From: Scilla litardierei
Lineage: Eukaryota > Streptophyta > Magnoliopsida > Asparagales > Asparagaceae
Assembly (NCBI GenBank): GCA_030789695.1
Contig: CM061135.1
Span: 107,950,301-108,014,300 of the forward strand
Direction: 5' to 3'
DNA length: 64,000 bases
Shown: one piece after another, positions 1 to 64,000 of the stretch
Numbering within the stretch: the first letter of the stretch is position 1
Layout of the letters: every line of letters begins with the position of its first letter
The notes under the pieces: model-generated
Told to the model about the DNA's origin: nothing
Databases searched by the model: none
What the model saw: only the letters and a program-made list of their open reading frames with translations
Position numbers and translations under genes: made by a program

Positions 1-230
1 CCTTACAATGACCTATACTATTGGTGTGTCCGACGAGAGCTGGGTGCCGATTAGGGCCCTCCTAATATAGATCCAAATCCTCTACCACGAGAGTGGCGAG
101 GAGGAATATTGGAGATAATCATCGGATGTAATGTACCTAACGTATATCGATGTATCGATGAGAGTCGACATCAGTATAGGTTATGGTAGTCTTATCATAG
201 CATCGCAAGAGCAGGGGGTAGGGATAACAT

Positions 231-545
231 AAGGGACGATCTTATCATGCATCACGAGAGTGGGGGATAGGAGAACGCCATTAGGTTAGACGACCTCTCC
301 CGAATCCCAATGAATCTAACAATATGTTAACTCTAATCTAACCTTAACTCTTGTTCGATGGTGGGGATACCCTAAGCCCTAGATATTTTATCCTATGAAG
401 TTTCCATTATTTTCATCTCGACCATCTATCGACCGCGTAGCTTTCTAACTTACAAAGAAATCGGTACTCAACGAACACCTCCATACGGACAACCTGTATA
501 GCGCTACGACGACGTCGTTTGCTTACGGTTTACAAATATTAAAAC
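231..545 (+). repeat. Dispersed repeat, copy 1
   Basis: This ~315-bp stretch is recognisably similar, in the same orientation, to 15659-15975. Shared blocks include GGTTAGACGACCTCTCCCGA, GGGGATACCCTAAGCCCTAGA and TGTATAGCGCTAC. In copy 2 the block lies just 3' of a short LTR-like sequence with a tRNA-Met-type primer site, so both copies may be the interior of one small LTR element family. No coding content is seen. Confidence 0.7.
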
Positions 546-1275
546 TAGATGAACACAAGCCTTCCAAAAAGAGTATATTGGCATGCAAATCTTTCAAAAA
601 AGATTAATCGAAATTTACTTGCTGAATTTAGGCTAACCGTAGAAGGAACTTAAATCATGTTAAGCCATCTTTGTTAAATACATGACTCATGCTCAATGTG
701 CCTCAATGAATTTGCTTGAGCCCAAATATCTTGAATCAATCTATTGCTTACATATTTGAACTTCGTTACTCGCGAACGTGTAACTGGTCCAACTGGAACT
801 TGAACTGGATCCTTTGATGTTGTGTTATGATTTGCATCAGGTTAGATCGGTTCTGTTCATTAGTTCAACTTTATGTCAATCATAAGTCGTGTAGAAAGAG
901 TCGTGCACAACAGTTCGGAGTTTATAACAATCAGTTTTGTGCAATCAATCAGTAGTTCAGTAGCAGTGCCAATGTTCTGTATAAGCTCTTCTACACAACT
1001 TAGTCATTAATTTAACAGTTCAGTAGACTGCAAGATAGTTTGGATATACATTATAATTTAACTATGTAGTACGTTTAAAACAAATCTTTAACCAGTAATA
1101 ACAAGCACTGCAGAACTTTAACCAGTTTAATGTAAACAATATCACAGTTCGGATCAGATTCATGACTCGGACATAGTACAGGTTGATTAGCAGAATGTTC
1201 AATATAGATCATAAAACAGCTCAGTAACCATAACAGACAACAAAGCAAATTAGTACACAAAAGCGACAATAAGTT

Positions 1276-1680
1276 AGGTCGGCAACAATATGTCAAGTCG
1301 GGGCAATAAAGAGTTAGGTCGGCAATAACGGTTCAGATAAGTAAGTCTCCACCAGCCAAGTCGATAAGTAAAAGTATTTTAGGTCGATGAGAAATTAGGT
1401 CGGCTGGGATAACAGTTCCATCGACAATTAAGGAATGTTCAGGCCAGTAGTAACAGTTATGTCGGTAATAGTAATAGGTCGGGTTGTCAAGCATAATTAG
1501 GTCGGGTCAATAATAAACGTAAGTTAGGTCGGCTAACAACAACTGATCAGGTAGGCAAATAACAATGGGTCGGGTCAATAATAAAAGTAAATTAGGTCGG
1601 TTAACGACAACAGATCAGGTAGGCAAATAACAATGGGTCGGGTTAACAATCGACAAATCAGGTTGGTAAGTGAGATTCCT
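1276..1680 (+). repeat. TAGGTCGG-rich block with a 68-bp tandem duplication
   Basis: The word (T)AGGTCGG or GGGTCGGG recurs about a dozen times. Inside the block, 1501-1568 and 1569-1636 are two adjacent 68-bp units differing at only a few bases. Both contain GATCAGGTAGGCAAATAACA. It looks like a small minisatellite, with no evidence of coding. Confidence 0.75.
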
Positions 1681-2268
1681 TAATCAAAGGTCACGACAGA
1701 GCTAAAGTTGGGCTAAAAACAGATCGTCTAGACAGTATACAAGGCATCAATTTAAAGAGAAACATATCAAAAGATCCTCGGCAAGGATCACCAGATCTAA
1801 TATGTGCCATAACCAAGTCTTCAGAGGACAAGTCCATCAAAGTAGTTCATATGAATCAGCATGTCCAACGTTTTGAGGAATTGTTTTTGAATGTGACCTA
1901 TGGTCACATGTTATGACTAATATTTTTACATGGGTCAGCAACTTATATATTCATGCATTCCAGATCTGACTTGAGGCATGCCTGACTTGTCTCAGATGTA
2001 TTGTTGGTAAGAACTCTCAATGGACTACTGGCATAAAAGTCAAGCATGAACATGGGGCCATTCTAGTCAAACCTCTCAGTGATACCGATACACATCCACC
2101 GCTGTCCTTCTAACATAGTTTACTTGAGCAAGGGGTTTTGAAGTGGTTACAACATTTCAAGCAAACCTCTCAGGGACACCGATACGGGTGCATGGATCCT
2201 ACTGATATGTACCGACATGAGCAAACAAGTACATCCCCTTCTCATTTATGTTCTATTAGTAAAAATGT

Positions 2269-5200
2269 TTACAGGGAGAAGTTGATAGAGTGAAAATCGT
2301 AAAAGCACTTGTTTTTTCTGCCACACTTTCGGGAGTATTTTTGGCATAATGATGCCACAGACTCCTGCATAGAAACTGGACCGCACACAAAGACCCCGAC
2401 GTCCAATCCTGCTGCCTCGCTTGACTGTTCCAGAAGTATATCTGCAAGAAACACGACATTTACAGATAAATTCATCGCTTGGCTTTGACATTTAGCTTAA
2501 AGAAGCCGAATAGAGAGAGAGAGAGGAATGCTACCTTTGATATTAGGCCTCTGACCAAATTTTATTTCGTGCAGCCCCAGAATATCACGTATCCTTTCAG
2601 AGTTCATTTGGTAGGACCTCGCGTTCTGGTGGGAAGCCGCAGGGGCACGGTGATCTTTCATAGACTTGCTCGGCCACGTACATAGAATGGTTGCCGCCAC
2701 GGCGCTGCAACTGGTAGCAATGAGAAACGAAAATAAAACTAGCAAGTCGCCGATCCAAGAGGGACTTTTGCTGTTTGTGGATGTCCGTCTTCCTTTGTGG
2801 ATGAAGACATGCGTTAGACATACAAGAGCCACCAAGAAAACAACCGAGGCCAATCCAGTGATTATGGCCTTCGGCAGCAACCCTTCTGGTCTTGAAAATC
2901 CGTCTCTGCTAGCGCTAGGATCTCGGTATAAGCTGATCGTCTTCACCTGAGCCATCTCATATAGCATCGCTTCTACTGGTGTCCTAGATCCCTCTGTTTC
3001 TTTTGTTACGAAAGCTCGTAGTCGCACGCATGGTAGATCAGTAGGCAGGTTCAGTAGCAAATTGGAGACTGGGGCTAACATGCTAAGATCTTGTGATTTC
3101 CTTACGGCATATACTAGTTGAATACTTTTACAGTAGTCGTTCATGCTTCCGTTTCTCGAAGCAGCATCTTGTAAAATACTTAGAAATGGAGTTATGCCAG
3201 ATCCTCCAGCAATAAGAACCAAGCTATCATACCTATTTTATTTTATTTTTCCCCAAAGGAATTCAGCCATGTGTTAGCGAGCATAACTCTTTGCAGAATA
3301 TGAAAGGCGGTTGATTTATGCCTTACCTCTTGTATGTGAAGCCTGCAGGTCCATATGGGCCTTCGACCGCAACACTGATACTTTTCATATCAATAGTTTT
3401 GTCGTCTTCTATGGATTGCAGCTTGTCGTACAGGGAATTCGTCCACGGCCCCTGGCACTTGATTACGAGGGAGAGCCTGTCATCATCCACGTTGGAGCTT
3501 GAAGTGATGCTAAAAGGGTGCCACTGGAATCTTGATACGCTCGGTATTTTCACAAACAACGTGCTCATGGGAGCATACTGCATACCTGTCATTGCACGAA
3601 AACAACGGCAACACAATTACAGTCCTAACTCTGTTGCTATTCAATCAGGGAATCAGAAGTTTTCAGGTGGCCTCACGTTGTTCTTTTGGGAGCGTGAGCT
3701 CTACTGCCTTGCACGGCAGTATACGTGCAGAAATAAGTCGAGTCGTTCTCCTTGACTGGATAATGCGTAGAATCTTGTCGAGGGCAAAGAGGAGAACACC
3801 GGAGAATACATAGTAAAAGTGTCCGGCTCCAGCATGAAGCAAGAAGAATATGAGGAAGATGACATAAAGATGGTGTGCAAAGTAGAAGAGCTGAAAGTTC
3901 TTCCTTCTGATCTGGGGAAGCGACGTAATCCAGATAATCGCTCCTGCCACCAGAGCAATCTTCCCCGCAATGTTTACCCGTCCTGTCCTTTGCCAACGAG
4001 TTATCTGTCCCCGGTATAGAACTGATTAATTTTAGGACATTTTGCACTGAAGCTTATTTTTTTATTCGGTACATGTAACTAAACACTAATAATCCTCTTT
4101 GATATTAGCCCTGAGACACCCCTAAGACTCCTGCTTTCCGAATTGAATGATTAACAGAGGATAAGTTGCATTTAGACCAGTCTGAAACTTGAATTTTGGA
4201 GGAAATTTAGAGATCCTTAATCTAAATAATTAAGGATGTTTACCGATAAAACATGATGACCGAATACAATTTATTCCTTTTTTTCAATGTGAAAACATGA
4301 AGTTTTTAATAAAATGATTTTAAAATTTTAACATGGGGCTTGTTAGATTTAGAGGTGTTTCAGAGTGTTTTCTCACTACAATATCGTTGACCGTGGACTG
4401 TCCGGTCAACGTGGTCAAGGGGCCGATTAGGGACCCTTGGGATCTTCAAGCGTGTGTAGACGCGACGCGAATCGGAGATGTAGTCGACGCAGAGCACGTC
4501 AGCTGGGCCGGGTCTGGATCCTCGGCCTCTGGGGGACTGAGGGGAAGCCTCGGCCCGGTGTGAGGTGCTCGGCCTCGGACGGTCGGACGACGAGGGGAAG
4601 CCTCGGCGCCTTGGCTTGATGCGCGACCGATGCGGAGCTGAGGGGAAGCCTCGGCTCGGATGGATGCGCTCGGCCTCGGTCGGTCGGACGACGAGGGGTA
4701 GCCTCGGTCGTCTAGCTTGATGCGCGGCCGGCGTGGAGCTGAGGGGTAGCCTCGGCTCTTGGATCTAACGTCTTCCTGAACAGACGAGAACACTCGTCAG
4801 GGAGGCCGGACCTTGGTTCCGGCCAAATCCCCTCCGATGCCTAAGTCAGATGACAGTCTGAAAGAGGAGGCTCGGCGGGGACGGTTCGACTCGAGAGGAG
4901 ATCGGAACGACGTCCTCCGGTGCGAGCGGGGGAAAGGAGACGAAGTGGGGGAACTAGGTCGTTGATGGAGTACCTTAGGTTTTGTTACCTGAGATGCGGT
5001 CCTTTGTTCAGTCGTCCTCCTAGCCCTTTTATAGGCCTCTCCTCGCGACCACCCATGACTCACGTTCTTCGTCCGCCCCCAATCGTGCCCCCTCAATCCG
5101 CCTCCCTATCGCCGCCTCCCGCGCCATGCCAGCACCTCCCTATAACGGCCATTAAGTGGCAGCGGGCTTGGGGGAACGGTTATCGCTGGAGTGGGCGAGT

Positions 5201-8200
5201 GACTCGCGCGTTTTCGGGGTCGGGTCGGATCGACGTTCGGGGGCCCTCTAGGGGGCCTTGTCGGGCGGGCCCGATCTCGCAGATGGGCTTCTGATCGGTA
5301 GTCGGGTTTCTGGGCTCGTGTCTTTCGGGCTTCGGCCAAATAGGCGTATCAATTACCCCCATTGGTCGGGTCGATCGGCCTCGGCTGGTTCGGCTCGGCC
5401 GATGTGACTTCCGCCGATTTCGACAGGCTCGTCAGTCGATGCTGATTCATTAATTGGGCGTCATCATGAGTCGGCCCGTTCGATACCTTCAAGACGCGGG
5501 TACCGAAGCACCGTCGGTCCCCTGATATTGCCACGTGTAACTGCGGGTTTATCCCCACCGTTCGCGGGGTCGTCTTTGGTTGAGAAGCTGTGCGGGTTGT
5601 GAGCCGCCATCCCGTCATCTTCTTCTTTGTGTTGATCTTGATCCTGCCCGAGCTCTGCCCCATGTCGTCTTCCTCTGCCACTGGTTCGGGCCGGTCAGAG
5701 CGTGACGTCACTCCTAACCTGATGGGTAGTCCTCCTTCGGCGATTCGTCGACATGGGGGCGAACTTTCAGGGGTGCCTCCAGAGGTCTTAGCGTGGCCTT
5801 CGTCGGTCTGTGCCACCACCATCGGGAGTATGCGCTCCGCCTACCTGCTTCCGCCTTATTCGGCTCGTGCTCCCGGGTCCGACGAGCGGATCTGCCCTCC
5901 CGGTCCCAACGAGGTTGGTGTGTACGAGAAGTGCTTTCGCTACGGGCTCCGTTTCCCGCTCCACCCCTTTATCATCGAGTTCCTTCAAGCCTACAACGTG
6001 GGCTTGTGCCAATTCTGCCCCAACGCCATCGGGCTCCTCGTCGGGTTTGTCGTCATCTGCATGCTGAAGGGAGTGGTGCCCTCCCTCCGCCTCTTCGCCC
6101 AGCTCTACCGCATGAGTCATCACCAGTCGGGGGCGTGGATTTATATCAGCGCCTGTCCGAAGATGAGCCTTGTGTTGGGGTTACCGAGCTCCCTGAAGCG
6201 TTGGAAGGGGGAGTACGTATTTGTCGTTTTCCCGTCGAGTGTACCTTTCCTGATTCGTTGGGAAGCGGCCGGCGCGGTCATCCTTGATCTGGGTGACCCA
6301 ACTGTCGCCGAGCTGCAGACGGCGAAGGCCTTGCTGGCGATTCACCTGAGGGATCGGATGATCGACGTCCTCTTCAGCAGCTATAACTTGCGCAAGACTG
6401 TGTGGCCCTTGGGTAAGTTCTCCGAACGTTCGCCATTCGGGGTTGCTCGGGCTCTTCTCGGCCCCTTACTTCTTCTTTGGGTGCAGGTGGATTCCCTCTC
6501 GATTCTTCTCCCGCTAGCCCTCACGTGCTGGCCCGGATCCGGGCCCGCGTAAGAGAGATCATGTGTTGGAGGTCCGGAAGAAGCAGCGGATCGTGACCTC
6601 TGCTGTTGGTTCCAAAAGGAAGAAGGGGCCATCTCCCTCCACCCCCTTGCCGGAGTCTTCCAAGAGGGTCCGCGGGGAGGTCGAGGAAGTTAACGTCTCG
6701 CCGTCTGCTGATCAGCACCGGCCTGCCCCTGTTGAGATTGCCTGGCCGTGGGTCGGCCCCTCGCCTCTCTCGGACGGTTATCTCCCTGATGCCTACGATC
6801 GGCATCTAGGCGCGTTTCGCTCCGACCCGGGCGAGTTTCCTTCGTCGGGGGAAGGCCTTCTTCGTCCCCGCTTCCTGGTGGGGGAGAAGGAGTCGGTGTT
6901 TTTGAGCCGCGGGACTGCCGCACGAGTGGCCGAGAATAGTTGCCTCCCTCCTGATCAGGCCACGCTGGATGGAGTCAGAGGCGACTGGTTGGCCACCTTC
7001 GTGATTCAGGCTGGCCAACAGGTGGAGTGTCTCTGCTTGCTCTCCCTCTAGCTGCTTTCGTCGTCTTACCTTTGTCGCTTTGGTGCAGTTGTTCTCGGTG
7101 GGACTTTCGATGAGGCGCCAGTTTGCGGCGCAGCCTAAGGCCAAGTCCGACGCCGGGCGAGGTCCTGATGTCCACGGTGATGAAGGGGAGGCAGGTCAGT
7201 TAGATGAAGCGCGAGTCAAGTCCTTGGAGACCCGCATAACTGAGCTGTCCTCCGCCCTCGAAGAGACGGACCGTGAGAGAGCCTTGGCTTTGGTTGCAAA
7301 GTCCAAGGTCGAGGAGCGGGTCGCCGTGCTTTTGGGGGACGCCGACACACCTGGGGAAGCTGACAAGATCCCCGTCTCCGTCATTGCCCCTGAGGCCCTG
7401 GAGCTCTCCGGTCGTCTGGAGGCGGCGGAGGAACGGGAGAGGGTTCTCCTTGCTCAACTCGGCGAGAGATCCCGAGAGATTGAGGTGGAGAGGGTGGAGC
7501 TCCAACGCCAGATCGAGACCTTGTAGGCTCGGGTGCGTGAGCTTGAGGAGGTGGATCCGTCCCAGATCGCCCAAGACGCTGTGGAGGAGTATGCCACCTC
7601 CTTTGTTGAGTCAGCCGTGACTGAGGCGTTCGAAAAGGGTTTCGCCCGTTGCCAATCCGAGATCCGGAAGAAGTTCCCGCTCTCGGGAGTCAATTTCGAG
7701 GATCTCCGGGCGCACTCTGACGGCGAAACGGAGCGTGGGGGCGACCCAAGTGAACAGCCAGCATGTGGCTCCACGGGTGCCCCTGGAGATGTTTGAGGGA
7801 GGTGAATGCCCCTCGGCCTCTTCGTACGTCTCTTTGTATATCTTTTTGTTAGGCGTGCGCTTAGCAGGCGTCCCATCGGGCGTGGCTTCCCTTGTCCCGA
7901 GTGGGATTCCTGTGAACACATTTATTTAGAAAGGAACAAACTTAAGTAAATTTATTTCGTAGAAAACAGTACATTTATTGAAAGTACTTGCGTAAGTGTT
8001 CCGTGTTCCAGGCGTGAGTGAGGATCCTCCCCTCCATATTGGCTAGATGGTAGGTCGTGGGTCCGAGGACCTCGATGACTTTGTAGGGTCCTTCCCATTT
8101 AGCCGCGAGCTTCCCTTTGCGAGCAACATCCGGGTTGAAGCTTTCTTTCCTGAGGACCAGGTCCCCAAGGTGGAAACTCCTTCCCTTGACCCGAGAATTG

Positions 8201-11200
8201 TAGTATCGGGCCACCTTCTGCTTCTGGCGGATAATGGTGGCTAGGGCTTGCTCCCATCGCTCACCGAGGAGCTCCAGACCGAGCTCCCAGCCCTGCGAAT
8301 TCCTGTCTTCGTCGAAGCACTTGAGGAGGAGAGACTCTTCACCCAGCTCGACCGGTACCACTGCCTCGGCTCCGTAGGCAAGCATGAACGGGGTTTCGCC
8401 GGTGGCCTCCTTGTGGATCGTCTGGTATGACCAGAGTATCCCGGGAGCTCTTTCGGCCAGTTTCCTTCGGAGTCCTTCACTTTCTTTCGGAGGGGCTCTA
8501 TGATGCATTTGTTGGCTGCTTCCGCCATCCCGTTGGTCTGGGGGTGCGCTACAGAGGCGAAGAGGAGCTTGATCCCCCATTCCGCGCAAAAGTCTTTGAA
8601 CCCCGCGGAGTCGAACTGTTTCCCGTTGTCTGTGACGATGGCCCGTGGAACTCTGAATCTGGAGATGATGGAGTTCCATACGAAGCTTTTCGCTTTCTTC
8701 CACGTGATGGTGGCCAATGGTTCGGCCTCGATCCACTTGGTAAAGTAGTCCACCGCCACAATCAGATACTTCCGCTGCCCCCGACCCGGCTTAAATGGTC
8801 CGAGGATGTCGAGCCCCCATTTCGCAAAGGGGATGGGGCTCACGATAGGGATGAGCTCTGACGGGGGAGTTGAGGCGTGGTTGGCAAACCTCTGACATTC
8901 TTGGCACTTTTGGACGCAGTCCGTTGCGTCTCGGACTAGGGTCGGCCAGTAATATCCCTGTCTCAAGATCTTCTATGCGACCATCTTGCCCCCGTGGTGA
9001 TTTCCGCAGATCCCTTCGTGAACCTCCCGTAGGACGTGGTCGGCTTCCTGCGGTCCGATGCATTTCAGGTATGGGAGAACATCCGCCTTCGTCCAGCGTC
9101 TTCGGTAGAGCGTCCCCTCATGGATCACGTATCGGAGCGCTTTCCTTTCCAGGGTCCGACGCTCATCCCAATCCGCCGGCACCTCCCCATGAGTGAGGTA
9201 CCGTATGATCGGGTCCATCCAGGTGGGATCTTGGTCGATCGCCATCACCTCCCACTCTTCCGTGCTGGGGGACTGCAGGTTCTCCACGTAAATGGTGCGG
9301 CCCAGCTCCTTGGTCGAGGACGAGGCTAGCTTTGACAGCGCGTCTGCCCGCGCATTCTCCGACCGTGGGAGATGTAAGACTTCCGCGCTCTTGAACTTGG
9401 ACAGCGCCGTTTTGGCGACGGCGAGATACCTCTGCATTGCTTCCTCCCGCGCCTCGTAACTTCCCAGAAGCTGGTTGACAATGAGCTTCGAGTCGCTGAG
9501 GAGGCGCACGGACTCGGCCCCGAGCTCCTGGGCCAGCCTCAAGCCGTTGATTACCGCTTCGTACTCTGCCACGTTGTTGGTGGCCAGGAACTCGAACCGC
9601 AACGCGTATTCCATGATGTTCCCTTTCGGAGATCGGATCGCGATCCCAGCCCCGCCTCCTGACTGTGTTACCGATCCGTCCACATGGACTATCCATGCTT
9701 CTGGGACTCCTGACTGGACAGGGTGGAGGTGGTCAGCCGAAAGAAAAGATAAGGGATGGGTGATTACCGTTGCTGGGCCTTCTCCCTCCGGGGGATGTTC
9801 TTCTTCCGTGGTGCATTCAGCGATGAAGTCGGCCAAGGCCTGCCCCTTGATGGCTGTACGTGGCTTGAATCGGAGGTCGAACTCGCTTAATTCCACCCCC
9901 CAGTTCAGCATCCTTCCCATTCGATCGAATCTCTTGAGATTCTGCTCCAATTGCGAGTCGGTCAAGACCAATATGGTGTGGGCTTAGAAGTAGGGCCTGA
10001 GCCTTCGCGCTGAGAGAACGAGGGCGTATGCCAGTTTCTCCATGGGCGAGTATCGCACCTCCGCTCCCTTCAAGACTCGGCTCGTGTAGTATACCGGCCA
10101 TTGTACCCCACCGTCTTCCCTGATCAGTACCGAGCTTACCGCTTCTTCCGCACGTGCCAGGTAAAGGCTTAGCGATTCCCCTTCTCGTGGCTTGGACAAG
10201 AGAGGCGGGCTGCGAAGGTACTCCTTGAGATCCGCGAATGCCCTGGAGCAGTCCTCGTCCCATGGTATCGCCTTCCTGTTGTCTGACGGTTCTGCGATCG
10301 CTTTCCTCAGAACTTTGAAGAAGGGGAGCGATCTCTCCGCCGATTTGGATAGGAATCGCCCCAAGGCCGCGATGCGCCCATTCAGCCTTTGCAGTTCTTT
10401 GATCGTCGCTGGCTCCCGCATATTGACCAATGCCTCGATCTTGTTAGGGTTAGCTTCAATGCCACGCGGTTAGTTATCATAAATCCCAAGAATTTGTCGG
10501 ATCTTACCCCGAATGTGCACTTCGTGGGGTTGAGTCGGATGTTGTGTCGCCGCAACCGCTCGAAAGTTTCACGGAGGTCGGCGATATGGTCCTCCGGTTT
10601 TCTCGACTTGACAAGCATGTCGTCGACGTAGACCTCCAGGCTCCTCCCGATCTGGGAGTAAAAAACCTTGTTGACCATTCTCTGGTAGGTGGCCCCTGCG
10701 TTTTTCAAGCCGAAGGGCATCTTCTTGTAGCAGTAGGTTCCCCGGTCCATCGTGAAGGCTGTCATCTCTTCGTCCCGAGGATCCATCTGGACCTGATTGT
10801 ACCCAGAGTAGGCGTCCATGAAGCTAAGCATCTCGTACCCCGAGGCATTGTCCACAAGGTGGTCTATGCGCGGCAGGGGGTAGCTGTCCTTGGGACAGGC
10901 TTTGTTGAGGTCACTGAAGTCCACGCACATTCGCCACTTTTCATTGGGTTTTTTGACCATCACCACGTTCGATAGCCACTCCGGGTACCAGACCTCTCGT
11001 ATGAAGCCTGCGTCGAGAAGACGCTCTACCTCCTCGGAGGCCGCCTTCATCTTTTCGCCACCCAGGTTTCGCTTTTTCTGCCTGACTGGCTTGAAGTTGG
11101 GGTCGGCGTTGATCTGGTGGACGATCACCTGGGGATCTACGCCGGACATGTCCTCCGGTGACCAAGCAAAGACGTCAAGGTTCGCCTCCAGGCACTCGAC

Positions 11201-14197
11201 CAGTTGGCTCCTCAGGTCGTGGCTTAGTCCTCTCCCGATTGAGACGAGCCTGCCCTCGATGTCCGTGACCGGGATCTGCTCTTGTTCCTCCGCAGGGGCG
11301 GGTCTCGGCCCGCTCCTTAAGTCGAGTGCGGCCATCTGGTCGACTAGACGATCCTCGGGCCCTTCCTCCTCCAGTTGGTAGCAGGTATTCGGTCTCCCCG
11401 CGTCGCCTTCGACCTGCCTCATCCCCCTTGGCGTTCGGAACTTGATAGTCTGATGAAGGGTCGAGACTACTGTGCCGATGGCATTGAGAAGGGGTCGACC
11501 GATGATTCTGTTGTACTCCGACCCGATCCTCAATATGACAAATTCTACCGCCAGGGTCACCGAGTCTGGCAGGCCTCCGAGCGTTACCGGGAGGCGGATC
11601 GTGCCGACGATGGGGGTGGAATGACCCGTGAACCCTACCACGGGACCCGAGCGAGGTTCCAAGTCTTCCTTCCGTAGCCCCATCTTCTCCAGGGTTGACA
11701 TGAAGAGGACGTCGCAGGAGCTACCGGTGTCGATGAGCAGCCATTGTACCATTGTTGTGTCGATGACCATCGACACCACCAAAGCTGCGTCCGACCTGCG
11801 CGCTGCTACTGTCGTGCCCGTCCTCCCGACCGGTAGGGCCGGCGAGGGTTTCTTGGCCTTCTCCTCAGGGTCCTCCTCGCGCTGTGCCCGGGCCCTTTCT
11901 TGCCAACCGTGGCGGGCCCTGTCGCCTCGCGCCTAAGCCTTGCCCTCCCTTCGCCGTGATGGGTGAAGCCGTGTCATTGCAGGTGTGGTTTGTTTTTCGT
12001 GGGATAGTTCGGTTCCCACAGACGGCGCCAGATGTTTCAGAGTGTTTTCTCACTACAATATCGTTGACCGTGGACTGCCCGGTCAACGTGGTCAAGGGGC
12101 CGATTAGGGACCCTTGGGATCTTCAAGCGTGTGTAGACGCGACGCGAATCGGAGATGTAGTCGACGCGGAGCACGTCAGCTGGGCCGGGTCTGGATCCTC
12201 GGCCTCTGGGGGACTGAGGGGAAGCCTCGGCCCGGTGTGAGGTGCTCGGCCTCGGACGGTCGGACGACGAGGGGAAGCCTCGGCGCCTTGGCTTGATGCG
12301 CGACCGATGCGGAGCTGAGGGGAAGCCTCGGCTCGGATGGATGCGCTCGGCCTCGGTCGGTCGGACGACGAGGGGTAGCCTCGGTCGTCTCGCTTAATGC
12401 GCGGCCGGCGTGGAGCTGAGGGGTAGCCTCGGCTCTTGGATCTAACGTCTTCCTGAACAGACGAGAACACTCGTCAGGGAGGCCGGACCTTGGTTCCGGC
12501 CAAATCCCCTCCGATGCCTAAGTCAGATGACAGTCTGAAAGAGGAGGCTCGGCGGGAACGGTTCGACTCGAGAGGAGATCGGAACGACGTCCTCCGGCGC
12601 GAGCGGGGGAAAGGAGACGAAGTGGGGGAACTAGGTCGTTGATGTAGTACCTTAGGTTTTGTTACCTGAGATGCGGTCCTTTGTTCAGTCGTCCTCCTAG
12701 CCCTTTTATAGGCCTCTCCTCGCGACCACCCATGACTCACGTTCTTCGTCCGCTCCCAATCGTGCCCCCTCAATCCGCCTCCTCATCGCCGCCCCCCGCG
12801 CCATGCCAGCACCTCCCCATAACGGCCATTAAGTGGCAGCGGGCTTGGGGGAACGGTTATCGCTGGAGTGGGCGAGTGACTCGCACGTTTTCGGGGTCGG
12901 GTCGGATCGACGTTCGGGGGCCCTCTAGGGGGCCTTGTCGGGCGGGCCCGATCTCGCAGATGGGCTTCTGATCGGTAGTCGGGTTTTTGGGCTCGTGTCT
13001 TTCGGGCTTCGGCCAAATAGGCGTATCAAGAGGGAACATAGGCAAAGTAGCATTCTTCGTGTTATTGAGAAGCAGTACCATGTGAATATGTAAACTTATT
13101 ATTTCACTATAAATCATGACAGATATCTAAATGTCCAAGGGGTGTTTGTCTCCTACCTCCTTCAACAGGCTATTCTTGGATCCCCACACGCACATTATAG
13201 TAGTGCCGTGCAACGCGGAGAAGAAGATGATTGCATTCCCGAGCCAGACATGGTATCTGACCGAAGCTTCAAAATGGATGCCACACAGAGCGAATAGCGA
13301 CATCCCCCTGAGGACCGGCAGAAGCAAGAGAACAAGGCATGCTTCAGTCAAAGAACCAAACCGAACGCCGACGGACATCACCTTAAGCTGCCACCTGAAT
13401 TTAATCAAGCACATCATACATCCAAGAGAAACGAGAAATACCATCAAATATATATATTTCCAACATGAACAACCTTACCGACCTATTCAGTGTCAGTGTT
13501 TTTGAAGGGGTCATTTTCTTCAAGTCACTGGAGACATTGGCGTAGTAAGTCCACACGAGGAAGAGGATAAACAGAGCAATGGCAATAAGCTCAGAGGTCG
13601 ATACCATGCCCATGGGACTACCAATGATGATTGGATTTGACAAGTTGCAGATGTGGGATTCTTTCCTCCTCCTGTGCCGAAATTATGAATCAGCATCTAT
13701 TAACCGTACGTGACGTGAGAAGATAGGTAATAAGGTAGCAGGTGCTAGATGCTTAAGTATACCTGATTCTCCCCTCCCCCGTGGTTAGATGAAGATAGAT
13801 ATATCCCATTACAGCCGCAGCCAGAATGGGGAGGCAGAAGACGACCACATTCAGGCCTGAATTTCGCAGGATGATCGATCGATTAGTTCAGTACATAGTA
13901 GTGATGCGAGTAAAGTAATATATATATATATACACCTGGCTCGCTAAGAAATGTAGAATCAGCCCAGTCTTCAGCCCTGTGCCACGACCTCTTCCATAAC
14001 CGCGTCGGCTTGAGGATCCATACACAAGACCATGCAGCCAGTATCCCGGCGATGGAGAACTTGAGGAGAGCGAGATGGATGGATCTTGATACCATCATTA
14101 GCCAGCTCCTCGGGCCTTTGGGAGGACGGGTTATGGGAGCGTCATATTTAAACAAGTGTTGGGGCTCCCCCCAATATGGCTGAGTGGATGTAATCAT
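2269..14197 (-). CDS. FRO: Ferric-chelate reductase (FRO family), 8 exons, giant intron 4
   Basis: Predicted membrane flavocytochrome that passes electrons from NAD(P)H through FAD and haem to Fe(III) or Cu(II) chelates. Exons on the complement are 14197-13936, 13856-13763, 13671-13483, 13394-13157, 4004-3677, 3585-3327, 3232-2535 and 2441-2269. All junctions are GT..AG, phases agree, and the sum is 2241 bases (746 residues plus TAA). The ATG at 14195-14197 is directly preceded by an in-frame TAG. Visible motifs: haem-histidine helices with H230/H244 and H305/H318, FAD-binding HPFSITSS (about 393-400), EGPYGPA (about 445-451), NAD-binding GGSGITPF (about 466-473), two further membrane segments, and a late FVCGP motif. 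Length and order fit the FRO family. Intron 4 (13156-4005, about 9.15 kb) contains a whole Tat retrotransposon in the same orientation. I cannot assign a paralogue number. Splicing of the giant intron is inferred. Confidence 0.9.
4356..5351 (-). repeat. 3' LTR of the Tat element
   Basis: 996 bp, identical in length to its partner at 12033-13028. A TATA-like TATAAAAG on the minus strand lies at 5026-5033, placing U3 at 5351-5034 and R/U5 below it. The R/U5 part carries five hairpin-forming repeats. The interior-side flank at about 5352-5365 reads as a purine-rich tract (GGGGGTAAT) on the minus strand. Confidence 0.92.
4539..4757 (-). repeat. Five-copy GAGGGGWAGCCTCGG hairpin array in the Tat LTR
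   Basis: The 15-nt core occurs at 4539, 4592, 4640, 4693 and 4741. Start-to-start spacing alternates 53, 48, 53, 48 bases. Each core contains GAGG and CCTC in inverted arrangement. In copies 3 and 5 the flanks lengthen the stem (GAGCTGAGG with CCTCGGCTC), and in copy 4 ACGAC pairs with GTCGT. The array is downstream of the TATA box, so it should be in the RNA leader. The right LTR repeats it at about 12216-12434. Confidence 0.8.
5662..7796 (+). pseudogene. Antisense ORF of the Tat element (Transposase_28-like), decayed
   Basis: This plus-strand gene runs opposite to pol and sits between integrase and the 3' LTR. The probable start is ATG at 5662 (MSSSSATG); the frame is open further upstream. 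Exon 1 (to 6412) carries the conserved block around YEKCFRYGLRFPLHPFI and a ~20-residue segment after it, typical of the plant 'putative gypsy-type transposon' domain (PF04195). Likely introns are 6413-6486 (GTAAGT..TGCAG) and 7022-7088 (GTGGAG..GTGCAG). Exon 3 (7089-7796) is a charged coiled coil. Exon 1 and exon 2 do not join in frame and a TAG lies at 6515 in the exon 2 frame; another TAG interrupts exon 3 at 7524-7526. Antisense ORFs at this location are known in the Tat lineage; their function is unknown. Confidence 0.75.
7975..11935 (-). pseudogene. Tat pol: protease, RT, RNase H, integrase (broken)
   Basis: Reads leftward. A short basic gag tail (about 11935-11800) leads into an aspartic protease with LLIDTGSSCDVLF. 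Reverse transcriptase follows, with the Tat signature LNKACPKDSYPLP and catalytic YVDDMLVKS. A one-base insertion near 10470 shifts the frame. The RNase H region (10430 leftwards) continues across a TAA at 9984-9986 and includes IVHVDGSVTQSGGGAGIAI. A TAG at 8973-8975 precedes the integrase RQGYYWPT zinc-finger region. Core motifs VDYFTKWIEAEP and VTDNGKQFDS are visible, then the frame shifts again near 8450 and ends with a C-terminal region at 7975. With gag missing as well, this copy cannot be autonomous. Confidence 0.9.
12013..12030 (-). other. Primer binding site of the Tat element
   Basis: Two bases after the 5' LTR, reading the minus strand, is TGGCGCCGTCTGTGGGAA. It starts with the invariant TGG that pairs with a tRNA CCA end. 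The position and sequence are as expected for Tat/Athila-type elements. I do not assign the tRNA. Confidence 0.7.
12033..13028 (-). repeat. 5' LTR of the Tat element
   Basis: 996 bp, TG..CA, about 14 differences from the left LTR. Predicted TATA on the minus strand is at 12703-12710. The target duplication AGAGG follows at 13029-13033. Confidence 0.92.
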
Positions 14198-15420
14198 CTA
14201 ATTTCCACACCCACTCTAAACGAGACGGAATGTGATTGATGGTACGTCACTCCTCACCGTAACAACTGTGACGAATATCTTTGGGCTGTTTCAGTATTTC
14301 GATCTGCTTTCTGTTTGTGGAGGGCGTGATGTGTTCGGTTCGGCTTTTATGCTTTTTGTTATGGGAGGCAAAAGGTGACAGGTTCATATGATGAGCGGTG
14401 TTGCCCCATGATCGATATTGCCCACTAGTGATTTTACTCGGTTGCAATTGTCAACTATGGATATTTGGTCCACTATGAGGGAGGGAATTGTCAATGCATT
14501 ATTTTGCAGAAAACTGAGAGAAGATTTGTTGCATATTAGTTGGTGTGTGTCGCTGGCTCTAGTGGTGGCGATGAGTCACGGATCGTGCACGCTTGTAATT
14601 CCCACGTGTTGTTCTTTTATAGGCTGACATGTTTCAAAATGGCGTCACTAATACACTCCTGATGCTGAGTTCCATGTCAATTACATATATTTAACATATA
14701 CTAAGTACACTGATTGTGATGCTCCCCATGGAGAATCACACATATACTAAGAGACGGTGAAGGAACGTCTGATCTGAAAGGAAAAAAAGGGGGAAGCCAA
14801 GGGAAAAAGAGAGATGTGTGCTGTATATACACCGGACGGTGTATATCGGTTTGTGTGTTAAATACAACCGAGATACTTTTGACCGGTGATATTTCCATCG
14901 TTTGGTGTTCGTTTTATGCACCGTTGATACTCTTGTAAAATTTATGAAAAGTAGAAACCATTAATACCAATTTGGAAGTCAGATTTTGGCCTTTCGAGTA
15001 AGACATGATCTACTCGATGAAAACAACAAAGAAAATCCACCAGATTGGTATTAATGGCGTCTACTCTTCATAAACATTTGCAAGATACCAAGCCGGCTCA
15101 AAAAAAATCCCCCACGGTTCTTTACCCACGCCGGCTCAGCTGTGGATAATACTTTTTAATAAAAATTAAAAACAAAAACATACCCCATGGCCATGCCATG
15201 AGAAATATTTTTCATTTTTCCACGAGAATTGTAGCATTCTTCCCACACAAAAATAATTTATTTGACAATGTCATTTTTCGTCATACAACACAATTAAACA
15301 TAACTTGATGCTAAATCTGGCTACTTGTGCATCCGGATGAAGTTGGAACAAATGGCAAAAAACTCAAGGAAATTGACAAATAAATACACTATCCAAAAAC
15401 TATGAGATAGTTATCAAACA
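14198..15420. other. Upstream region of FRO, non-coding
   Basis: AT-rich, with no gene seen. It should include the FRO promoter and 5' untranslated region, reading leftward. No TATA box can be called close to the ATG; an AT-rich TTAAATATATG on the minus strand around 14688-14700 is only a weak candidate. The small open frames lack motifs. Confidence 0.5.
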
Positions 15421-15608
15421 TGCCCCACATTGGCTAGACAAGGGGGATTGAAAGAGTATGAATATGGAATTGGATCTCCATTGGCATGAGACCTTTTTGG
15501 GAGAGCCCAAGAATAAAACCATATGGGTTCCTTGTGAATGGCTTAAAGTGGACAATATCATGCCAGAATAGAGTTTGATGAGTTGTGCGCCCATATTTGT
15601 ACCCAACA
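15421..15608 (+). repeat. Short LTR-like sequence with tRNA-Met-type primer site
   Basis: A 188-bp stretch begins TGCCCCACATTGG and ends CCCAACA. It is followed after two bases by TGGTATCAGAGC (15611-15622), the usual primer site complementary to initiator tRNA-Met in plant LTR elements. The small LTR size suggests a TRIM-like element. No second LTR or target duplication is visible, so it is either truncated or one end of a mosaic. Confidence 0.6.
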
Positions 15609-15658
15609 AGTGGTATCAGAGCCGGACACATGACTTAGTCAATATGGATTTGTAACGT

Positions 15659-15975
15659 AAGGGACTATCCTATCATGCGTCATGAGAGTGAGGGATAAGA
15701 GAACGCCCTTAGGTTAGACGACCTCTCCCGAGTCCCAATAAATCCAACAATCGATTAATCATTAATCCGACCTTAACCCTAGTCCAATGGCGGGGATACC
15801 CTAAGCCCTAGAGATTTTATCATCTGATTTCACCCTTTATTTTTCTCTTCGACCACCATTCGATAATGTAGCTTTTGCACTTAGAAGGAAATCGATATTC
15901 AACAAACGCCTTTCTGTGTTCGACATGTATAGCGCTACACGACACTGTGTGCTTGCGGTATAAATATTTAAAGCT
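15659..15975 (+). repeat. Dispersed repeat, copy 2
   Basis: Similar to 231-545 in the same orientation. It follows the short LTR and its primer site and ends where the decayed ORF2 of the old Athila-like element begins, so it appears to interrupt that ORF. Confidence 0.7.
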
Positions 15976-15983
15976 CGCGAACA

Positions 15984-16450
15984 GCAAACACAAATGAAAG
16001 AGGGCATTCAGTGTATCAAAGGTTATAGTGCAATCGACATTCATGAGCCTGAATGCAAAGCCTGTGAGGTCAAGCGAGCTAAGGAACTCGAGTGTGCGGT
16101 ATGTGTATGTGTAGGCTTCACATGTGAGGAAATCGTTCCACCCTATGTTTGAGAAGAGTGTCTGAACTCCCTTGTCGACCCCTAATTTTTCTAGAGCAGG
16201 GATTCTTGCAAATTACATCATAAGAAGGGTCTGACGGGATAAGGATATGAATTTTTCTTATTGGAATTCATTTTTGAGTATGATTCCCATGGTGTCAACT
16301 ATGGGAGGGGGAATGGCTGAAGGGGGTGGTTCTGTTGATGATGAGGGCTGGTCGGATGTGCGTGCACGTGTAACCCTAGGTCGTTGATCAGATGGGGGTT
16401 TGGTTGCAGGATGTTTACGACGTGGGGGTATGGTGAAGTGTGTGAAAGTG
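15984..16450 (-). pseudogene. Decayed Athila-like ORF2 fragment
   Basis: Read leftward in broken frames, this resembles the N-terminal part of the ORF2 proteins at 37216-39396 and 20408-22611. A start region matches their MPPR with ATG apparently changed to ATA, then comes a proline-rich segment. Farther on GWNDFL matches their GWRDFL, TLEFLSS matches TLEVLSS, and FRLMNVDC matches FRFMDREC. There are several stops and a frameshift. The 5' continuation lies beyond the inserted element A, at 28587 and above. The rest is cut off by the dispersed repeat. Confidence 0.7.
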
Positions 16451-16986
16451 AAAGTGCAATACGATATGGGGAAACCACACAATCACAACCAATCAAAGCC
16501 CCACGGCAAATAATCTAGTACACAATGAATTCTTCAAAAATTAGGGCAATCAATGAAAATTTGAGAAGATGGAGATAGATTACCCAGAAAGTGTGATGAA
16601 CTCCAATGCGATGTTGGTCGCGCCCCGGATACACGTCCCGAGGCGACGGTTGTAGTTTTACCGCAAGCGCACGGTATGGTGGCGAGCGGGTATCGAACAC
16701 AGGGAGGACGGATGACCGTGCTTGCTCCTGATCAACCTGGCTATTTAGGGACAGAGATAATTGCCTTGGGCGATCCTGTCACAATCGTCAGACAAATTTA
16801 CGAAATATCAAATCAAATAAAGAACGTCTAGGGAAAGGGGAATCCCCACTACTCACCGTATTTCATAAATGTGGTTTGCCGGTATCGAAATCGCTAGAAT
16901 GAGAATTTGGATGAACTAGTTGCAACTAAATGTGGAACCAAGCTCACGCTCTCGCACTGTTGCCGGTCTATAGCTATCCTAGGTTT

Positions 16987-17276
16987 GGGTCCAATCTCTT
17001 TCAAACCCTAGCCTAGGGAAGCTAGCATTAGGATCAACATCATCGTCCAATTGCGCACCGAGCCCAATCTCTTGCAAACTCGGTCCACAATCTAGATTAG
17101 GATAGTTCCTACCCGTCCAATCTCTTGCAAACGGGTATCGGCACGGAATTGCAACCGGAGGTCCTAGTATCGGTCCAATCTCTTGCAAACCGGTACTTCG
17201 AAAATCCGACTCCAACCCAATTCGGATTTCTAGGGCTTCCTATCAAATTGGGATCCAATCTCTTGCAAATCCCAAT
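16987..17276 (-). repeat. Constant-loop, variable-stem hairpin array (A, left LTR)
   Basis: Five copies of TTGCAAGAGATTGG (minus strand; one carries a single change) each sit between inverted repeats. Plus-strand stem pairs are GGGT/ACCC (16987), ACCGAGC/ACTCGGT (17057), ACCCGT/ACGGGT (17111), AGTATCGGT/ACCGGTACT (17166, one wobble) and ATTGGGAT/ATCCCAAT (17247). The loop is fixed while stems differ completely. All lie downstream of the TATA box in transcript order. Confidence 0.85.
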
Positions 17277-17760
17277 TGATATGAATACCTAGCTATCCGT
17301 AGTAATTCGATCCCAATCTAATCCCTAATAACAATCCTGGCTCAATTTCTACCAATTCAACACAAATAGGAAATAGGGCTTGTAGGGTTCATCCCCACGC
17401 CCCGAGACGTGGAGACTACTCACAAATCATAGCAATAGCACAAAAATAATCAATGAAATAGGCAATGGAATTCATCTCAACAATGATATAAACAATAAAA
17501 ATAGAGTTTTTGGGGAAGAGAAATGCAAACCAATGTAGATCTTCAATTAATCCAACAAAAAATCCAAGTTTTTCTCTTCTCCAATCACAATTAATAAAGC
17601 TAAAAAGTAGACTCAAAAAGCTGCAAAAAATCTGAGAGATGGCTCCCAAAACTAGGGTAAAAACAGAGCTTAAATAGCCCCAAAAATCGTCTAAAAATCC
17701 TGACCAAAACGCCCCTGCACAGCCTGTTTTCCGCAAATTTCGCTACAGGCAGCGCATCGC

Positions 17761-18140
17761 ACTCGGCCGAGTGACAAAAGTCGCTCGGCCGAGTGAAAAC
17801 CCTGTCATTTTCCAGTAAGTCGTGGGCTTCAGGGGTCTTCAGTTCGGGGGCGGCTCGGCCGAGTGAGTTGTCGTCACTCGGCCGATGGCTTCACTGCACT
17901 CGGGCGGACGCGGTTTACCACTCGGCCGAGTGGGTCTTCTGAAGCTCAGGTGGCCGAAAAACAGTAACTTCGATCTTTTTGAGGGCCTTCGTCTGGGCGC
18001 CACTCGGGCGGACGTGGTATCGTCACTCGGCCGATGTGGTCTCCGTCGCTCGGCCGAGTACACATGGAAATCGTGTCTGAACGGGTCGGCCGAGCAGTGT
18101 CTCGTTGGTCGGCCGAGTGGCTCCTCCACTCGGCCGAGTG
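17761..18140 (-). repeat. CTCGGCCGAG palindrome cluster (A, left LTR)
   Basis: Six exact copies of the 10-base palindrome occur at 17762, 17784, 17854, 17921, 18049 and 18129, several as the longer CACTCGGCCGAGTG. At least five imperfect copies lie between them. In transcript direction the cluster lies immediately upstream of the TATTTAAG box. Confidence 0.95.
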
Positions 18141-18435
18141 GGACACAAAAAATGCCCAATCTGATTGTTTTGGCCTCCTCGTCGCTCCTGCGACATCCAT
18201 TCTTCTTCCGCTCCTCTCCAACAGTAAAATATCCCTCGGGGAGGTCGTCGGTGGCCGTCTAGATTATGCGCATCTCGAGATCACTCCTAATCGCGCCAAA
18301 TCTCCTGAAATGCGACAAAAACAACAAATCGTGAAAAGCATCGCAATATCGTCGATATATCGTGAAAAACATGAGTTGGGCGATCAAAATGGCATGCAAA
18401 CATGCGGGAAAAGGGTGTAAAATAAGGAGTGATCA

Positions 18436-20407
18436 AAATCCCCCAAGCTTGCCTCTTACTCGTCCTCGAGGAAGATAAGTAAAAGGCGAACCCGGTGGAT
18501 TCGGAAAATGAAAACGGCGAAAAACGAAAAAAATGAAAAACGAAGAAGAATGAAAACCAAACGAAAATAAAGAAAGAAAGAAAGAAGAGGTAGGATGCTA
18601 GATCATTTTCTCAGGACGTGGGTTTCACTTACTCTTATAGCATGCACCGAATGAGAAATACATGTCAAAGAATCTTATTTTGATATCATAGTATAATAGT
18701 GCAAATAGAAATAGAAAACCCACGAACAACGGTATAATCATGAAAAACGGAATGATTTTAAAATTAACATCGCCTGAATCATCTAAAGCGGTATACAAAT
18801 CTCAGATCACACACTTTTCAATTGAACGCTTTCTATCTGGAGTATAAGAGTATCACATCATAGAATAGAGAGAATAGAAAAGTATGGATTTCATGAAATG
18901 AATGCTAGGCTTAGATTTCTGGATTTCGTAAAGCTAGAAACAATCTCACCGAGTATAGAATATTACTTAGCCTAGGTTGTCGTGCAATGTCAAGTAGTCG
19001 CTCTCTCACACATCAATGGATCTCCTCCCCCAAGCTCGTCTATAAGCGTGGTGGCACAAAAATATTTACATCCCCATTTTTATATAGCTCCAAAGGCAAA
19101 GAAGAGAAAGAAGAAAGAAAGTAAGCGAGATGGGATCTTTTATTGAGGATTTTTCCTCTATTTCTTCTCTCTCTTTTTTTTTTCTCTTTTTTTTGCAATA
19201 AGCAATATATATACAATGATCCCAACTCAGAGAGAGGTAATGATATACAAGAATGTTTTTCTCTCTTTTATTCTTCTCTCCTTTTTTTTTAGAATAAGAA
19301 ACTTGGAGCTAGGAATTAATAATGGGGGAAATGCCATAAAAATAGAATCACTAAGGGGGGGGGGGGTTCACCAATGATTTTAAAAGTAGAGAAATGATGT
19401 TCAAGATTTGTGGAGAAAGAAATAAATGTAACTCTCAGTTCACTCTATAAGACATGCACGACAACTTCAGCAGGGTAATCTAATCTACTCAGTTTCGATC
19501 ACAAAAAAGCTAACTAATCCAGATATATCATAGCTAACATCATTCAATCATCCTGAAGTGAAGTGTACAATTCATGCATATAGAAGTGATATAGGAAAAG
19601 AAATCAGTACTCCAGATATAGGCATTCAATGCGTGAATCTTGGTGTGTTTTCTGTGATAGCATACATATGAACATTCAGGCTCAGCTAATAATAAAACTT
19701 CATCCATTTTCATGTGGAAAAAGTGTGGGTTACTATTTCTAAATGCAAAGCAAGTCATAGCATATGATATCAGAAATAAAACCTAAGACATGACAAATGT
19801 AGCATGCATATAGAATAAGCTAACTCCACGTAGACATCATCACAGAAAATTCATCTCTAGCATGAGATGAAAAAAGGAAAGAAGTAAAGATAAAAGGAAA
19901 ATAGAACTATGCAATGCGGCACACAGGAAAATAAGAAAAACGTGATGCATGGCAAGATAAAGGAAAAATAATGAAAAATGAGTGCAAAAGTGAAAAACGG
20001 TGTGAAAAACTGAAAATAAAGGTGGCTAAACGAAAAAGAAAGTGAGGACTCACTCCCCCAAGCTAAACGGCACAGTGTCCTCAATGTGCAGAGTGTGGCA
20101 CACAGAGAGACAAGGAATGAGAGGTGCAAGTGAGGATGCATGCATGATGGAAAGAAAAAAGATAATAAAAGGAAAAATAAAGAAGTGAAAATATGATGCG
20201 GATATGATGCATGCACAGATATGAGTGATACGAGTATATATGTGTCACCGAAAAGCTCTCCCTCTCTCCCAAAAAAGATATATAGAGATACGGCAAAATG
20301 AGAAACGCAAAATAAGTGAGGGGAGGGGGGGGGTGGACAAAAAGACATCAGGACCCAGCAGAAACGGGCAGCACAACGGCAAAAGGAATCGATGGCATCA
20401 AGGGTGC
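18436..20407 (-). other. Long non-coding 3' region of element A
   Basis: About 2 kb between the ORF2 stop and the 3' LTR, AT-rich and without coding motifs. On the minus strand it holds repeated AGCTTGGGGGA purine-rich tracts, one adjoining the LTR (18436-18450) and others near 19030 and 20060. The matching region in element B is 39397-41337. Confidence 0.75.
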
Positions 20408-22611
20408 CTAGGAAGGTGGTGCTGCGCCGTCTCCGTCCTGAGGCGGAGGAGGTGGTGGTGGTGGTGTGGGCTGCTGAGCTGGGGTGGGCGTGGAAGTGGA
20501 AGCAGGTCTAGAGTGTGTGGAAGTGTGTGTGGGAACCTGCTGGGTGGGCGGGGGTACGCGTGGGAGACGCTCCAGAACCTGTGTAAGGCAGTAGTGGATC
20601 TGGGGGATCAGCGCGAAGCGTCCAGCCATCGTAGAGACGGTGGCGGACAGGGTCCTAAGGTCTCCTCTAAGACCACTCACCGCCAACTCAAGAGCACGTA
20701 TGCTCTGCAGTACAGTGTCGGGCGGGGGTGGTGCAGAGGGACGCACCGGTCTAGGCTGCGCAGGGCGAGGCTGGCGTACGCGAGTGGAGTATGTAACGGG
20801 CTCAGCAGGGAAGGGGACAAAAGGTGCCGCGCCAGCAAATGTGGGCCTGGCCTCAGTGTGAGGCCGGGACGCCGGCTGGTGAGAAGTGGAGGCAGCGGCA
20901 GCAAAAGAAGCGTGCAAAGGTGGCAACGAGGTGGCAAGAGAGGTCAGTGGCACAGAAGTGTGGACAGACGCCACGACGCTCTCGGAGAATACGGCAGCTG
21001 TGGAGACAGAGGACTCTACCGCTGGGGTGGAAGTGTGTGTACCAAAAGGCGCAATCCCAGCGGAGATCATGCTAGCCATGGTCTCCACGACCGTGGCGAA
21101 CGAGGGCTCTCCACTCTCAACAAAGGTCTGCGGGCGCTCGGGGAGTGCGGAGCAAAGAGGCTCCACGGACAAAGGGCCGGAGGCGGAAGTGGGAGTGGTG
21201 GTGACAGCCTCGGAAGTGGTGACAGTGGTGGAAGTGGGCTCAGCAAAAGTACTCTCGACACTGGCAGAGGTGGGGACAGAAGTGTCAGGAGCAGCAGAAA
21301 CGTCAGGAACAGGCTGAGGGGCCACAGGGTCGACAGGGTCGGCAGCAGGCTCGGCAGGGTGTGCAGCAGGGTCTGCGGGGGCAGCCTGGGCAGCGTGGGC
21401 AGCGTGGGCCTGCTCGGCCTCCTCGGCCTCGAGCACGTAGGCGGCAGGGATGAGGACATCCATCGCCGGAATCCAGTCAACGTGGGCTGGTGCAATCAGA
21501 GTCCGAGCAGGGCTCGGGAGAATCATGTAATCGGCCCCATAGGGGCCGTGCAACAAGACCCAGTGACGCTCACCATGCGGACGCAGCATCTTCATCCGGG
21601 CCATAACGTTTATCGACAAGTAAGTGGGGCCCGGAACGCGTCGCAGGTCGTCGGGTAGGTCCTCGCCGGTCATCATGGTAAGCAAGGTGATCAGACCGCC
21701 GCAGCATATCGGTGAGCGAGCGCCCACCGACACAATGATACGGTCTAGAAACCAAGCCGCAATGTCGATCACGACGGCGGGGACAAGCTCGTGTCCATCC
21801 CTAGATAGAGCTCTGGGACGTGTCATCGCATAGAGCATGTAGAGCTCTGGCGTAGACATCGTGCCCGGCTCATATCTGGCCAAAAAGGTGGTCGCCATAA
21901 GGCGCTGGGCAATACGTAGGCAGGGGTGGACAATGGCCGAGGCCTTGGCCCTACTAGGGTCAAAGGCGGCGTGGTGGCCTGTAATCCGGGCCCAGAAGGC
22001 GCCGGCGTCGAAAGAAGGTGGGGGATGTGGGTAGGGCCGTAACCGCGATCGGCTCCGGGGACGGCGGGCCATGAGAAAAATGCTCTCATCATATCGAGAG
22101 TGACCTGGCACTCTCGATCCATGAACCGGAATGAGCATCCCTCATCGGTCCGGGCGATCGAACTCAAAACCTCAAGTGTCGGGCGGGTAAAAGTATCCGC
22201 CGACACCTGAAGGAAGTCGCGCCAACCCACGTTGTCGTACAACGTGAGTATCCCCTCAAGTACCCCCAGGCGTCCTAGGTCAGCGAGGTGTGCAAACCTG
22301 GAGGGTACGATCGAGCGCTGGGAGATACGCTCGAAGACGGCGCGGTGTGCGTCGTCTCGGAACGTAATCCCGAGCGGCCCGACCAGTGGAGCCGGTGGTG
22401 GTGGCTGTGGATCGGCAGGGAGAGGCTGTGCGGGCTGTGGGTGCACTGCAGGCTGTGCGGGGTGTGCTGGGCCTGCAGGCTGTGCTGGGTGTGCGGGGTG
22501 TGTGGGGGACGGTGGAGGAGAGTCCTCCAACTCGTGGGAGGGGCCGGCATCATCCGACCGCTTCCGCTTGGCGGAAGCTCTCTTCGACTGCGGCCGTGTC
22601 CGGGGCGGCAT
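20408..22611 (-). pseudogene. ORF2 of element A, one-base deletion
   Basis: Same protein as the 726-residue ORF2 of element B. The start MPPRTRPQSKR is at 22611. A proline/histidine-rich segment, then the conserved region with GITFRDDAHRAVF, GWRDFLQVSADTF and FSWPAVPGADRGYG follow. One C fewer than in element B, near 22025, breaks the frame; the rest reads on from about 22030 in the second frame to the stop at 20408. The C-terminal half is low-complexity, rich in P, S, T and A. It occupies the place between protease and 3' LTR where Athila elements carry RT-integrase and then an env-like gene. No signal peptide or membrane segment is seen. Function unknown. Confidence 0.8.
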
Positions 22612-23158
22612 ATCGGCCCCGAGCGCGTGCCGAAAAGTGAAAAGTGCGGCGTGTGCACAAAGAGTGGAAAGAGTTTACCCAAACACGCCGCGAGTGCAAA
22701 GTAGTGGAAGCGTGCGAAGTCCGCGCCTCCACGAAGTCCTGAGCAGCCCGTAGAAGCTCCCCTGAGCTCCCCTAAGCTCCAATAAACAACCTGCGCGTGA
22801 AAAAGCGATATCAGCGAGTAATAATCAAAATGTATGGAGCAATAGGGGTATAATGGATAGATATAGAAATTGATTTGGGTTAGGGGGGCGTTTAGCACAT
22901 GGATCCTCAAAAAATACACGAAAAGAGGAGAAAACGGTGAAAATAAGCGAACCGGAGGTGATCGGAGACGGGGCTGCCGGCGGCGACTCGGGCGGGGGTC
23001 CGGCGACGGTCGGCCAGCGGTGGCAGGCCGAGCGGCGGCGCGCGCGGGCTTGGTCGGGCGAGTGGGGGTGAGAACGAAGCGAGTTCGGGCGAGGGTAGGC
23101 GAGGGGGCGCGGGCGGATTTGGGAATTTTCGATTTCGAAATCCGCGCCCCCTTCGTCA

Positions 23159-23166
23159 CTTATATA
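23159..23166 (-). promoter_or_regulatory. TATA-like box upstream of ORF2 (element A)
   Basis: TATATAAG on the minus strand, about 550 bases before the ORF2 start and directly after an internal palindrome cluster. The same arrangement occurs in element B at 36664-36671 and in the older element at 28874-28881. Promoter activity is inferred only. Confidence 0.5.
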
Positions 23167-23167
23167 A

Positions 23168-23510
23168 TAGAAAGTTACGACTCGACCGAGTGACGTGGTC
23201 ACTCGGCCGAGCGAGGCAATAGAAATTTTCTCCCCGATATCGCTTCGGCCGAGTGGCTTTGCCAGCCTCGGTCGAGTGGAGTAAGTCCATTCGGCCGAGT
23301 GACTCAAGCTACTCGGCATGACTCGCCCTAGGAGGGTATCCATTTTACTCGGCCGAGTGAATATATATACTCGGCCGAGTAGCAGTTATAATGAAATGAG
23401 GAAAATAGACAGAGAGTTGGGTACAGCAGACTTCCCTCGTTCGTGAGCGGCTCGGCCGGACGAACTTCTGGACTCGGCCGAGTGACTAGTATACTCGGCC
23501 GAGTGAGCCT
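23168..23510 (-). repeat. Internal CTCGGCCGAG palindrome cluster (element A)
   Basis: Multiple exact and near copies of the LTR palindrome, located in the spacer between gag-protease and ORF2 and immediately upstream of the TATATAAG box. Confidence 0.9.
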
Positions 23511-23832
23511 TGTATTCTGCTGTTTGTCTTCGTTTGGGCTCTAAACTCCGTCTTTCTTTCTCCAGTCGATTTCATGCTCCTCCTAAGCGTCGAACGCCTT
23601 CTTGGGGCGCTCCTCATCGTCTCGTTCATCCTCCTCATGATGATCTACCTATCTTCTCTCCTGTCAAGAAAAATAGGACCCGTTATCACAAAATTTTTGG
23701 TCGGATGACTCAAAACACTAAAAGTCTCAAAAACGAAAATAAAGAAAAAGTAAAAACGAAGCAAAAACCGTCGGGTTGCCTCCCGACAAGCGCTCGTTTT
23801 AGGTCGTGAGCTCGACCCCCTATAATTTTCAA

Positions 23833-26607
23833 TCAATGCGGGATGTTTGGTGCATATGAGATGCACCCGTCAAACTTGCCGGGGAGGGCGCTTGGATTCG
23901 AACGTGGCGGCGTAGCGTTCTCCCGCGGTGGTCTCCTATCTCGAATAGTGTTGGGGGGAGGCTCCCCCAAGCTAGCATTTGCCCCGGTCAACGGCTTAAC
24001 CGGCGATGCCGATTTTCGTGCCGGCGGAGCTTTCTTTGGAGACTTTAATTTCGAGAGCTTGCAGAGCTCTCGAATCCTCGCGACATCAGCGTCGCCTTCA
24101 TCTTCATCAGCGGAGAAGTCGGGGGAATCATCTTTGTTCTCTTCATCTTGGCCTAAATCCGGGCCTTCATCAAATTCTTCATCAAAAAGGGCACCAATTG
24201 AGTGAGGAATCGCCTCCTCTATCACCTCATCGAGGAGGTCCATGTAGTCGAGTTCCTCGTGATAAGGCATATGCTTCATAGCCTTAGGAATGTGGAGCTC
24301 CACCTCAATGTTTCCGACGTTCAAGGTTAAGGTACCTTCGCGCACGTCGACGATGACTCCGGCGGTGGCGAGGAATGGGCGTCCAAGTATCAATGAGGTG
24401 TCTCCCTCCTCCTTAATGTCCATGATGACGAAGTCACATGGCAAGCATATTCCACCCGGGACTTGAAGTGGGATGTCTTCGGCAATCCCCACCGGCCTTG
24501 TTATCCGTCCATCGGCTAATTGAATGCGCATGTCGGTGGATTTCAACTTTGTCCCGGTGTTAAGCTTTAAGAACATGGAGAGGGGCATGAGGCTCACACT
24601 AGCCCCAAGGTCGACCAACGCCTTTTGAAGAGGCACGCCGCCCAAAGTGCAAGGAATCCGAAAAATCCCCGGATCTTTAAATTTTGCCGGCTCCTTCTCT
24701 CTCTTGGTGAACCAAGAGCCCTCCTCGGCTAGCATTATCTTCTCCTTCCTTTTCCTCCCCGAAATCAAGTCCTTCAAGAATTTAGCATACGTGGGGATCT
24801 CGACGATGGCGTCGAGGAAGGGGATGTTAAGGCTAACTCCTCTTAGGTACTCGAGAAATTTTGCTAGCCTCTTCTCCATTTTCACCTTAGCGAGCCTTTG
24901 GGGGAATGGGACTGGTGGCATGAAGCGCCTTTCCTCAATTAATCGCTCCGCCCTAGATTTCTCCTTGTCTTGTGGCTCCTTCTCCTTATCAACCTCAACT
25001 ACCGGCTCAACCGGCTCCAAGCTTTCCTCCACGGCCTCCTCAATAGGAATCATGGCGGGGGTGGTGTCCTTCCCGCCTCTAGTAGTGACGGCAACCACGA
25101 CGTTGATATGGCCCGTGTTGCCCCGTGGGTTTTGCTCCGGTTGCGCCGGCAATCTTTGAGTGTTCCGATTGAGCAACGCCAATTGCTCCGATATTTGAGC
25201 CACTACGGTATTGAGAGATTCTTGCCCCGCCTTCAAAGTAGCATTCACCTTATTTTGCTCGACCATGAACGCCTCCACTCTAGATTCGAAGTCGGTTCGT
25301 TGAGGAGCTTGTGGAGGGTTTTGATTTTGATTCATCCACCCTTGGTTGTATCCGGGAGGCCTATACGGTGGGACTTGTTGCTTCGGTGGAAAGTTTTGTT
25401 GCGGAGGCCCCCTCGGTGGATAGTTTTGTTATTGGGGTGGTGGTGGTCGAGCTTGTTGAGGCGGTGGTGGTGGCAGGTTCAAGGCTCCTTCATTGTTGGC
25501 GTAGGAGAATCCCGGATGATTTCTTGCGGCCGGATTGGACCAATAGCCTTGGTTCCCCGCAACATATTGTATTTGCTCCAAGGATCCTTCTCCTTGCTCT
25601 CCTCCCGAGTACATGACTTGAGATTGGTCTTGCCAATCACACATTTGGTTGGTCGGTGCGGAGGTGGATGGGCTTCCTTAGGGCTCCGTGATATATTTCT
25701 CCAATCTCTCCACCACCTTGTGGAGAGAATCAAATTTGCTCGTGAGCTCCGCTACGGCCTTTGCCTCATAGATGCTAGTTGGCTTTAAGGAGGACGTGGA
25801 GTGTCCTCGCTCATCGCCCCATTGTTGATTATTTGAGGCCATCTCCTCAATTAGGGCCGTAGCTTCCTCGGGAGTCTTTGACAAGATTGCACCATTCGCC
25901 GCGGCATCAATAATTTGTTTGGTCCCCGGTTGGAGACCGTTGTAGAAGCTATGAACTAGCTCCCAGTCCTCTATACTGTGGTGCGGGCATTGGTGCTGCA
26001 AATCCTTAAATCGCTCCCAAGCTTCATAGTGCGTCTCCTGTGGTCCTTGCTTGAAGGACATGAGAGCGCTCCGGATCTTCACCGTCTTGGATGGCGGATA
26101 GAATTTGTCAATAAATGCGCTCGCCAACTCGTCCCAAGTAGTGAAGACTCCGTCAGCCTGCGTCCTCAACCAATAGAGTGCCTTGTCCTTAAGCGTGAAG
26201 GGGAAGAGGCGCAGTCTGATAGCGTCATTGGAGACCCTCGGCATCTGGAATGTGGCGCACTTTGACAAGAATAGTTGGATGTGGTAGTGGGGGTTCTCAT
26301 GTGCGTTCCCATGAAACGGGTCTTGTTGCATCAACACCACCAATCCAGTCTTTAGCTCGAAGTTCTTGTCAGCCGCCAACCCCGGCATGGCAATGGATGA
26401 GGTGGTAGAAGAAGTCTTAGGCCGAAGCCTATCTCGAATCGAGATTATCCTTGCCATCCTTGCCGCCAATTCTTCAGGAGTTTCCGGGTTGGTCATATAC
26501 CTCCCTTCCGGATCTTGTCTCTTTTCCGCCCTAAGTCTCCGCGCGGTACGTTCGATCTCGGGATCGAATAATAAGTCTTCTGGGTCCGCCGTAGATCTCG
26601 TATTCAT
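23833..26607 (-). pseudogene. Gag-protease of element A, two nonsense codons
   Basis: ATG at 26605-26607. The gag core (about residues 1-309) includes LKTGLVVLMQQDPFHG, LFPFTLKDKALYWLR and FIDKFYPPSKT, typical of Athila-type gag (retrotrans_gag). TAA at 25678-25680 interrupts it; element B has CAA there. A second TAA lies at 25429-25431, again CAA in B. The downstream part carries the retroviral-type protease with LVDLGASVSLMPLSMF and ILGRPFLATAGVIVDV; the active site reads D-L-G rather than D-T/S-G, as is usual in this lineage. The frame ends at 23833 where Athila pol would continue into reverse transcriptase, but none follows. Confidence 0.88.
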
Positions 26608-26741
26608 GCACAGGGGAAACAGAGTTTCAAAGAAATGATTAATACCGTGGAAGGGTTAGGCAAGAAATAAGAAATAAAAATAATGATAATAATAAAAAGA
26701 AAAAGAGTAGCTAGGGTGAAAAAGAATCAAACGCAATCGCC

Positions 26742-26759
26742 TCCCCGGCAACGGCGCCA
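26742..26759 (-). other. Primer binding site of element A
   Basis: TGGCGCCGTTGCCGGGGA on the minus strand, six bases after the 5' LTR. It is identical to the site at 33073-33090 in element B and characteristic of Athila/Tat elements. Confidence 0.85.
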
Positions 26760-26765
26760 AAAACT

Positions 26766-28586
26766 TGGTCGCGCCCCGGATACACGTCCCGAGGCGACGG
26801 TTGTAGTTTTACCGCAAGCGCACGGTATGGTGGGGAGCGGGTATCGAACACAGGGAGGACGGATGACCGTGCTTGCTCCTGATCAACCTGGCTATTTAGG
26901 GACAGAGATAATTGCCTTGGGCGATCCTGTCACAATCGTCAGACAAATTTGCGAAATATCAAATCAAATAAAGAACGTCTAGGGAAAGGGGAATCCCCAC
27001 TACTCACCGTATTTCATAAATGTGGTTCGCCGGTATCGAAATCGCTAGAATGAGAATTTGGATGAACTAGTTGCAACTAAATGTGGAACCAAGCTCACGC
27101 TCTCGCGCTGTTGCCGGTCTATAGCTATCCTAGGTTTGGGTCCAATCTCTTGCAAACCCTAGCCTAGGGAAGCTAGCATTAGGATCAACATCATCGTCCA
27201 ATTGCGCACCGAGCCCAATCTCTTGCAAACTCGGTCCACAATCTAGATTAGGATAGTTCCTACCCGTCCAATCTCTTGCAAACGGGTATCGGCACGGAAT
27301 TGCAACCGGAGGTCCTAGTATCGGTCCAATCTCTTGCAAACCGGTACTTCGAAAATCCGACTCCAACCCAATTCGGATTTCTAGGGCTTCCTATCAAATT
27401 GGGATCCAATCTCTTGCAAATCCCAATTGATATGAATACCTAGCTATCCGTAGTAATTCGATCCCAATCTAATCCCTAATAACAATCCTGGCTCAATTTC
27501 TACCAATTCAACACAAATAGGAAATAGGGCTTGTAGGGTTCATCCCCACGCCCCGAGACGTGGAGACTACTCACAAATCATAGCAATAGCACAAAAATAA
27601 TCAATGAAATAGGCAATGGAATTCATCTCAACAATGATATAAACAATAAAAATAGAGTTTTTGGGGAAGAGAAATGCAAACCAATGTAGATCTTCAATTA
27701 ATCCAACAAAAAATCCAAGTTTTTCTCTTCTCCAATCACAATTAATAAAGCTAAAAAGTAGACTCAAAAAGCTGCAAAAAATCTGAGAGATGGCTCCCAA
27801 AACTAGGGTAAAAACAGAGCTTAAATAGCCCCAAAAATCGTCTAAAAATCCTGACCAAAACGCCCCTGCACAGCCTGTTTTCCGCAAATTTCGCTACAGG
27901 CAGCGCATCGCACTCGGCCGAGTGACAAAAGTCGCTCGGCCGAGTGAAAACCCTGTCATTTTCCAGTAAGTCGTGGGCTTCAGGGGTCTTCAGTTCGGGG
28001 GCGGCTCGGCCGAGTGAGTTGTCGTCACTCGGTCGATGGCTTCACTGCACTCGGGCGGACGCGGTTTACCACTCGGCCGAGTGGGTCTTCTGAAGCTCAG
28101 GTGGCCGAAAAACAGTAACTTCGATCTTTTTGAGGGCCTTAGTCTGGGCGCCACTCGGGCGGACGTGGTATCGTCACTCGGCCGATGTGGTCTCCGTCGC
28201 TCGGCCGAGTACACATGGAAATCGTGTCTGAACGGGTCGGCCGAGCAGTGTCTCGCTGGTCGGCCGAGTGGCTCCTCCACTCGGCCGAGTGGGACACAAA
28301 AAATGCCCAATCTGATTGTTTTGGCCTCCTCGTCGCTCCTGCGACATCCATTCTTCTTCCGCTCCTCTCCAACAGTAAAATATCCCTCGGGGAGGTCGTC
28401 GGTGGCCGTCTAGATTATGCGCATCTCGAGATCACTCCTAATCGCGCCAAATCTCCTGAAATGCGACAAAAACAACAAATCGTGAAAAGCATCGCAATAT
28501 CGTCGATATATCGTGAAAAACATGATTTGGGCGATCAAAATGGCATGCAAACATGCCGGAAAAGGGTGTAAAATAAGGAGTGATCA
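26766..28586 (-). repeat. 5' LTR of element A
   Basis: 1,821 bp, about ten differences from 16615-18435. TATA-like TATTTAAG on the minus strand is at 27820-27827. The palindrome cluster spans about 27911-28291 and the hairpin array about 27138-27427. Confidence 0.95.
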
Positions 28587-28873
28587 GATGTGGTGTGCCG
28601 AGCTTCGATTAACTGCCCCCAAGCTCCAATTTCAGCTGCAAAACATGGATGTCGCACACGATCAAGTTAGGGTTTCGGATGGGGGTGGCAGCGGTGAAGG
28701 AGGATGACGGGTGGGGAATTGGTTTGGTAGGAAGAGGGAGAAGAAGAAATCGGAGGGGTTTGTGGTGAATTTAGGGTTTTTGGACGGAGGTGAGGAGAGG
28801 AGAGAAATTTGGAGAGGGGGAGGTGAAACGGTCGGGCGAAGTTGAAGGGGCACGGTCGTGTGTAGCCTGGGTG

Positions 28874-28881
28874 CTTATATA
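28874..28881 (-). promoter_or_regulatory. TATA-like box of the older element's ORF2
   Basis: TATATAAG on the minus strand, just downstream of the CACGGTCGTGTG cluster. Ignoring the inserted element A, it lies about 450 bases upstream of the decayed ORF2 start, close to the spacing in A and B. Confidence 0.45.
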
Positions 28882-28889
28882 GGTCGGGA

Positions 28890-29400
28890 GACACGACCTT
28901 ATGATGCAGGGCGACATGGTCATGTCGACCTAGGTGAATTCGACCTAGGTGAATTTTTGGCTTCGTGGACTTTGTTGGGGCTTGGAGTTACACGGTCGTG
29001 TGACTAGTCACACGACAGTGTAACTGTTTGGCTAAAAATAAACAGAAATCAATTTCTGGAGGCTAGGACAACACGGTTGTGTGGAGGGTCCACACGACCA
29101 TGTAATTGTAAGCTTAAAATTTTCCAGAAAATTGATTTTGCTCCCCCAAATCTATACACGACCATGTATAAGGCTTATACGGTTGTGTAGAGCATGCTTT
29201 ATTTAGCTCTCATGCGGCTCTATTTGTGATCTTTTGGCTTCTCTTCCACACGGTCGTGTGGGATATCCAACACGGTCTTGTATAGTGGGATTTCAGTCAA
29301 TGACTCCTGACTCAGTCAAGTGATTCGTGTGATTCGTGTAGTGGGATTTCAGTCAACGACTCCCGACTCAGTCAAGGGATATCCAACACGGTCATGTCGA
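28890..29400 (-). repeat. CACGGTCGTGTG palindrome cluster
   Basis: About nine exact or near copies of CACGGTCGTGTG or its halves (for example ACACGGTCGTGTG near 28990 and CACACGGTCGTGTG near 29250). The word differs from that of A and B but the position relative to the TATA-like box is the same. Confidence 0.85.
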
Positions 29401-30384
29401 GTGATTCGTGTAGTGGGATTTTAGTCAACGAATCCCGACTCAGATGAGTCTTGGGTGTTGGGTCAAAATAACCCATCGGACCTACTCTCAGAACCGCCTA
29501 AGTTTGATTTTTTTGCTTAGTGCACTCCCCCAAATCTTCATCTTTCGATGTGAATCTCAGTGATTCTTGAGGAACGGGGACCCGGCTACTTGTGAGACTG
29601 GAAGAACGGTGCACTTATTTTTCTATTTTTTCGCTTTTTTTAAACATGTCAAACCACCACATTTTTAGAGGGAATCATGCTATATCTAAGGCCAATGCCT
29701 TTTATGCTAAGGTCTACTCTACTCAATTAGTGAAACCTATGTTTGTGTGAGCTAAAAGTTAACCATTATCCTATTGGAGATTACACGGAGATCTAGTGCT
29801 CACTCACGGAGAGGGAGTTAAAAATGGGATCGTGCGTGAGATGAGAAAAAGTCCCGCCATGGGATAGCAAAAGTGTGTGTAGGGAGCAACTCAAGTCAAA
29901 TGTCTAGGTGAAATCGCACGCAGGTGTGGTTTTTCCTGAAGGGATGATTTCTTCCGATTTCTTCAGCGAACACGAAAAGAAAAGTGGAATGGAAAAGAAA
30001 ATGGGGAAAAATAAATGAAAAAGTGTGGAATCCTCCCCCAAGCTAGGAGTGAAATGCCTCTCCCCCAAGCTAAACTAAGCATTGTCCTCAATGCTTGATG
30101 TAACGACTGCTTTTCATGTATCTGGATTTATTATAATATAATATATGTTTTGGTGGATTTTCTCCTCGTGTGTGGTTTTCGTCTCCGTAGCTTTCATTTT
30201 CGATCGATTCGTCGTATTTTCTCGTTTCTTCCTTAGGATTGTCGATTTCGAAGTATGTCATTCGTGACGGACTTCATAACGGTCGTATCTTACTATTAGA
30301 TCAAGCCTAGGAGTCTTAGAAATCGATCCCGGGGCCCCGCGCTCCGTATCGGAACTTTTGGTGCTCATTAGCCGGTATAAGAAG

Positions 30385-30895
30385 GGGCACCGACCGACTA
30401 GATGACGATCCAGTCGGTCGGTAATCCTTCTTGGACCGACTAGTTGGCTTTCTAAATTTCTCAGGAGTTACTGTTTATCGTTAGTCGGTCTAAGAACGTT
30501 GGTTGACTGACTAGGTTGCAAACTAGTCGGTCGGCAATGCTTCTTTAACCGACTAACACATCATCTAAATTTTAGTATCAGTACTGTTCATTCTTAGTCG
30601 GTCTAAGTTCATCTTTCGACCGACTAGTTGTTAAACTAGTCGGTTAAGTTTTGTACTCAGACCGACTAATTCTTGGTTCTAATGTACAGTCGAGTTACTG
30701 TTTACTCTTAGTCGGTCTAAGAACGTTCATTGACCGACTAGATGTTAAACTAGTCGGTCAGTATTTGTTCATGGACCGACTAATTCTAAAATCCTATTTT
30801 CGTTCAGAAGTTACTGTTTACACTTAGTCGGTCTGTGTTGGTCGACCGACCGACTAGTTGCCAAACTAGTCGGTCAGTGGTTGCTCTTTGACCGA
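30385..30895 (+). repeat. TAGTCGGT/ACCGACTA inverted-pair array (Tekay LTR)
   Basis: Seventeen copies of the 8-mer TAGTCGGT or its complement ACCGACTA occur in about 510 bp, alternating in orientation and lying within four to five loose ~115-bp units. They occur as convergent and divergent pairs able to form stems. A TATA-like box follows about 50 bases downstream. The right LTR repeats the array at about 49690-50205. Confidence 0.92.
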
Positions 30896-30942
30896 CTAAC
30901 CTGTGTTAAAACCCTAATTTCTGGGCAGCCGCCAGCCCACCC

Positions 30943-30951
30943 TATTTAAAC
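30943..30951 (+). promoter_or_regulatory. TATA-like box of the Tekay LTR
   Basis: TATTTAAAC just after the inverted-pair array; the copy in the right LTR is at about 50245. The position between U3 repeats and a pyrimidine-rich leader suits a core promoter. Inferred only. Confidence 0.5.
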
Positions 30952-31550
30952 CCATCCCAAACGTTTCTTCTTCCTCCCTCACGACCCAAAACCCTAAAAT
31001 CTCCCCCATTGAGCCCCCATCTTCCTCCAAGCTTCATTCCTTCATTCCAAGCCCTAGATTCATCATCTAAACCCTCCATCCACTCATTCCACCTCTCTTT
31101 TTCCCCAAATCTCCATCAAATCCCCAAAATCCCCCAAAAACCCTAGTTCTCCAAACTTCTCCAATCTTTTCCAGATCTGATCCTAGGGTTCTCCGGAGTG
31201 TTTCTTCCGCTTCCTCTCGGTAAGAAATCGATCCCTTGGTGTTTTTATAACTGATCACTCCTTATTTTACACACTTTTTCCACATGTTTGCATGCCATTT
31301 AGATCGCCCAAATCATGTTTTTCACGATATATCGACGATATTGCGATGCTTTTCACGATTTGTTATTTTTGTCGCATTTCAGGTGATTTGGCGCGATTTG
31401 GAGTGATCTCGAGATGCGCTTACTCTAGACGGTCACCAACGACCTCCCCGAGGGGTATTTTGCTGTTGGAGAGGAGCGGAAGAAGAACGGATGTCGCAGG
31501 AGCGACGAGGAGGCCAAAATAAGCATATTGGGCATTTTTTGTGTCCCACT

Positions 31551-31931
31551 CAGCCGAGTGGAGGAGCCACTCGGCCGACCAGCGAGACACTGCTCGGCCG
31601 ACCAGAACAGACACGAGTTATGTGTGCACTCGGCCGAGCACCGAAGACCACATCGGCCGAGTGACGACATCACGTCCGCCCGAGTGGCGCCCAGACGAAG
31701 CCCTCCCAAAACATCCAAGTTACTGTTTTTCGGCTGCCTGAACTTCAGAAGACCCACTCGGCCGAGTGGTTAATCCCGTCCGCCCGAGTACTATGAAGCC
31801 ATCGGCCGAGTGACGACAACTCACTCGGCCGAGCCGCCCCCGGAGTAGAGACCCCTGAAAGCCCCGAATTACTGGAAAATTGCAGGGTTTTCACTCGGCC
31901 GAGCGACTTTTGTCACTCGGCCGAGTGCGAT
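31551..31931 (+). repeat. CTCGGCCGAG palindrome cluster (B, 5' LTR)
   Basis: Five exact and several degenerate copies, ending about 80 bases before the TATA-like box. Repeated in the 3' LTR at about 41636-42015. Confidence 0.93.
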
Positions 31932-32010
31932 GCGCTGCCTGTAGCGAAAACTGCGGAAAACAGGCTGTGCAGGGGTATTTTGGTCACAGTTTTTGGACGA
32001 TTTTGAGGGC

Positions 32011-32018
32011 TATTTAAG
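32011..32018 (+). promoter_or_regulatory. TATA-like box of element B LTR
   Basis: TATTTAAG within GGGCTATTTAAGCCC, itself an inverted repeat. It follows the palindrome cluster and precedes the hairpin array. The 3' LTR copy is at 42096-42103. Function inferred. Confidence 0.5.
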
Positions 32019-32410
32019 CCCTGTTTTTACCCTAGTTTTAGAGCCTCTCTCTTAGATTTTTGCAGCTTTTTAGATTAGTTTTTTTAGCTTTATTCTTGTG
32101 ATTGGAAAGGAGACAAAGATTGGAATTTTGTTGGATTCAATTGAAGAACTCCATTGGTTTGCATCTCTTTTCCTTAAAAATTCTTTTTTTATTGCTTATC
32201 TCAATATTGTGATGAATTCTATTGCTTATTTCAACGATTATTTTTGTGATCTTGCTATGAATTGTGAGTAGTCTCCACGTCTTGGGGCGTGGGGATGAAC
32301 CCTACAAGCCCATTTTCATATTTGTGATGAATTAGTAGAAATCTTGCTAGAATTGTTATTAGGGATTAGATTGGGATCAATTTACTACGGATGGCTAGGT
32401 ATTCATATCA

Positions 32411-32705
32411 ATTGGGATTTGCAAGAGATTGGATCCCAATTTGATAGGAAACCCTAGAAATCCGAGTTGGGTTGGAGTCGGATTTTCGAAGTATCGGTTT
32501 GCAAGAGATTGGACCGATACTAAGACTTCCGGTTGCAATTCCATGCCGATACTCGTTTGCAAGAGATTGGACGGGTAGGAACTATCCCAATCTAGGTCGT
32601 GGACCGAGTTTGCAAGAGATTGGGCTCGGTGCGCGATTGGACGATGATGTTGATCCTAATGCTAGCTTTCCTAGGCTAGGGTTTGCAAGAGATTGGACCC
32701 AAACC
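32411..32705 (+). repeat. Constant-loop, variable-stem hairpin array (B, 5' LTR)
   Basis: Five exact TTGCAAGAGATTGG loops at 32419-32432, 32499-32512, 32557-32570, 32610-32623 and 32683-32696. Their stems are ATTGGGAT/ATCCCAAT (8 bp), AGTATCGGT/ACCGATACT (9 bp), ACTCGT/ACGGGT (6 bp, one wobble), ACCGAGT/GCTCGGT (7 bp, one wobble) and GGGT/ACCC (4 bp with further pairing outside). They should lie in the RNA leader. The 3' LTR repeats them at about 42496-42785, with one stem base changed. Confidence 0.9.
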
Positions 32706-33072
32706 TAGGATAGCTATAGACCGGCAACAGCGCGAGAGCGTGAGCTTGGTTCTACATTCAGTTGTAACTAGTTCATCCAAATCCTCATTCAAGCAATTTT
32801 GATACCGATAAACCGCATTTATGAAATACGGTGAGTAGCGGGGATTCTCCATTCCCTAGACGTTCTTTATTTGATTTGAAATTTCCGCATTTTTGTCTGA
32901 CGATTGTGACAGGATCGCCAAAGGCAAATTTCTCTCTTAAATAGCCAGGTTGATTTGAACAAGCACGGTCATTCGTCCTCCCTGTGTTCGATATCCCGCT
33001 TGCCGCTATACCGTGCGCTTGCGGTAAAACTACAACCGTTCTTTGGGTCACATCCCGGAGCGACCAAGTTTT

Positions 33073-33090
33073 TGGCGCCGTTGCCGGGGA
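33073..33090 (+). other. Primer binding site of element B
   Basis: TGGCGCCGTTGCCGGGGA, six bases after the 5' LTR and identical to element A. Confidence 0.85.
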
Positions 33091-33223
33091 AGCGATTGCG
33101 TTTGATTCTTTCTCACCCTAGCTATTTCTTTTTTTTATTTATTATCATTATTTTTATTTCTTATTTCTTACCTAACCCTTCCACGGAACTAATCATTTCT
33201 TTGAAACTCTGTTTCCCCTGTGC

Positions 33224-35925
33224 ATGTACACGAGATCTACGGCGGACCCTGAAGCTATATTATTTGATCCCGAGATCGAATGTACCGCACGGAGACTTAG
33301 AGCGGAAAGGAGACAAAATCCGGAAGGGCGGTCTATGACCAACCCGGAAACTCCTGAACAATTGGCGGCAAGGATGGCGAGGCTAATTTCTATTCGAGAT
33401 AGGCTTCGGCCTAAGACCTCTTCTACTACCTCATCCATTGCCATGCCGGGGTTGGCGGCTGACACGAGCTTCGAGCTAAAGACTGGACTAGTGGTTCTGA
33501 TGCAACAGGATCCATTTCATGGGAATGCCCATGAAAATCCCCACTACCACATCCAATCGTTCTTGTCAAAGTGCGCCACATTCCAGATGCCGGGGGTCTC
33601 CATCGATGCCATCAGACTGCGTCTCTTCCCTTTCACGCTAAAGGACAAAGCACTATACCGGTTGAGGACGCAAGCTGAGGGTGTCTTCACCACTTGGGAC
33701 GAGTTGGCGAGTGCATTTATTGATAAGTTCTATCCGCCATCCAAGACGGTGAAAATCCGGAGCGCTCTCATGTCCTTCAAGCAAGGACCACAGGAGACGC
33801 TCTATGAAGCTTGGGAGCGTTTTAAGGATTTGCAGCATCAATGCCCGCATCACAGCATAGAAGATTGGGAGCTAGTTCATAGCTTCTACAACGGTCTCCA
33901 ACCGGGGACCAAACAAATTATTGATGCCGCGGAGAATGGTGCTATCTTGTCAAAGACTCCCGAGGAAGCTACGGCCCTAATTGAGGAGATGGCCTCAAAT
34001 AATCAACAATGGGGCGATGAGCGAGGACACTCTACGTCCTCCTTGAAGCCGACTAGTATCTATGAGGCGAAGGCCGTAGCGGAGCTTACGAGCAAATTTG
34101 ATTCTCTCCACAAGGTAGTGGAGAGATTGGAGAAGTTTATCACGGAGCCCCAAGGAGCCCCATCCACCTCCGCACCGACTAACCAAATGTGTGATTGGCA
34201 AGACCAATCTCAAGCCATGTACGTGGGAGGAGAGCAAGGAGAAGGATCCTTGGAGCAAGTACAATATGTTGGGGGAACCAAGGATATTGGGCCAATCCGG
34301 CCGCAAGAAATCATCCCGGATTCTCCTACGCCAACAATGAAGGAGCTTTGAACCCGCCACAACCGCCACCTCAACAAGCCCGACCACCACTACCACCCCA
34401 ACAACAAAACTATCCACCGAGGGGGCCTACTCAACAAAATTTTCAACCGAAGCAACAAGTTCCACCATATAGGCCGCCCGGATACAACCAAGGGTGGAGG
34501 AATCAAAATCAAAACCCTCCTCAAGCTCAACAACGATCCGACTTTGAAACTAGAGTGGAGGCGTTCATGGTCGAGCAAAATAAGGTAAATGCTACCTTGA
34601 AGGCGGGGCAAGACTCCCTTAATACAATTGTGGCTCAAATATCGGAGCAATTAGCGTTGCTAAATCGGAACACTCAACGATTACCGGCGCAACCCGAGCA
34701 AAACCCACAGAGCAACACCGGCCACATCAATTCCGTAGTTGCCGTTACTACTAGAGGCGGAAAGGATACCACCCCCGCCATGATCCCTACCGAGGAGCCC
34801 GTGGAGGAAAGTTCGGAGCCGATTGAGCCGGTGGTTGAAGTTGATAAGGAGAATGAGCCACGAGAAAAGGAGAAATCTAGAGCGGAACAATTGATTGAGG
34901 AAAGGCGCTTCATGCCACCGGTCCCATTTCCCCAAAGACTAGCGAGAGCGAAAATGGAGAAAAGGCTAGCGAAGTTCCTCGAGTATCTTAAAGGAGTTAG
35001 CCTTAACATTCCCTTCCTCGACGCCATCATGGAAATCCACACATATGCTAAATTCTTAAAGGATTTGATTTCGGGGAGAAAGAGGAAGGAGAAGATTATG
35101 CTAGCCGAGGAGGGCTCTTGGTTTACCAAGAGAGAAAAGGAGCCGGCCAAATTTAAAGATCCGGGGAGTTTTCGGATTCCTTGCACCTTGGGCGGCGTCC
35201 CTCTTCAAAAGGCGTTGGTTGATCTAGGGGCTAGTGTGAGCCTCATGCCTCTCTCCATGTTCTTAAGGCTAAACATCGGGACCAAGTTGAAACCCACCGA
35301 CATGCGCATTCAATTAGCCGATGGACGGATAACAAGGCCGGTGGGGATCGCCGAAGACATACCGCTACAAGTCCCGGGTGGAATATGCTTACCATGTGAC
35401 TTCGTGATCATGGACGTTAAGGAGGAGGGAGATACTTCATTGATACTTGGACGCCCATTCCTCGCCACCGCCGGAGTGATTGTCGACGTGCGCGAAGGTA
35501 CCCTAACTCTAAATGTCGGCAACATCGAGGTGGAGCTCCACATTCCTAAGGCTATGAAGCACATGCCTTACCACGAGGAACTTGACTACATGGACCTCCT
35601 TGATGAGGTGATAAAGGAGGCGATCCCCCACTCAATTGGCGCTCTTTTTGATGAAGATTTAGAGGAAGGCCCAGATTTAGGCCAAGATGAGAAGATAGAC
35701 GATTCCCCCGACTTCTCCGCTGAAGATGATGAAGGCGACACTGATGTCGCAAGGATTCGAGAGCTCTGCAAGCTCTCAAAATTGGAGTCTCCGAAGAAAG
35801 CTCCTCCGGTACGGAAATCGGCATCACCATTGAAGCCGTTGACCGGAGCAAAGGCTAGCTTGGGGGAGCCTCCCCCCAACACTATTCGAGATGGGATACC
35901 ACCGCGGGAGAACACGACGTCGTAA
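33224..35925 (+). pseudogene. Gag-protease of element B, one frameshift
   Basis: ATG at 33224. The gag core reads on from MYTRSTADPEA with LKTGLVVLMQQDPFHG and FIDKFYPPSKT. By comparison with A, one base is missing near 34270-34275, so the first frame ends at 34351 and the remainder continues in the frame 34195-35925. That part is Q/P-rich, then carries a possible coiled segment (FMVEQNKVNATLKAG) and the protease with LVDLGASVSLMPLSMF and ILGRPFLATAGVIVDV. An acidic tail ends at 35925. No reverse transcriptase follows. The two stops of element A are CAA here. Confidence 0.88.
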
Positions 35926-36325
35926 CTTCCCAATCCAAGCGCGCTCCTCGGAAAGTTTGATGGGTGCATCTCATATGCACCAAACATCCCGCATTGATTG
36001 AAAATTATAGGGGGTCGAGCTCACGACCTTAAACGAGCGCTTGTCGGGAGGCAACCCGACGGTTTTTGCTTTATTTTCACTTTTTCTTTATTTTCGTTTT
36101 AGAAATTTTTAGTGTTTTGAGTCGTTCGCCCAAAAATTTTGTGATAACGGGTCCTATTTTTCTTGACAGGAGAGGAGATAGGTAGATCCATCATGAGGAG
36201 GATGAACGAGACGACGAGGAGCACCCCAGGAAGGCGCTCGACGCTTAGGAGGAAGATGAAATCGACTGGAGGGAGAAAGACGGAGTTTAGAGCCCAAACG
36301 AAGACAAACAGCAGAACACAAGGCT

Positions 36326-36653
36326 CACTCGGCCGAGTATACTAGTCACTCGGCCGAGTACACAAGTTCGTCCGGCCGAGCCGCTCACGAACGAGGGAAG
36401 TCTGCTGTACCCAACTCTCTGTTTATTTTCCTGATTCCAATATAACTGCCACTCGGCCGAGTATATATATTCACTCGGCCGAGTAAAACGGATACCCTCC
36501 TAGGGCGAGTCTTGCCGAGTAGCTTGAGTCACTCGGCCGAATGGACTTACTCCACTCGGCCGAGGCTGGCAAAGCCACTCGGCCGATGCGTAAGCGAGAC
36601 GAAATTTCTATTGATCCTGCTCGGCCGAGTGACCCAGTCACTCGGCCGAGTCG
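36326..36653 (+). repeat. Internal CTCGGCCGAG palindrome cluster (element B)
   Basis: Seven exact copies of the 10-base palindrome plus several near copies in about 330 bp, ending 11 bases before TATATAAG. Confidence 0.93.
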
Positions 36654-36663
36654 TAACTTTTAT

Positions 36664-36671
36664 TATATAAG
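36664..36671 (+). promoter_or_regulatory. TATA-like box upstream of ORF2 (element B)
   Basis: TATATAAG, 545 bases upstream of the ORF2 ATG and adjacent to the internal palindrome cluster. It repeats the LTR order of palindromes then TATA. A separate ORF2 transcript is an inference. Confidence 0.5.
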
Positions 36672-37215
36672 GGCTGAGGGGGCGGCGCGATTTTCGAAAC
36701 GCTGAAACCGATCGCGCCCCGACTCTTCACCTCCCCTCGCCCGATTCCCCTCGATCTCACCCCCCGACTCGCCCGACCGACCGCCCGATCGCCGCCGATC
36801 GGCCAGCCACCGCCGGCCGACCACCCGCCGTGACTCGCCCGAGTCGCTGCCGGCGACTGCCGCCCATACCACCTCCGGTATCGATTTTATTGCCTTTTTC
36901 TCCTCTTTTTGTGTGTTTTTGAGGATCCATGTGTTAAACGACCCCCAAACCTAAATCAATTCCTATATCTATCTATTATACCCCTAATGCTCCATACATT
37001 TTGAATATTACCCACTGATATCGCCATTTCATGCGCAGGTTGTTTTTGGAGCTTAGGGGAGCCCAAGGGAGCTTCTACGGGCTGATATGGACTTCGCGGA
37101 GGCGCTGACTTCGCACGCTTCCACTGCTTAGCACTCGCGGCATGTCGGGGTACACTCTTTCCATTATTTTTGCACACGCCACACTTTTTACAATTTCGGC
37201 GCGCTCGGGGCCGAT

Positions 37216-39396
37216 ATGCCGCCCCGGACACGGCCGCGGTCGAAGAGAGCTTCCGCCAAGCGGAAGCGGTTGGATGATGCCGGCCCCTCCCACGAGTTGG
37301 AGGACTCTCCTCCACTGTCCCCCACACACCCCGCACACCCAGCACAGCCTGCAGGCCCCGCACACCCCGCACAACCTGCAGTGCACCCACAGCCCGCACA
37401 GCCTCTCCCTGCCGCTGCACAGCCACCACCACCGGCTCCACTGGTCGGGCCGCTCGGGATTACGTTCCGAGACGACGCACACCGCGCCGTCTTTGACCGT
37501 ATCTCCCAGCGCTCGATCGTACCCTCCAGGTTTGCACACCTCGCTGACCTAGGACGACTGGGGGTACTAGAGGGGATGCTCACGTTGTACGACAACGTGG
37601 GCTGGCGAGATTTTTTACAGGTGTCGGCGGATACGTTTACCCGACCGACACTTGAGGTTCTGAGTTCGATCGCCCAGACCGACGAGGGATGCTCATTCCG
37701 GTTCATGGATCGAGAGTGCCAGGCCACTCTCGATATGATGAGAGCATTTTTCTCGTGGCCCGCTGTCCCCGGTGCCGATCGCGGTTACGGCCCCACCCAT
37801 ATCCCCCCACCTTCCTTTGACGCCGGTGCCTTCTGGGCCCGGATTACGGGTCTCCACACTGCCTTTGACCCTAGTAGGGCCAAGGCCTCGGCCATTGTCC
37901 ACCCCTGCCTACGTATTGCTCAGCGCCTTATGGCGACGACCTTTTTGGCCAGATATGAGCCGGGCACGATGTCTACGCCAGAGCTCTACATGCTCTACGC
38001 GATGACACGTCCCAGAGCTCTATCTAGGGATGGCGATGAGCTGGTCCCCGCCGTCGTGATTGATGTCGCGGCTTGGTTTTTGGACCGCATCATTGTATCG
38101 GTGGGCGCTCGCTCACCGATATGCTGCGGCGGCCTGATCACCTTGCTTGCTCTTATGACCGGCGAGGACTTCCCCGACAACTTGCGACGCGTCCCGGGCC
38201 CCACTTCTCTGTCGATAGACGTTATGGCCCGGATGAAGATGCTTCGTCCGCACGGTGAGCGTCACTGGGTCTGGTTGCACGGCCCTTACGGTGCCGATTA
38301 CATGATTCTCCCGAGCCCTGCTCGGACTCTGATTGCACCGGCCCACGTTGATTGGCTCCCTACGATGGATGTTCTCATCCCCGCTGCCTACGTGCTCGAG
38401 GCCGAGGAGGCCGAGCAGGCCCACGCTGCCCCTGTAGACCCTGTTGCTCACCCTGCCGAGCCTGCTGCCGAGCCTGTTGACCCAGTGGCCCCTCAGCCCA
38501 TACCTGATGTTTCCGCTGCTCCTGACACTTCTGTCCCCACTTCTGTCAGTGTCACGAGTACCTTAGCTGAGCCCACTTCCACCACCACTTCCGAGGCTGT
38601 CACCACCACTCCCACCACCACCACTGGCCCTCTGTCCGTTGAGCCTCTTTGCTCCGCACTCCCCGAGCGCCCGTCGACCTTTGTTGCTAGTGGAGAGCCC
38701 TCGTTTGCCGCGGTCGTGGAGACCATGGCTAGCATGATCTCCGCTGGGGTTGCGCCTTTTGGTCCACACACTTCCACCCCAGCGGTAGTTACCTCTGTCT
38801 CCACCCCTGCTGTATTTTCCGAGAGCGTCGTGGCGTCTGTCCACACTTCTGTGCCACCGACCTCTCCGGCCACCTCGCTGCCATTTTTGCACTCTTCTTT
38901 CGTTGCTGCTGCCTCCACTTCCCACCAGCCGGTGCCCCGGCCTCACACTGAGGCCAGGCCCACATTCGCAGGCGCAACACCTTTTGTTCCCTTCCCCGCT
39001 GAGCCAGTCACATACGCGGCCAGAGTTCGCCAGCCACGCCCTGCACTGCCCCGCCCGGTGCGTCCCTCTGCACCACCTCCCCCTGACACTGTACTTCAGA
39101 GCATTCGTGCTCTAGAGGGGGCGGTGAGTGGCCTCCGAGGTGACCTTAGGACCCTGTCCTCCACCGTCTCTGCGATGGCTGGCCGCTTCGAGCTGATCCC
39201 CCAGATCCATTACTGCCTCACCCAGGTTCTGGAGCGTCTCCCGCGCGTACCCCCACCCACCCTGCAGGTTCCCGCCCACACTTCCACACACACCCGACCT
39301 GCTACCACACCCACACCCACACCCGCTCAGCGACCTGTCCAGCCACCACCACCACCTCTGCCTCAGGACGGAGACAGTGCAGCACCACCTTCCTAG
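37216..39396 (+). CDS. ORF2 protein of element B, intact (726 aa, unknown function)
   Basis: Uninterrupted from ATG 37216 to TAG. The N-terminus is basic (MPPRTRPRSKRASAKRKR, a plausible nuclear localisation signal) followed by a proline/histidine-rich stretch. A conserved region of about 300 residues contains GITFRDDAHRAVF, GWRDFLQVSADTF, FMDRECQATLDMMRAFFSWP and AWFLDRIIVSVGARSP. The overall pattern resembles the plant 'putative plant transposon protein' or Athila ORF1/env-position families (PF20167 or PF03078 from memory). The C-terminal half is low-complexity P/S/T/A with a short predicted coiled segment near TVLQSIRALEGAVSGLRGDL. No signal peptide, membrane span or catalytic motif is apparent, so I do not call it an envelope. 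Its integrity in a copy with broken gag may mean recent activity or selection. Confidence 0.8.
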   Translation: MPPRTRPRSKRASAKRKRLDDAGPSHELEDSPPLSPTHPAHPAQPAGPAHPAQPAVHPQPAQPLPAAAQPPPPAPLVGPLGITFRDDAHRAVFDRISQRSIVPSRFAHLADLGRLGVLEGMLTLYDNVGWRDFLQVSADTFTRPTLEVLSSIAQTDEGCSFRFMDRECQATLDMMRAFFSWPAVPGADRGYGPTHIPPPSFDAGAFWARITGLHTAFDPSRAKASAIVHPCLRIAQRLMATTFLARYEPGTMSTPELYMLYAMTRPRALSRDGDELVPAVVIDVAAWFLDRIIVSVGARSPICCGGLITLLALMTGEDFPDNLRRVPGPTSLSIDVMARMKMLRPHGERHWVWLHGPYGADYMILPSPARTLIAPAHVDWLPTMDVLIPAAYVLEAEEAEQAHAAPVDPVAHPAEPAAEPVDPVAPQPIPDVSAAPDTSVPTSVSVTSTLAEPTSTTTSEAVTTTPTTTTGPLSVEPLCSALPERPSTFVASGEPSFAAVVETMASMISAGVAPFGPHTSTPAVVTSVSTPAVFSESVVASVHTSVPPTSPATSLPFLHSSFVAAASTSHQPVPRPHTEARPTFAGATPFVPFPAEPVTYAARVRQPRPALPRPVRPSAPPPPDTVLQSIRALEGAVSGLRGDLRTLSSTVSAMAGRFELIPQIHYCLTQVLERLPRVPPPTLQVPAHTSTHTRPATTPTPTPAQRPVQPPPPPLPQDGDSAAPPS

Positions 39397-41337
39397 GCAC
39401 CCTTGATCCCATCGATTCCTTTTGCCGTTGTGCTGCCCGTTTCTGCTGGGTCCTGACGCATTTTTGTCCACCCCCCTCCCCTCACTTATTTTGGGATTCT
39501 CTTTTTGATCATATCTTTATATATCTTTTTTGGGAGAGAGGGAGAGTTTTTGGTGCCACTTATATATCTGTATCACTCCTATCTGTGCATGCATCATGTC
39601 CGCATCATATTTTTCATTTCTTTATTTTTCTTTTTTATTTTCATTTTTCATGCATGCATCCTCACCATCCCCTCACATTTCTTGTCTCTCGGTGTGCCAC
39701 ACTTTGCACATTGAGGACACTGTGCCATTTAGCTTGGGGGAGTGAGTTCTCACGTTCTTTTGCGATTTGCCACCTTTATTTTTAGTTTTTCACACCGTTT
39801 TTTCACTTCTGCACTCATTTTCATTATTTTTCTTTTACTTTACCATGCATCACGTTTTTCTTATTTTTTCTGTGTGCCGCATTGTAAATAGTTCTATTTT
39901 TTTCCTTTATCTTTATTTTCTTTTTCATCTCATGCTAGAGATGACTTTTCTGTGATGATGATGACGTTGGATTTAGCTTACTCTATATGCATGCTATATT
40001 TGTCATGTCTTAGATTTTATTTCTGATATCATATGCTATGACTTGCCTTGCATATTAGAGATAGTAACCCACACTTTTGCCACATGAAAATGGATGAAAT
40101 TTTATTATTAGCTGAGTCTGAATATTCATATGTATGCTATCACAGAAAACACACCAAGATTCACGCATTGAATGCCTATATCTGGAGTACTGATTTCTTT
40201 TTCCTATATCACTTCTATATGCATGAATTGTACACTTCACTTCAGGATGATTGAATGATGTTAGCTATGATAAATCTGGATTAGTTAGCTTTTTGTGATC
40301 GAAACTGAGTAGATTAGATTACCCTGCTGAAGTTGTCGTGCATGTCTTATAGAGTGAACCGAGAGATACATTTATTTCTTTCTCCACAAATCTTGAACAT
40401 CATTTCTCTACTTTTAAAATCATTGGTGAATCTCCCCTTAGCGATTCTATTTTACGGCATTTCCCCCGCTATTAATTCCTATCTCCAAATCTCTTATTCT
40501 ATAAAAAAAAATAAAAGAGAGAAGAATATTCTTGTATATCATTATCTCTCTTTGAGTTGGGATCATTGTGTATATATTCTCTACAAAAGAAAAAAAAGAG
40601 AGAGAAAAAGAGGAAAAATCCTCAATAAAAGATCCCATCTCACTTTCTTCCTTTCTTCTTTCTTCTTATTACATTTGGAGCTATATAAAAATGGGGATGT
40701 GAATATTTTTTATGCCACCACGCTTATAGATAAGCTTGGGGGAGGGGATCCATTGATGTGTGAGAGAGTGACTACTTGACATTGCACGTCGACCTAGGCT
40801 AAGTAATATTCTATACTTGGTGAGATTATTTTTAGCTTTACGAAATCCAGAAATCTAAGCCTAGCGTTCATTTCATGAAATCCATACTTTTCTATTCCTT
40901 CTATTCTATTGTGTGATACTCCTATACTCCTGATAGAAAGCATTCAATTGAAAAGTGTGTGATCTGTGATTTGTATACCGCTTTAAATGATTCAGACGAT
41001 GTTAATTTTAGAATTATTCCGTTTTTCATGATTATATCGTTGTTCGTGGGTTTTCTATTTCTATTTGCACTATTATACTATGATATCAAAATAAAATCCT
41101 TTTACATGTATTTTTCATTCGGTGCATGCTATATGAGTAAGTGAAACCCACGTCCTGAGAAAATGATCTAGTATCCTACCTCTTCGCTTCTTTCTTTCTT
41201 CTTTATTTTCATTTCGTTTTCCATTCTTCTCCGTTTTTCATTTTTTCGTTTTTCGCCGTTTTCGTTTTCCGAATCCACCGGGTTCGCCATTTACTTATCT
41301 TCCTCGAGGACGAGTAAGAGGCAAGCTTGGGGGATTT
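39397..41337 (+). other. Long non-coding 3' region of element B
   Basis: AT-rich, no coding motifs. AGCTTGGGGGA-type purine tracts occur at about 39722-39735, 40733-40744 and 41324-41337; the last adjoins the 3' LTR and should be the plus-strand primer. The extra copies may be decoys or additional priming sites. Confidence 0.7.
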
Positions 41338-43151
41338 TGATCACTCCTTATTTTACACACTTTTTCCGCATGTTTGCATGCCATTTAGATCGCCCAAATC
41401 ATGTTTTTCACGATATATCGATGATATTGCGATGCTTTTCACGATTTGTTGTTTTTGTCGCATTTCAGGTGATTTGGCGCGATTTGGAGTGATCTCGAGA
41501 TGCGCTTACTCTAGACGGTCACCAACGACCTCCCCGAGGGGTATTTTGCTGTTGGAGAGGAGCAGAAGAAGAACGGACGTCGCAGGAGCGACGAGGAGGC
41601 CAAAATAAGCAGATTGGGCATTTTTTGTGTCCCACTCGGCCGAGTGGAGGAGCCACTCGGCCGACCAGTGAGACACTGCTCGGCCGACCAGAACAGACAC
41701 GAGTTATGTGTGCACTCGGCCGAGCACCGAAGACCACATCGGCCGAGTGACGACATCACGTCCGCCCGAGTGGCGCCCAGACGAAGCCCTCCCAAAACAT
41801 CCAAGTTACTGTTTTTCGGCTGCCTGAACTTCAGAAGACCCACTCGGCCGAGTGGTTAATCCCGTCCGCCCGAGTACTATGAAGCCATCGGCCGAGTGAC
41901 GACAACTCACTCGGCCGAGCCGCCCCGGAGTAGAGAACCCTGAAAGCCCCGACTTACTGGAAAATTGCAGGGTTTTCACTCGGCCGAGCGACTTTTGTCA
42001 CTCGGCCGAGTGCGATGCGCTGCCTGTAGCGAAAACTGCGGAAAACAGGCTGTGCAGGGGTATTTTGGTCACAGTTTTTGGACGATTTTGAGGGCTATTT
42101 AAGCCCTGTTTTTACCCTAGTTTTAGAGCCTCTCTCTTAGATTTTTGCAGCTTTTTAGATTAGTTTTTTTAGCTTTATTCTTGTGATTGGAAAGGAGACA
42201 AAGATTGGAATTTTGTTGGATTCAATTGAAGAACTCCATTGGTTTGTATCTCTTTTCCTTAAAAATTCTATTTTTATTGCTTATCTCAATATTGCGATGA
42301 ATTCTATTGCTTATTTCAACGATTATTTTTGTGATCTTGCTATGATTTGTGAGTAGTCTCCACGTCTTGGGGCATGGGGATGAACCCTACAAGCCCATTT
42401 TCATATTTGTGATGAATTAGTAGAAATCTTGCTAGAATTGTTATTAGGGATTAGATTGGGATCAATTTACTACGGATGGCTAGGTATTCATATCAATTGG
42501 GATTTGCAAGAGATTGGATCCCAATTTGATAGGAAACCCTAGAAATCCGAGTTGGGTTGGAGTCGGATTTTCGAAGTATCGGTTTGCAAGAGATTGGACC
42601 GATACTAAGACTTCCGGTTGCAATTCCATGCCGATACTCATTTGCAAGAGATTGGACGGGTAGGAACTATCCCAATCTAGGTCGTGGACCGAGTTTGCAA
42701 GAGATTGGGCTCGGTGCGCGATTGGACGATGATGTTGATCCTAATGCTAGCTTTCCTAGGCTAGGGTTTGCAAGAGATTGGACCCAAACCTAGGATAGCT
42801 ATAGACCGACAACAGCGCGAGAGCGTGAGCTTGGTTCTACATTCAGTTGCAACTAGTTCATCCAAATCCTCATTCAAGCAATTTTGATACCGATAAACCG
42901 CATTTATGAAATACGGTGAGTAGCGGGGATTCTCCATTCCCTAGACGTTCTTTATTTGATTTGATATTTCTGCATTTTTGTCTGACGATTGTGACAGGAT
43001 CGCCAAAGGCAAATTTCTCTCTTAAATAGCCAGGTTGATTTGAACAAGCACGGTCATTCGTCCTCCCTGTGTTCGATATCCCGCTTGCCGCTATACCGTG
43101 CGCTTGCGGTAAAACTACAACCGTTCTTTGGGTCACATCCCGGAGCGACCA
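41338..43151 (+). repeat. 3' LTR of element B
   Basis: 1,814 bp, about 21 differences from the 5' LTR, with the same palindromes, TATA-like box and hairpin array. Confidence 0.95.
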
Positions 43152-43156
43152 ATAAC

Positions 43157-44571
43157 CTATTTGTATTTTTATGAAACCCTAATAAAATTTCATGTTGTTT
43201 GATGATTGTTTCCCCAAAACAGCGATTTTCCCCCGTAGACTAGCATCCGCGAGACGAACCTTCGTGATCGTCATCCCCGGTGCTAGGCAAGTGAAACTTG
43301 CCACTTAGGGTTTAGGCCATGTTTTAGGCCATTTGCTTGTTGTAGGCGTAAAAGAGGCTAGGCGACGAAATGATACTTGCCTAGGCGCAAATTTGGGGAA
43401 CTAGCTTGACAACGAAGCTAGTTCCGACATATAGCATGTTGCACAATTACCATGTCATGTTTACTTTCCATTAACGGTACGCGAATTAATTGTCATGTCA
43501 TTGCATTCTTTAAGTGCTTCTGTGATTGCGTAGCTTTGCTACGAATGCTTGTGTTCCTGGCTCGTGTTCCAGAAGCGGGCCATGTGTTGGTTGATAGCCA
43601 ATGCCTGAATTGCTTGTTTCCGGCTAGGTGCACCCCTACGCCAAATGTTTAAGAATGCGAGCTCATGTGCGGGGCAACCCCGGCTCACTTGCTGAGCTCA
43701 TGTGTGGGGACCCTGGCTCCATTACGTGTGGGTATTGGGGGTAAGAGTTAAGCGGCCAATCAACTGGGAGTCTACCCGATCAGCAACTGCAGTGGTAAGG
43801 CGTAAACTCTGGGTTTTGGGGTAGTTGTTAAGCGGCCAATCAGCGAATGTGAAACCATTCAGCTGTAAGGCGTAAACATCTACAAACAACGTGAATAGTG
43901 AATTGATTGAGATTGATAGTAGCTTGGCTACTCTTGTCTTGTCCCGATGATTGTTCTCTTGTGCAAATTGTCTTGCCATGTCTTGATTATGCACTCATGT
44001 TATAACTGTCATGTCATGCATACTATAACTGCTAGGTTGCTAGTTGCCTTACTTTCAGTTTCCTTACCCAAGTCTTTTAGACTTGCTGACATGTGCCCCT
44101 TTACTCTTTTGGGTGACACATGTTAGATCCTGAGCCTGAGTACCTTGTTGAGGACGAGGTGTTTGCTGAAGCTGAGCCTGAGCTTGTGTTTGACGGGGAG
44201 TACGTGGACACTGGGGACCAGTCCTAGTGTCTTCGTTGTGTTTTACTTTTGTTTAGACAGTTGTTTTGTTATCGGTGCGTAGCACCTATACTTTGGTATG
44301 TCGTTGCTTTTGTTGGCCTTGTTCTGGGCCTTTAGACTCTTTCTTTTAGCCTGGTGGCTTTTCTGGATGTTGGACTTATTTTCATGTTGGACAATTTATG
44401 AGATGTGAGATTTTATTTCAGTCTCTCCTTGTGTTATTATTGTTGTTCCGTTGTGGTTACAGGGACATGCTTATGTTTTATTGACGCTTATCGGGTTTGG
44501 GGCTTCACAGCTCCACTCTCATGCGGACCTCTTCACGTCTCGCCTCCATTTTAGGGAAGCAGGTCGTGACA
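43157..44571 (+). repeat. Tekay 5' LTR, second part
   Basis: Continuation of the LTR interrupted by B; matches 50554-51967 of the right LTR. It includes two direct copies of GTTAAGCGGCCAATCA..GTAAGGCGTAAAC about 80 bp apart and a 35-codon open frame at 44120-44227. Confidence 0.92.
44120..44227 (+). CDS. 35-residue acidic micro-ORF inside the Tekay LTR
   Basis: The frame runs MLDPEPEYLVEDEVF... to TAG and encodes a strongly acidic peptide. The second LTR (51517-51624) keeps the same length, start and stop. Of four base differences, three are silent (GCT/GCC, CCT/CCC, GTG/GTT) and one exchanges Glu for Asp. It could be a captured exon, a leader peptide or chance. Confidence 0.35.
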   Translation: MLDPEPEYLVEDEVFAEAEPELVFDGEYVDTGDQS

Positions 44572-44715
44572 GGTTTTGTTGGTGGCCCATGCAGGTCCTT
44601 CTGTAACTGCGATTTTTGGAATAGCGATAATAATATTAGGATGTCCAATAAACTAAGTTCGACGTCCGATGTCATAAGTTATGAGTCTAATCTGATTCGT
44701 TCTCTGTGTCATTAG

Positions 44716-45847
44716 ATGGCAGGAAGGCGTTTCACCCGTGGTGGGGGCAGTGGTGCGCTCCCTCATGATGAGGAGCCTGAGCGGGAACCCACCAGCGGTG
44801 AGATGATGCGGATGATGCTCCAGATGATGCAAGTGCAGCAGGGCGTGCTCCTGCAAGTTCAGAATGCTCCACTTGCTCGAGCTGCCCGGGCTCTTCCGGA
44901 TGCCCCTCGCTCTGAGCCGGGAGCGAAGCAATTTCGGGAGCTGGGTCCCGCATATTTTGATGGTTTTGAGGGTCCTCTGGCTGCCGATGAGTGGATTCGG
45001 AACATCGAGGACAATCTAAAGATGGCCAAGATTACCCCGGATGGATGGGTTGATTTGGCGAAGAGGCAACTCAAGGATAATGCTCGGAATTGGTGGGATG
45101 CAGAAGAGAAGATGTTGGTGGAGCCGATAGCTTGGGCTACCTTCAAGGCCAGATTTGAGGGTGAGTTCTTTCTGAAAGCTGCCAGGGAAGAGATGCTGCA
45201 GCGTTTTATCGATTTGAAGCAAGGGAGCTCGTCGGTGGACCTATATCACCAAGAGTTCATGAGGCTGAGTCGGTTTGCACCAAAGTTGGTGCAGGACGCT
45301 GAGGAGAGAGCTCAGAGGTTCCTGCAGGGACTTGCTTCGGAGCTCCAGAGTTTTGTGACCTCTTCTGACCGGGAGTCTTATCAGAAGGTTCTAGTAGCAG
45401 CCAAGAGGCAGGAGCTGCTCGTGAACCAGCGGAGGGGGTCTATTGTTGGTGCTGGGAAGAGGCCTGTGGAACAGGCGAGAGCTGTGGTTAGACCTGGATT
45501 CAGGCCTAATCAGTCTGCTCAGTTTAAGAGGCCAGGAGGGCCTATTCTGAAGTCTTGCCATTTCTGCGGCAAGCCTGGCCATGTCAAGGATCAGCGTCGG
45601 AAGTTTCTGGGCCAGTGTCTGGTTTGTGGTGATGCTTCCCATGTCGCGAAGGATTGTCGGCATGCGAATCAGCTGCGGAGGGCACCTGTTGCAGCACAGC
45701 CGTTGCAGCAGCGAGCGTCTGTTCCTGCTGGTCGTGGAGCAGCTCTTGTTCCGCAGGGACAGGCTTTTCGGCAGGCTGTTCCGCCGAGGAGGCTGGCTTT
45801 TCTGATGACCGCTGTGGAGAGCGAGGCTGTGGATGAGGTTATCGCAG
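44716..45847 (+). CDS. Tekay gag, exon 1 of a spliced gag-pol
   Basis: ATG at 44716. The capsid region (retrotrans_gag) includes FDGFEGPLAADEWI, ARNWWDAEEKM and FIDLKQGSSSVDLYHQEF. Two zinc knuckles follow: CHFCGKPGHVKDQR has Arg where the last Cys belongs, CLVCGDASHVAKDC is a complete CCHC. After 45847 the frame would run to a stop at 45888, but an apparent intron (45848-45961) joins it in phase to the protease frame. Gag is otherwise intact. Confidence 0.85.
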
Positions 45848-45961
45848 GTAATCCTCAATCTAGCTGTTACTTTCCTAGCTGGTTTTGATTGTTAGATTAT
45901 GTTGTTTGCTTGAACATGGTTGTTTGCTAGACTAGGGTTTGATTGTTAAATTGATTGTTAG
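45848..45961 (+). other. Putative intron between gag and protease (Tekay)
   Basis: 114 bp, GTAATC at the donor and TTGTTAG at the acceptor, AT-rich. Gag ends with one base of a codon and protease begins with two, so removal fuses gag and pol in frame. The junction falls just before the protease (LFDSGAS), where related elements are continuous. Both frames have stops inside the segment. Confidence 0.7.
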
Positions 45962-48900
45962 GTGTGGTTTTGGTTTGCACATTTCCTGCGCGAGTCCTCT
46001 TTGACTCTGGTGCATCGATGTGCATTATTTCTCGGAGCTTCGTGGAGAGGCATTCCTTGTTGACGTCCCCTCTTCCCAAGAGTTGGAATATCATTACAGG
46101 GAATGGCGTGGTGTCGGTTCATCGTGGTTGCAATTCTTGCTCGTTGGTAGTCTGTGGACATGAGCTTTTCGCTGATTTCATTGTCCACGACATCATCAAC
46201 TATGATGCAGTTCTTGGGATGGACTGGCTTGCGAGCTTCTATGCTACGATCGACTGTCGAAGGAAGAAGGTGGTGTTCGAGATTCCCGGACATCCAGTAT
46301 TTGAGTTCAGTCGTGGTAGCAGTTCGCTTGGTCCTGTCAGATTTCGGGCCAGGCCGGTGGAGGCTGTGGTTATGCAGATGGAGCTGGAGTGGCCAGCTGT
46401 GGTGCGAGATTTTGGCGACGTCTTCCCCGAGGAGATGTCTGGTTTGCCACCTGATCGGGCCCTAGAATTTTCTATCGATCTTGTTCCGGGTGCGCAGCCG
46501 ATTTCGAAGGCGCCGTATCGTATGGCACCTGCAGAGTTGGAAGAATTGAGGAAGCAGCTGGATGAGCTTTTGCAGAAGGGTTATATTATTCCTAGTGTGT
46601 CTCCGTGGGGAGCACCGGTGTTGCTGGTTAAGAAGAAGGATGGTTCGCGTCGCATGTGCGTGGACTATCGGGAGTTGAATGCGGTGACCATTAAGAATAA
46701 ATACCCGTTGCCTCGCATCGATGATATTTTTGATCAGCTTGGAGGTTCGAGGGTGTTTTCTAAATTGGATTTGAGGAGTGGTTACCATCAGTTGAAGGTG
46801 AAGAAGGATGATGTTCCGAAGACAGCGTTCAGGACGAAGTATGGACACTATGAGTTTGTGGTTATGCCTTTCGGCGTAACTAACGCATCCGCAGTTTTCA
46901 TGAATCTGATGAACCTGATTTTCTACGACTTTTTGGATAAGTTTGTTGTTATCTTTATTGACGACATTCTGATCTATTCGAAGTCGGAGGAAGAGCATGC
47001 CTCGCACTTAAGGACGGTGTTGGAGATTTTGAGGAAGCATCGTTTGTATGCTAAGTTTTCGAAGTGCGAGTTTTGGCTGGATAGAGTTGCTTTTCTCGGG
47101 CATGTGGTGACTGGAGATGGTATTTCAGTGGATCCCGAGAAGATCAGGGCCATCAGGGAGTGGCCCGTTCCGTCGTCTGCGTCTGAGATTAGGAGTTTCC
47201 TTGGACTTGCTGGTTACTATCGGCGATTCATTAAGGACTTTTCCCGTATTGCTGAGCCGATGACCTGGTTGATGCGGAAGGATGTTGCTTTTGTTTGGTC
47301 GGGTGATTGTGAGAGTGCTTTTGGCGTTCTGAAGGAGAGGTTGACGACTGCCCCTATTCTTGTTGTGCCTGATCGCAGCGGTGGATTTGAGATCTTTTGC
47401 GATGCTTCTGGCAAGGGTCTCGGTTGTGTGTTGCATCAGCATGGGCATGTTGTGGCGTATGCGTCTCGTTAGCTTAAGGTTCATGAGAAGAATTACCCGA
47501 CGCATGATTTGGAGTTGGCTGCCGTTGTGTTTGCTCTTAAGATTTGGAGGCACTTCTTGCTGAGTGAGAAAGTGAAGATTTTCACCGATCACAAAAGCTT
47601 GAAGTATATTTTCACTCAGAAGGAGCTCAACATGCGACAGCGTCGATGGTTGGAGCTTATGGCAGATTATGAGATTGATTTACAGTTTCACCCTGGCAAG
47701 GTGAATGTGGTTCCAGATGCTTTGAGTAGGCTTCCAGCGGTGATGATTTTGACCTCGCAGTGGAGATTGCAGCAGGATTTTTGTGAGTCTGGAGTGGATG
47801 TTGTTTTTCCTGGGGAGGCTTCGTCGTTGATGTACATGCAGGTACAGTCGACGATCGTGGATCGGATTAAGGCTGGTCAGGCTGAGGATCCGAAGCTGGT
47901 GAAGATTCGGGAGCAGGTGGAAGCCGGTCTGCGGACTGACTTTTTGATTCATGAGGATGGCTCGCTGAGGTTTGGGGCCAGGTTGTGTGTGCCCGCTGGG
48001 GATATCAGAGAGGAGTTGATGGTGGAGGCACACAGTTCGCCGTTTTCTGTGCATCCTGGTGGCACCAAGATGTACAGGATCTTCGTCTGAATTATTGGTG
48101 GCATGGTATGAAGAGGAGCGTGGCTCGGAGTGTAGCCAAGTGCTTGGTTTGCCAGCAAGTGAAGGCGGAGCATCAGCGTACGGCCGGGTTGCTACAACCG
48201 CTTCCGATTCCGGAGTGGAAATGGCAACACATCACTATGGATTTCGTGACTGGACTACCTCGGAGTCCGAAGCAGAATGACGCGATTTGGGTGATCGTAG
48301 ATCGATTGACCAAATCTACGCACTTTATTCCGTTCCGAGTGGGACAGTCCACTGAGGCGCTAGCGAGGAGATATATGGAGGTAAATTCTTTTACCCTCCG
48401 TTTTTATTTCCTTTTCCTAGTTTGGATAGTGATGTAATGTGAATCGTGCAGGAGGTCGTGCGACTTCATGGAGTCCCTGTGAGTATCGTGTCTGACAGAG
48501 ACACGAGGTTCACATCTCAGTTCTGGTAGAGTTTGCAGAAGAGCTTGGGTATGCGTCTGAGTTTCAGCACGGCGTACCATCCGCAGACGGATGGCCAGTC
48601 CGAGAGGACGATTCAGATTTTGGAAGACATGCTGAGGGCGTGCATGTTGGATTTCAAGGGTTCGTGGGAGGACCATCTGCATTTGGTGGAGTTCTCTTAC
48701 AACAACAGCTTCCTGGAGAGTATTGGCATGGCGCCTTTCGCCGCTCTTTATGTGAGGAAATGTCGATCGCCATTGAGTTGGGATGACGTTGGTGATCGGG
48801 AGTTGTTGGGACCTGAGATGATCGTGGAGGCCGTGGATATCGTCAGGAATATTCGGGAGAGGTTGAGGATTGCTCAGGACCGTTTTAAGCATTGGGCGGA

Positions 48901-49354
48901 TGCTAAATGTCGTCCTTTGGAATTTCAGCCGGGCGACAATGTGTTCTTGAAGATTTCCCCGAATCGTGGTGTGATTCGTTTTGGGAAGCGAGGGAAGTTG
49001 AGCCCGCGATACATTAGACCGTTGGACATTTTGGAGAGGGTTGGCGAGGTAGCGTATCGCTTGGCCTTGCCGCCATCTTTGGAAGGAGTTCAAAATGTTT
49101 TCCATGTGTCGCAGCTTCGTCGATACGTTAGCGATCCATCTCATGCTGTGGATTTTTTGGAGATTACCGTTCGCCCCGATATGACGTATGACCAGCATCC
49201 AGTGCAGATTCTGGACAGGCGTCAGAAATCGCTTCGGAACAAGATTGTCAATCTTGTGAGGGTGATGTGGCGACACGGCTCACCTGGAGAGTCTACTTGG
49301 GAGAATGAGGATGAGATGCGAGAGCGTTTCCCACTTTTGTTTCCGGACTCGTGA
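45962..49354 (+). pseudogene. Tekay pol: protease, RT, RNase H, integrase, chromodomain-like end
   Basis: Protease LFDSGASM. Reverse transcriptase includes [32 protein letters not shown] and catalytic [12 protein letters not shown] at 47470-47472 interrupts RNase H, which continues with [19 protein letters not shown] missing base near 48077 shifts the frame in the integrase zinc finger (NYWWHGMKRSVA, CLVCQQVK). The core has ITMDFVTGLP, IVSDRDTRFTS and HPQTDGQSERTIQ. An apparent 71-base intron lies at 48381-48451 and TAG at 48528-48530. The C-terminus (ILDRRQKSLRNK to RFPLLFPDS) resembles the Tekay chromodomain. Two nonsense changes and one frameshift disable the copy. Confidence 0.9.
48381..48451 (+). 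other. Putative intron inside the integrase core (Tekay)
   Basis: 71 bp, donor GGAG|GTAAAT, acceptor GTGCAG|GAGG, phase 0 on both sides. It has an in-frame stop and is AT-rich. Removing it makes the integrase run continuously from ARRYME to EVVRLHGVP with the same residue spacing as other chromovirus integrases. A 71-base multiple-frame insertion with perfect splice signals is unlikely by chance. Confidence 0.72.
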
Positions 49355-49400
49355 GTATTTGGAAATTCCGAGGACGGAATTTTTCTTAAGTTGGGGAGGA

Positions 49401-51967
49401 TGTAACGACTGCTTTTCATGTATCTGGATTTATTATAATATAATATATGTTTTGGTGGATTTTCTCCTCGTGTGTGGTTTTCGTCTCCGTAGCTTTCATT
49501 TTCGATCGATTCGTCGTATTTTCTCGTTTCTTCCTTAGGATTGTCGATTTCGAAGTATGTCATTCGTGACGGACTTCATAACGGTCGTATCATACTATTA
49601 GATCAAGCCTAGGAGTCTTAGAAATCGATCCCGGGGCCCCGCGCTCCGTATCGGAACTTTTGGTGCTCATTAGCCGGTATAAGAAGGGGCACCGACCGAC
49701 TAGATGACGATCCAGTCGGTCGGCAATCCTTCTTGGACCGACTAGTTGGCTTTCTAAATTTCTCAGGAGTTACTGTTTATCGTTAGTCGGTCTAAGAACG
49801 TTGGTTGACCGACTAGGTTGCAAACTAGTCGGTCGGCAATGCTTCTTTAACCGACTAACACATCATCTAAATTTTAGTATCAGTACTGTTTATTCTTAGT
49901 CGGTCTAAGTTCATCTTTCGACCGACTAGTTGTTAAACTAGTCGGTTAAGTTTTGTACTCAGACCGACTAATTCTTGGTTCTACTGTACAGTCGAGTTAC
50001 TATTTACTCTTAGTCGGTCTAAGAACGTTCATCGACTGACTAGATGTTAAACTAGTCGGTCAGTATTTGTTCATGGACCGACTAATTCTAAAATCCTATT
50101 TTCGTTCAGAAGTTACTGTTTACACTTAGTCGGTCTGCGTTGGTCGACCGACCGACTAGTTACCAAACTAGTCGGTCAGTGGTTGCTCTTTGACCGACTA
50201 ACCTGTGTTAAAACCCTAATTTCTGGGCAGCCGCCAGCCCACCCTATTTAAACCCATCCCAAACGTTTCTTCTTCCTCCCTCACGACCCAAAACCCTAAA
50301 ATCTCCCCCATTGAGCCCCCATCTTCCTCCAAGCTTCATTCCTTCATTCCAAGCCCTAGATTCATCATCTAAACCCTCCATCCACTCATTCCACCTCTCT
50401 TTTTCCCCAAATCTCCATCAAATCCCCAAAATCCCCCAAAAACCCTAGTTCTCCAAACTTCTCCAATCTTTTCCAGATCTGATCCTAGGGTTCTCCGGAG
50501 TGTTTCTTCCGCTTCCTCTCGGTAAGAAATCGATCCCTTGGTGTTTTTATAACCTATTTGTATTTTTATGAAACCCTAATAAAATTTCATGTTGTTTGAT
50601 GATTGTTTCCCGAAAACAGCGATTTTCCCCCGTAGACTAGCATCCGCGAGACGAACCTTCGTGATCGTCATCCCCGGTGCTAGGCAAGTGAAACTTGCCA
50701 CTTAGGGTTTAGGCCATGTTTTAGGCCATTTGCTTGTTGTAGGCGTAAAAGAGGCTAGGCGACGAAATGATACTCGCCTAGGCGCAAATTTGGGGAACTA
50801 GCTTGACAACGAAGCTAGTTCCGACATATAGCATGTTGCACAATTACCATGTCATGTTTACTTTCCATTAACGGTACGCGAATTAATTGTCATGTCATTG
50901 CATTCTTTAAGTGCTTCTGTGATTGCGTAGCTTTGCTACGAATGCTTGTGTTCCTGGCTCGTGTTCCAGAAGCGGGCCATGTGTTGGTTGATAGCCAATG
51001 CCCGAATTGATTGTTTCCGGCTAGGTGCACCCCAACGCCAAATGTTTAAGAATGCGAGCTCATGTGCGGGGCAACCCCGGCTCACTTGCTGAGCTCATGT
51101 GCGGGGACCCTGGCTCCGTTACGTGTGGGTATTGGGGGTAAGAGTTAAGTGGCCAATCAACTGGGAGTCTGCCCGATCAGCAACTGCAGTGGTAAGGCGT
51201 AAACTCTGGGTTTTGGGGTAGTTGTTAAGCGGCCAATCAGCGAATGTGAAACCATTCAGCTGTAAGGCGTAAACATCTACAAACAACGTGAATAGTGAAT
51301 TGATTGAGATTGATAGTAGCTTGGCTACTCTTGTCTTGTCCCGATGATTGTTCTCTTGTGCAAATTGTCTTGCCATGTCTTGATTGTGCACTCATGTTAT
51401 AACTGTCATGTCATGCATACTATAACTGCTAGGTTGCTAGTTACCTTACTTTCAGTTTCCTTGCCCAAGTCTTTTAGACTTGCTGACATGTGCCCCTTTA
51501 CTCTTTTGGGTGACACATGTTAGATCCTGAGCCTGAGTACCTTGTTGAGGACGAGGTGTTTGCTGACGCCGAGCCCGAGCTTGTGTTTGACGGGGAGTAC
51601 GTTGACACTGGGGACCAGTCCTAGTGTCTTCGTTGTGTTTTACTTTTGTTTAGACAGTTGTTTTGTTATCGGTGCGTAGCACCTATACTTTGTTATGTCG
51701 TTGCTTTTGTTGGCCTTGTTCTGGGCCTTTAGACTCTTTCTTTTAGCCTGGTGGCTTTCTGGATGTTGGACTTATTTTCATGTTGGACAATTTATGAGAT
51801 GTGAGATTTTATTTCAGTCTCTCCTTGTGTTATTATTGTTGTTCCTTTGTGGTTACAGGGATCTGCTTATGTTTTATTGACGCTTATCGGGTTTGGGGCT
51901 TCACAGCTCCACTCTCGTGCGGACCTCTTCACGTCTCGCCTCCATTTTAGGGAAGCGGGTCGTGACA
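49401..51967 (+). repeat. 3' LTR of the Tekay element
   Basis: 2,567 bp, TGTAACGACT...CGTGACA, preceded by the purine tract TTGGGGAGGA (49391-49400). It serves as the uninterrupted reference for the split 5' LTR, showing the empty ATAAC site at about 50549-50553. Confidence 0.94.
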
Positions 51968-52387
51968 CTTGAGGACCGTGAGATAAGAGGGGTAGATGTG
52001 CAGGGAAGGGTGGGTGTGGTGAAATGGGGATGCAATGTGATATCATTAAGTCTATGGGAAAAATGTGGAAAGCCCGGGAGAGTCTCCCCTAAGCTAGCAT
52101 GAAGCATAGCCCTAAATGAGAAAGTGATGTGAAAAATAGGGAATAATTTGTACTTGGGTGGTAAGTGTAAAAATCGGAGCTAAATGGGAAATAGGAAGTG
52201 TGTGAGGCGAATGAGAGATGAAGAGATTTATTAAGTAAAACTAAGTACTGATAAGCTCCTCTCACTAATCGAGAGGAGATGAGATTTTTAAATTGCTACA
52301 GTAGAAAGCAAGTAAAATATCTGCACTACTGGATTAGGATACACCTGTTCGAAAGGTGGATCCTTGATCTTTATTGGTGCAGGAATT
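51968..52387 (-). other. Old element sequence between Tekay and the solo LTR
   Basis: Begins with the second CTTGA. It contains CTCCCCTAAGCTAGC, similar to the purine tracts of the Athila-like elements on the complement, so it probably belongs to the older element. No gene. Confidence 0.5.
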
Positions 52388-54237
52388 TGTTGGATCCTAT
52401 GGATGGCAAACAACACTAAGGGGGGTTGAATAGTGTTGTGGAAAAAAAATTCACAAACGAACACCACAAAAATAACTTCCCTTCCAATGTTGCCTAAGGA
52501 ACCAAGTATAGTGATCTACGCTTGGTCCTTAATCAACACGATTGATCTTTAAATATAGATAAGATAATATATAAACAATAAAGATCAAAGGAGTAAAGAT
52601 AATAGAATAGATCTCACAGCGGAATATAAACTTGCAATAATGAATTTAGTTAGCAAGAGTAAATTAACGAATGATTGCAAATGACATATGATAAAAATGA
52701 ACTTGTTAGGGTAAAGTAAATGTCAATCGCAAACACAAAGATTTTTATCCTGGTTCTCTACAACCTGGATACGTCCAGTCCCCAAAACTCTTATCGGGCT
52801 TTAATCCACTATCATCGGTAAATAGTACAAACCACCTTTCGCCAAGAGGATTTACAACCACCTTGCCTACACCAAGGATTTACAACCACCTTACCTACAC
52901 CAAGGATTTTCACTTGCCTCACAACCCGAGGACTTTTCCTTGCCTCACAATCCGAGGACTTTCAATACCCTTATCACCAAGGGACTACAAGTAAAATCAA
53001 ATCTAATACACCACAATGAATTAGTGGAGATTGGTTTTTACACCCAATAATTCTATAGCCAATATTAAATTTGCAATAGTGCTTAACGTGGCTAAAAGAA
53101 TTTAAATCGTTTGTAGATCACACAAAGAATATGAGTTTATTCAATGTGATCTAGAATCTAGATGTGTTCTTAGATCACACAAAGAATATGAAATTATTCG
53201 ATGTGCTCTAGAATCTAGATGTTTCAAAAATCCTTTGAGAATATGAAAAATCAAAGAGAAGGATTTTGAAAACCAATTTGCAATAGCCAAAAAATAATAA
53301 TGATCTTAAAAAGAATTATAAAAGAATATAAGCAATAAGATCATAAATTGAAAAACCGTTTTGGCTATGAAGAACTTTGAGAGCAATGAGAACAATGAGA
53401 TCTTTTGAGAGAATAAGAATTTTGCTCAAGAATAAAATTAGTGAGGAAAAAGATCTCAAGGCTTCTCTATTTATAGAGCCAAAGGAGAATTCAAAATGAT
53501 TCAAATCATGTTTGACTTTAGCCCAAAAATTAAACAATGAATAAATGAGAGAGTGAATCAAGGAATTCTGGTCGTACAGCTGGTAGTCGACTCCCTACCT
53601 TTGGTAGTCGACTCCCAGAGTGTTTCAGAGAAAATCTGCTACAACTGGTAGTCGACTCCCTAACTTTGGTAGCCGACTACAAGAGCATCTTTTCTGGTAG
53701 AAGACAGAAATCAGTGTAGTGAACTACTGGGTGTTTGTAGTTGACTACAAGTTGAAACTTAGCTTCTATGAAAAGTATGCTCTCAAATAAGTTTTGAAAC
53801 AAGTTTAAAAACATTTTAGATAATCATTTTGTGTGTGTGCATATTCTTTCTTGGCTTTGACATAATCCTAAGAAAATGAAAAACAACTCACACACTAGAC
53901 TCTATGAAGAACTTGAAGCTATGGTTGAGCTTGAGCTAGTTGCATAGGCTTCACTTGAGTTTGAGCTCCTCTTTAGCTTGAGCTTGAGCACATTTTTTGA
54001 GCTTCATTTTCGAGCTCCTCTTCTGCTAAAGCTTTAGAATGTAGACATGAAATGTGAGCTCAATCCATCTTCATCGTCAATGTGTGTAGTTATAGTTCTT
54101 CTTCTCGGAGTATGTTTCGAGCTTCAATTAGCTTATTGCACAACCTACACACTTAAGTAGTATGATTAGTAAAGTAACAACATTTGGTGTGATCATCATC
54201 AAAACAAACCACTTAGGGTGGGACTAGATTCCCATCA
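52388..54237 (-). mobile_element. Solo LTR of a SIRE-type Ty1/copia element
   Basis: 1,850 bp, starts TG and ends CA, with the 5-bp duplication GAATT at 52383-52387 and 54238-54242. On the minus strand it starts TGATGGGAATC and ends with the ...TTCAACCCCCCTTAGTGTTG...ATCCAACA pattern typical of SIRE/Maximus LTRs. Minus-strand TATAAATAG is at 53467-53475. A cluster of GTAGTCGACT words (53580-53745) lies just upstream of it. No interior or partner LTR, so it arose by LTR-LTR recombination. Confidence 0.85.
53580..53745 (-). repeat. GTAGTCGACT palindrome cluster (solo LTR)
   Basis: Five copies of GGTAGTCGACTCCC or close variants (GTAGCCGACTAC, GTAGTTGACTAC) around the palindrome AGTCGACT, about 105 bases upstream of the minus-strand TATAAATAG. 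Confidence 0.88.
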
Positions 54238-55890
54238 GAATTTGCTCTTCATGCTGCTTTCGTGACTCAGCAAGCAGCTTTACTCCACGAATGTCATCGG
54301 GCCTAAGCAACGCATCTCCTAGCATCTTCTGAAGGTGCACACCTGCTACCTGCTGAAGACAAACTGCATCAATCCGATGAGAACTTTTATTTCCCCGAAC
54401 GAAGTTTATCCAAAGAGAGTCATAAAAAGGTATAGAGAATTCTAAAGCATGTTGATGGATGCTCCTTGGGACAGCATCGCTACTCTCAACATGGAGTACG
54501 ATAAAGTCCTCATTCTCTCATCTCCATGATGGTCAGGTGCCGGCACGACCAAGCATGTCTCCAGTGCATGTGTATCGATGTCCTGCGAGAGACACATCGC
54601 ATCAGAAATATCTGAATCTAAAAATGTATGAAATGAAGTACAAGATTCTAATAGGGAGTGTTCAGGGCTCAAGAAATCTCCATGATTAATGTGGTCCTGG
54701 TGATGATGCTCGTGCTCTGGTGGGATGGGAAGTAGCTGCGACGCTAATGTAGGAAGCGGACATGGTTCGGGCCAACTGAAATCGATCGTCGTATCTGTGG
54801 CCGAACTCACATACTCCTCGAAAGTGTGCACGTGCATCGTAGTCTCCTCGATGCTTGTGCTTGGCTCCAACTCAGGCATTCGAAAAAAGATAAAGGTTAG
54901 CACTGGCTTTTCTTCTTCGGGAGTCTTCTCCTTGCCCGTGCAAACCTGGAGAATTTCTGCCCTGAATTGTGACCGGAGCCCATCGATCTTGTTTAATGTC
55001 CTATCAGGTTTCTCATTCTTTATGGGGGCACAGCTTTGGGTAACGTCACCGACACGATTTGTGCCAATGGTGTCACCTGCAGGCGGGGAGGAAACCTATT
55101 AGAAAATAAAGAGTTTTGTGCAAATATGTTACCTCCCGTAGTGCAAGTGGCCGGCGACGCATTAGGCTAATGCCGATCCTCCACCGAAAAAGTGGAGTCT
55201 CCTTCGCCGAGTCACGGAAGGGTGGTGGAGGTATTTTCCAAGACGAATGCTCCTTCCATATGCTCTCCCCTCTATAGCATGGTAGTGTGGACCTCACCCC
55301 ATGAATGCTACTCAAGTGCCCATATGAATTTTACCATGGTTGGGCTATCGTGTTAGGAGGGGTATAGGTCATAGGAGTGAGGGTAGGGGCAGAAAGTAAG
55401 CCTTGAGTTGCCATAAAATTTTCCATTTTAGCTATTAGGCTTCCCTCTGCTTCTGGTGGAGGTGTATATAGTGGAGGATTTGGATGGGAGCGTTTGTATA
55501 TTGGTTGTAGATAATTGGGATTAGGTCATGGGGGCTGGCATAATAAGTGCAAGTGTTTGTGGCATGCCCCCAAAAGACCACACATCCTGCAGTTCCCTGC
55601 AACTTGCAAGAAATGAATTTATGCTCCCATCTGTGCATCGTTACTTATCGAGACATCATAATCATAAGAAATGCTCCGTCTGGCTTCCACATCGTTACTC
55701 CAAAAAATCACATGGCTATAAGAGAGATAGGAAAACTAAAGAAAGATCGTCAGTAGACAAATGAGAGTAAAAGGTGGGAAGGGATAAAAATTTTATTTTA
55801 TTGTTTTTTTAATTATTTATGTGTAGTCTAATAGATACACAACTAAATCGATTTCACGCCGATTGCCTCCTGACAACAATGCCATTTTGC
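54238..55890 (-). other. Unassigned decayed retroelement interior
   Basis: The longest frame is 54442-54903 on the minus strand (153 codons, acidic and histidine-rich, no recognised domain). The right end (about 55866-55890) on the minus strand reads TGGCATTGTTGTCAGGAGGC, a degenerate version of the Athila-type primer site next to an LTR. The segment is therefore likely the 5' interior of an old Athila-like element, but no gag motif can be recognised. Confidence 0.45.
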
Positions 55891-55895
55891 TCGAT

Positions 55896-57250
55896 GCAAA
55901 AGATATTTATAAGTTAACCATTAGCAATATGGATCGTATGCAGCAGGTGTTGAACACAGGAAGGCAGTGGTATGAGTATCAGCTAATCTGTATCTAAATA
56001 GCTACGCGAATGTAAAAAAGAGAGGGATAATTACATTAAAATACAAAAATAAAGAAAGGTGCCATGTGCCAAGCGTCACCGCTGGTGTATATGGAGCAGG
56101 TGGGTCGACCTAGCTTCTCGAGCCAATGATTTATCGCCCTAGATGATAGTCGAAGCTCAACCCTCGCCATCTCAATGTCTAGCCAAGAGAAGACTCGAAA
56201 AATAGGTTGGATCCCTTACCGTAGCCCCGATGGTCAGTCAAACGCTACGGTAGTGGCGATTCTAGTGAGTATGTCTGACGGTTGGTCGGTGCCTAGCACT
56301 AGATAGTCAACCCTCCTGGGTATGAGGCAGGATGAATTGAGTACATCCAAACCTATTATTAAGACTGAAACCCTAATTGGAAAGATATTTGGCATGGTCC
56401 ACCCACCTGAACAATCTACTCCAGGGTTAAGCTAAGCCCTATGCACAAAAAGCTAATCTATTACATCACAACAAGAGATAAACAACAAATAAGGAAAAAC
56501 ATCATAAAGGGCAAGAGGAATGAAATTAAAGATAATACATATGAAATTAAACTAAAAGCAAATAGAAATTCATTACATCACAAGTAAAATAAAGATTCTT
56601 AGAATTACAAGGAGAAACAGCCCCCAACGGGGGAGAAACCCCTAAAAATCACGGAAGAAGAATCTCCATCTCCCAATTTGCTTACCAGAATTTATACTAC
56701 AGGAGAAAATATAAGGTCGCACAGTCGTGCCGAAATCAGCATGGCCGTGCAGCAGCTAGGAAACCTAGGGTCATTTAGCGCTATTGTTTCGAGCACGACC
56801 ATGCTCCTTGCCAGCAAGGCCATGTTGGTCCTTCTTTTAAGTCCAAATCGGCTGCAGGTAGCACGGGTGTGGCACGTCCGTGCTAAACGCCCATGCTGCC
56901 AGTAAGCTCGCTACCTCGCTGTAGGGAATTAAGCACGGCTGTGCAAAACGTTAGTACGGCAGTGCCAATGCTGCTGTAGCTTCTCCCTTTGGCCTTATGA
57001 TATGACATGGCCGTGCATTTGCACGCACGGCCGTGCAGTATGCTCATCAGCCCGTATCTTCCCTCCTTTAGCTCAGATTCATGATAATCTTTGTCTTTAT
57101 CTCTCTCAAGCTCCACAAATCGCAGATTAACATTATTTGAGCATGGATTCCCTGAAATGTACAAAATGCATACCCAAAGCATCAAACTGATTAAAATGTG
57201 TAAAAGCGGAGAAAAATATCGAGAATAACATGGAATAAATACAGAAAATG
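55896..57250 (-). mobile_element. Decayed Athila-like LTR
   Basis: It adjoins a degenerate primer site and resembles the element A LTR end: TTGAACACAGGAAGG..TCTAAATAG against TCGAACACAGGGAGG..CTATTTAGG. It holds its own palindrome cluster (56717-57035) and a minus-strand TATAAA at 56691-56696. The outer boundary is approximate; no target duplication identified. Confidence 0.55.
56717..57035 (-). repeat. GCACGGCCGTGC palindrome cluster
   Basis: About nine exact or near copies, for example GCACGGCCGTGC near 57025, GCATGGCCGTGC near 56740 and GCACGGCTGTGC near 56930. It lies directly upstream, in transcript direction, of the TATAAA box. Confidence 0.83.
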
Positions 57251-58411
57251 TAAGGAGAAAAAATGGAAAAAGGAGTGTAAATGGGTCTAACAAATAGTCT
57301 GTCAATAATGGTGAGTAGATTTATGATTAATTTGTAGTATACGATGAAGAATATGTTTAAGAGTTATGGTGTTGAGAGCATGTCAATTGTTTATTATAGA
57401 CATTGATGTAAGTGGTGTATACTAGGAGTATTTGTACTTGTCGTCAATATTAATAATTGGTATGGCATCGTCTATATTGATTATTTTTAAAATAAAAACA
57501 ATATTGGAGTTAGTAGGCTGTTACAATTATAATACTACAATGTTAAGTTATACTGTAGACAATGTGATGACATATAGTGGATGTGACAACTTACTTAAAG
57601 GTGTAGTGTGTATGATTAAGTCGGTGCTTTAGAAAGAGCTAGGTAGTTAGTATCTTGTTAAGCCACAATTTCATCCATCAACCCTTTCATTTGATTATTA
57701 TTCTGCTTAAGCTTCTTGGTAACAGCAGTAACCCACTTAATGCGTGCATCTAGTGTTTTGAGAGTGAGAATCAGCGACTATTCGAGGATTAGGATACGAC
57801 CAAACTTCACGTATAATCGACACTCCATCAATACCATTGACGGTGTGGTGGAAATGTAACTTTCACACTACCCTTATTCGTTCCTCGTCTCCTAGTTCTG
57901 AGAAATTCTGAGGACGGAATTTTCTTAAGGAAGGTAGGATGTGATGGCATGTATCTATCACTACGCGTATTTTCGTATTTTACGTATTTTTATTGCAATA
58001 ATTTCAAATGGTTTCAAATAGTTTATGCATATACAATATGTGTGTGTGTGTGTGTGTGTGTGCGCAAATCTTCATGTGAGAACATTTCGCACCGTACAAA
58101 AATATTTTTAGTTTTTATTTGAATTTTTTTTTCAAAATTTTTTTTTCCATCTTCATTATATGTTGTTATACCCCCCTCAAAAAATAATCGTTGAGAAATA
58201 ATGTCATTTGGCATTCGATCAAGACATTTCATCAAATTCGCACGTTTTGAGACCATTAAATTTGTAACGGGTGGATGTGTACTCTAATCCCCAACAGATT
58301 CACCCATTATCTTTCCTGGGGTATATAATTGTATGAACTAAACATAAAAAAACTTTGAAAAAAATTTCAAAAAAAAGTTTTCGCACGACTTTCGCATGGG
58401 TTTTTTCGCAC
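57250..58411. other. Non-coding region with a Tekay 3'-end relic and (TG)n
   Basis: 57890-57950 resembles the Tekay pol-LTR junction: GAGGACGGAATTTTCTTAAG, a purine tract and TGTGATGGCATGTATC as an LTR start. A (TG)12 microsatellite lies at 58039-58062. No gene is seen. Confidence 0.55.
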
Positions 58412-58425
58412 CAGATCGATTGCCA

Positions 58426-58656
58426 TATATTTTTTTTGACGAGTAATAATCATCTTTAATGAGTATAAAGAAAAACAAAACAAGAACAAAACATTCACCA
58501 TGAGGGACCGGTTGGGGATTAGGAAGATCGGGGATAGGGCACAAGCGCCGTCACCCAATACAATCCAACACCCAACCAGAACAACTCATGTGATAAATAT
58601 GTACAAAACCCGCAAAAACTGTACAAGGAATCAATCCTGCGTGAAACCCCAATTTG
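58426..58656 (-). mobile_element. 5'-truncated LINE-like copy with 14-bp target duplication
   Basis: Flanked by exact CAGATCGATTGCCA at 58412-58425 and 58657-58670. The left end is T-rich (a poly-A-like tail on the minus strand). It shares the block CACAAGCGCCGTCACCC with the 3' end of the adjacent large LINE (58804-58822). About 231 bp. Confidence 0.7.
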
Positions 58657-58670
58657 CAGATCGATTGCCA

Positions 58671-58715
58671 CACACACACACACACACACACATATTTATA
58701 TATATATATATATAT
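58671..58715. repeat. (CA)n(TA)n microsatellite at the LINE 3' end
   Basis: About 22 bases of CA repeat then TATA-rich repeat, touching the 3' end of the large LINE; on the minus strand this would be its terminal repeat tail. Confidence 0.8.
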
Positions 58716-58900
58716 TTTGACAGGCAAAGGTAAGATTTTATTAATAAAATTGTACAACATCCCTAACAAGTGAATCGTAGATAATTAAAATGAAGAGGGG
58801 ATTGGACACAAGCGCCGTCACCCTCCACCATTAAAATATCCACAATCACTTATTAGAGAAGAGTACACAATATACATATTAAATTTACATATGTGCAATC

Positions 58901-61900
58901 TTAGGGGAATGCAAAACCCCAATTAGCAAAGGGGACATTGTCAGATATATCCTCTAGATCTAATTTGCATAGAGCAATTTTGAAATCCGATGCGATTTCC
59001 TCAAATAATGAAGTTTTACTGCAGAACTTTTCTTTAAATATCCGATTATTGCGCTCCCTCCAAATGTGCCAGACAAGGGATGACACAATCATTTTAGCTA
59101 GGACGCTCATCGGGTCCTTCTTCCTGTATTTGTTTAGAATCATGTCACATACTCCGGAGAGGGTAGTTGGCCTCATAGAAGTTATATTAAGCTTGAGAAG
59201 ACTCCTCACTAGAAGGTACTTGGAATAATCACAGTCAAAGAAAATATGGCCAATGCTCTCATCCACATGCCCAGTACAAAGAACACAGAATTGATCAGAT
59301 ACCCTTCCCCACGAGTGCAGCCGGTCTTTAGTTAACAGCTTACCACGAAGCGCACGAAGTAAAGCAATAGAGTACTTGGGAACATGAAGTTTAAACCACA
59401 CAGCAGCCGCATAGGGGTAGGCCGTTGATTGAGGCCGGGTTGCCTCCCAGATTTCCCGAAGGGAAGATTTGTGACCGGAAGCCCAACAGTAGCCATCGAT
59501 ACCATCGCAAATTGTAATACTGGACATGGGATCAACAATGCCATTGATGGCCGGGACATTGTGCCAAGTAGTTCCAGACCAGAAATCCCCAACGCAAGCA
59601 ACTTCAGTACCAGGGACGGGATCTTGCAAGAGATATAGAGGCCCCTTAGGATGCCAGTTATCATACCAGAAAGAGGTAGATTTGCCATCCTTAATAGTGC
59701 GTTTAATCAGTCGTTGCGATAGGTGGCGACTCTTAAGAACAAATTTCCAGGAACCGGACTGTGTAGGGGCAGATTTAGCAATATAAAAGCCACTTCCAAT
59801 AGCCGCATAGTGTCCTCTCATATAACTCGCCCAAACACCCTTGTTAGACAACACTCTCCAAGTCAATCGTACTCCCGACGCAGCATTCAAGTCAGAGAGA
59901 TGCCGAATCCCCAATCCCCCTTCCTTTTTTGTAGTACAAACCTCCCTCCAAGCCCATATATTATTCTTCCCCCAAATAAAAGTTCTGCAAATTGAATTAA
60001 TGATTCTAATAATAGAGGAAGGAAACCGATACGCCTGCATCCAGAAGGCAACCATACCATAGATTACAGACCGTACCAACTCAATTTTCCCCGCAATAGA
60101 AAGGGTGGAGGAGGACCAACCAAGTAATCTTTTCCTGCATTTATCAACAAGCCGAGTAAACATAGAAGCTCTGGGGTAATGAGTTGATAGGGGCAGTCCC
60201 AAGTAGGTAGTGAAAGAGGAGACCAACTTAATTCCCAATAGCTCAGACAAGTCCCTTGCATTCCGCACTCCCTTACTGAAAATTGCAGAACTCTTGTCCA
60301 AATTGACTTGAAGCCCCGATAGATGTTTAAATTGAGTCAATAACTCCTTAAGCCCATATAGGGAATGGGAATTAGCACGACAGAAGACCAAGAGATCATC
60401 AGCAAATAGTAAGTGAGATATCGATCCTGTTCTTCGCAAAGGATGGATAGCACCAGATGATTCAGCCACTGACATGAGAAGGGAAAATGCTTCCATCACA
60501 AGGACAAATAAGTACGGAGAGAGCGGGTCCCCTTGCCTCAACCCTCGGCTAGAGTCAAAGTACCCTTCAGGAGACCCATCAACTAAGACAGAGAACATAG
60601 GAGTTGATATACATTGAGAAATCCAGTTAATAAAGGTTGATTTGAATCCCATCTGATGTAGGAGAAAGAGAACGAACTCCCTATTAACACTGTCAAAGGC
60701 CTTCCGGAGGTCAAGCTTGATACAGGTTCTGGATCCCATAGGATTGCTAAAATCCCTAATCTGTTCGTGGGCGAGCAATGAACAATCCGCCAGAAGCCGA
60801 TCTTTTAAGAAAGCTGCCTGATTGGGAGAGATAAGCTCTGCGATAACATGCCGCAGTCGATTACATAACAATTTGCTGATGATTTTATATACCACATTGC
60901 AGCAGGCAATCGGCCTATAGTCACTCAGATTTGAGGCATTTGCATTCTTAGGGACCAGGGTCAAGAATGCATGATTGATGCTAGGATTCATTATACCAGA
61001 TATGAAGAAAGCAGAGACACCTGCAACAACATCAGACCCAATGATACTCCAATTGTCTTGGAAGAAATGTGCATTAAACCCGTCAGGACCTGGTGCTTTG
61101 TCTTTACCAATTTGGAAAACAGCAGATTTGATTTCAGCAGGGGTCACAGGCAATTCCATCCAAGTTGCCGCCTCCTCAGTGATCTTCCGTTTGGGGATGA
61201 TATTAGGAAACACGTTCCAATAATCATCATGATGGTAGATATTATGATAATATAATACAGACTCCTTTCGCAAATTTTCAAGATTCGAGCTCCTCTTACC
61301 TTCAGGGCTAATAAGATGATGCAGGTTGTTGTGACAGTGTCTTGCTTTCAGAGATGTATAGAAAAATTTAGAGTTCCTGTCCCCAAGGTTTAACCAATCT
61401 TGTCTACTCTTTTGCCTCAAATCTTCTTCCTAAATACCAAGAGCCATCCCAAGATTTTTAGATGCCAAACATTCTTCTTGCTGCAGTTTAGTATCAAACT
61501 TCAAATTGGGATTTGATTGGATGGCCACAAGCCTAGACCGGCAAGCATTAACGTCCAGGTTGATCAAGTGATTTGCGGCCCAGGGTTTCAAATCATGCTT
61601 CAATGCTTTAAGCTGGAGATGAAGATGACGCAAGCCATGTACACCAGGAATTCGGCTCCAATGATTGTGTATGAATTCTTTATAGCCTGGGAAGGAACAC
61701 CAAGAGTTATAGAATTTGAAGGGTTTGGGTAGTGCACTGACCTTGGGGAGAAGAAGGAGAAGCATTGATAGGTGATCACTAGTGCCCGAAGAGAGATATT
61801 CATAAAAGGAGTGACTCATACGAGCTATCCAATTAGCATTGCAGAGAATACGATCAAGGCGGGCCGAGATACGCTGTAACCCAATACGTTTATTGCTCCA

Positions 61901-62452
61901 GCTAAGTGAGGGACCGGAACTCTTGAGTTCAAGAAGACCACAAGTACCAATACACGAGTTGAAGGCATCCATGGCCAAACTATCAACATTGCGGCCACCC
62001 ACCTTTTCATGAGAGCTCCTGACACAGTTGAAATCTCCCCCAACCACCCAAGGCAGAGAATTAAAGATATTAGAATCAGCAACCAGTGAATTCCAAAGAG
62101 AAGCTCTAGAAGTAGTCAGGTTGAAACCATAGATAGCAGTTAGGCCCATAACTAACCCCGCTGAGTTAGTAAAGATTGCCGAGATATGCTGAGCAGAAGC
62201 GGCTATGGGGTTGACACGCCAAGAAGAAGCATCGTAGTAGATAACAATACGACCACCCTTATGATGTACTCTGTTATCAATAAATTCCCAATCTTTACCA
62301 AAACAACTGTTTATACGACTCGCATTACATGCTGCAACTATAGTTTCAAGCAAACATACAATAGACGGGTTGAGCTTACGCAAGGTATGTCTCAGATCAG
62401 CCCGCCTAGCAGTATTGTTCAGTCCCCTAGTATTCCAGAAGAAAGCAGACAT
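58901..62452 (-). pseudogene. LINE ORF2: endonuclease and reverse transcriptase, one stop
   Basis: ATG at 62450-62452 overlaps the ORF1 stop by one base (TAATG), a layout that suggests termination-reinitiation. The N-terminal ~340 residues form an AP-type endonuclease with FFWNTRGLN, VVGGDFNCV and GTSDHLSM. TAG at 61430-61432 interrupts, then the same frame continues for 840 codons. Reverse transcriptase motifs include APGPDGFNAHFF, CIKLDLRKAFDSVNREF, GLRQGDPLSPYLF and catalytic HLLFADDLLVF. A C-terminal zf-RVT-like region follows (FCVLCTGHVDESIGHIFFDC). The stop is a single CAR-to-TAR type change. Confidence 0.9.
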
Positions 62453-64000
62453 TAAGACAATGGTTGATTTAGGGGCAGCGCACCTGCAGCTAGCGCGACC
62501 CTAGAGCTTCGTCGAAGAGAGGTAGGAGAAGGAATAGGCTGCTTGTTTTTGGCCTGACCCCTAGCTTTATTCAATTCCTGGTGAAATGCATGCCAGAGAG
62601 GATTCGGCAAGGTAGGATTGACCGGGGGCTCAGGAAGCTCCTCTTGGCAATTATCAGTAAGAGAGACATTGTTATCCTCCATGCCAATTGATTGTTGGGC
62701 AGCAACAGTGCGAACTTCAGGGACAGGGAGAGGGTCACTTTGAACATCATTACCCATAGCCTCAGTCTGCCCTACTAGCACAGGGGTAGAATCCAAATGC
62801 AATTCATTACCAGCAGCCTCAGGCAACATTTCGGGAGCAACAGAATTTGTAACCGGCCTGGAGTGGGGCTTAGAGTTTAGGAATCCAATGCATTGCACAA
62901 GACAAAAGAGCCTCCTCCACAGTTTTGTTTGAATAGAAGGACCGGATTTAGGAGCAACTACAGGAGCCTGACAAATATGCTTGGATAGACCACTTGACTC
63001 CCCAACCTCAAAACAAGCGTTGTTATTGTGATTCGGATCAGCGAGCTTATGTCCAGAAGCACAATCAGGAACAACATGGGAGACCCCAGTGTCTAATGTA
63101 GCAGGCGGCAAATCAGTAGTAGCGGGATCCTTCCCCATTGGGCATTGTCTATCCAGATGGCCAAAGCATGCACAAGCATCACATCTTGGGGGTTCCCCCT
63201 CATACTTGACTTCAATAGAGATAGTTGTCAAATCATCAAGTTCAATAGGCACAGTATACTTAAGTTTACAGTCAGAACTTACCTCCACCAGGCATCGAGC
63301 ATATGAGATTCTCTCTAGCTTTGAGGTCGCTTTATCCAAACAGAGAGGCGTGCCAATGACACTAGCAATCCGATTCATAATACTAATAGTCCACATTGAT
63401 AGAGGCAAATTGTGGAGTTGGACCAAAACAGGTACCGCAGTCAGGACATCCCTAGAGTGGCGGGTAGTGGGAGACCAGTTTTGCAGAACTACAAGCCGTC
63501 CATCAAACAGCCATGGACCGCCATGGAGGATCAAGTCGCGATCATCCGGGTTTTCAAATTTGAAGTAGAAGTACCCATTCTCCCTGGAAAAAATGCGAAG
63601 ACCACCCTTAATTCTCCAAAGCCTATCTGTCCAGGCTTTGATCTGACCAAAATATGGCACATCACCAAGGACATAACCAACCAAAGTATTCTGCCATCGT
63701 GATGCTCCTTCTAAGATCATGCTATCTGAAATTTTAGTCCTTACAACACCGTCCTCAGTGATAACAGGAGGAACAAAGTTCATCACTAATGGATCCCTGT
63801 ATTTACGCCTAGTCGAGCATATATCAGGCCAAGAACGCTTCCCTTCGGTAGGAATGATTTGGAAAGGCACATTGGGTCTAATAGGAACCTTCAAGCCAAC
63901 GCTTGCCTGATGAGCGCCCTGAAAAACCCTCCGAGATCCCAAATGTCCCCCGCCAGTTTGATTCAAACGGGGAATCGAACGTCCCCCACCAGATTGATTC
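62452..64000 (-). CDS. LINE ORF1 (DUF4283 and CCHC knuckle), 5' end outside window
   Basis: The frame is open to the window edge, so the start lies beyond 64000. The N-terminal part has two copies of an NQxGGG motif. The DUF4283-like region contains FGQIKAWTDRLWRI, FYFKFENPDDRDLIL and HGGPWLFDGRLVVL. A CCHC knuckle (CDACACFGHLDRQC) follows. The C-terminal ~240 residues are low-complexity. Such proteins bind LINE RNA as nucleic-acid chaperones. No stop interrupts the visible part. Confidence 0.88.
   Translation of the reverse strand, partial: NQSGGGRSIPRLNQTGGGHLGSRRVFQGAHQASVGLKVPIRPNVPFQIIPTEGKRSWPDICSTRRKYRDPLVMNFVPPVITEDGVVRTKISDSMILEGASRWQNTLVGYVLGDVPYFGQIKAWTDRLWRIKGGLRIFSRENGYFYFKFENPDDRDLILHGGPWLFDGRLVVLQNWSPTTRHSRDVLTAVPVLVQLHNLPLSMWTISIMNRIASVIGTPLCLDKATSKLERISYARCLVEVSSDCKLKYTVPIELDDLTTISIEVKYEGEPPRCDACACFGHLDRQCPMGKDPATTDLPPATLDTGVSHVVPDCASGHKLADPNHNNNACFEVGESSGLSKHICQAPVVAPKSGPSIQTKLWRRLFCLVQCIGFLNSKPHSRPVTNSVAPEMLPEAAGNELHLDSTPVLVGQTEAMGNDVQSDPLPVPEVRTVAAQQSIGMEDNNVSLTDNCQEELPEPPVNPTLPNPLWHAFHQELNKARGQAKNKQPIPSPTSLRRSSRVALAAGALPLNQPLS

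What the first reader, a model, noticed from the sequence alone, without database searches (positions are those of the whole stretch)
17761..57035. Family-specific palindrome clusters just upstream of TATA boxes in unrelated retroelements
Each family has its own palindromic word in a cluster next to a TATA-like box: CTCGGCCGAG (A and B LTRs), TAGTCGGT/ACCGACTA (Tekay LTR), GTAGTCGACT (SIRE-type solo LTR), GCACGGCCGTGC (old Athila-like LTR), CACGGTCGTGTG (28890-29400). Distances to the box are about 10-105 bases and the order is the same on either strand. Exact 10-base palindromes repeated 5-7 times in 350 bp cannot be chance. They look like arrays of dimeric transcription-factor sites or silencing-associated hairpins acquired independently by Ty1 and Ty3 elements.
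Basis: partly seen in the sequence, partly recalled or inferred. Interest (0 to 1): 0.87.

Follow-up and report, generated by a model that had tools for sequence, protein, structure and literature searches.

The report
Phase-locked palindrome arrays before retrotransposon promoters
In this plant genome several families of jumping genes each carry, just in front of a TATA-like promoter box, repeated copies of their own short palindromic or inverted DNA word, set in pairs about two turns of the DNA helix apart; the arrays are likely docking sites for a multi-part DNA-binding protein that would control the element, which matters because such arrays had been reported as special to one other group of elements.

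Summary
The clusters are real, far above chance, and lie upstream of TATA-like boxes. Half-sites of the chromovirus ('Tekay') alternate at 23 bp (51 of 51) and 19 bp (27; otherwise 43-60 bp between quartets). Genome-wide, 481,387 of 483,096 such pairs have exactly a 14-bp spacer. Spacers diverge while sites hold. A and B carry a second array inside the element before an internal TATA-like box; a related gag-protease element (L016) has the same two arrays with another word in both. In one family mirror-image pairs outnumber direct pairs 48,844 to 369. Palindromic boxes before TATA and env are published for Sireviruses and called Sirevirus-specific (PMC2829016); here they occur in Ty3 elements. 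Best reading: platforms for a sequence-specific, probably tetrameric DNA-binding factor; RNA hairpins are less likely but not excluded. No binding protein or transcription start was shown. Arrays are not universal: 5 of 12 LTR pairs tested have one.

The parts
17762..18138 (-). Array of CTCGGCCGAG sites in the 3' LTR of element A
   Evidence: TATTTAA 84 bp 3' of it, about 17676-17670 on the - strand
23179..23505 (-). Internal array of the same word in element A (9 sites), shortly before TATATAA (about 23166-23160)
   Evidence: 17 bp from the hand-set end 23184
27913..28289 (-). Array in the 5' LTR of element A, 84 bp before TATTTAA
28850..29397 (-). Array of ACACGRYCGTGT-type sites (12) in a fragment between A and the chromovirus; TATATAAG at 28881-28874, with one site beyond it
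   Evidence: measured 108 bp from a hand-set end at 28990; two degenerate sites lie nearer, to about 10 bp; LTR identity not verified
30392..30898 (+). Chromovirus 5' LTR: alternating TAGTCGGTC / GACCGACTA half-sites in quartets (23, 19, 23 bp)
30943..30949 (+). TATTTAA box 43 bp 3' of the chromovirus array
31252..33067 (+). 5' LTR of element B, inserted in the chromovirus 5' LTR; tRNA-Asp-type PBS at its end (label recalled)
31547..31927 (+). Array of CTCGGCCGAG sites in B 5' LTR (10 sites)
32011..32017 (+). TATTTAA box of B 5' LTR
33176..35925 (+). gag and aspartic protease ORFs of B (no reverse transcriptase match in the four ORFs of B that were scanned)
36326..36652 (+). Internal array of B (9 sites), same word as its LTR, unrelated flanks
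36664..36671 (+). TATATAAG box just 3' of the internal array
37132..39396 (+). Second ORF of B downstream of the internal array, PF03078 (ATHILA ORF-1)
41633..42012 (+). Array in B 3' LTR
49694..50200 (+). Array in the chromovirus 3' LTR, TATTTAA 43 bp after it
53583..53748 (-). Array of GTAGTCGACTAC-type sites (6 sites in three pairs 21 bp apart); TATAAA 105 bp 3' on the - strand
   Evidence: 'SIRE' label not tested
56719..57036 (-). Array of GCACGGCCGTGC-type sites (10, nine of them degenerate); TATAAA at 56696-56691 on the - strand

Best explanation
Several retrotransposon families in this plant genome carry, just upstream of TATA-like boxes, arrays of a family-own palindromic or inverted word in pairs at fixed 19-23-bp spacing, and these arrays are likely platforms where a sequence-specific, probably tetrameric DNA-binding factor would bind on one face of the helix and regulate transcription. 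Each unit of two dyads (about 32-35 bp) would hold two dimers side by side. Several units would add up to a strong promoter-proximal element. Elements with two arrays (LTR and internal) carry the same word at both, so one factor would read both. Because no accessory gene common to the elements was found among the domains identified, the factor is inferred to be the host's, and its word specificity is inferred to differ between element families. Shown: words, positions, spacing, sequence constraint, word sharing between the two arrays. Inferred: binding, tetramer, host origin, that the internal TATA-like box is a promoter, and the direction of the effect (activation more likely than repression, since the elements keep the sites).
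For: Spacing: chromovirus half-sites facing inward are 23 bp apart in 51 of 51 nearest-neighbour cases; facing outward they are 19 bp apart in 27 and 43-60 bp in 23, the latter between quartets. Genome-wide 481,387 of 483,096 pairs with any 0-30-bp gap have exactly 14 (backwards controls 1 and 0). CACTCGGCCGAGTG pairs: 29,844 of 31,319 strand-counts with gap 0-30 have gap 6-10 (control 0). Blind scans: window 14 of 14 close pairs at 21-23 bp; in five further 10-kb stretches 12 of 12 close pairs at 19-22 bp, from 2 of the 5. Constraint: anchored only on the outer sites of quartets, inner sites are 0.96 identical and spacers 0.47-0.66 (21 stretches, partly related copies). Two arrays: B's LTR and internal arrays share words but not flanks. 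The L016 element, with gag-pro 41% identical to B's, has 7 and 7 ACCGATCGGT (one mismatch allowed) in LTR and internal array and no CTCGGCCGAG; A and B have 9-10 CTCGGCCGAG in each and no ACCGATCGGT. Its internal array ends 12 bp before TATATAA. Symmetry: mirror-image pairs of asymmetric sites 18,818 + 30,026, direct pairs 369. Against RNA: chromovirus spacers pair no better within a unit than between units (6.27 v 6.35 of 14, p = 0.59, 15 quartets); arm mismatches in the sense strand are 31 G.U and 53 A.C.
Against: No binding protein, transcript start or expression data. The mirror-image symmetry of CCGATCGG pairs is also what a hairpin would need, and A/B pairs do not show it (direct identity 0.73-0.90, inverted 0.69-0.80). 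Words were not significantly better conserved than spacers in three of eight comparisons: CCGATCGG L016 v L020 (23/168 v 35/216, p = 0.57), A/B internal (5/126 v 20/253, p = 0.19), chromovirus 5' v 3' LTR (2/180 v 7/361, p = 0.73); and there sites were picked by their match to the word, which favours them. Chromovirus spacers 1 and 3 are more complementary than composition predicts (6.3 v 3.5 of 14), though equally so between units. The places listed for one orientation class have only spacers of 8 or 10, which helical phase alone does not predict. One gap of 11 bp occurs in the 57-kb array. Copies share descent, so genome-wide counts are not independent events. Seven of 12 LTR pairs tested have no array, so it is not needed for promoter function in general.
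Confidence: 0.6

Rival explanations
1. The arrays act as RNA: paired palindromes fold into hairpins in the 3' LTR part of the transcript, feed small-RNA production and mark the element for silencing.
For: Arrays fold far better than shuffles (z -8.7 for B, -16.8 for the chromovirus). Mirror-image pairing in the CCGATCGG family. Native arms fold better than swapped arms in 5 of 7 arrays. Published maize Sirevirus palindromes are small-RNA hotspots (PMC10760457 passages; PMC5311732 passages; the 2016 primary paper is not held).
Against: Fixed spacer length with free spacer sequence is not needed by a loop. No covariation of chromovirus spacers. No G.U preference. Native arms fold worse than swapped arms in the A LTR and 57-kb arrays. 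The same word repeated in unlike units is not needed for folding.
Confidence: 0.2
2. An element-encoded protein binds the arrays (as VANC or TNPA do in DNA transposons; recalled), for instance the product of the second ORF of A/B, giving self-regulation or anti-silencing.
For: The word is specific to each element family and the internal array sits before ORF2 in B.
Against: The chromovirus has arrays without such an ORF among the domains found, and Sireviruses without env also have RM boxes (PMC2829016). ORF2 had no homologue at E <= 0.001 among the 7991 candidates scored; its only Pfam match is ATHILA ORF-1.
Confidence: 0.1
3. The arrays are dense symmetric CG/CHG sites that attract DNA methylation or methyl-DNA readers; word identity is incidental.
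For: Every word named here but TTGGTGCACCAA holds CG; Sirevirus RM boxes define CpG islands (PMC2829016 passages).
Against: TTGGTGCACCAA has no CG yet shows a 21-bp pair before a TATA-like box. Whole words, not just CG, are kept, and spacing is fixed.
Confidence: 0.06
4. Neutral tandem duplication made the arrays and nothing reads them.
For: The chromovirus array is a ~114-bp tandem repeat.
Against: Sites are kept while spacers reach 40-49% difference (window v L012a and L009); within-quartet distances do not vary though between-quartet distances do; LTR and internal arrays of B share only words.
Confidence: 0.04

Closest known systems
Sirevirus repeated motifs, RM boxes (Bousios et al. 2010, PMC2829016; section 9 read whole, other passages seen)
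   Same: Family-own palindromic words, many copies, clustered in the upper half of the LTR before a TATA box, and a second cluster before the env gene; the authors suggest regulation.
   Different: There in Ty1/copia Sireviruses and called Sirevirus-specific (compared with other Ty1/copia); here in Ty3 elements (chromodomain element, gag-pro elements). In what I read no spacing rule, half-site quartets, mirror-pair symmetry or change of word at both places is stated.
[quoted passage not shown] 2016; not held, known from PMC10760457 and PMC5311732 passages)
   Same: Palindromes in the regulatory part of the LTR.
   Different: Read there as structured small-RNA hotspots; PMC10760457 says that maize Ty3 elements generally lack an obvious peak of miRNA-like structures. 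Here the sequence evidence leans to DNA recognition.
Paired-site promoters such as HTLV/SV40 21-bp repeats and p53-type dimer-of-dimers sites (recalled, no call)
   Same: Sites about two helical turns apart beside a core promoter; two palindromes per tetramer.
   Different: No homology claimed; factor unknown here.
VANDAL/VANC and Spm/TNPA motif arrays (recalled; VANC papers seen only as a search listing)
   Same: Element-specific short words in arrays read by a cognate protein.
   Different: DNA transposons with their own protein; none identified here.

Membership tests
Sirevirus RM boxes | Repeated palindromic word private to the element family | tested here: met
   for the chromovirus the unit is an inverted half-site pair, not a palindrome
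Sirevirus RM boxes | Cluster in the LTR shortly before a TATA box | tested here: met
   8 of 8 LTR arrays with independently known strand (A, B, chromovirus, L016; two LTRs each), 15-84 bp
Sirevirus RM boxes | Second cluster before a 3' ORF (env in Sireviruses) | tested here: inconclusive
   Internal arrays of A, B and L016 exist; the ORF after it in A/B is PF03078, not shown to be env, and the 219-aa ORF in L016 has no Pfam match
Sirevirus RM boxes | CGG-CCG core | tested here: inconclusive
   Present in CTCGGCCGAG and GCACGGCCGTGC; inverted order in CCGATCGG; absent from GTAGTCGACTAC and TTGGTGCACCAA (Tnd-1 also lacks it)
Sirevirus RM boxes | At least 8 copies per element | tested here: inconclusive
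   9-12 sites in the A, B, 28.9-kb and 57-kb arrays, 19-20 half-sites in the chromovirus, 6 in the 53-kb array
Sirevirus RM boxes | Carrier is a Ty1/copia Sirevirus | tested here: not met
   Chromovirus: RT, RNase H, Tf2-1-like SH3 and chromodomain matches; A/B and L016: Retrotrans_gag and Ty3_capsid. Not tested for the 28.9-kb, 53-kb and 57-kb arrays
Sirevirus RM boxes | Small-RNA hotspot | not testable with these tools
   No small-RNA data
Tetramer-type transcription-factor platform | Fixed spacing of sites with free spacer sequence | tested here: met
   (chromovirus); spacing alone in the palindromic families
Tetramer-type transcription-factor platform | A protein that binds the unit | not testable with these tools
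   No binding data; none identified

The most novel reading that the evidence does not exclude
Plants have a diversifying family of tetrameric host DNA-binding proteins, each paralogue reading the private word of one or a few retrotransposon families at a common two-turn geometry: a plant counterpart in logic to the vertebrate KZFP-retroelement pairing, but one which the elements exploit as promoter platforms and track by changing the word in both of their promoters together.
Probability: 0.3. Interest if true: 0.88.

Novelty: new variant of a known kind. Interest (0 to 1): 0.64.

Why it matters
It extends a feature published as Sirevirus-specific to Ty3 elements in a 3.7-Gb genome (about 480,000 exact pairs of the chromovirus word) and gives it a measurable rule (two-turn pairing, quartets, mirror symmetry in one family, one word per element at both arrays). 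That turns a vague question, what switches plant LTR promoters on and how one family is recognised among many, into a direct experiment: pull down what binds a 34-bp unit and shift the spacer by half a turn.

Tried and rejected
Generality in other plants: scans of IMG/VR with two pol proteins and one word pair found no relative; no plant collection was on hand, so generality outside this genome rests on PMC2829016 alone. Folding native against swapped arms was mixed (lower energy native in B LTR, A and B internal, 28.9-kb and 53-kb arrays; higher in A LTR and 57-kb). The D6 element (LTRs 4353-5352, 12030-13029) has a tandem repeat but no pair rule. A loose array caller gave 81 stretches; I took forward those with palindromic or inverted words and did not follow the rest. 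Of the direct repeats I took eight in the sample as LTR pairs; those of L001, L009, L010, L013, L017, L024, L025, L028 and the tandem ones of L012 and L030 were left out by eye. Passages of PMC12016029 (barley enhancers), PMC6911290 (nesting), PMC11963269 (Retand) and PMC11656987 (machine learning on plant LTRs; no 'palindrom' in its text) did not bear on the arrays. LOB-domain proteins as candidate binders: the paper search gave nothing useful in its listing, so no candidate is named. The ORF2 homologue search was empty; the gag-protease search listed relatives in many plants at 30-49% identity and did not name the host.

The genome-wide spacing of GTAGTCGACTAC, ACACGGYCGTGT, GCACGGCCGTGC and symmetric AACCGATCGGTT was asked for and never answered.
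Full report
WHAT THE WINDOW HOLDS. The window is plant DNA from a 3.68-Gb assembly (G000, contig C6) with nested LTR elements. Element A (minus strand, 16614-28586) and element B (plus strand, 31252-43152) are 90% identical over their length with LTRs of about 1.8 kb. Both encode gag and an aspartic protease and, downstream, an ORF with the PF03078 domain; no reverse transcriptase match was found in their ORFs that were scanned.

THE OBSERVATION. Details that need correcting are in the observation check. Two arrays were missed: A and B each carry a second cluster of the same word inside the element, before TATATAAG in B.

THE SPACING RULE. Thresholded sites in seven arrays fall in pairs 20-23 bp apart, with longer gaps between pairs and one gap of 11. 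A word-blind scan of the window finds 14 close pairs of like dyads, all at 21-23 bp. In twenty 10-kb stretches taken at round-number positions on C1-C5 a scan that also accepts mirror-image words finds new words with the same spacing: AACCGATCGGTT types (L016, L020, L022, L027; 19-22, one pair at 40), TTGGTGCACCAA (L014; 21, and one pair at 34), ACAGTCGACTG types (L019; 19-22) and ACTCGGCCGAGT (L009; 21). Exceptions there are a 15-bp minisatellite in L025, a pair at 25 in L025 and low-complexity words in L026 (21 and 24). Five further stretches, fetched later, gave 12 close pairs, all 19-22 bp, from 2 of the 5. Genome-wide, CACTCGGCCGAGTG-CACTCGGCCGAG gives 14,924 forward and 14,920 reverse with gap 6-10 and 15,632 and 15,687 with gap 0-30, control 0. 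The pattern is nearly self-complementary, so forward and reverse counts partly show the same places.

THE CHROMOVIRUS QUARTETS. Half-sites TAGTCGGTC (>) and GACCGACTA (<), at most one mismatch, alternate. Over window and sample, nearest neighbours within 80 bp are: >< 23 bp in 51 of 51; <> 19 bp in 27 and 43-60 bp in 23; << once. The unit is thus a quartet (23, 19, 23), and the distance between quartets is free. Two >< dyads in a quartet are 42 bp apart, about four turns of the helix. Genome-wide 483,096 exact pairs have a gap of 0-30 and 481,387 of them exactly 14. Young copies inflate this count. The more telling data are that spacers differ by 40-49% between the window array and those of L012a and L009 while sites differ by 4-6% (sites picked by match), and that in stretches anchored only on outer sites the inner sites are 0.96 identical and spacers 0.47-0.66. 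Of the other comparisons, window v L012b (p = 0.04), L012a v L012b and the A/B LTRs (5/154 v 36/267, p = 0.0005) agree; A/B internal, 5' v 3' LTR and L016 v L020 show no significant difference.

TWO ARRAYS, ONE WORD. After masking the words, B's LTR and internal arrays share nothing significant (best blastn E 0.83; one 12-base match of 11, in a degenerate unmasked site, against at most 10 in 20 shuffles). In L016 an element with LTRs 613-2171 and 7742-9299 encodes a gag-protease ORF 41% identical to B's. It carries CCGATCGG arrays in both LTRs and a third after gag-protease, ending 12 bp before TATATAA. Counts with at most one mismatch: B 5' LTR 10 and internal 10 CTCGGCCGAG, A 9 and 9, all with 0 ACCGATCGGT; L016 element 7 and 7 ACCGATCGGT, 0 CTCGGCCGAG. 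Coding and remaining internal parts have 0, save one ACCGATCGGT match in L016 gag-pro; one exact CCGATCGG 8-mer lies in B's internal stretch. So related elements use different words, and each uses its word at both places. This is two element families, hence one word change.

TATA-LIKE BOXES. For 11 arrays whose direction is known independently (A three, B three, chromovirus two, L016 three) a TATA-like match lies 9-84 bp downstream; for ten others, whose direction I inferred with the box in view, 15-120 bp; chance for a random point within 110 bp is 0.104. Arrays in L009, L019, L021, L030 and L032 were not put through that call. Array ends were set by hand, and for the 28.9-kb array too far from the box.

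PROTEIN OR RNA. For a protein: fixed length with free spacer sequence; no better complementarity of chromovirus spacers within than between units (15 quartets; both above composition, 6.3 v 3.5); arm mismatches in sense orientation A.C 53, G.U 31, other 77, where RNA pairing would favour G.U. For RNA or a whole-unit symmetry: in the CCGATCGG family asymmetric sites pair in mirror image (17 distinct of 27 units: outer halves match 17 of 17, inner 15 of 17; genome-wide 48,844 mirror against 369 direct). A symmetric tetramer explains this as well as a hairpin does. The A/B and 53-kb arrays show no clear mirror preference. Folding energies are extreme but follow from the repeated inverted words. 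I put the protein reading at 0.6 and the RNA reading at 0.2.

NOT UNIVERSAL. Of one LTR from each of 12 pairs (four in the window, eight of the sample), A, B, the chromovirus, L016 and L030 have many mirrored 9-mers at 18-24 bp (12-34 against shuffle means 0.8-1.6); D6, L011, L012 (8548-9995), L015, L020, L026 and L029 have 0-2. A and B are one family, and L016 and L030 share the word.

LITERATURE. PMC2829016 (section 9 whole, passages elsewhere) describes palindromic RM boxes in 13 Sirevirus elements, before TATA and, in the nine with env, before env, and calls them Sirevirus-specific. PMC10760457 (passages) reports that maize Ty3 elements generally lack an obvious peak of miRNA-like structures, which Copia elements have in their LTRs. 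That I found no spacing rule or Ty3 case in print rests on searches of this one library (listings, and passages of the few papers named here); the 2016 Genome Research paper was not held.

Noticed in passing
30097-31251 / 43152-44571 / 49399-51967: Element B is inserted in the chromovirus 5' LTR about 300 bp after its TATA-like box, so the chromovirus 5' LTR is split while the 3' LTR is not.
   Followed up: partly
37132-39396: Second ORF of B (PF03078) had no homologue at E <= 0.001 among the 7991 candidates scored.
   Followed up: partly
5584-6552: ORF with PF04195 (Transposase_28) antisense to the RT ORF of the element with LTRs 4353-5352 and 12030-13029.
   Followed up: no
1266-1650: Repeats of 19, 23 and 68 bp with GGTCGG-type words about 22-23 bp apart; might be another phased array without palindromes.
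   Followed up: no
58901-62500: LINE-type ORFs (RVT_1 with zf-RVT, Exo_endo_phos) on the minus strand.
   Followed up: no
L014 5085-5393: Tandem copies of a long palindrome (GGCCGCACTTG...CAAGTGCGGCC) separated by GAGAGCTCTC palindromes; nearest TATA-like match 95 bp away on one side.
   Followed up: no
L030 713-1328 and 8207-9758: Tandem repeat of about 81 bp on both outer sides of an LTR element, as if the element had inserted in a satellite.
   Followed up: no
and 114 listings: In the places listed, CA-AC type CCGATCGG pairs have spacers of only 8 or 10 bp, whereas AC-CA pairs are mostly 7 or 8; the parity is unexplained.
   Followed up: no
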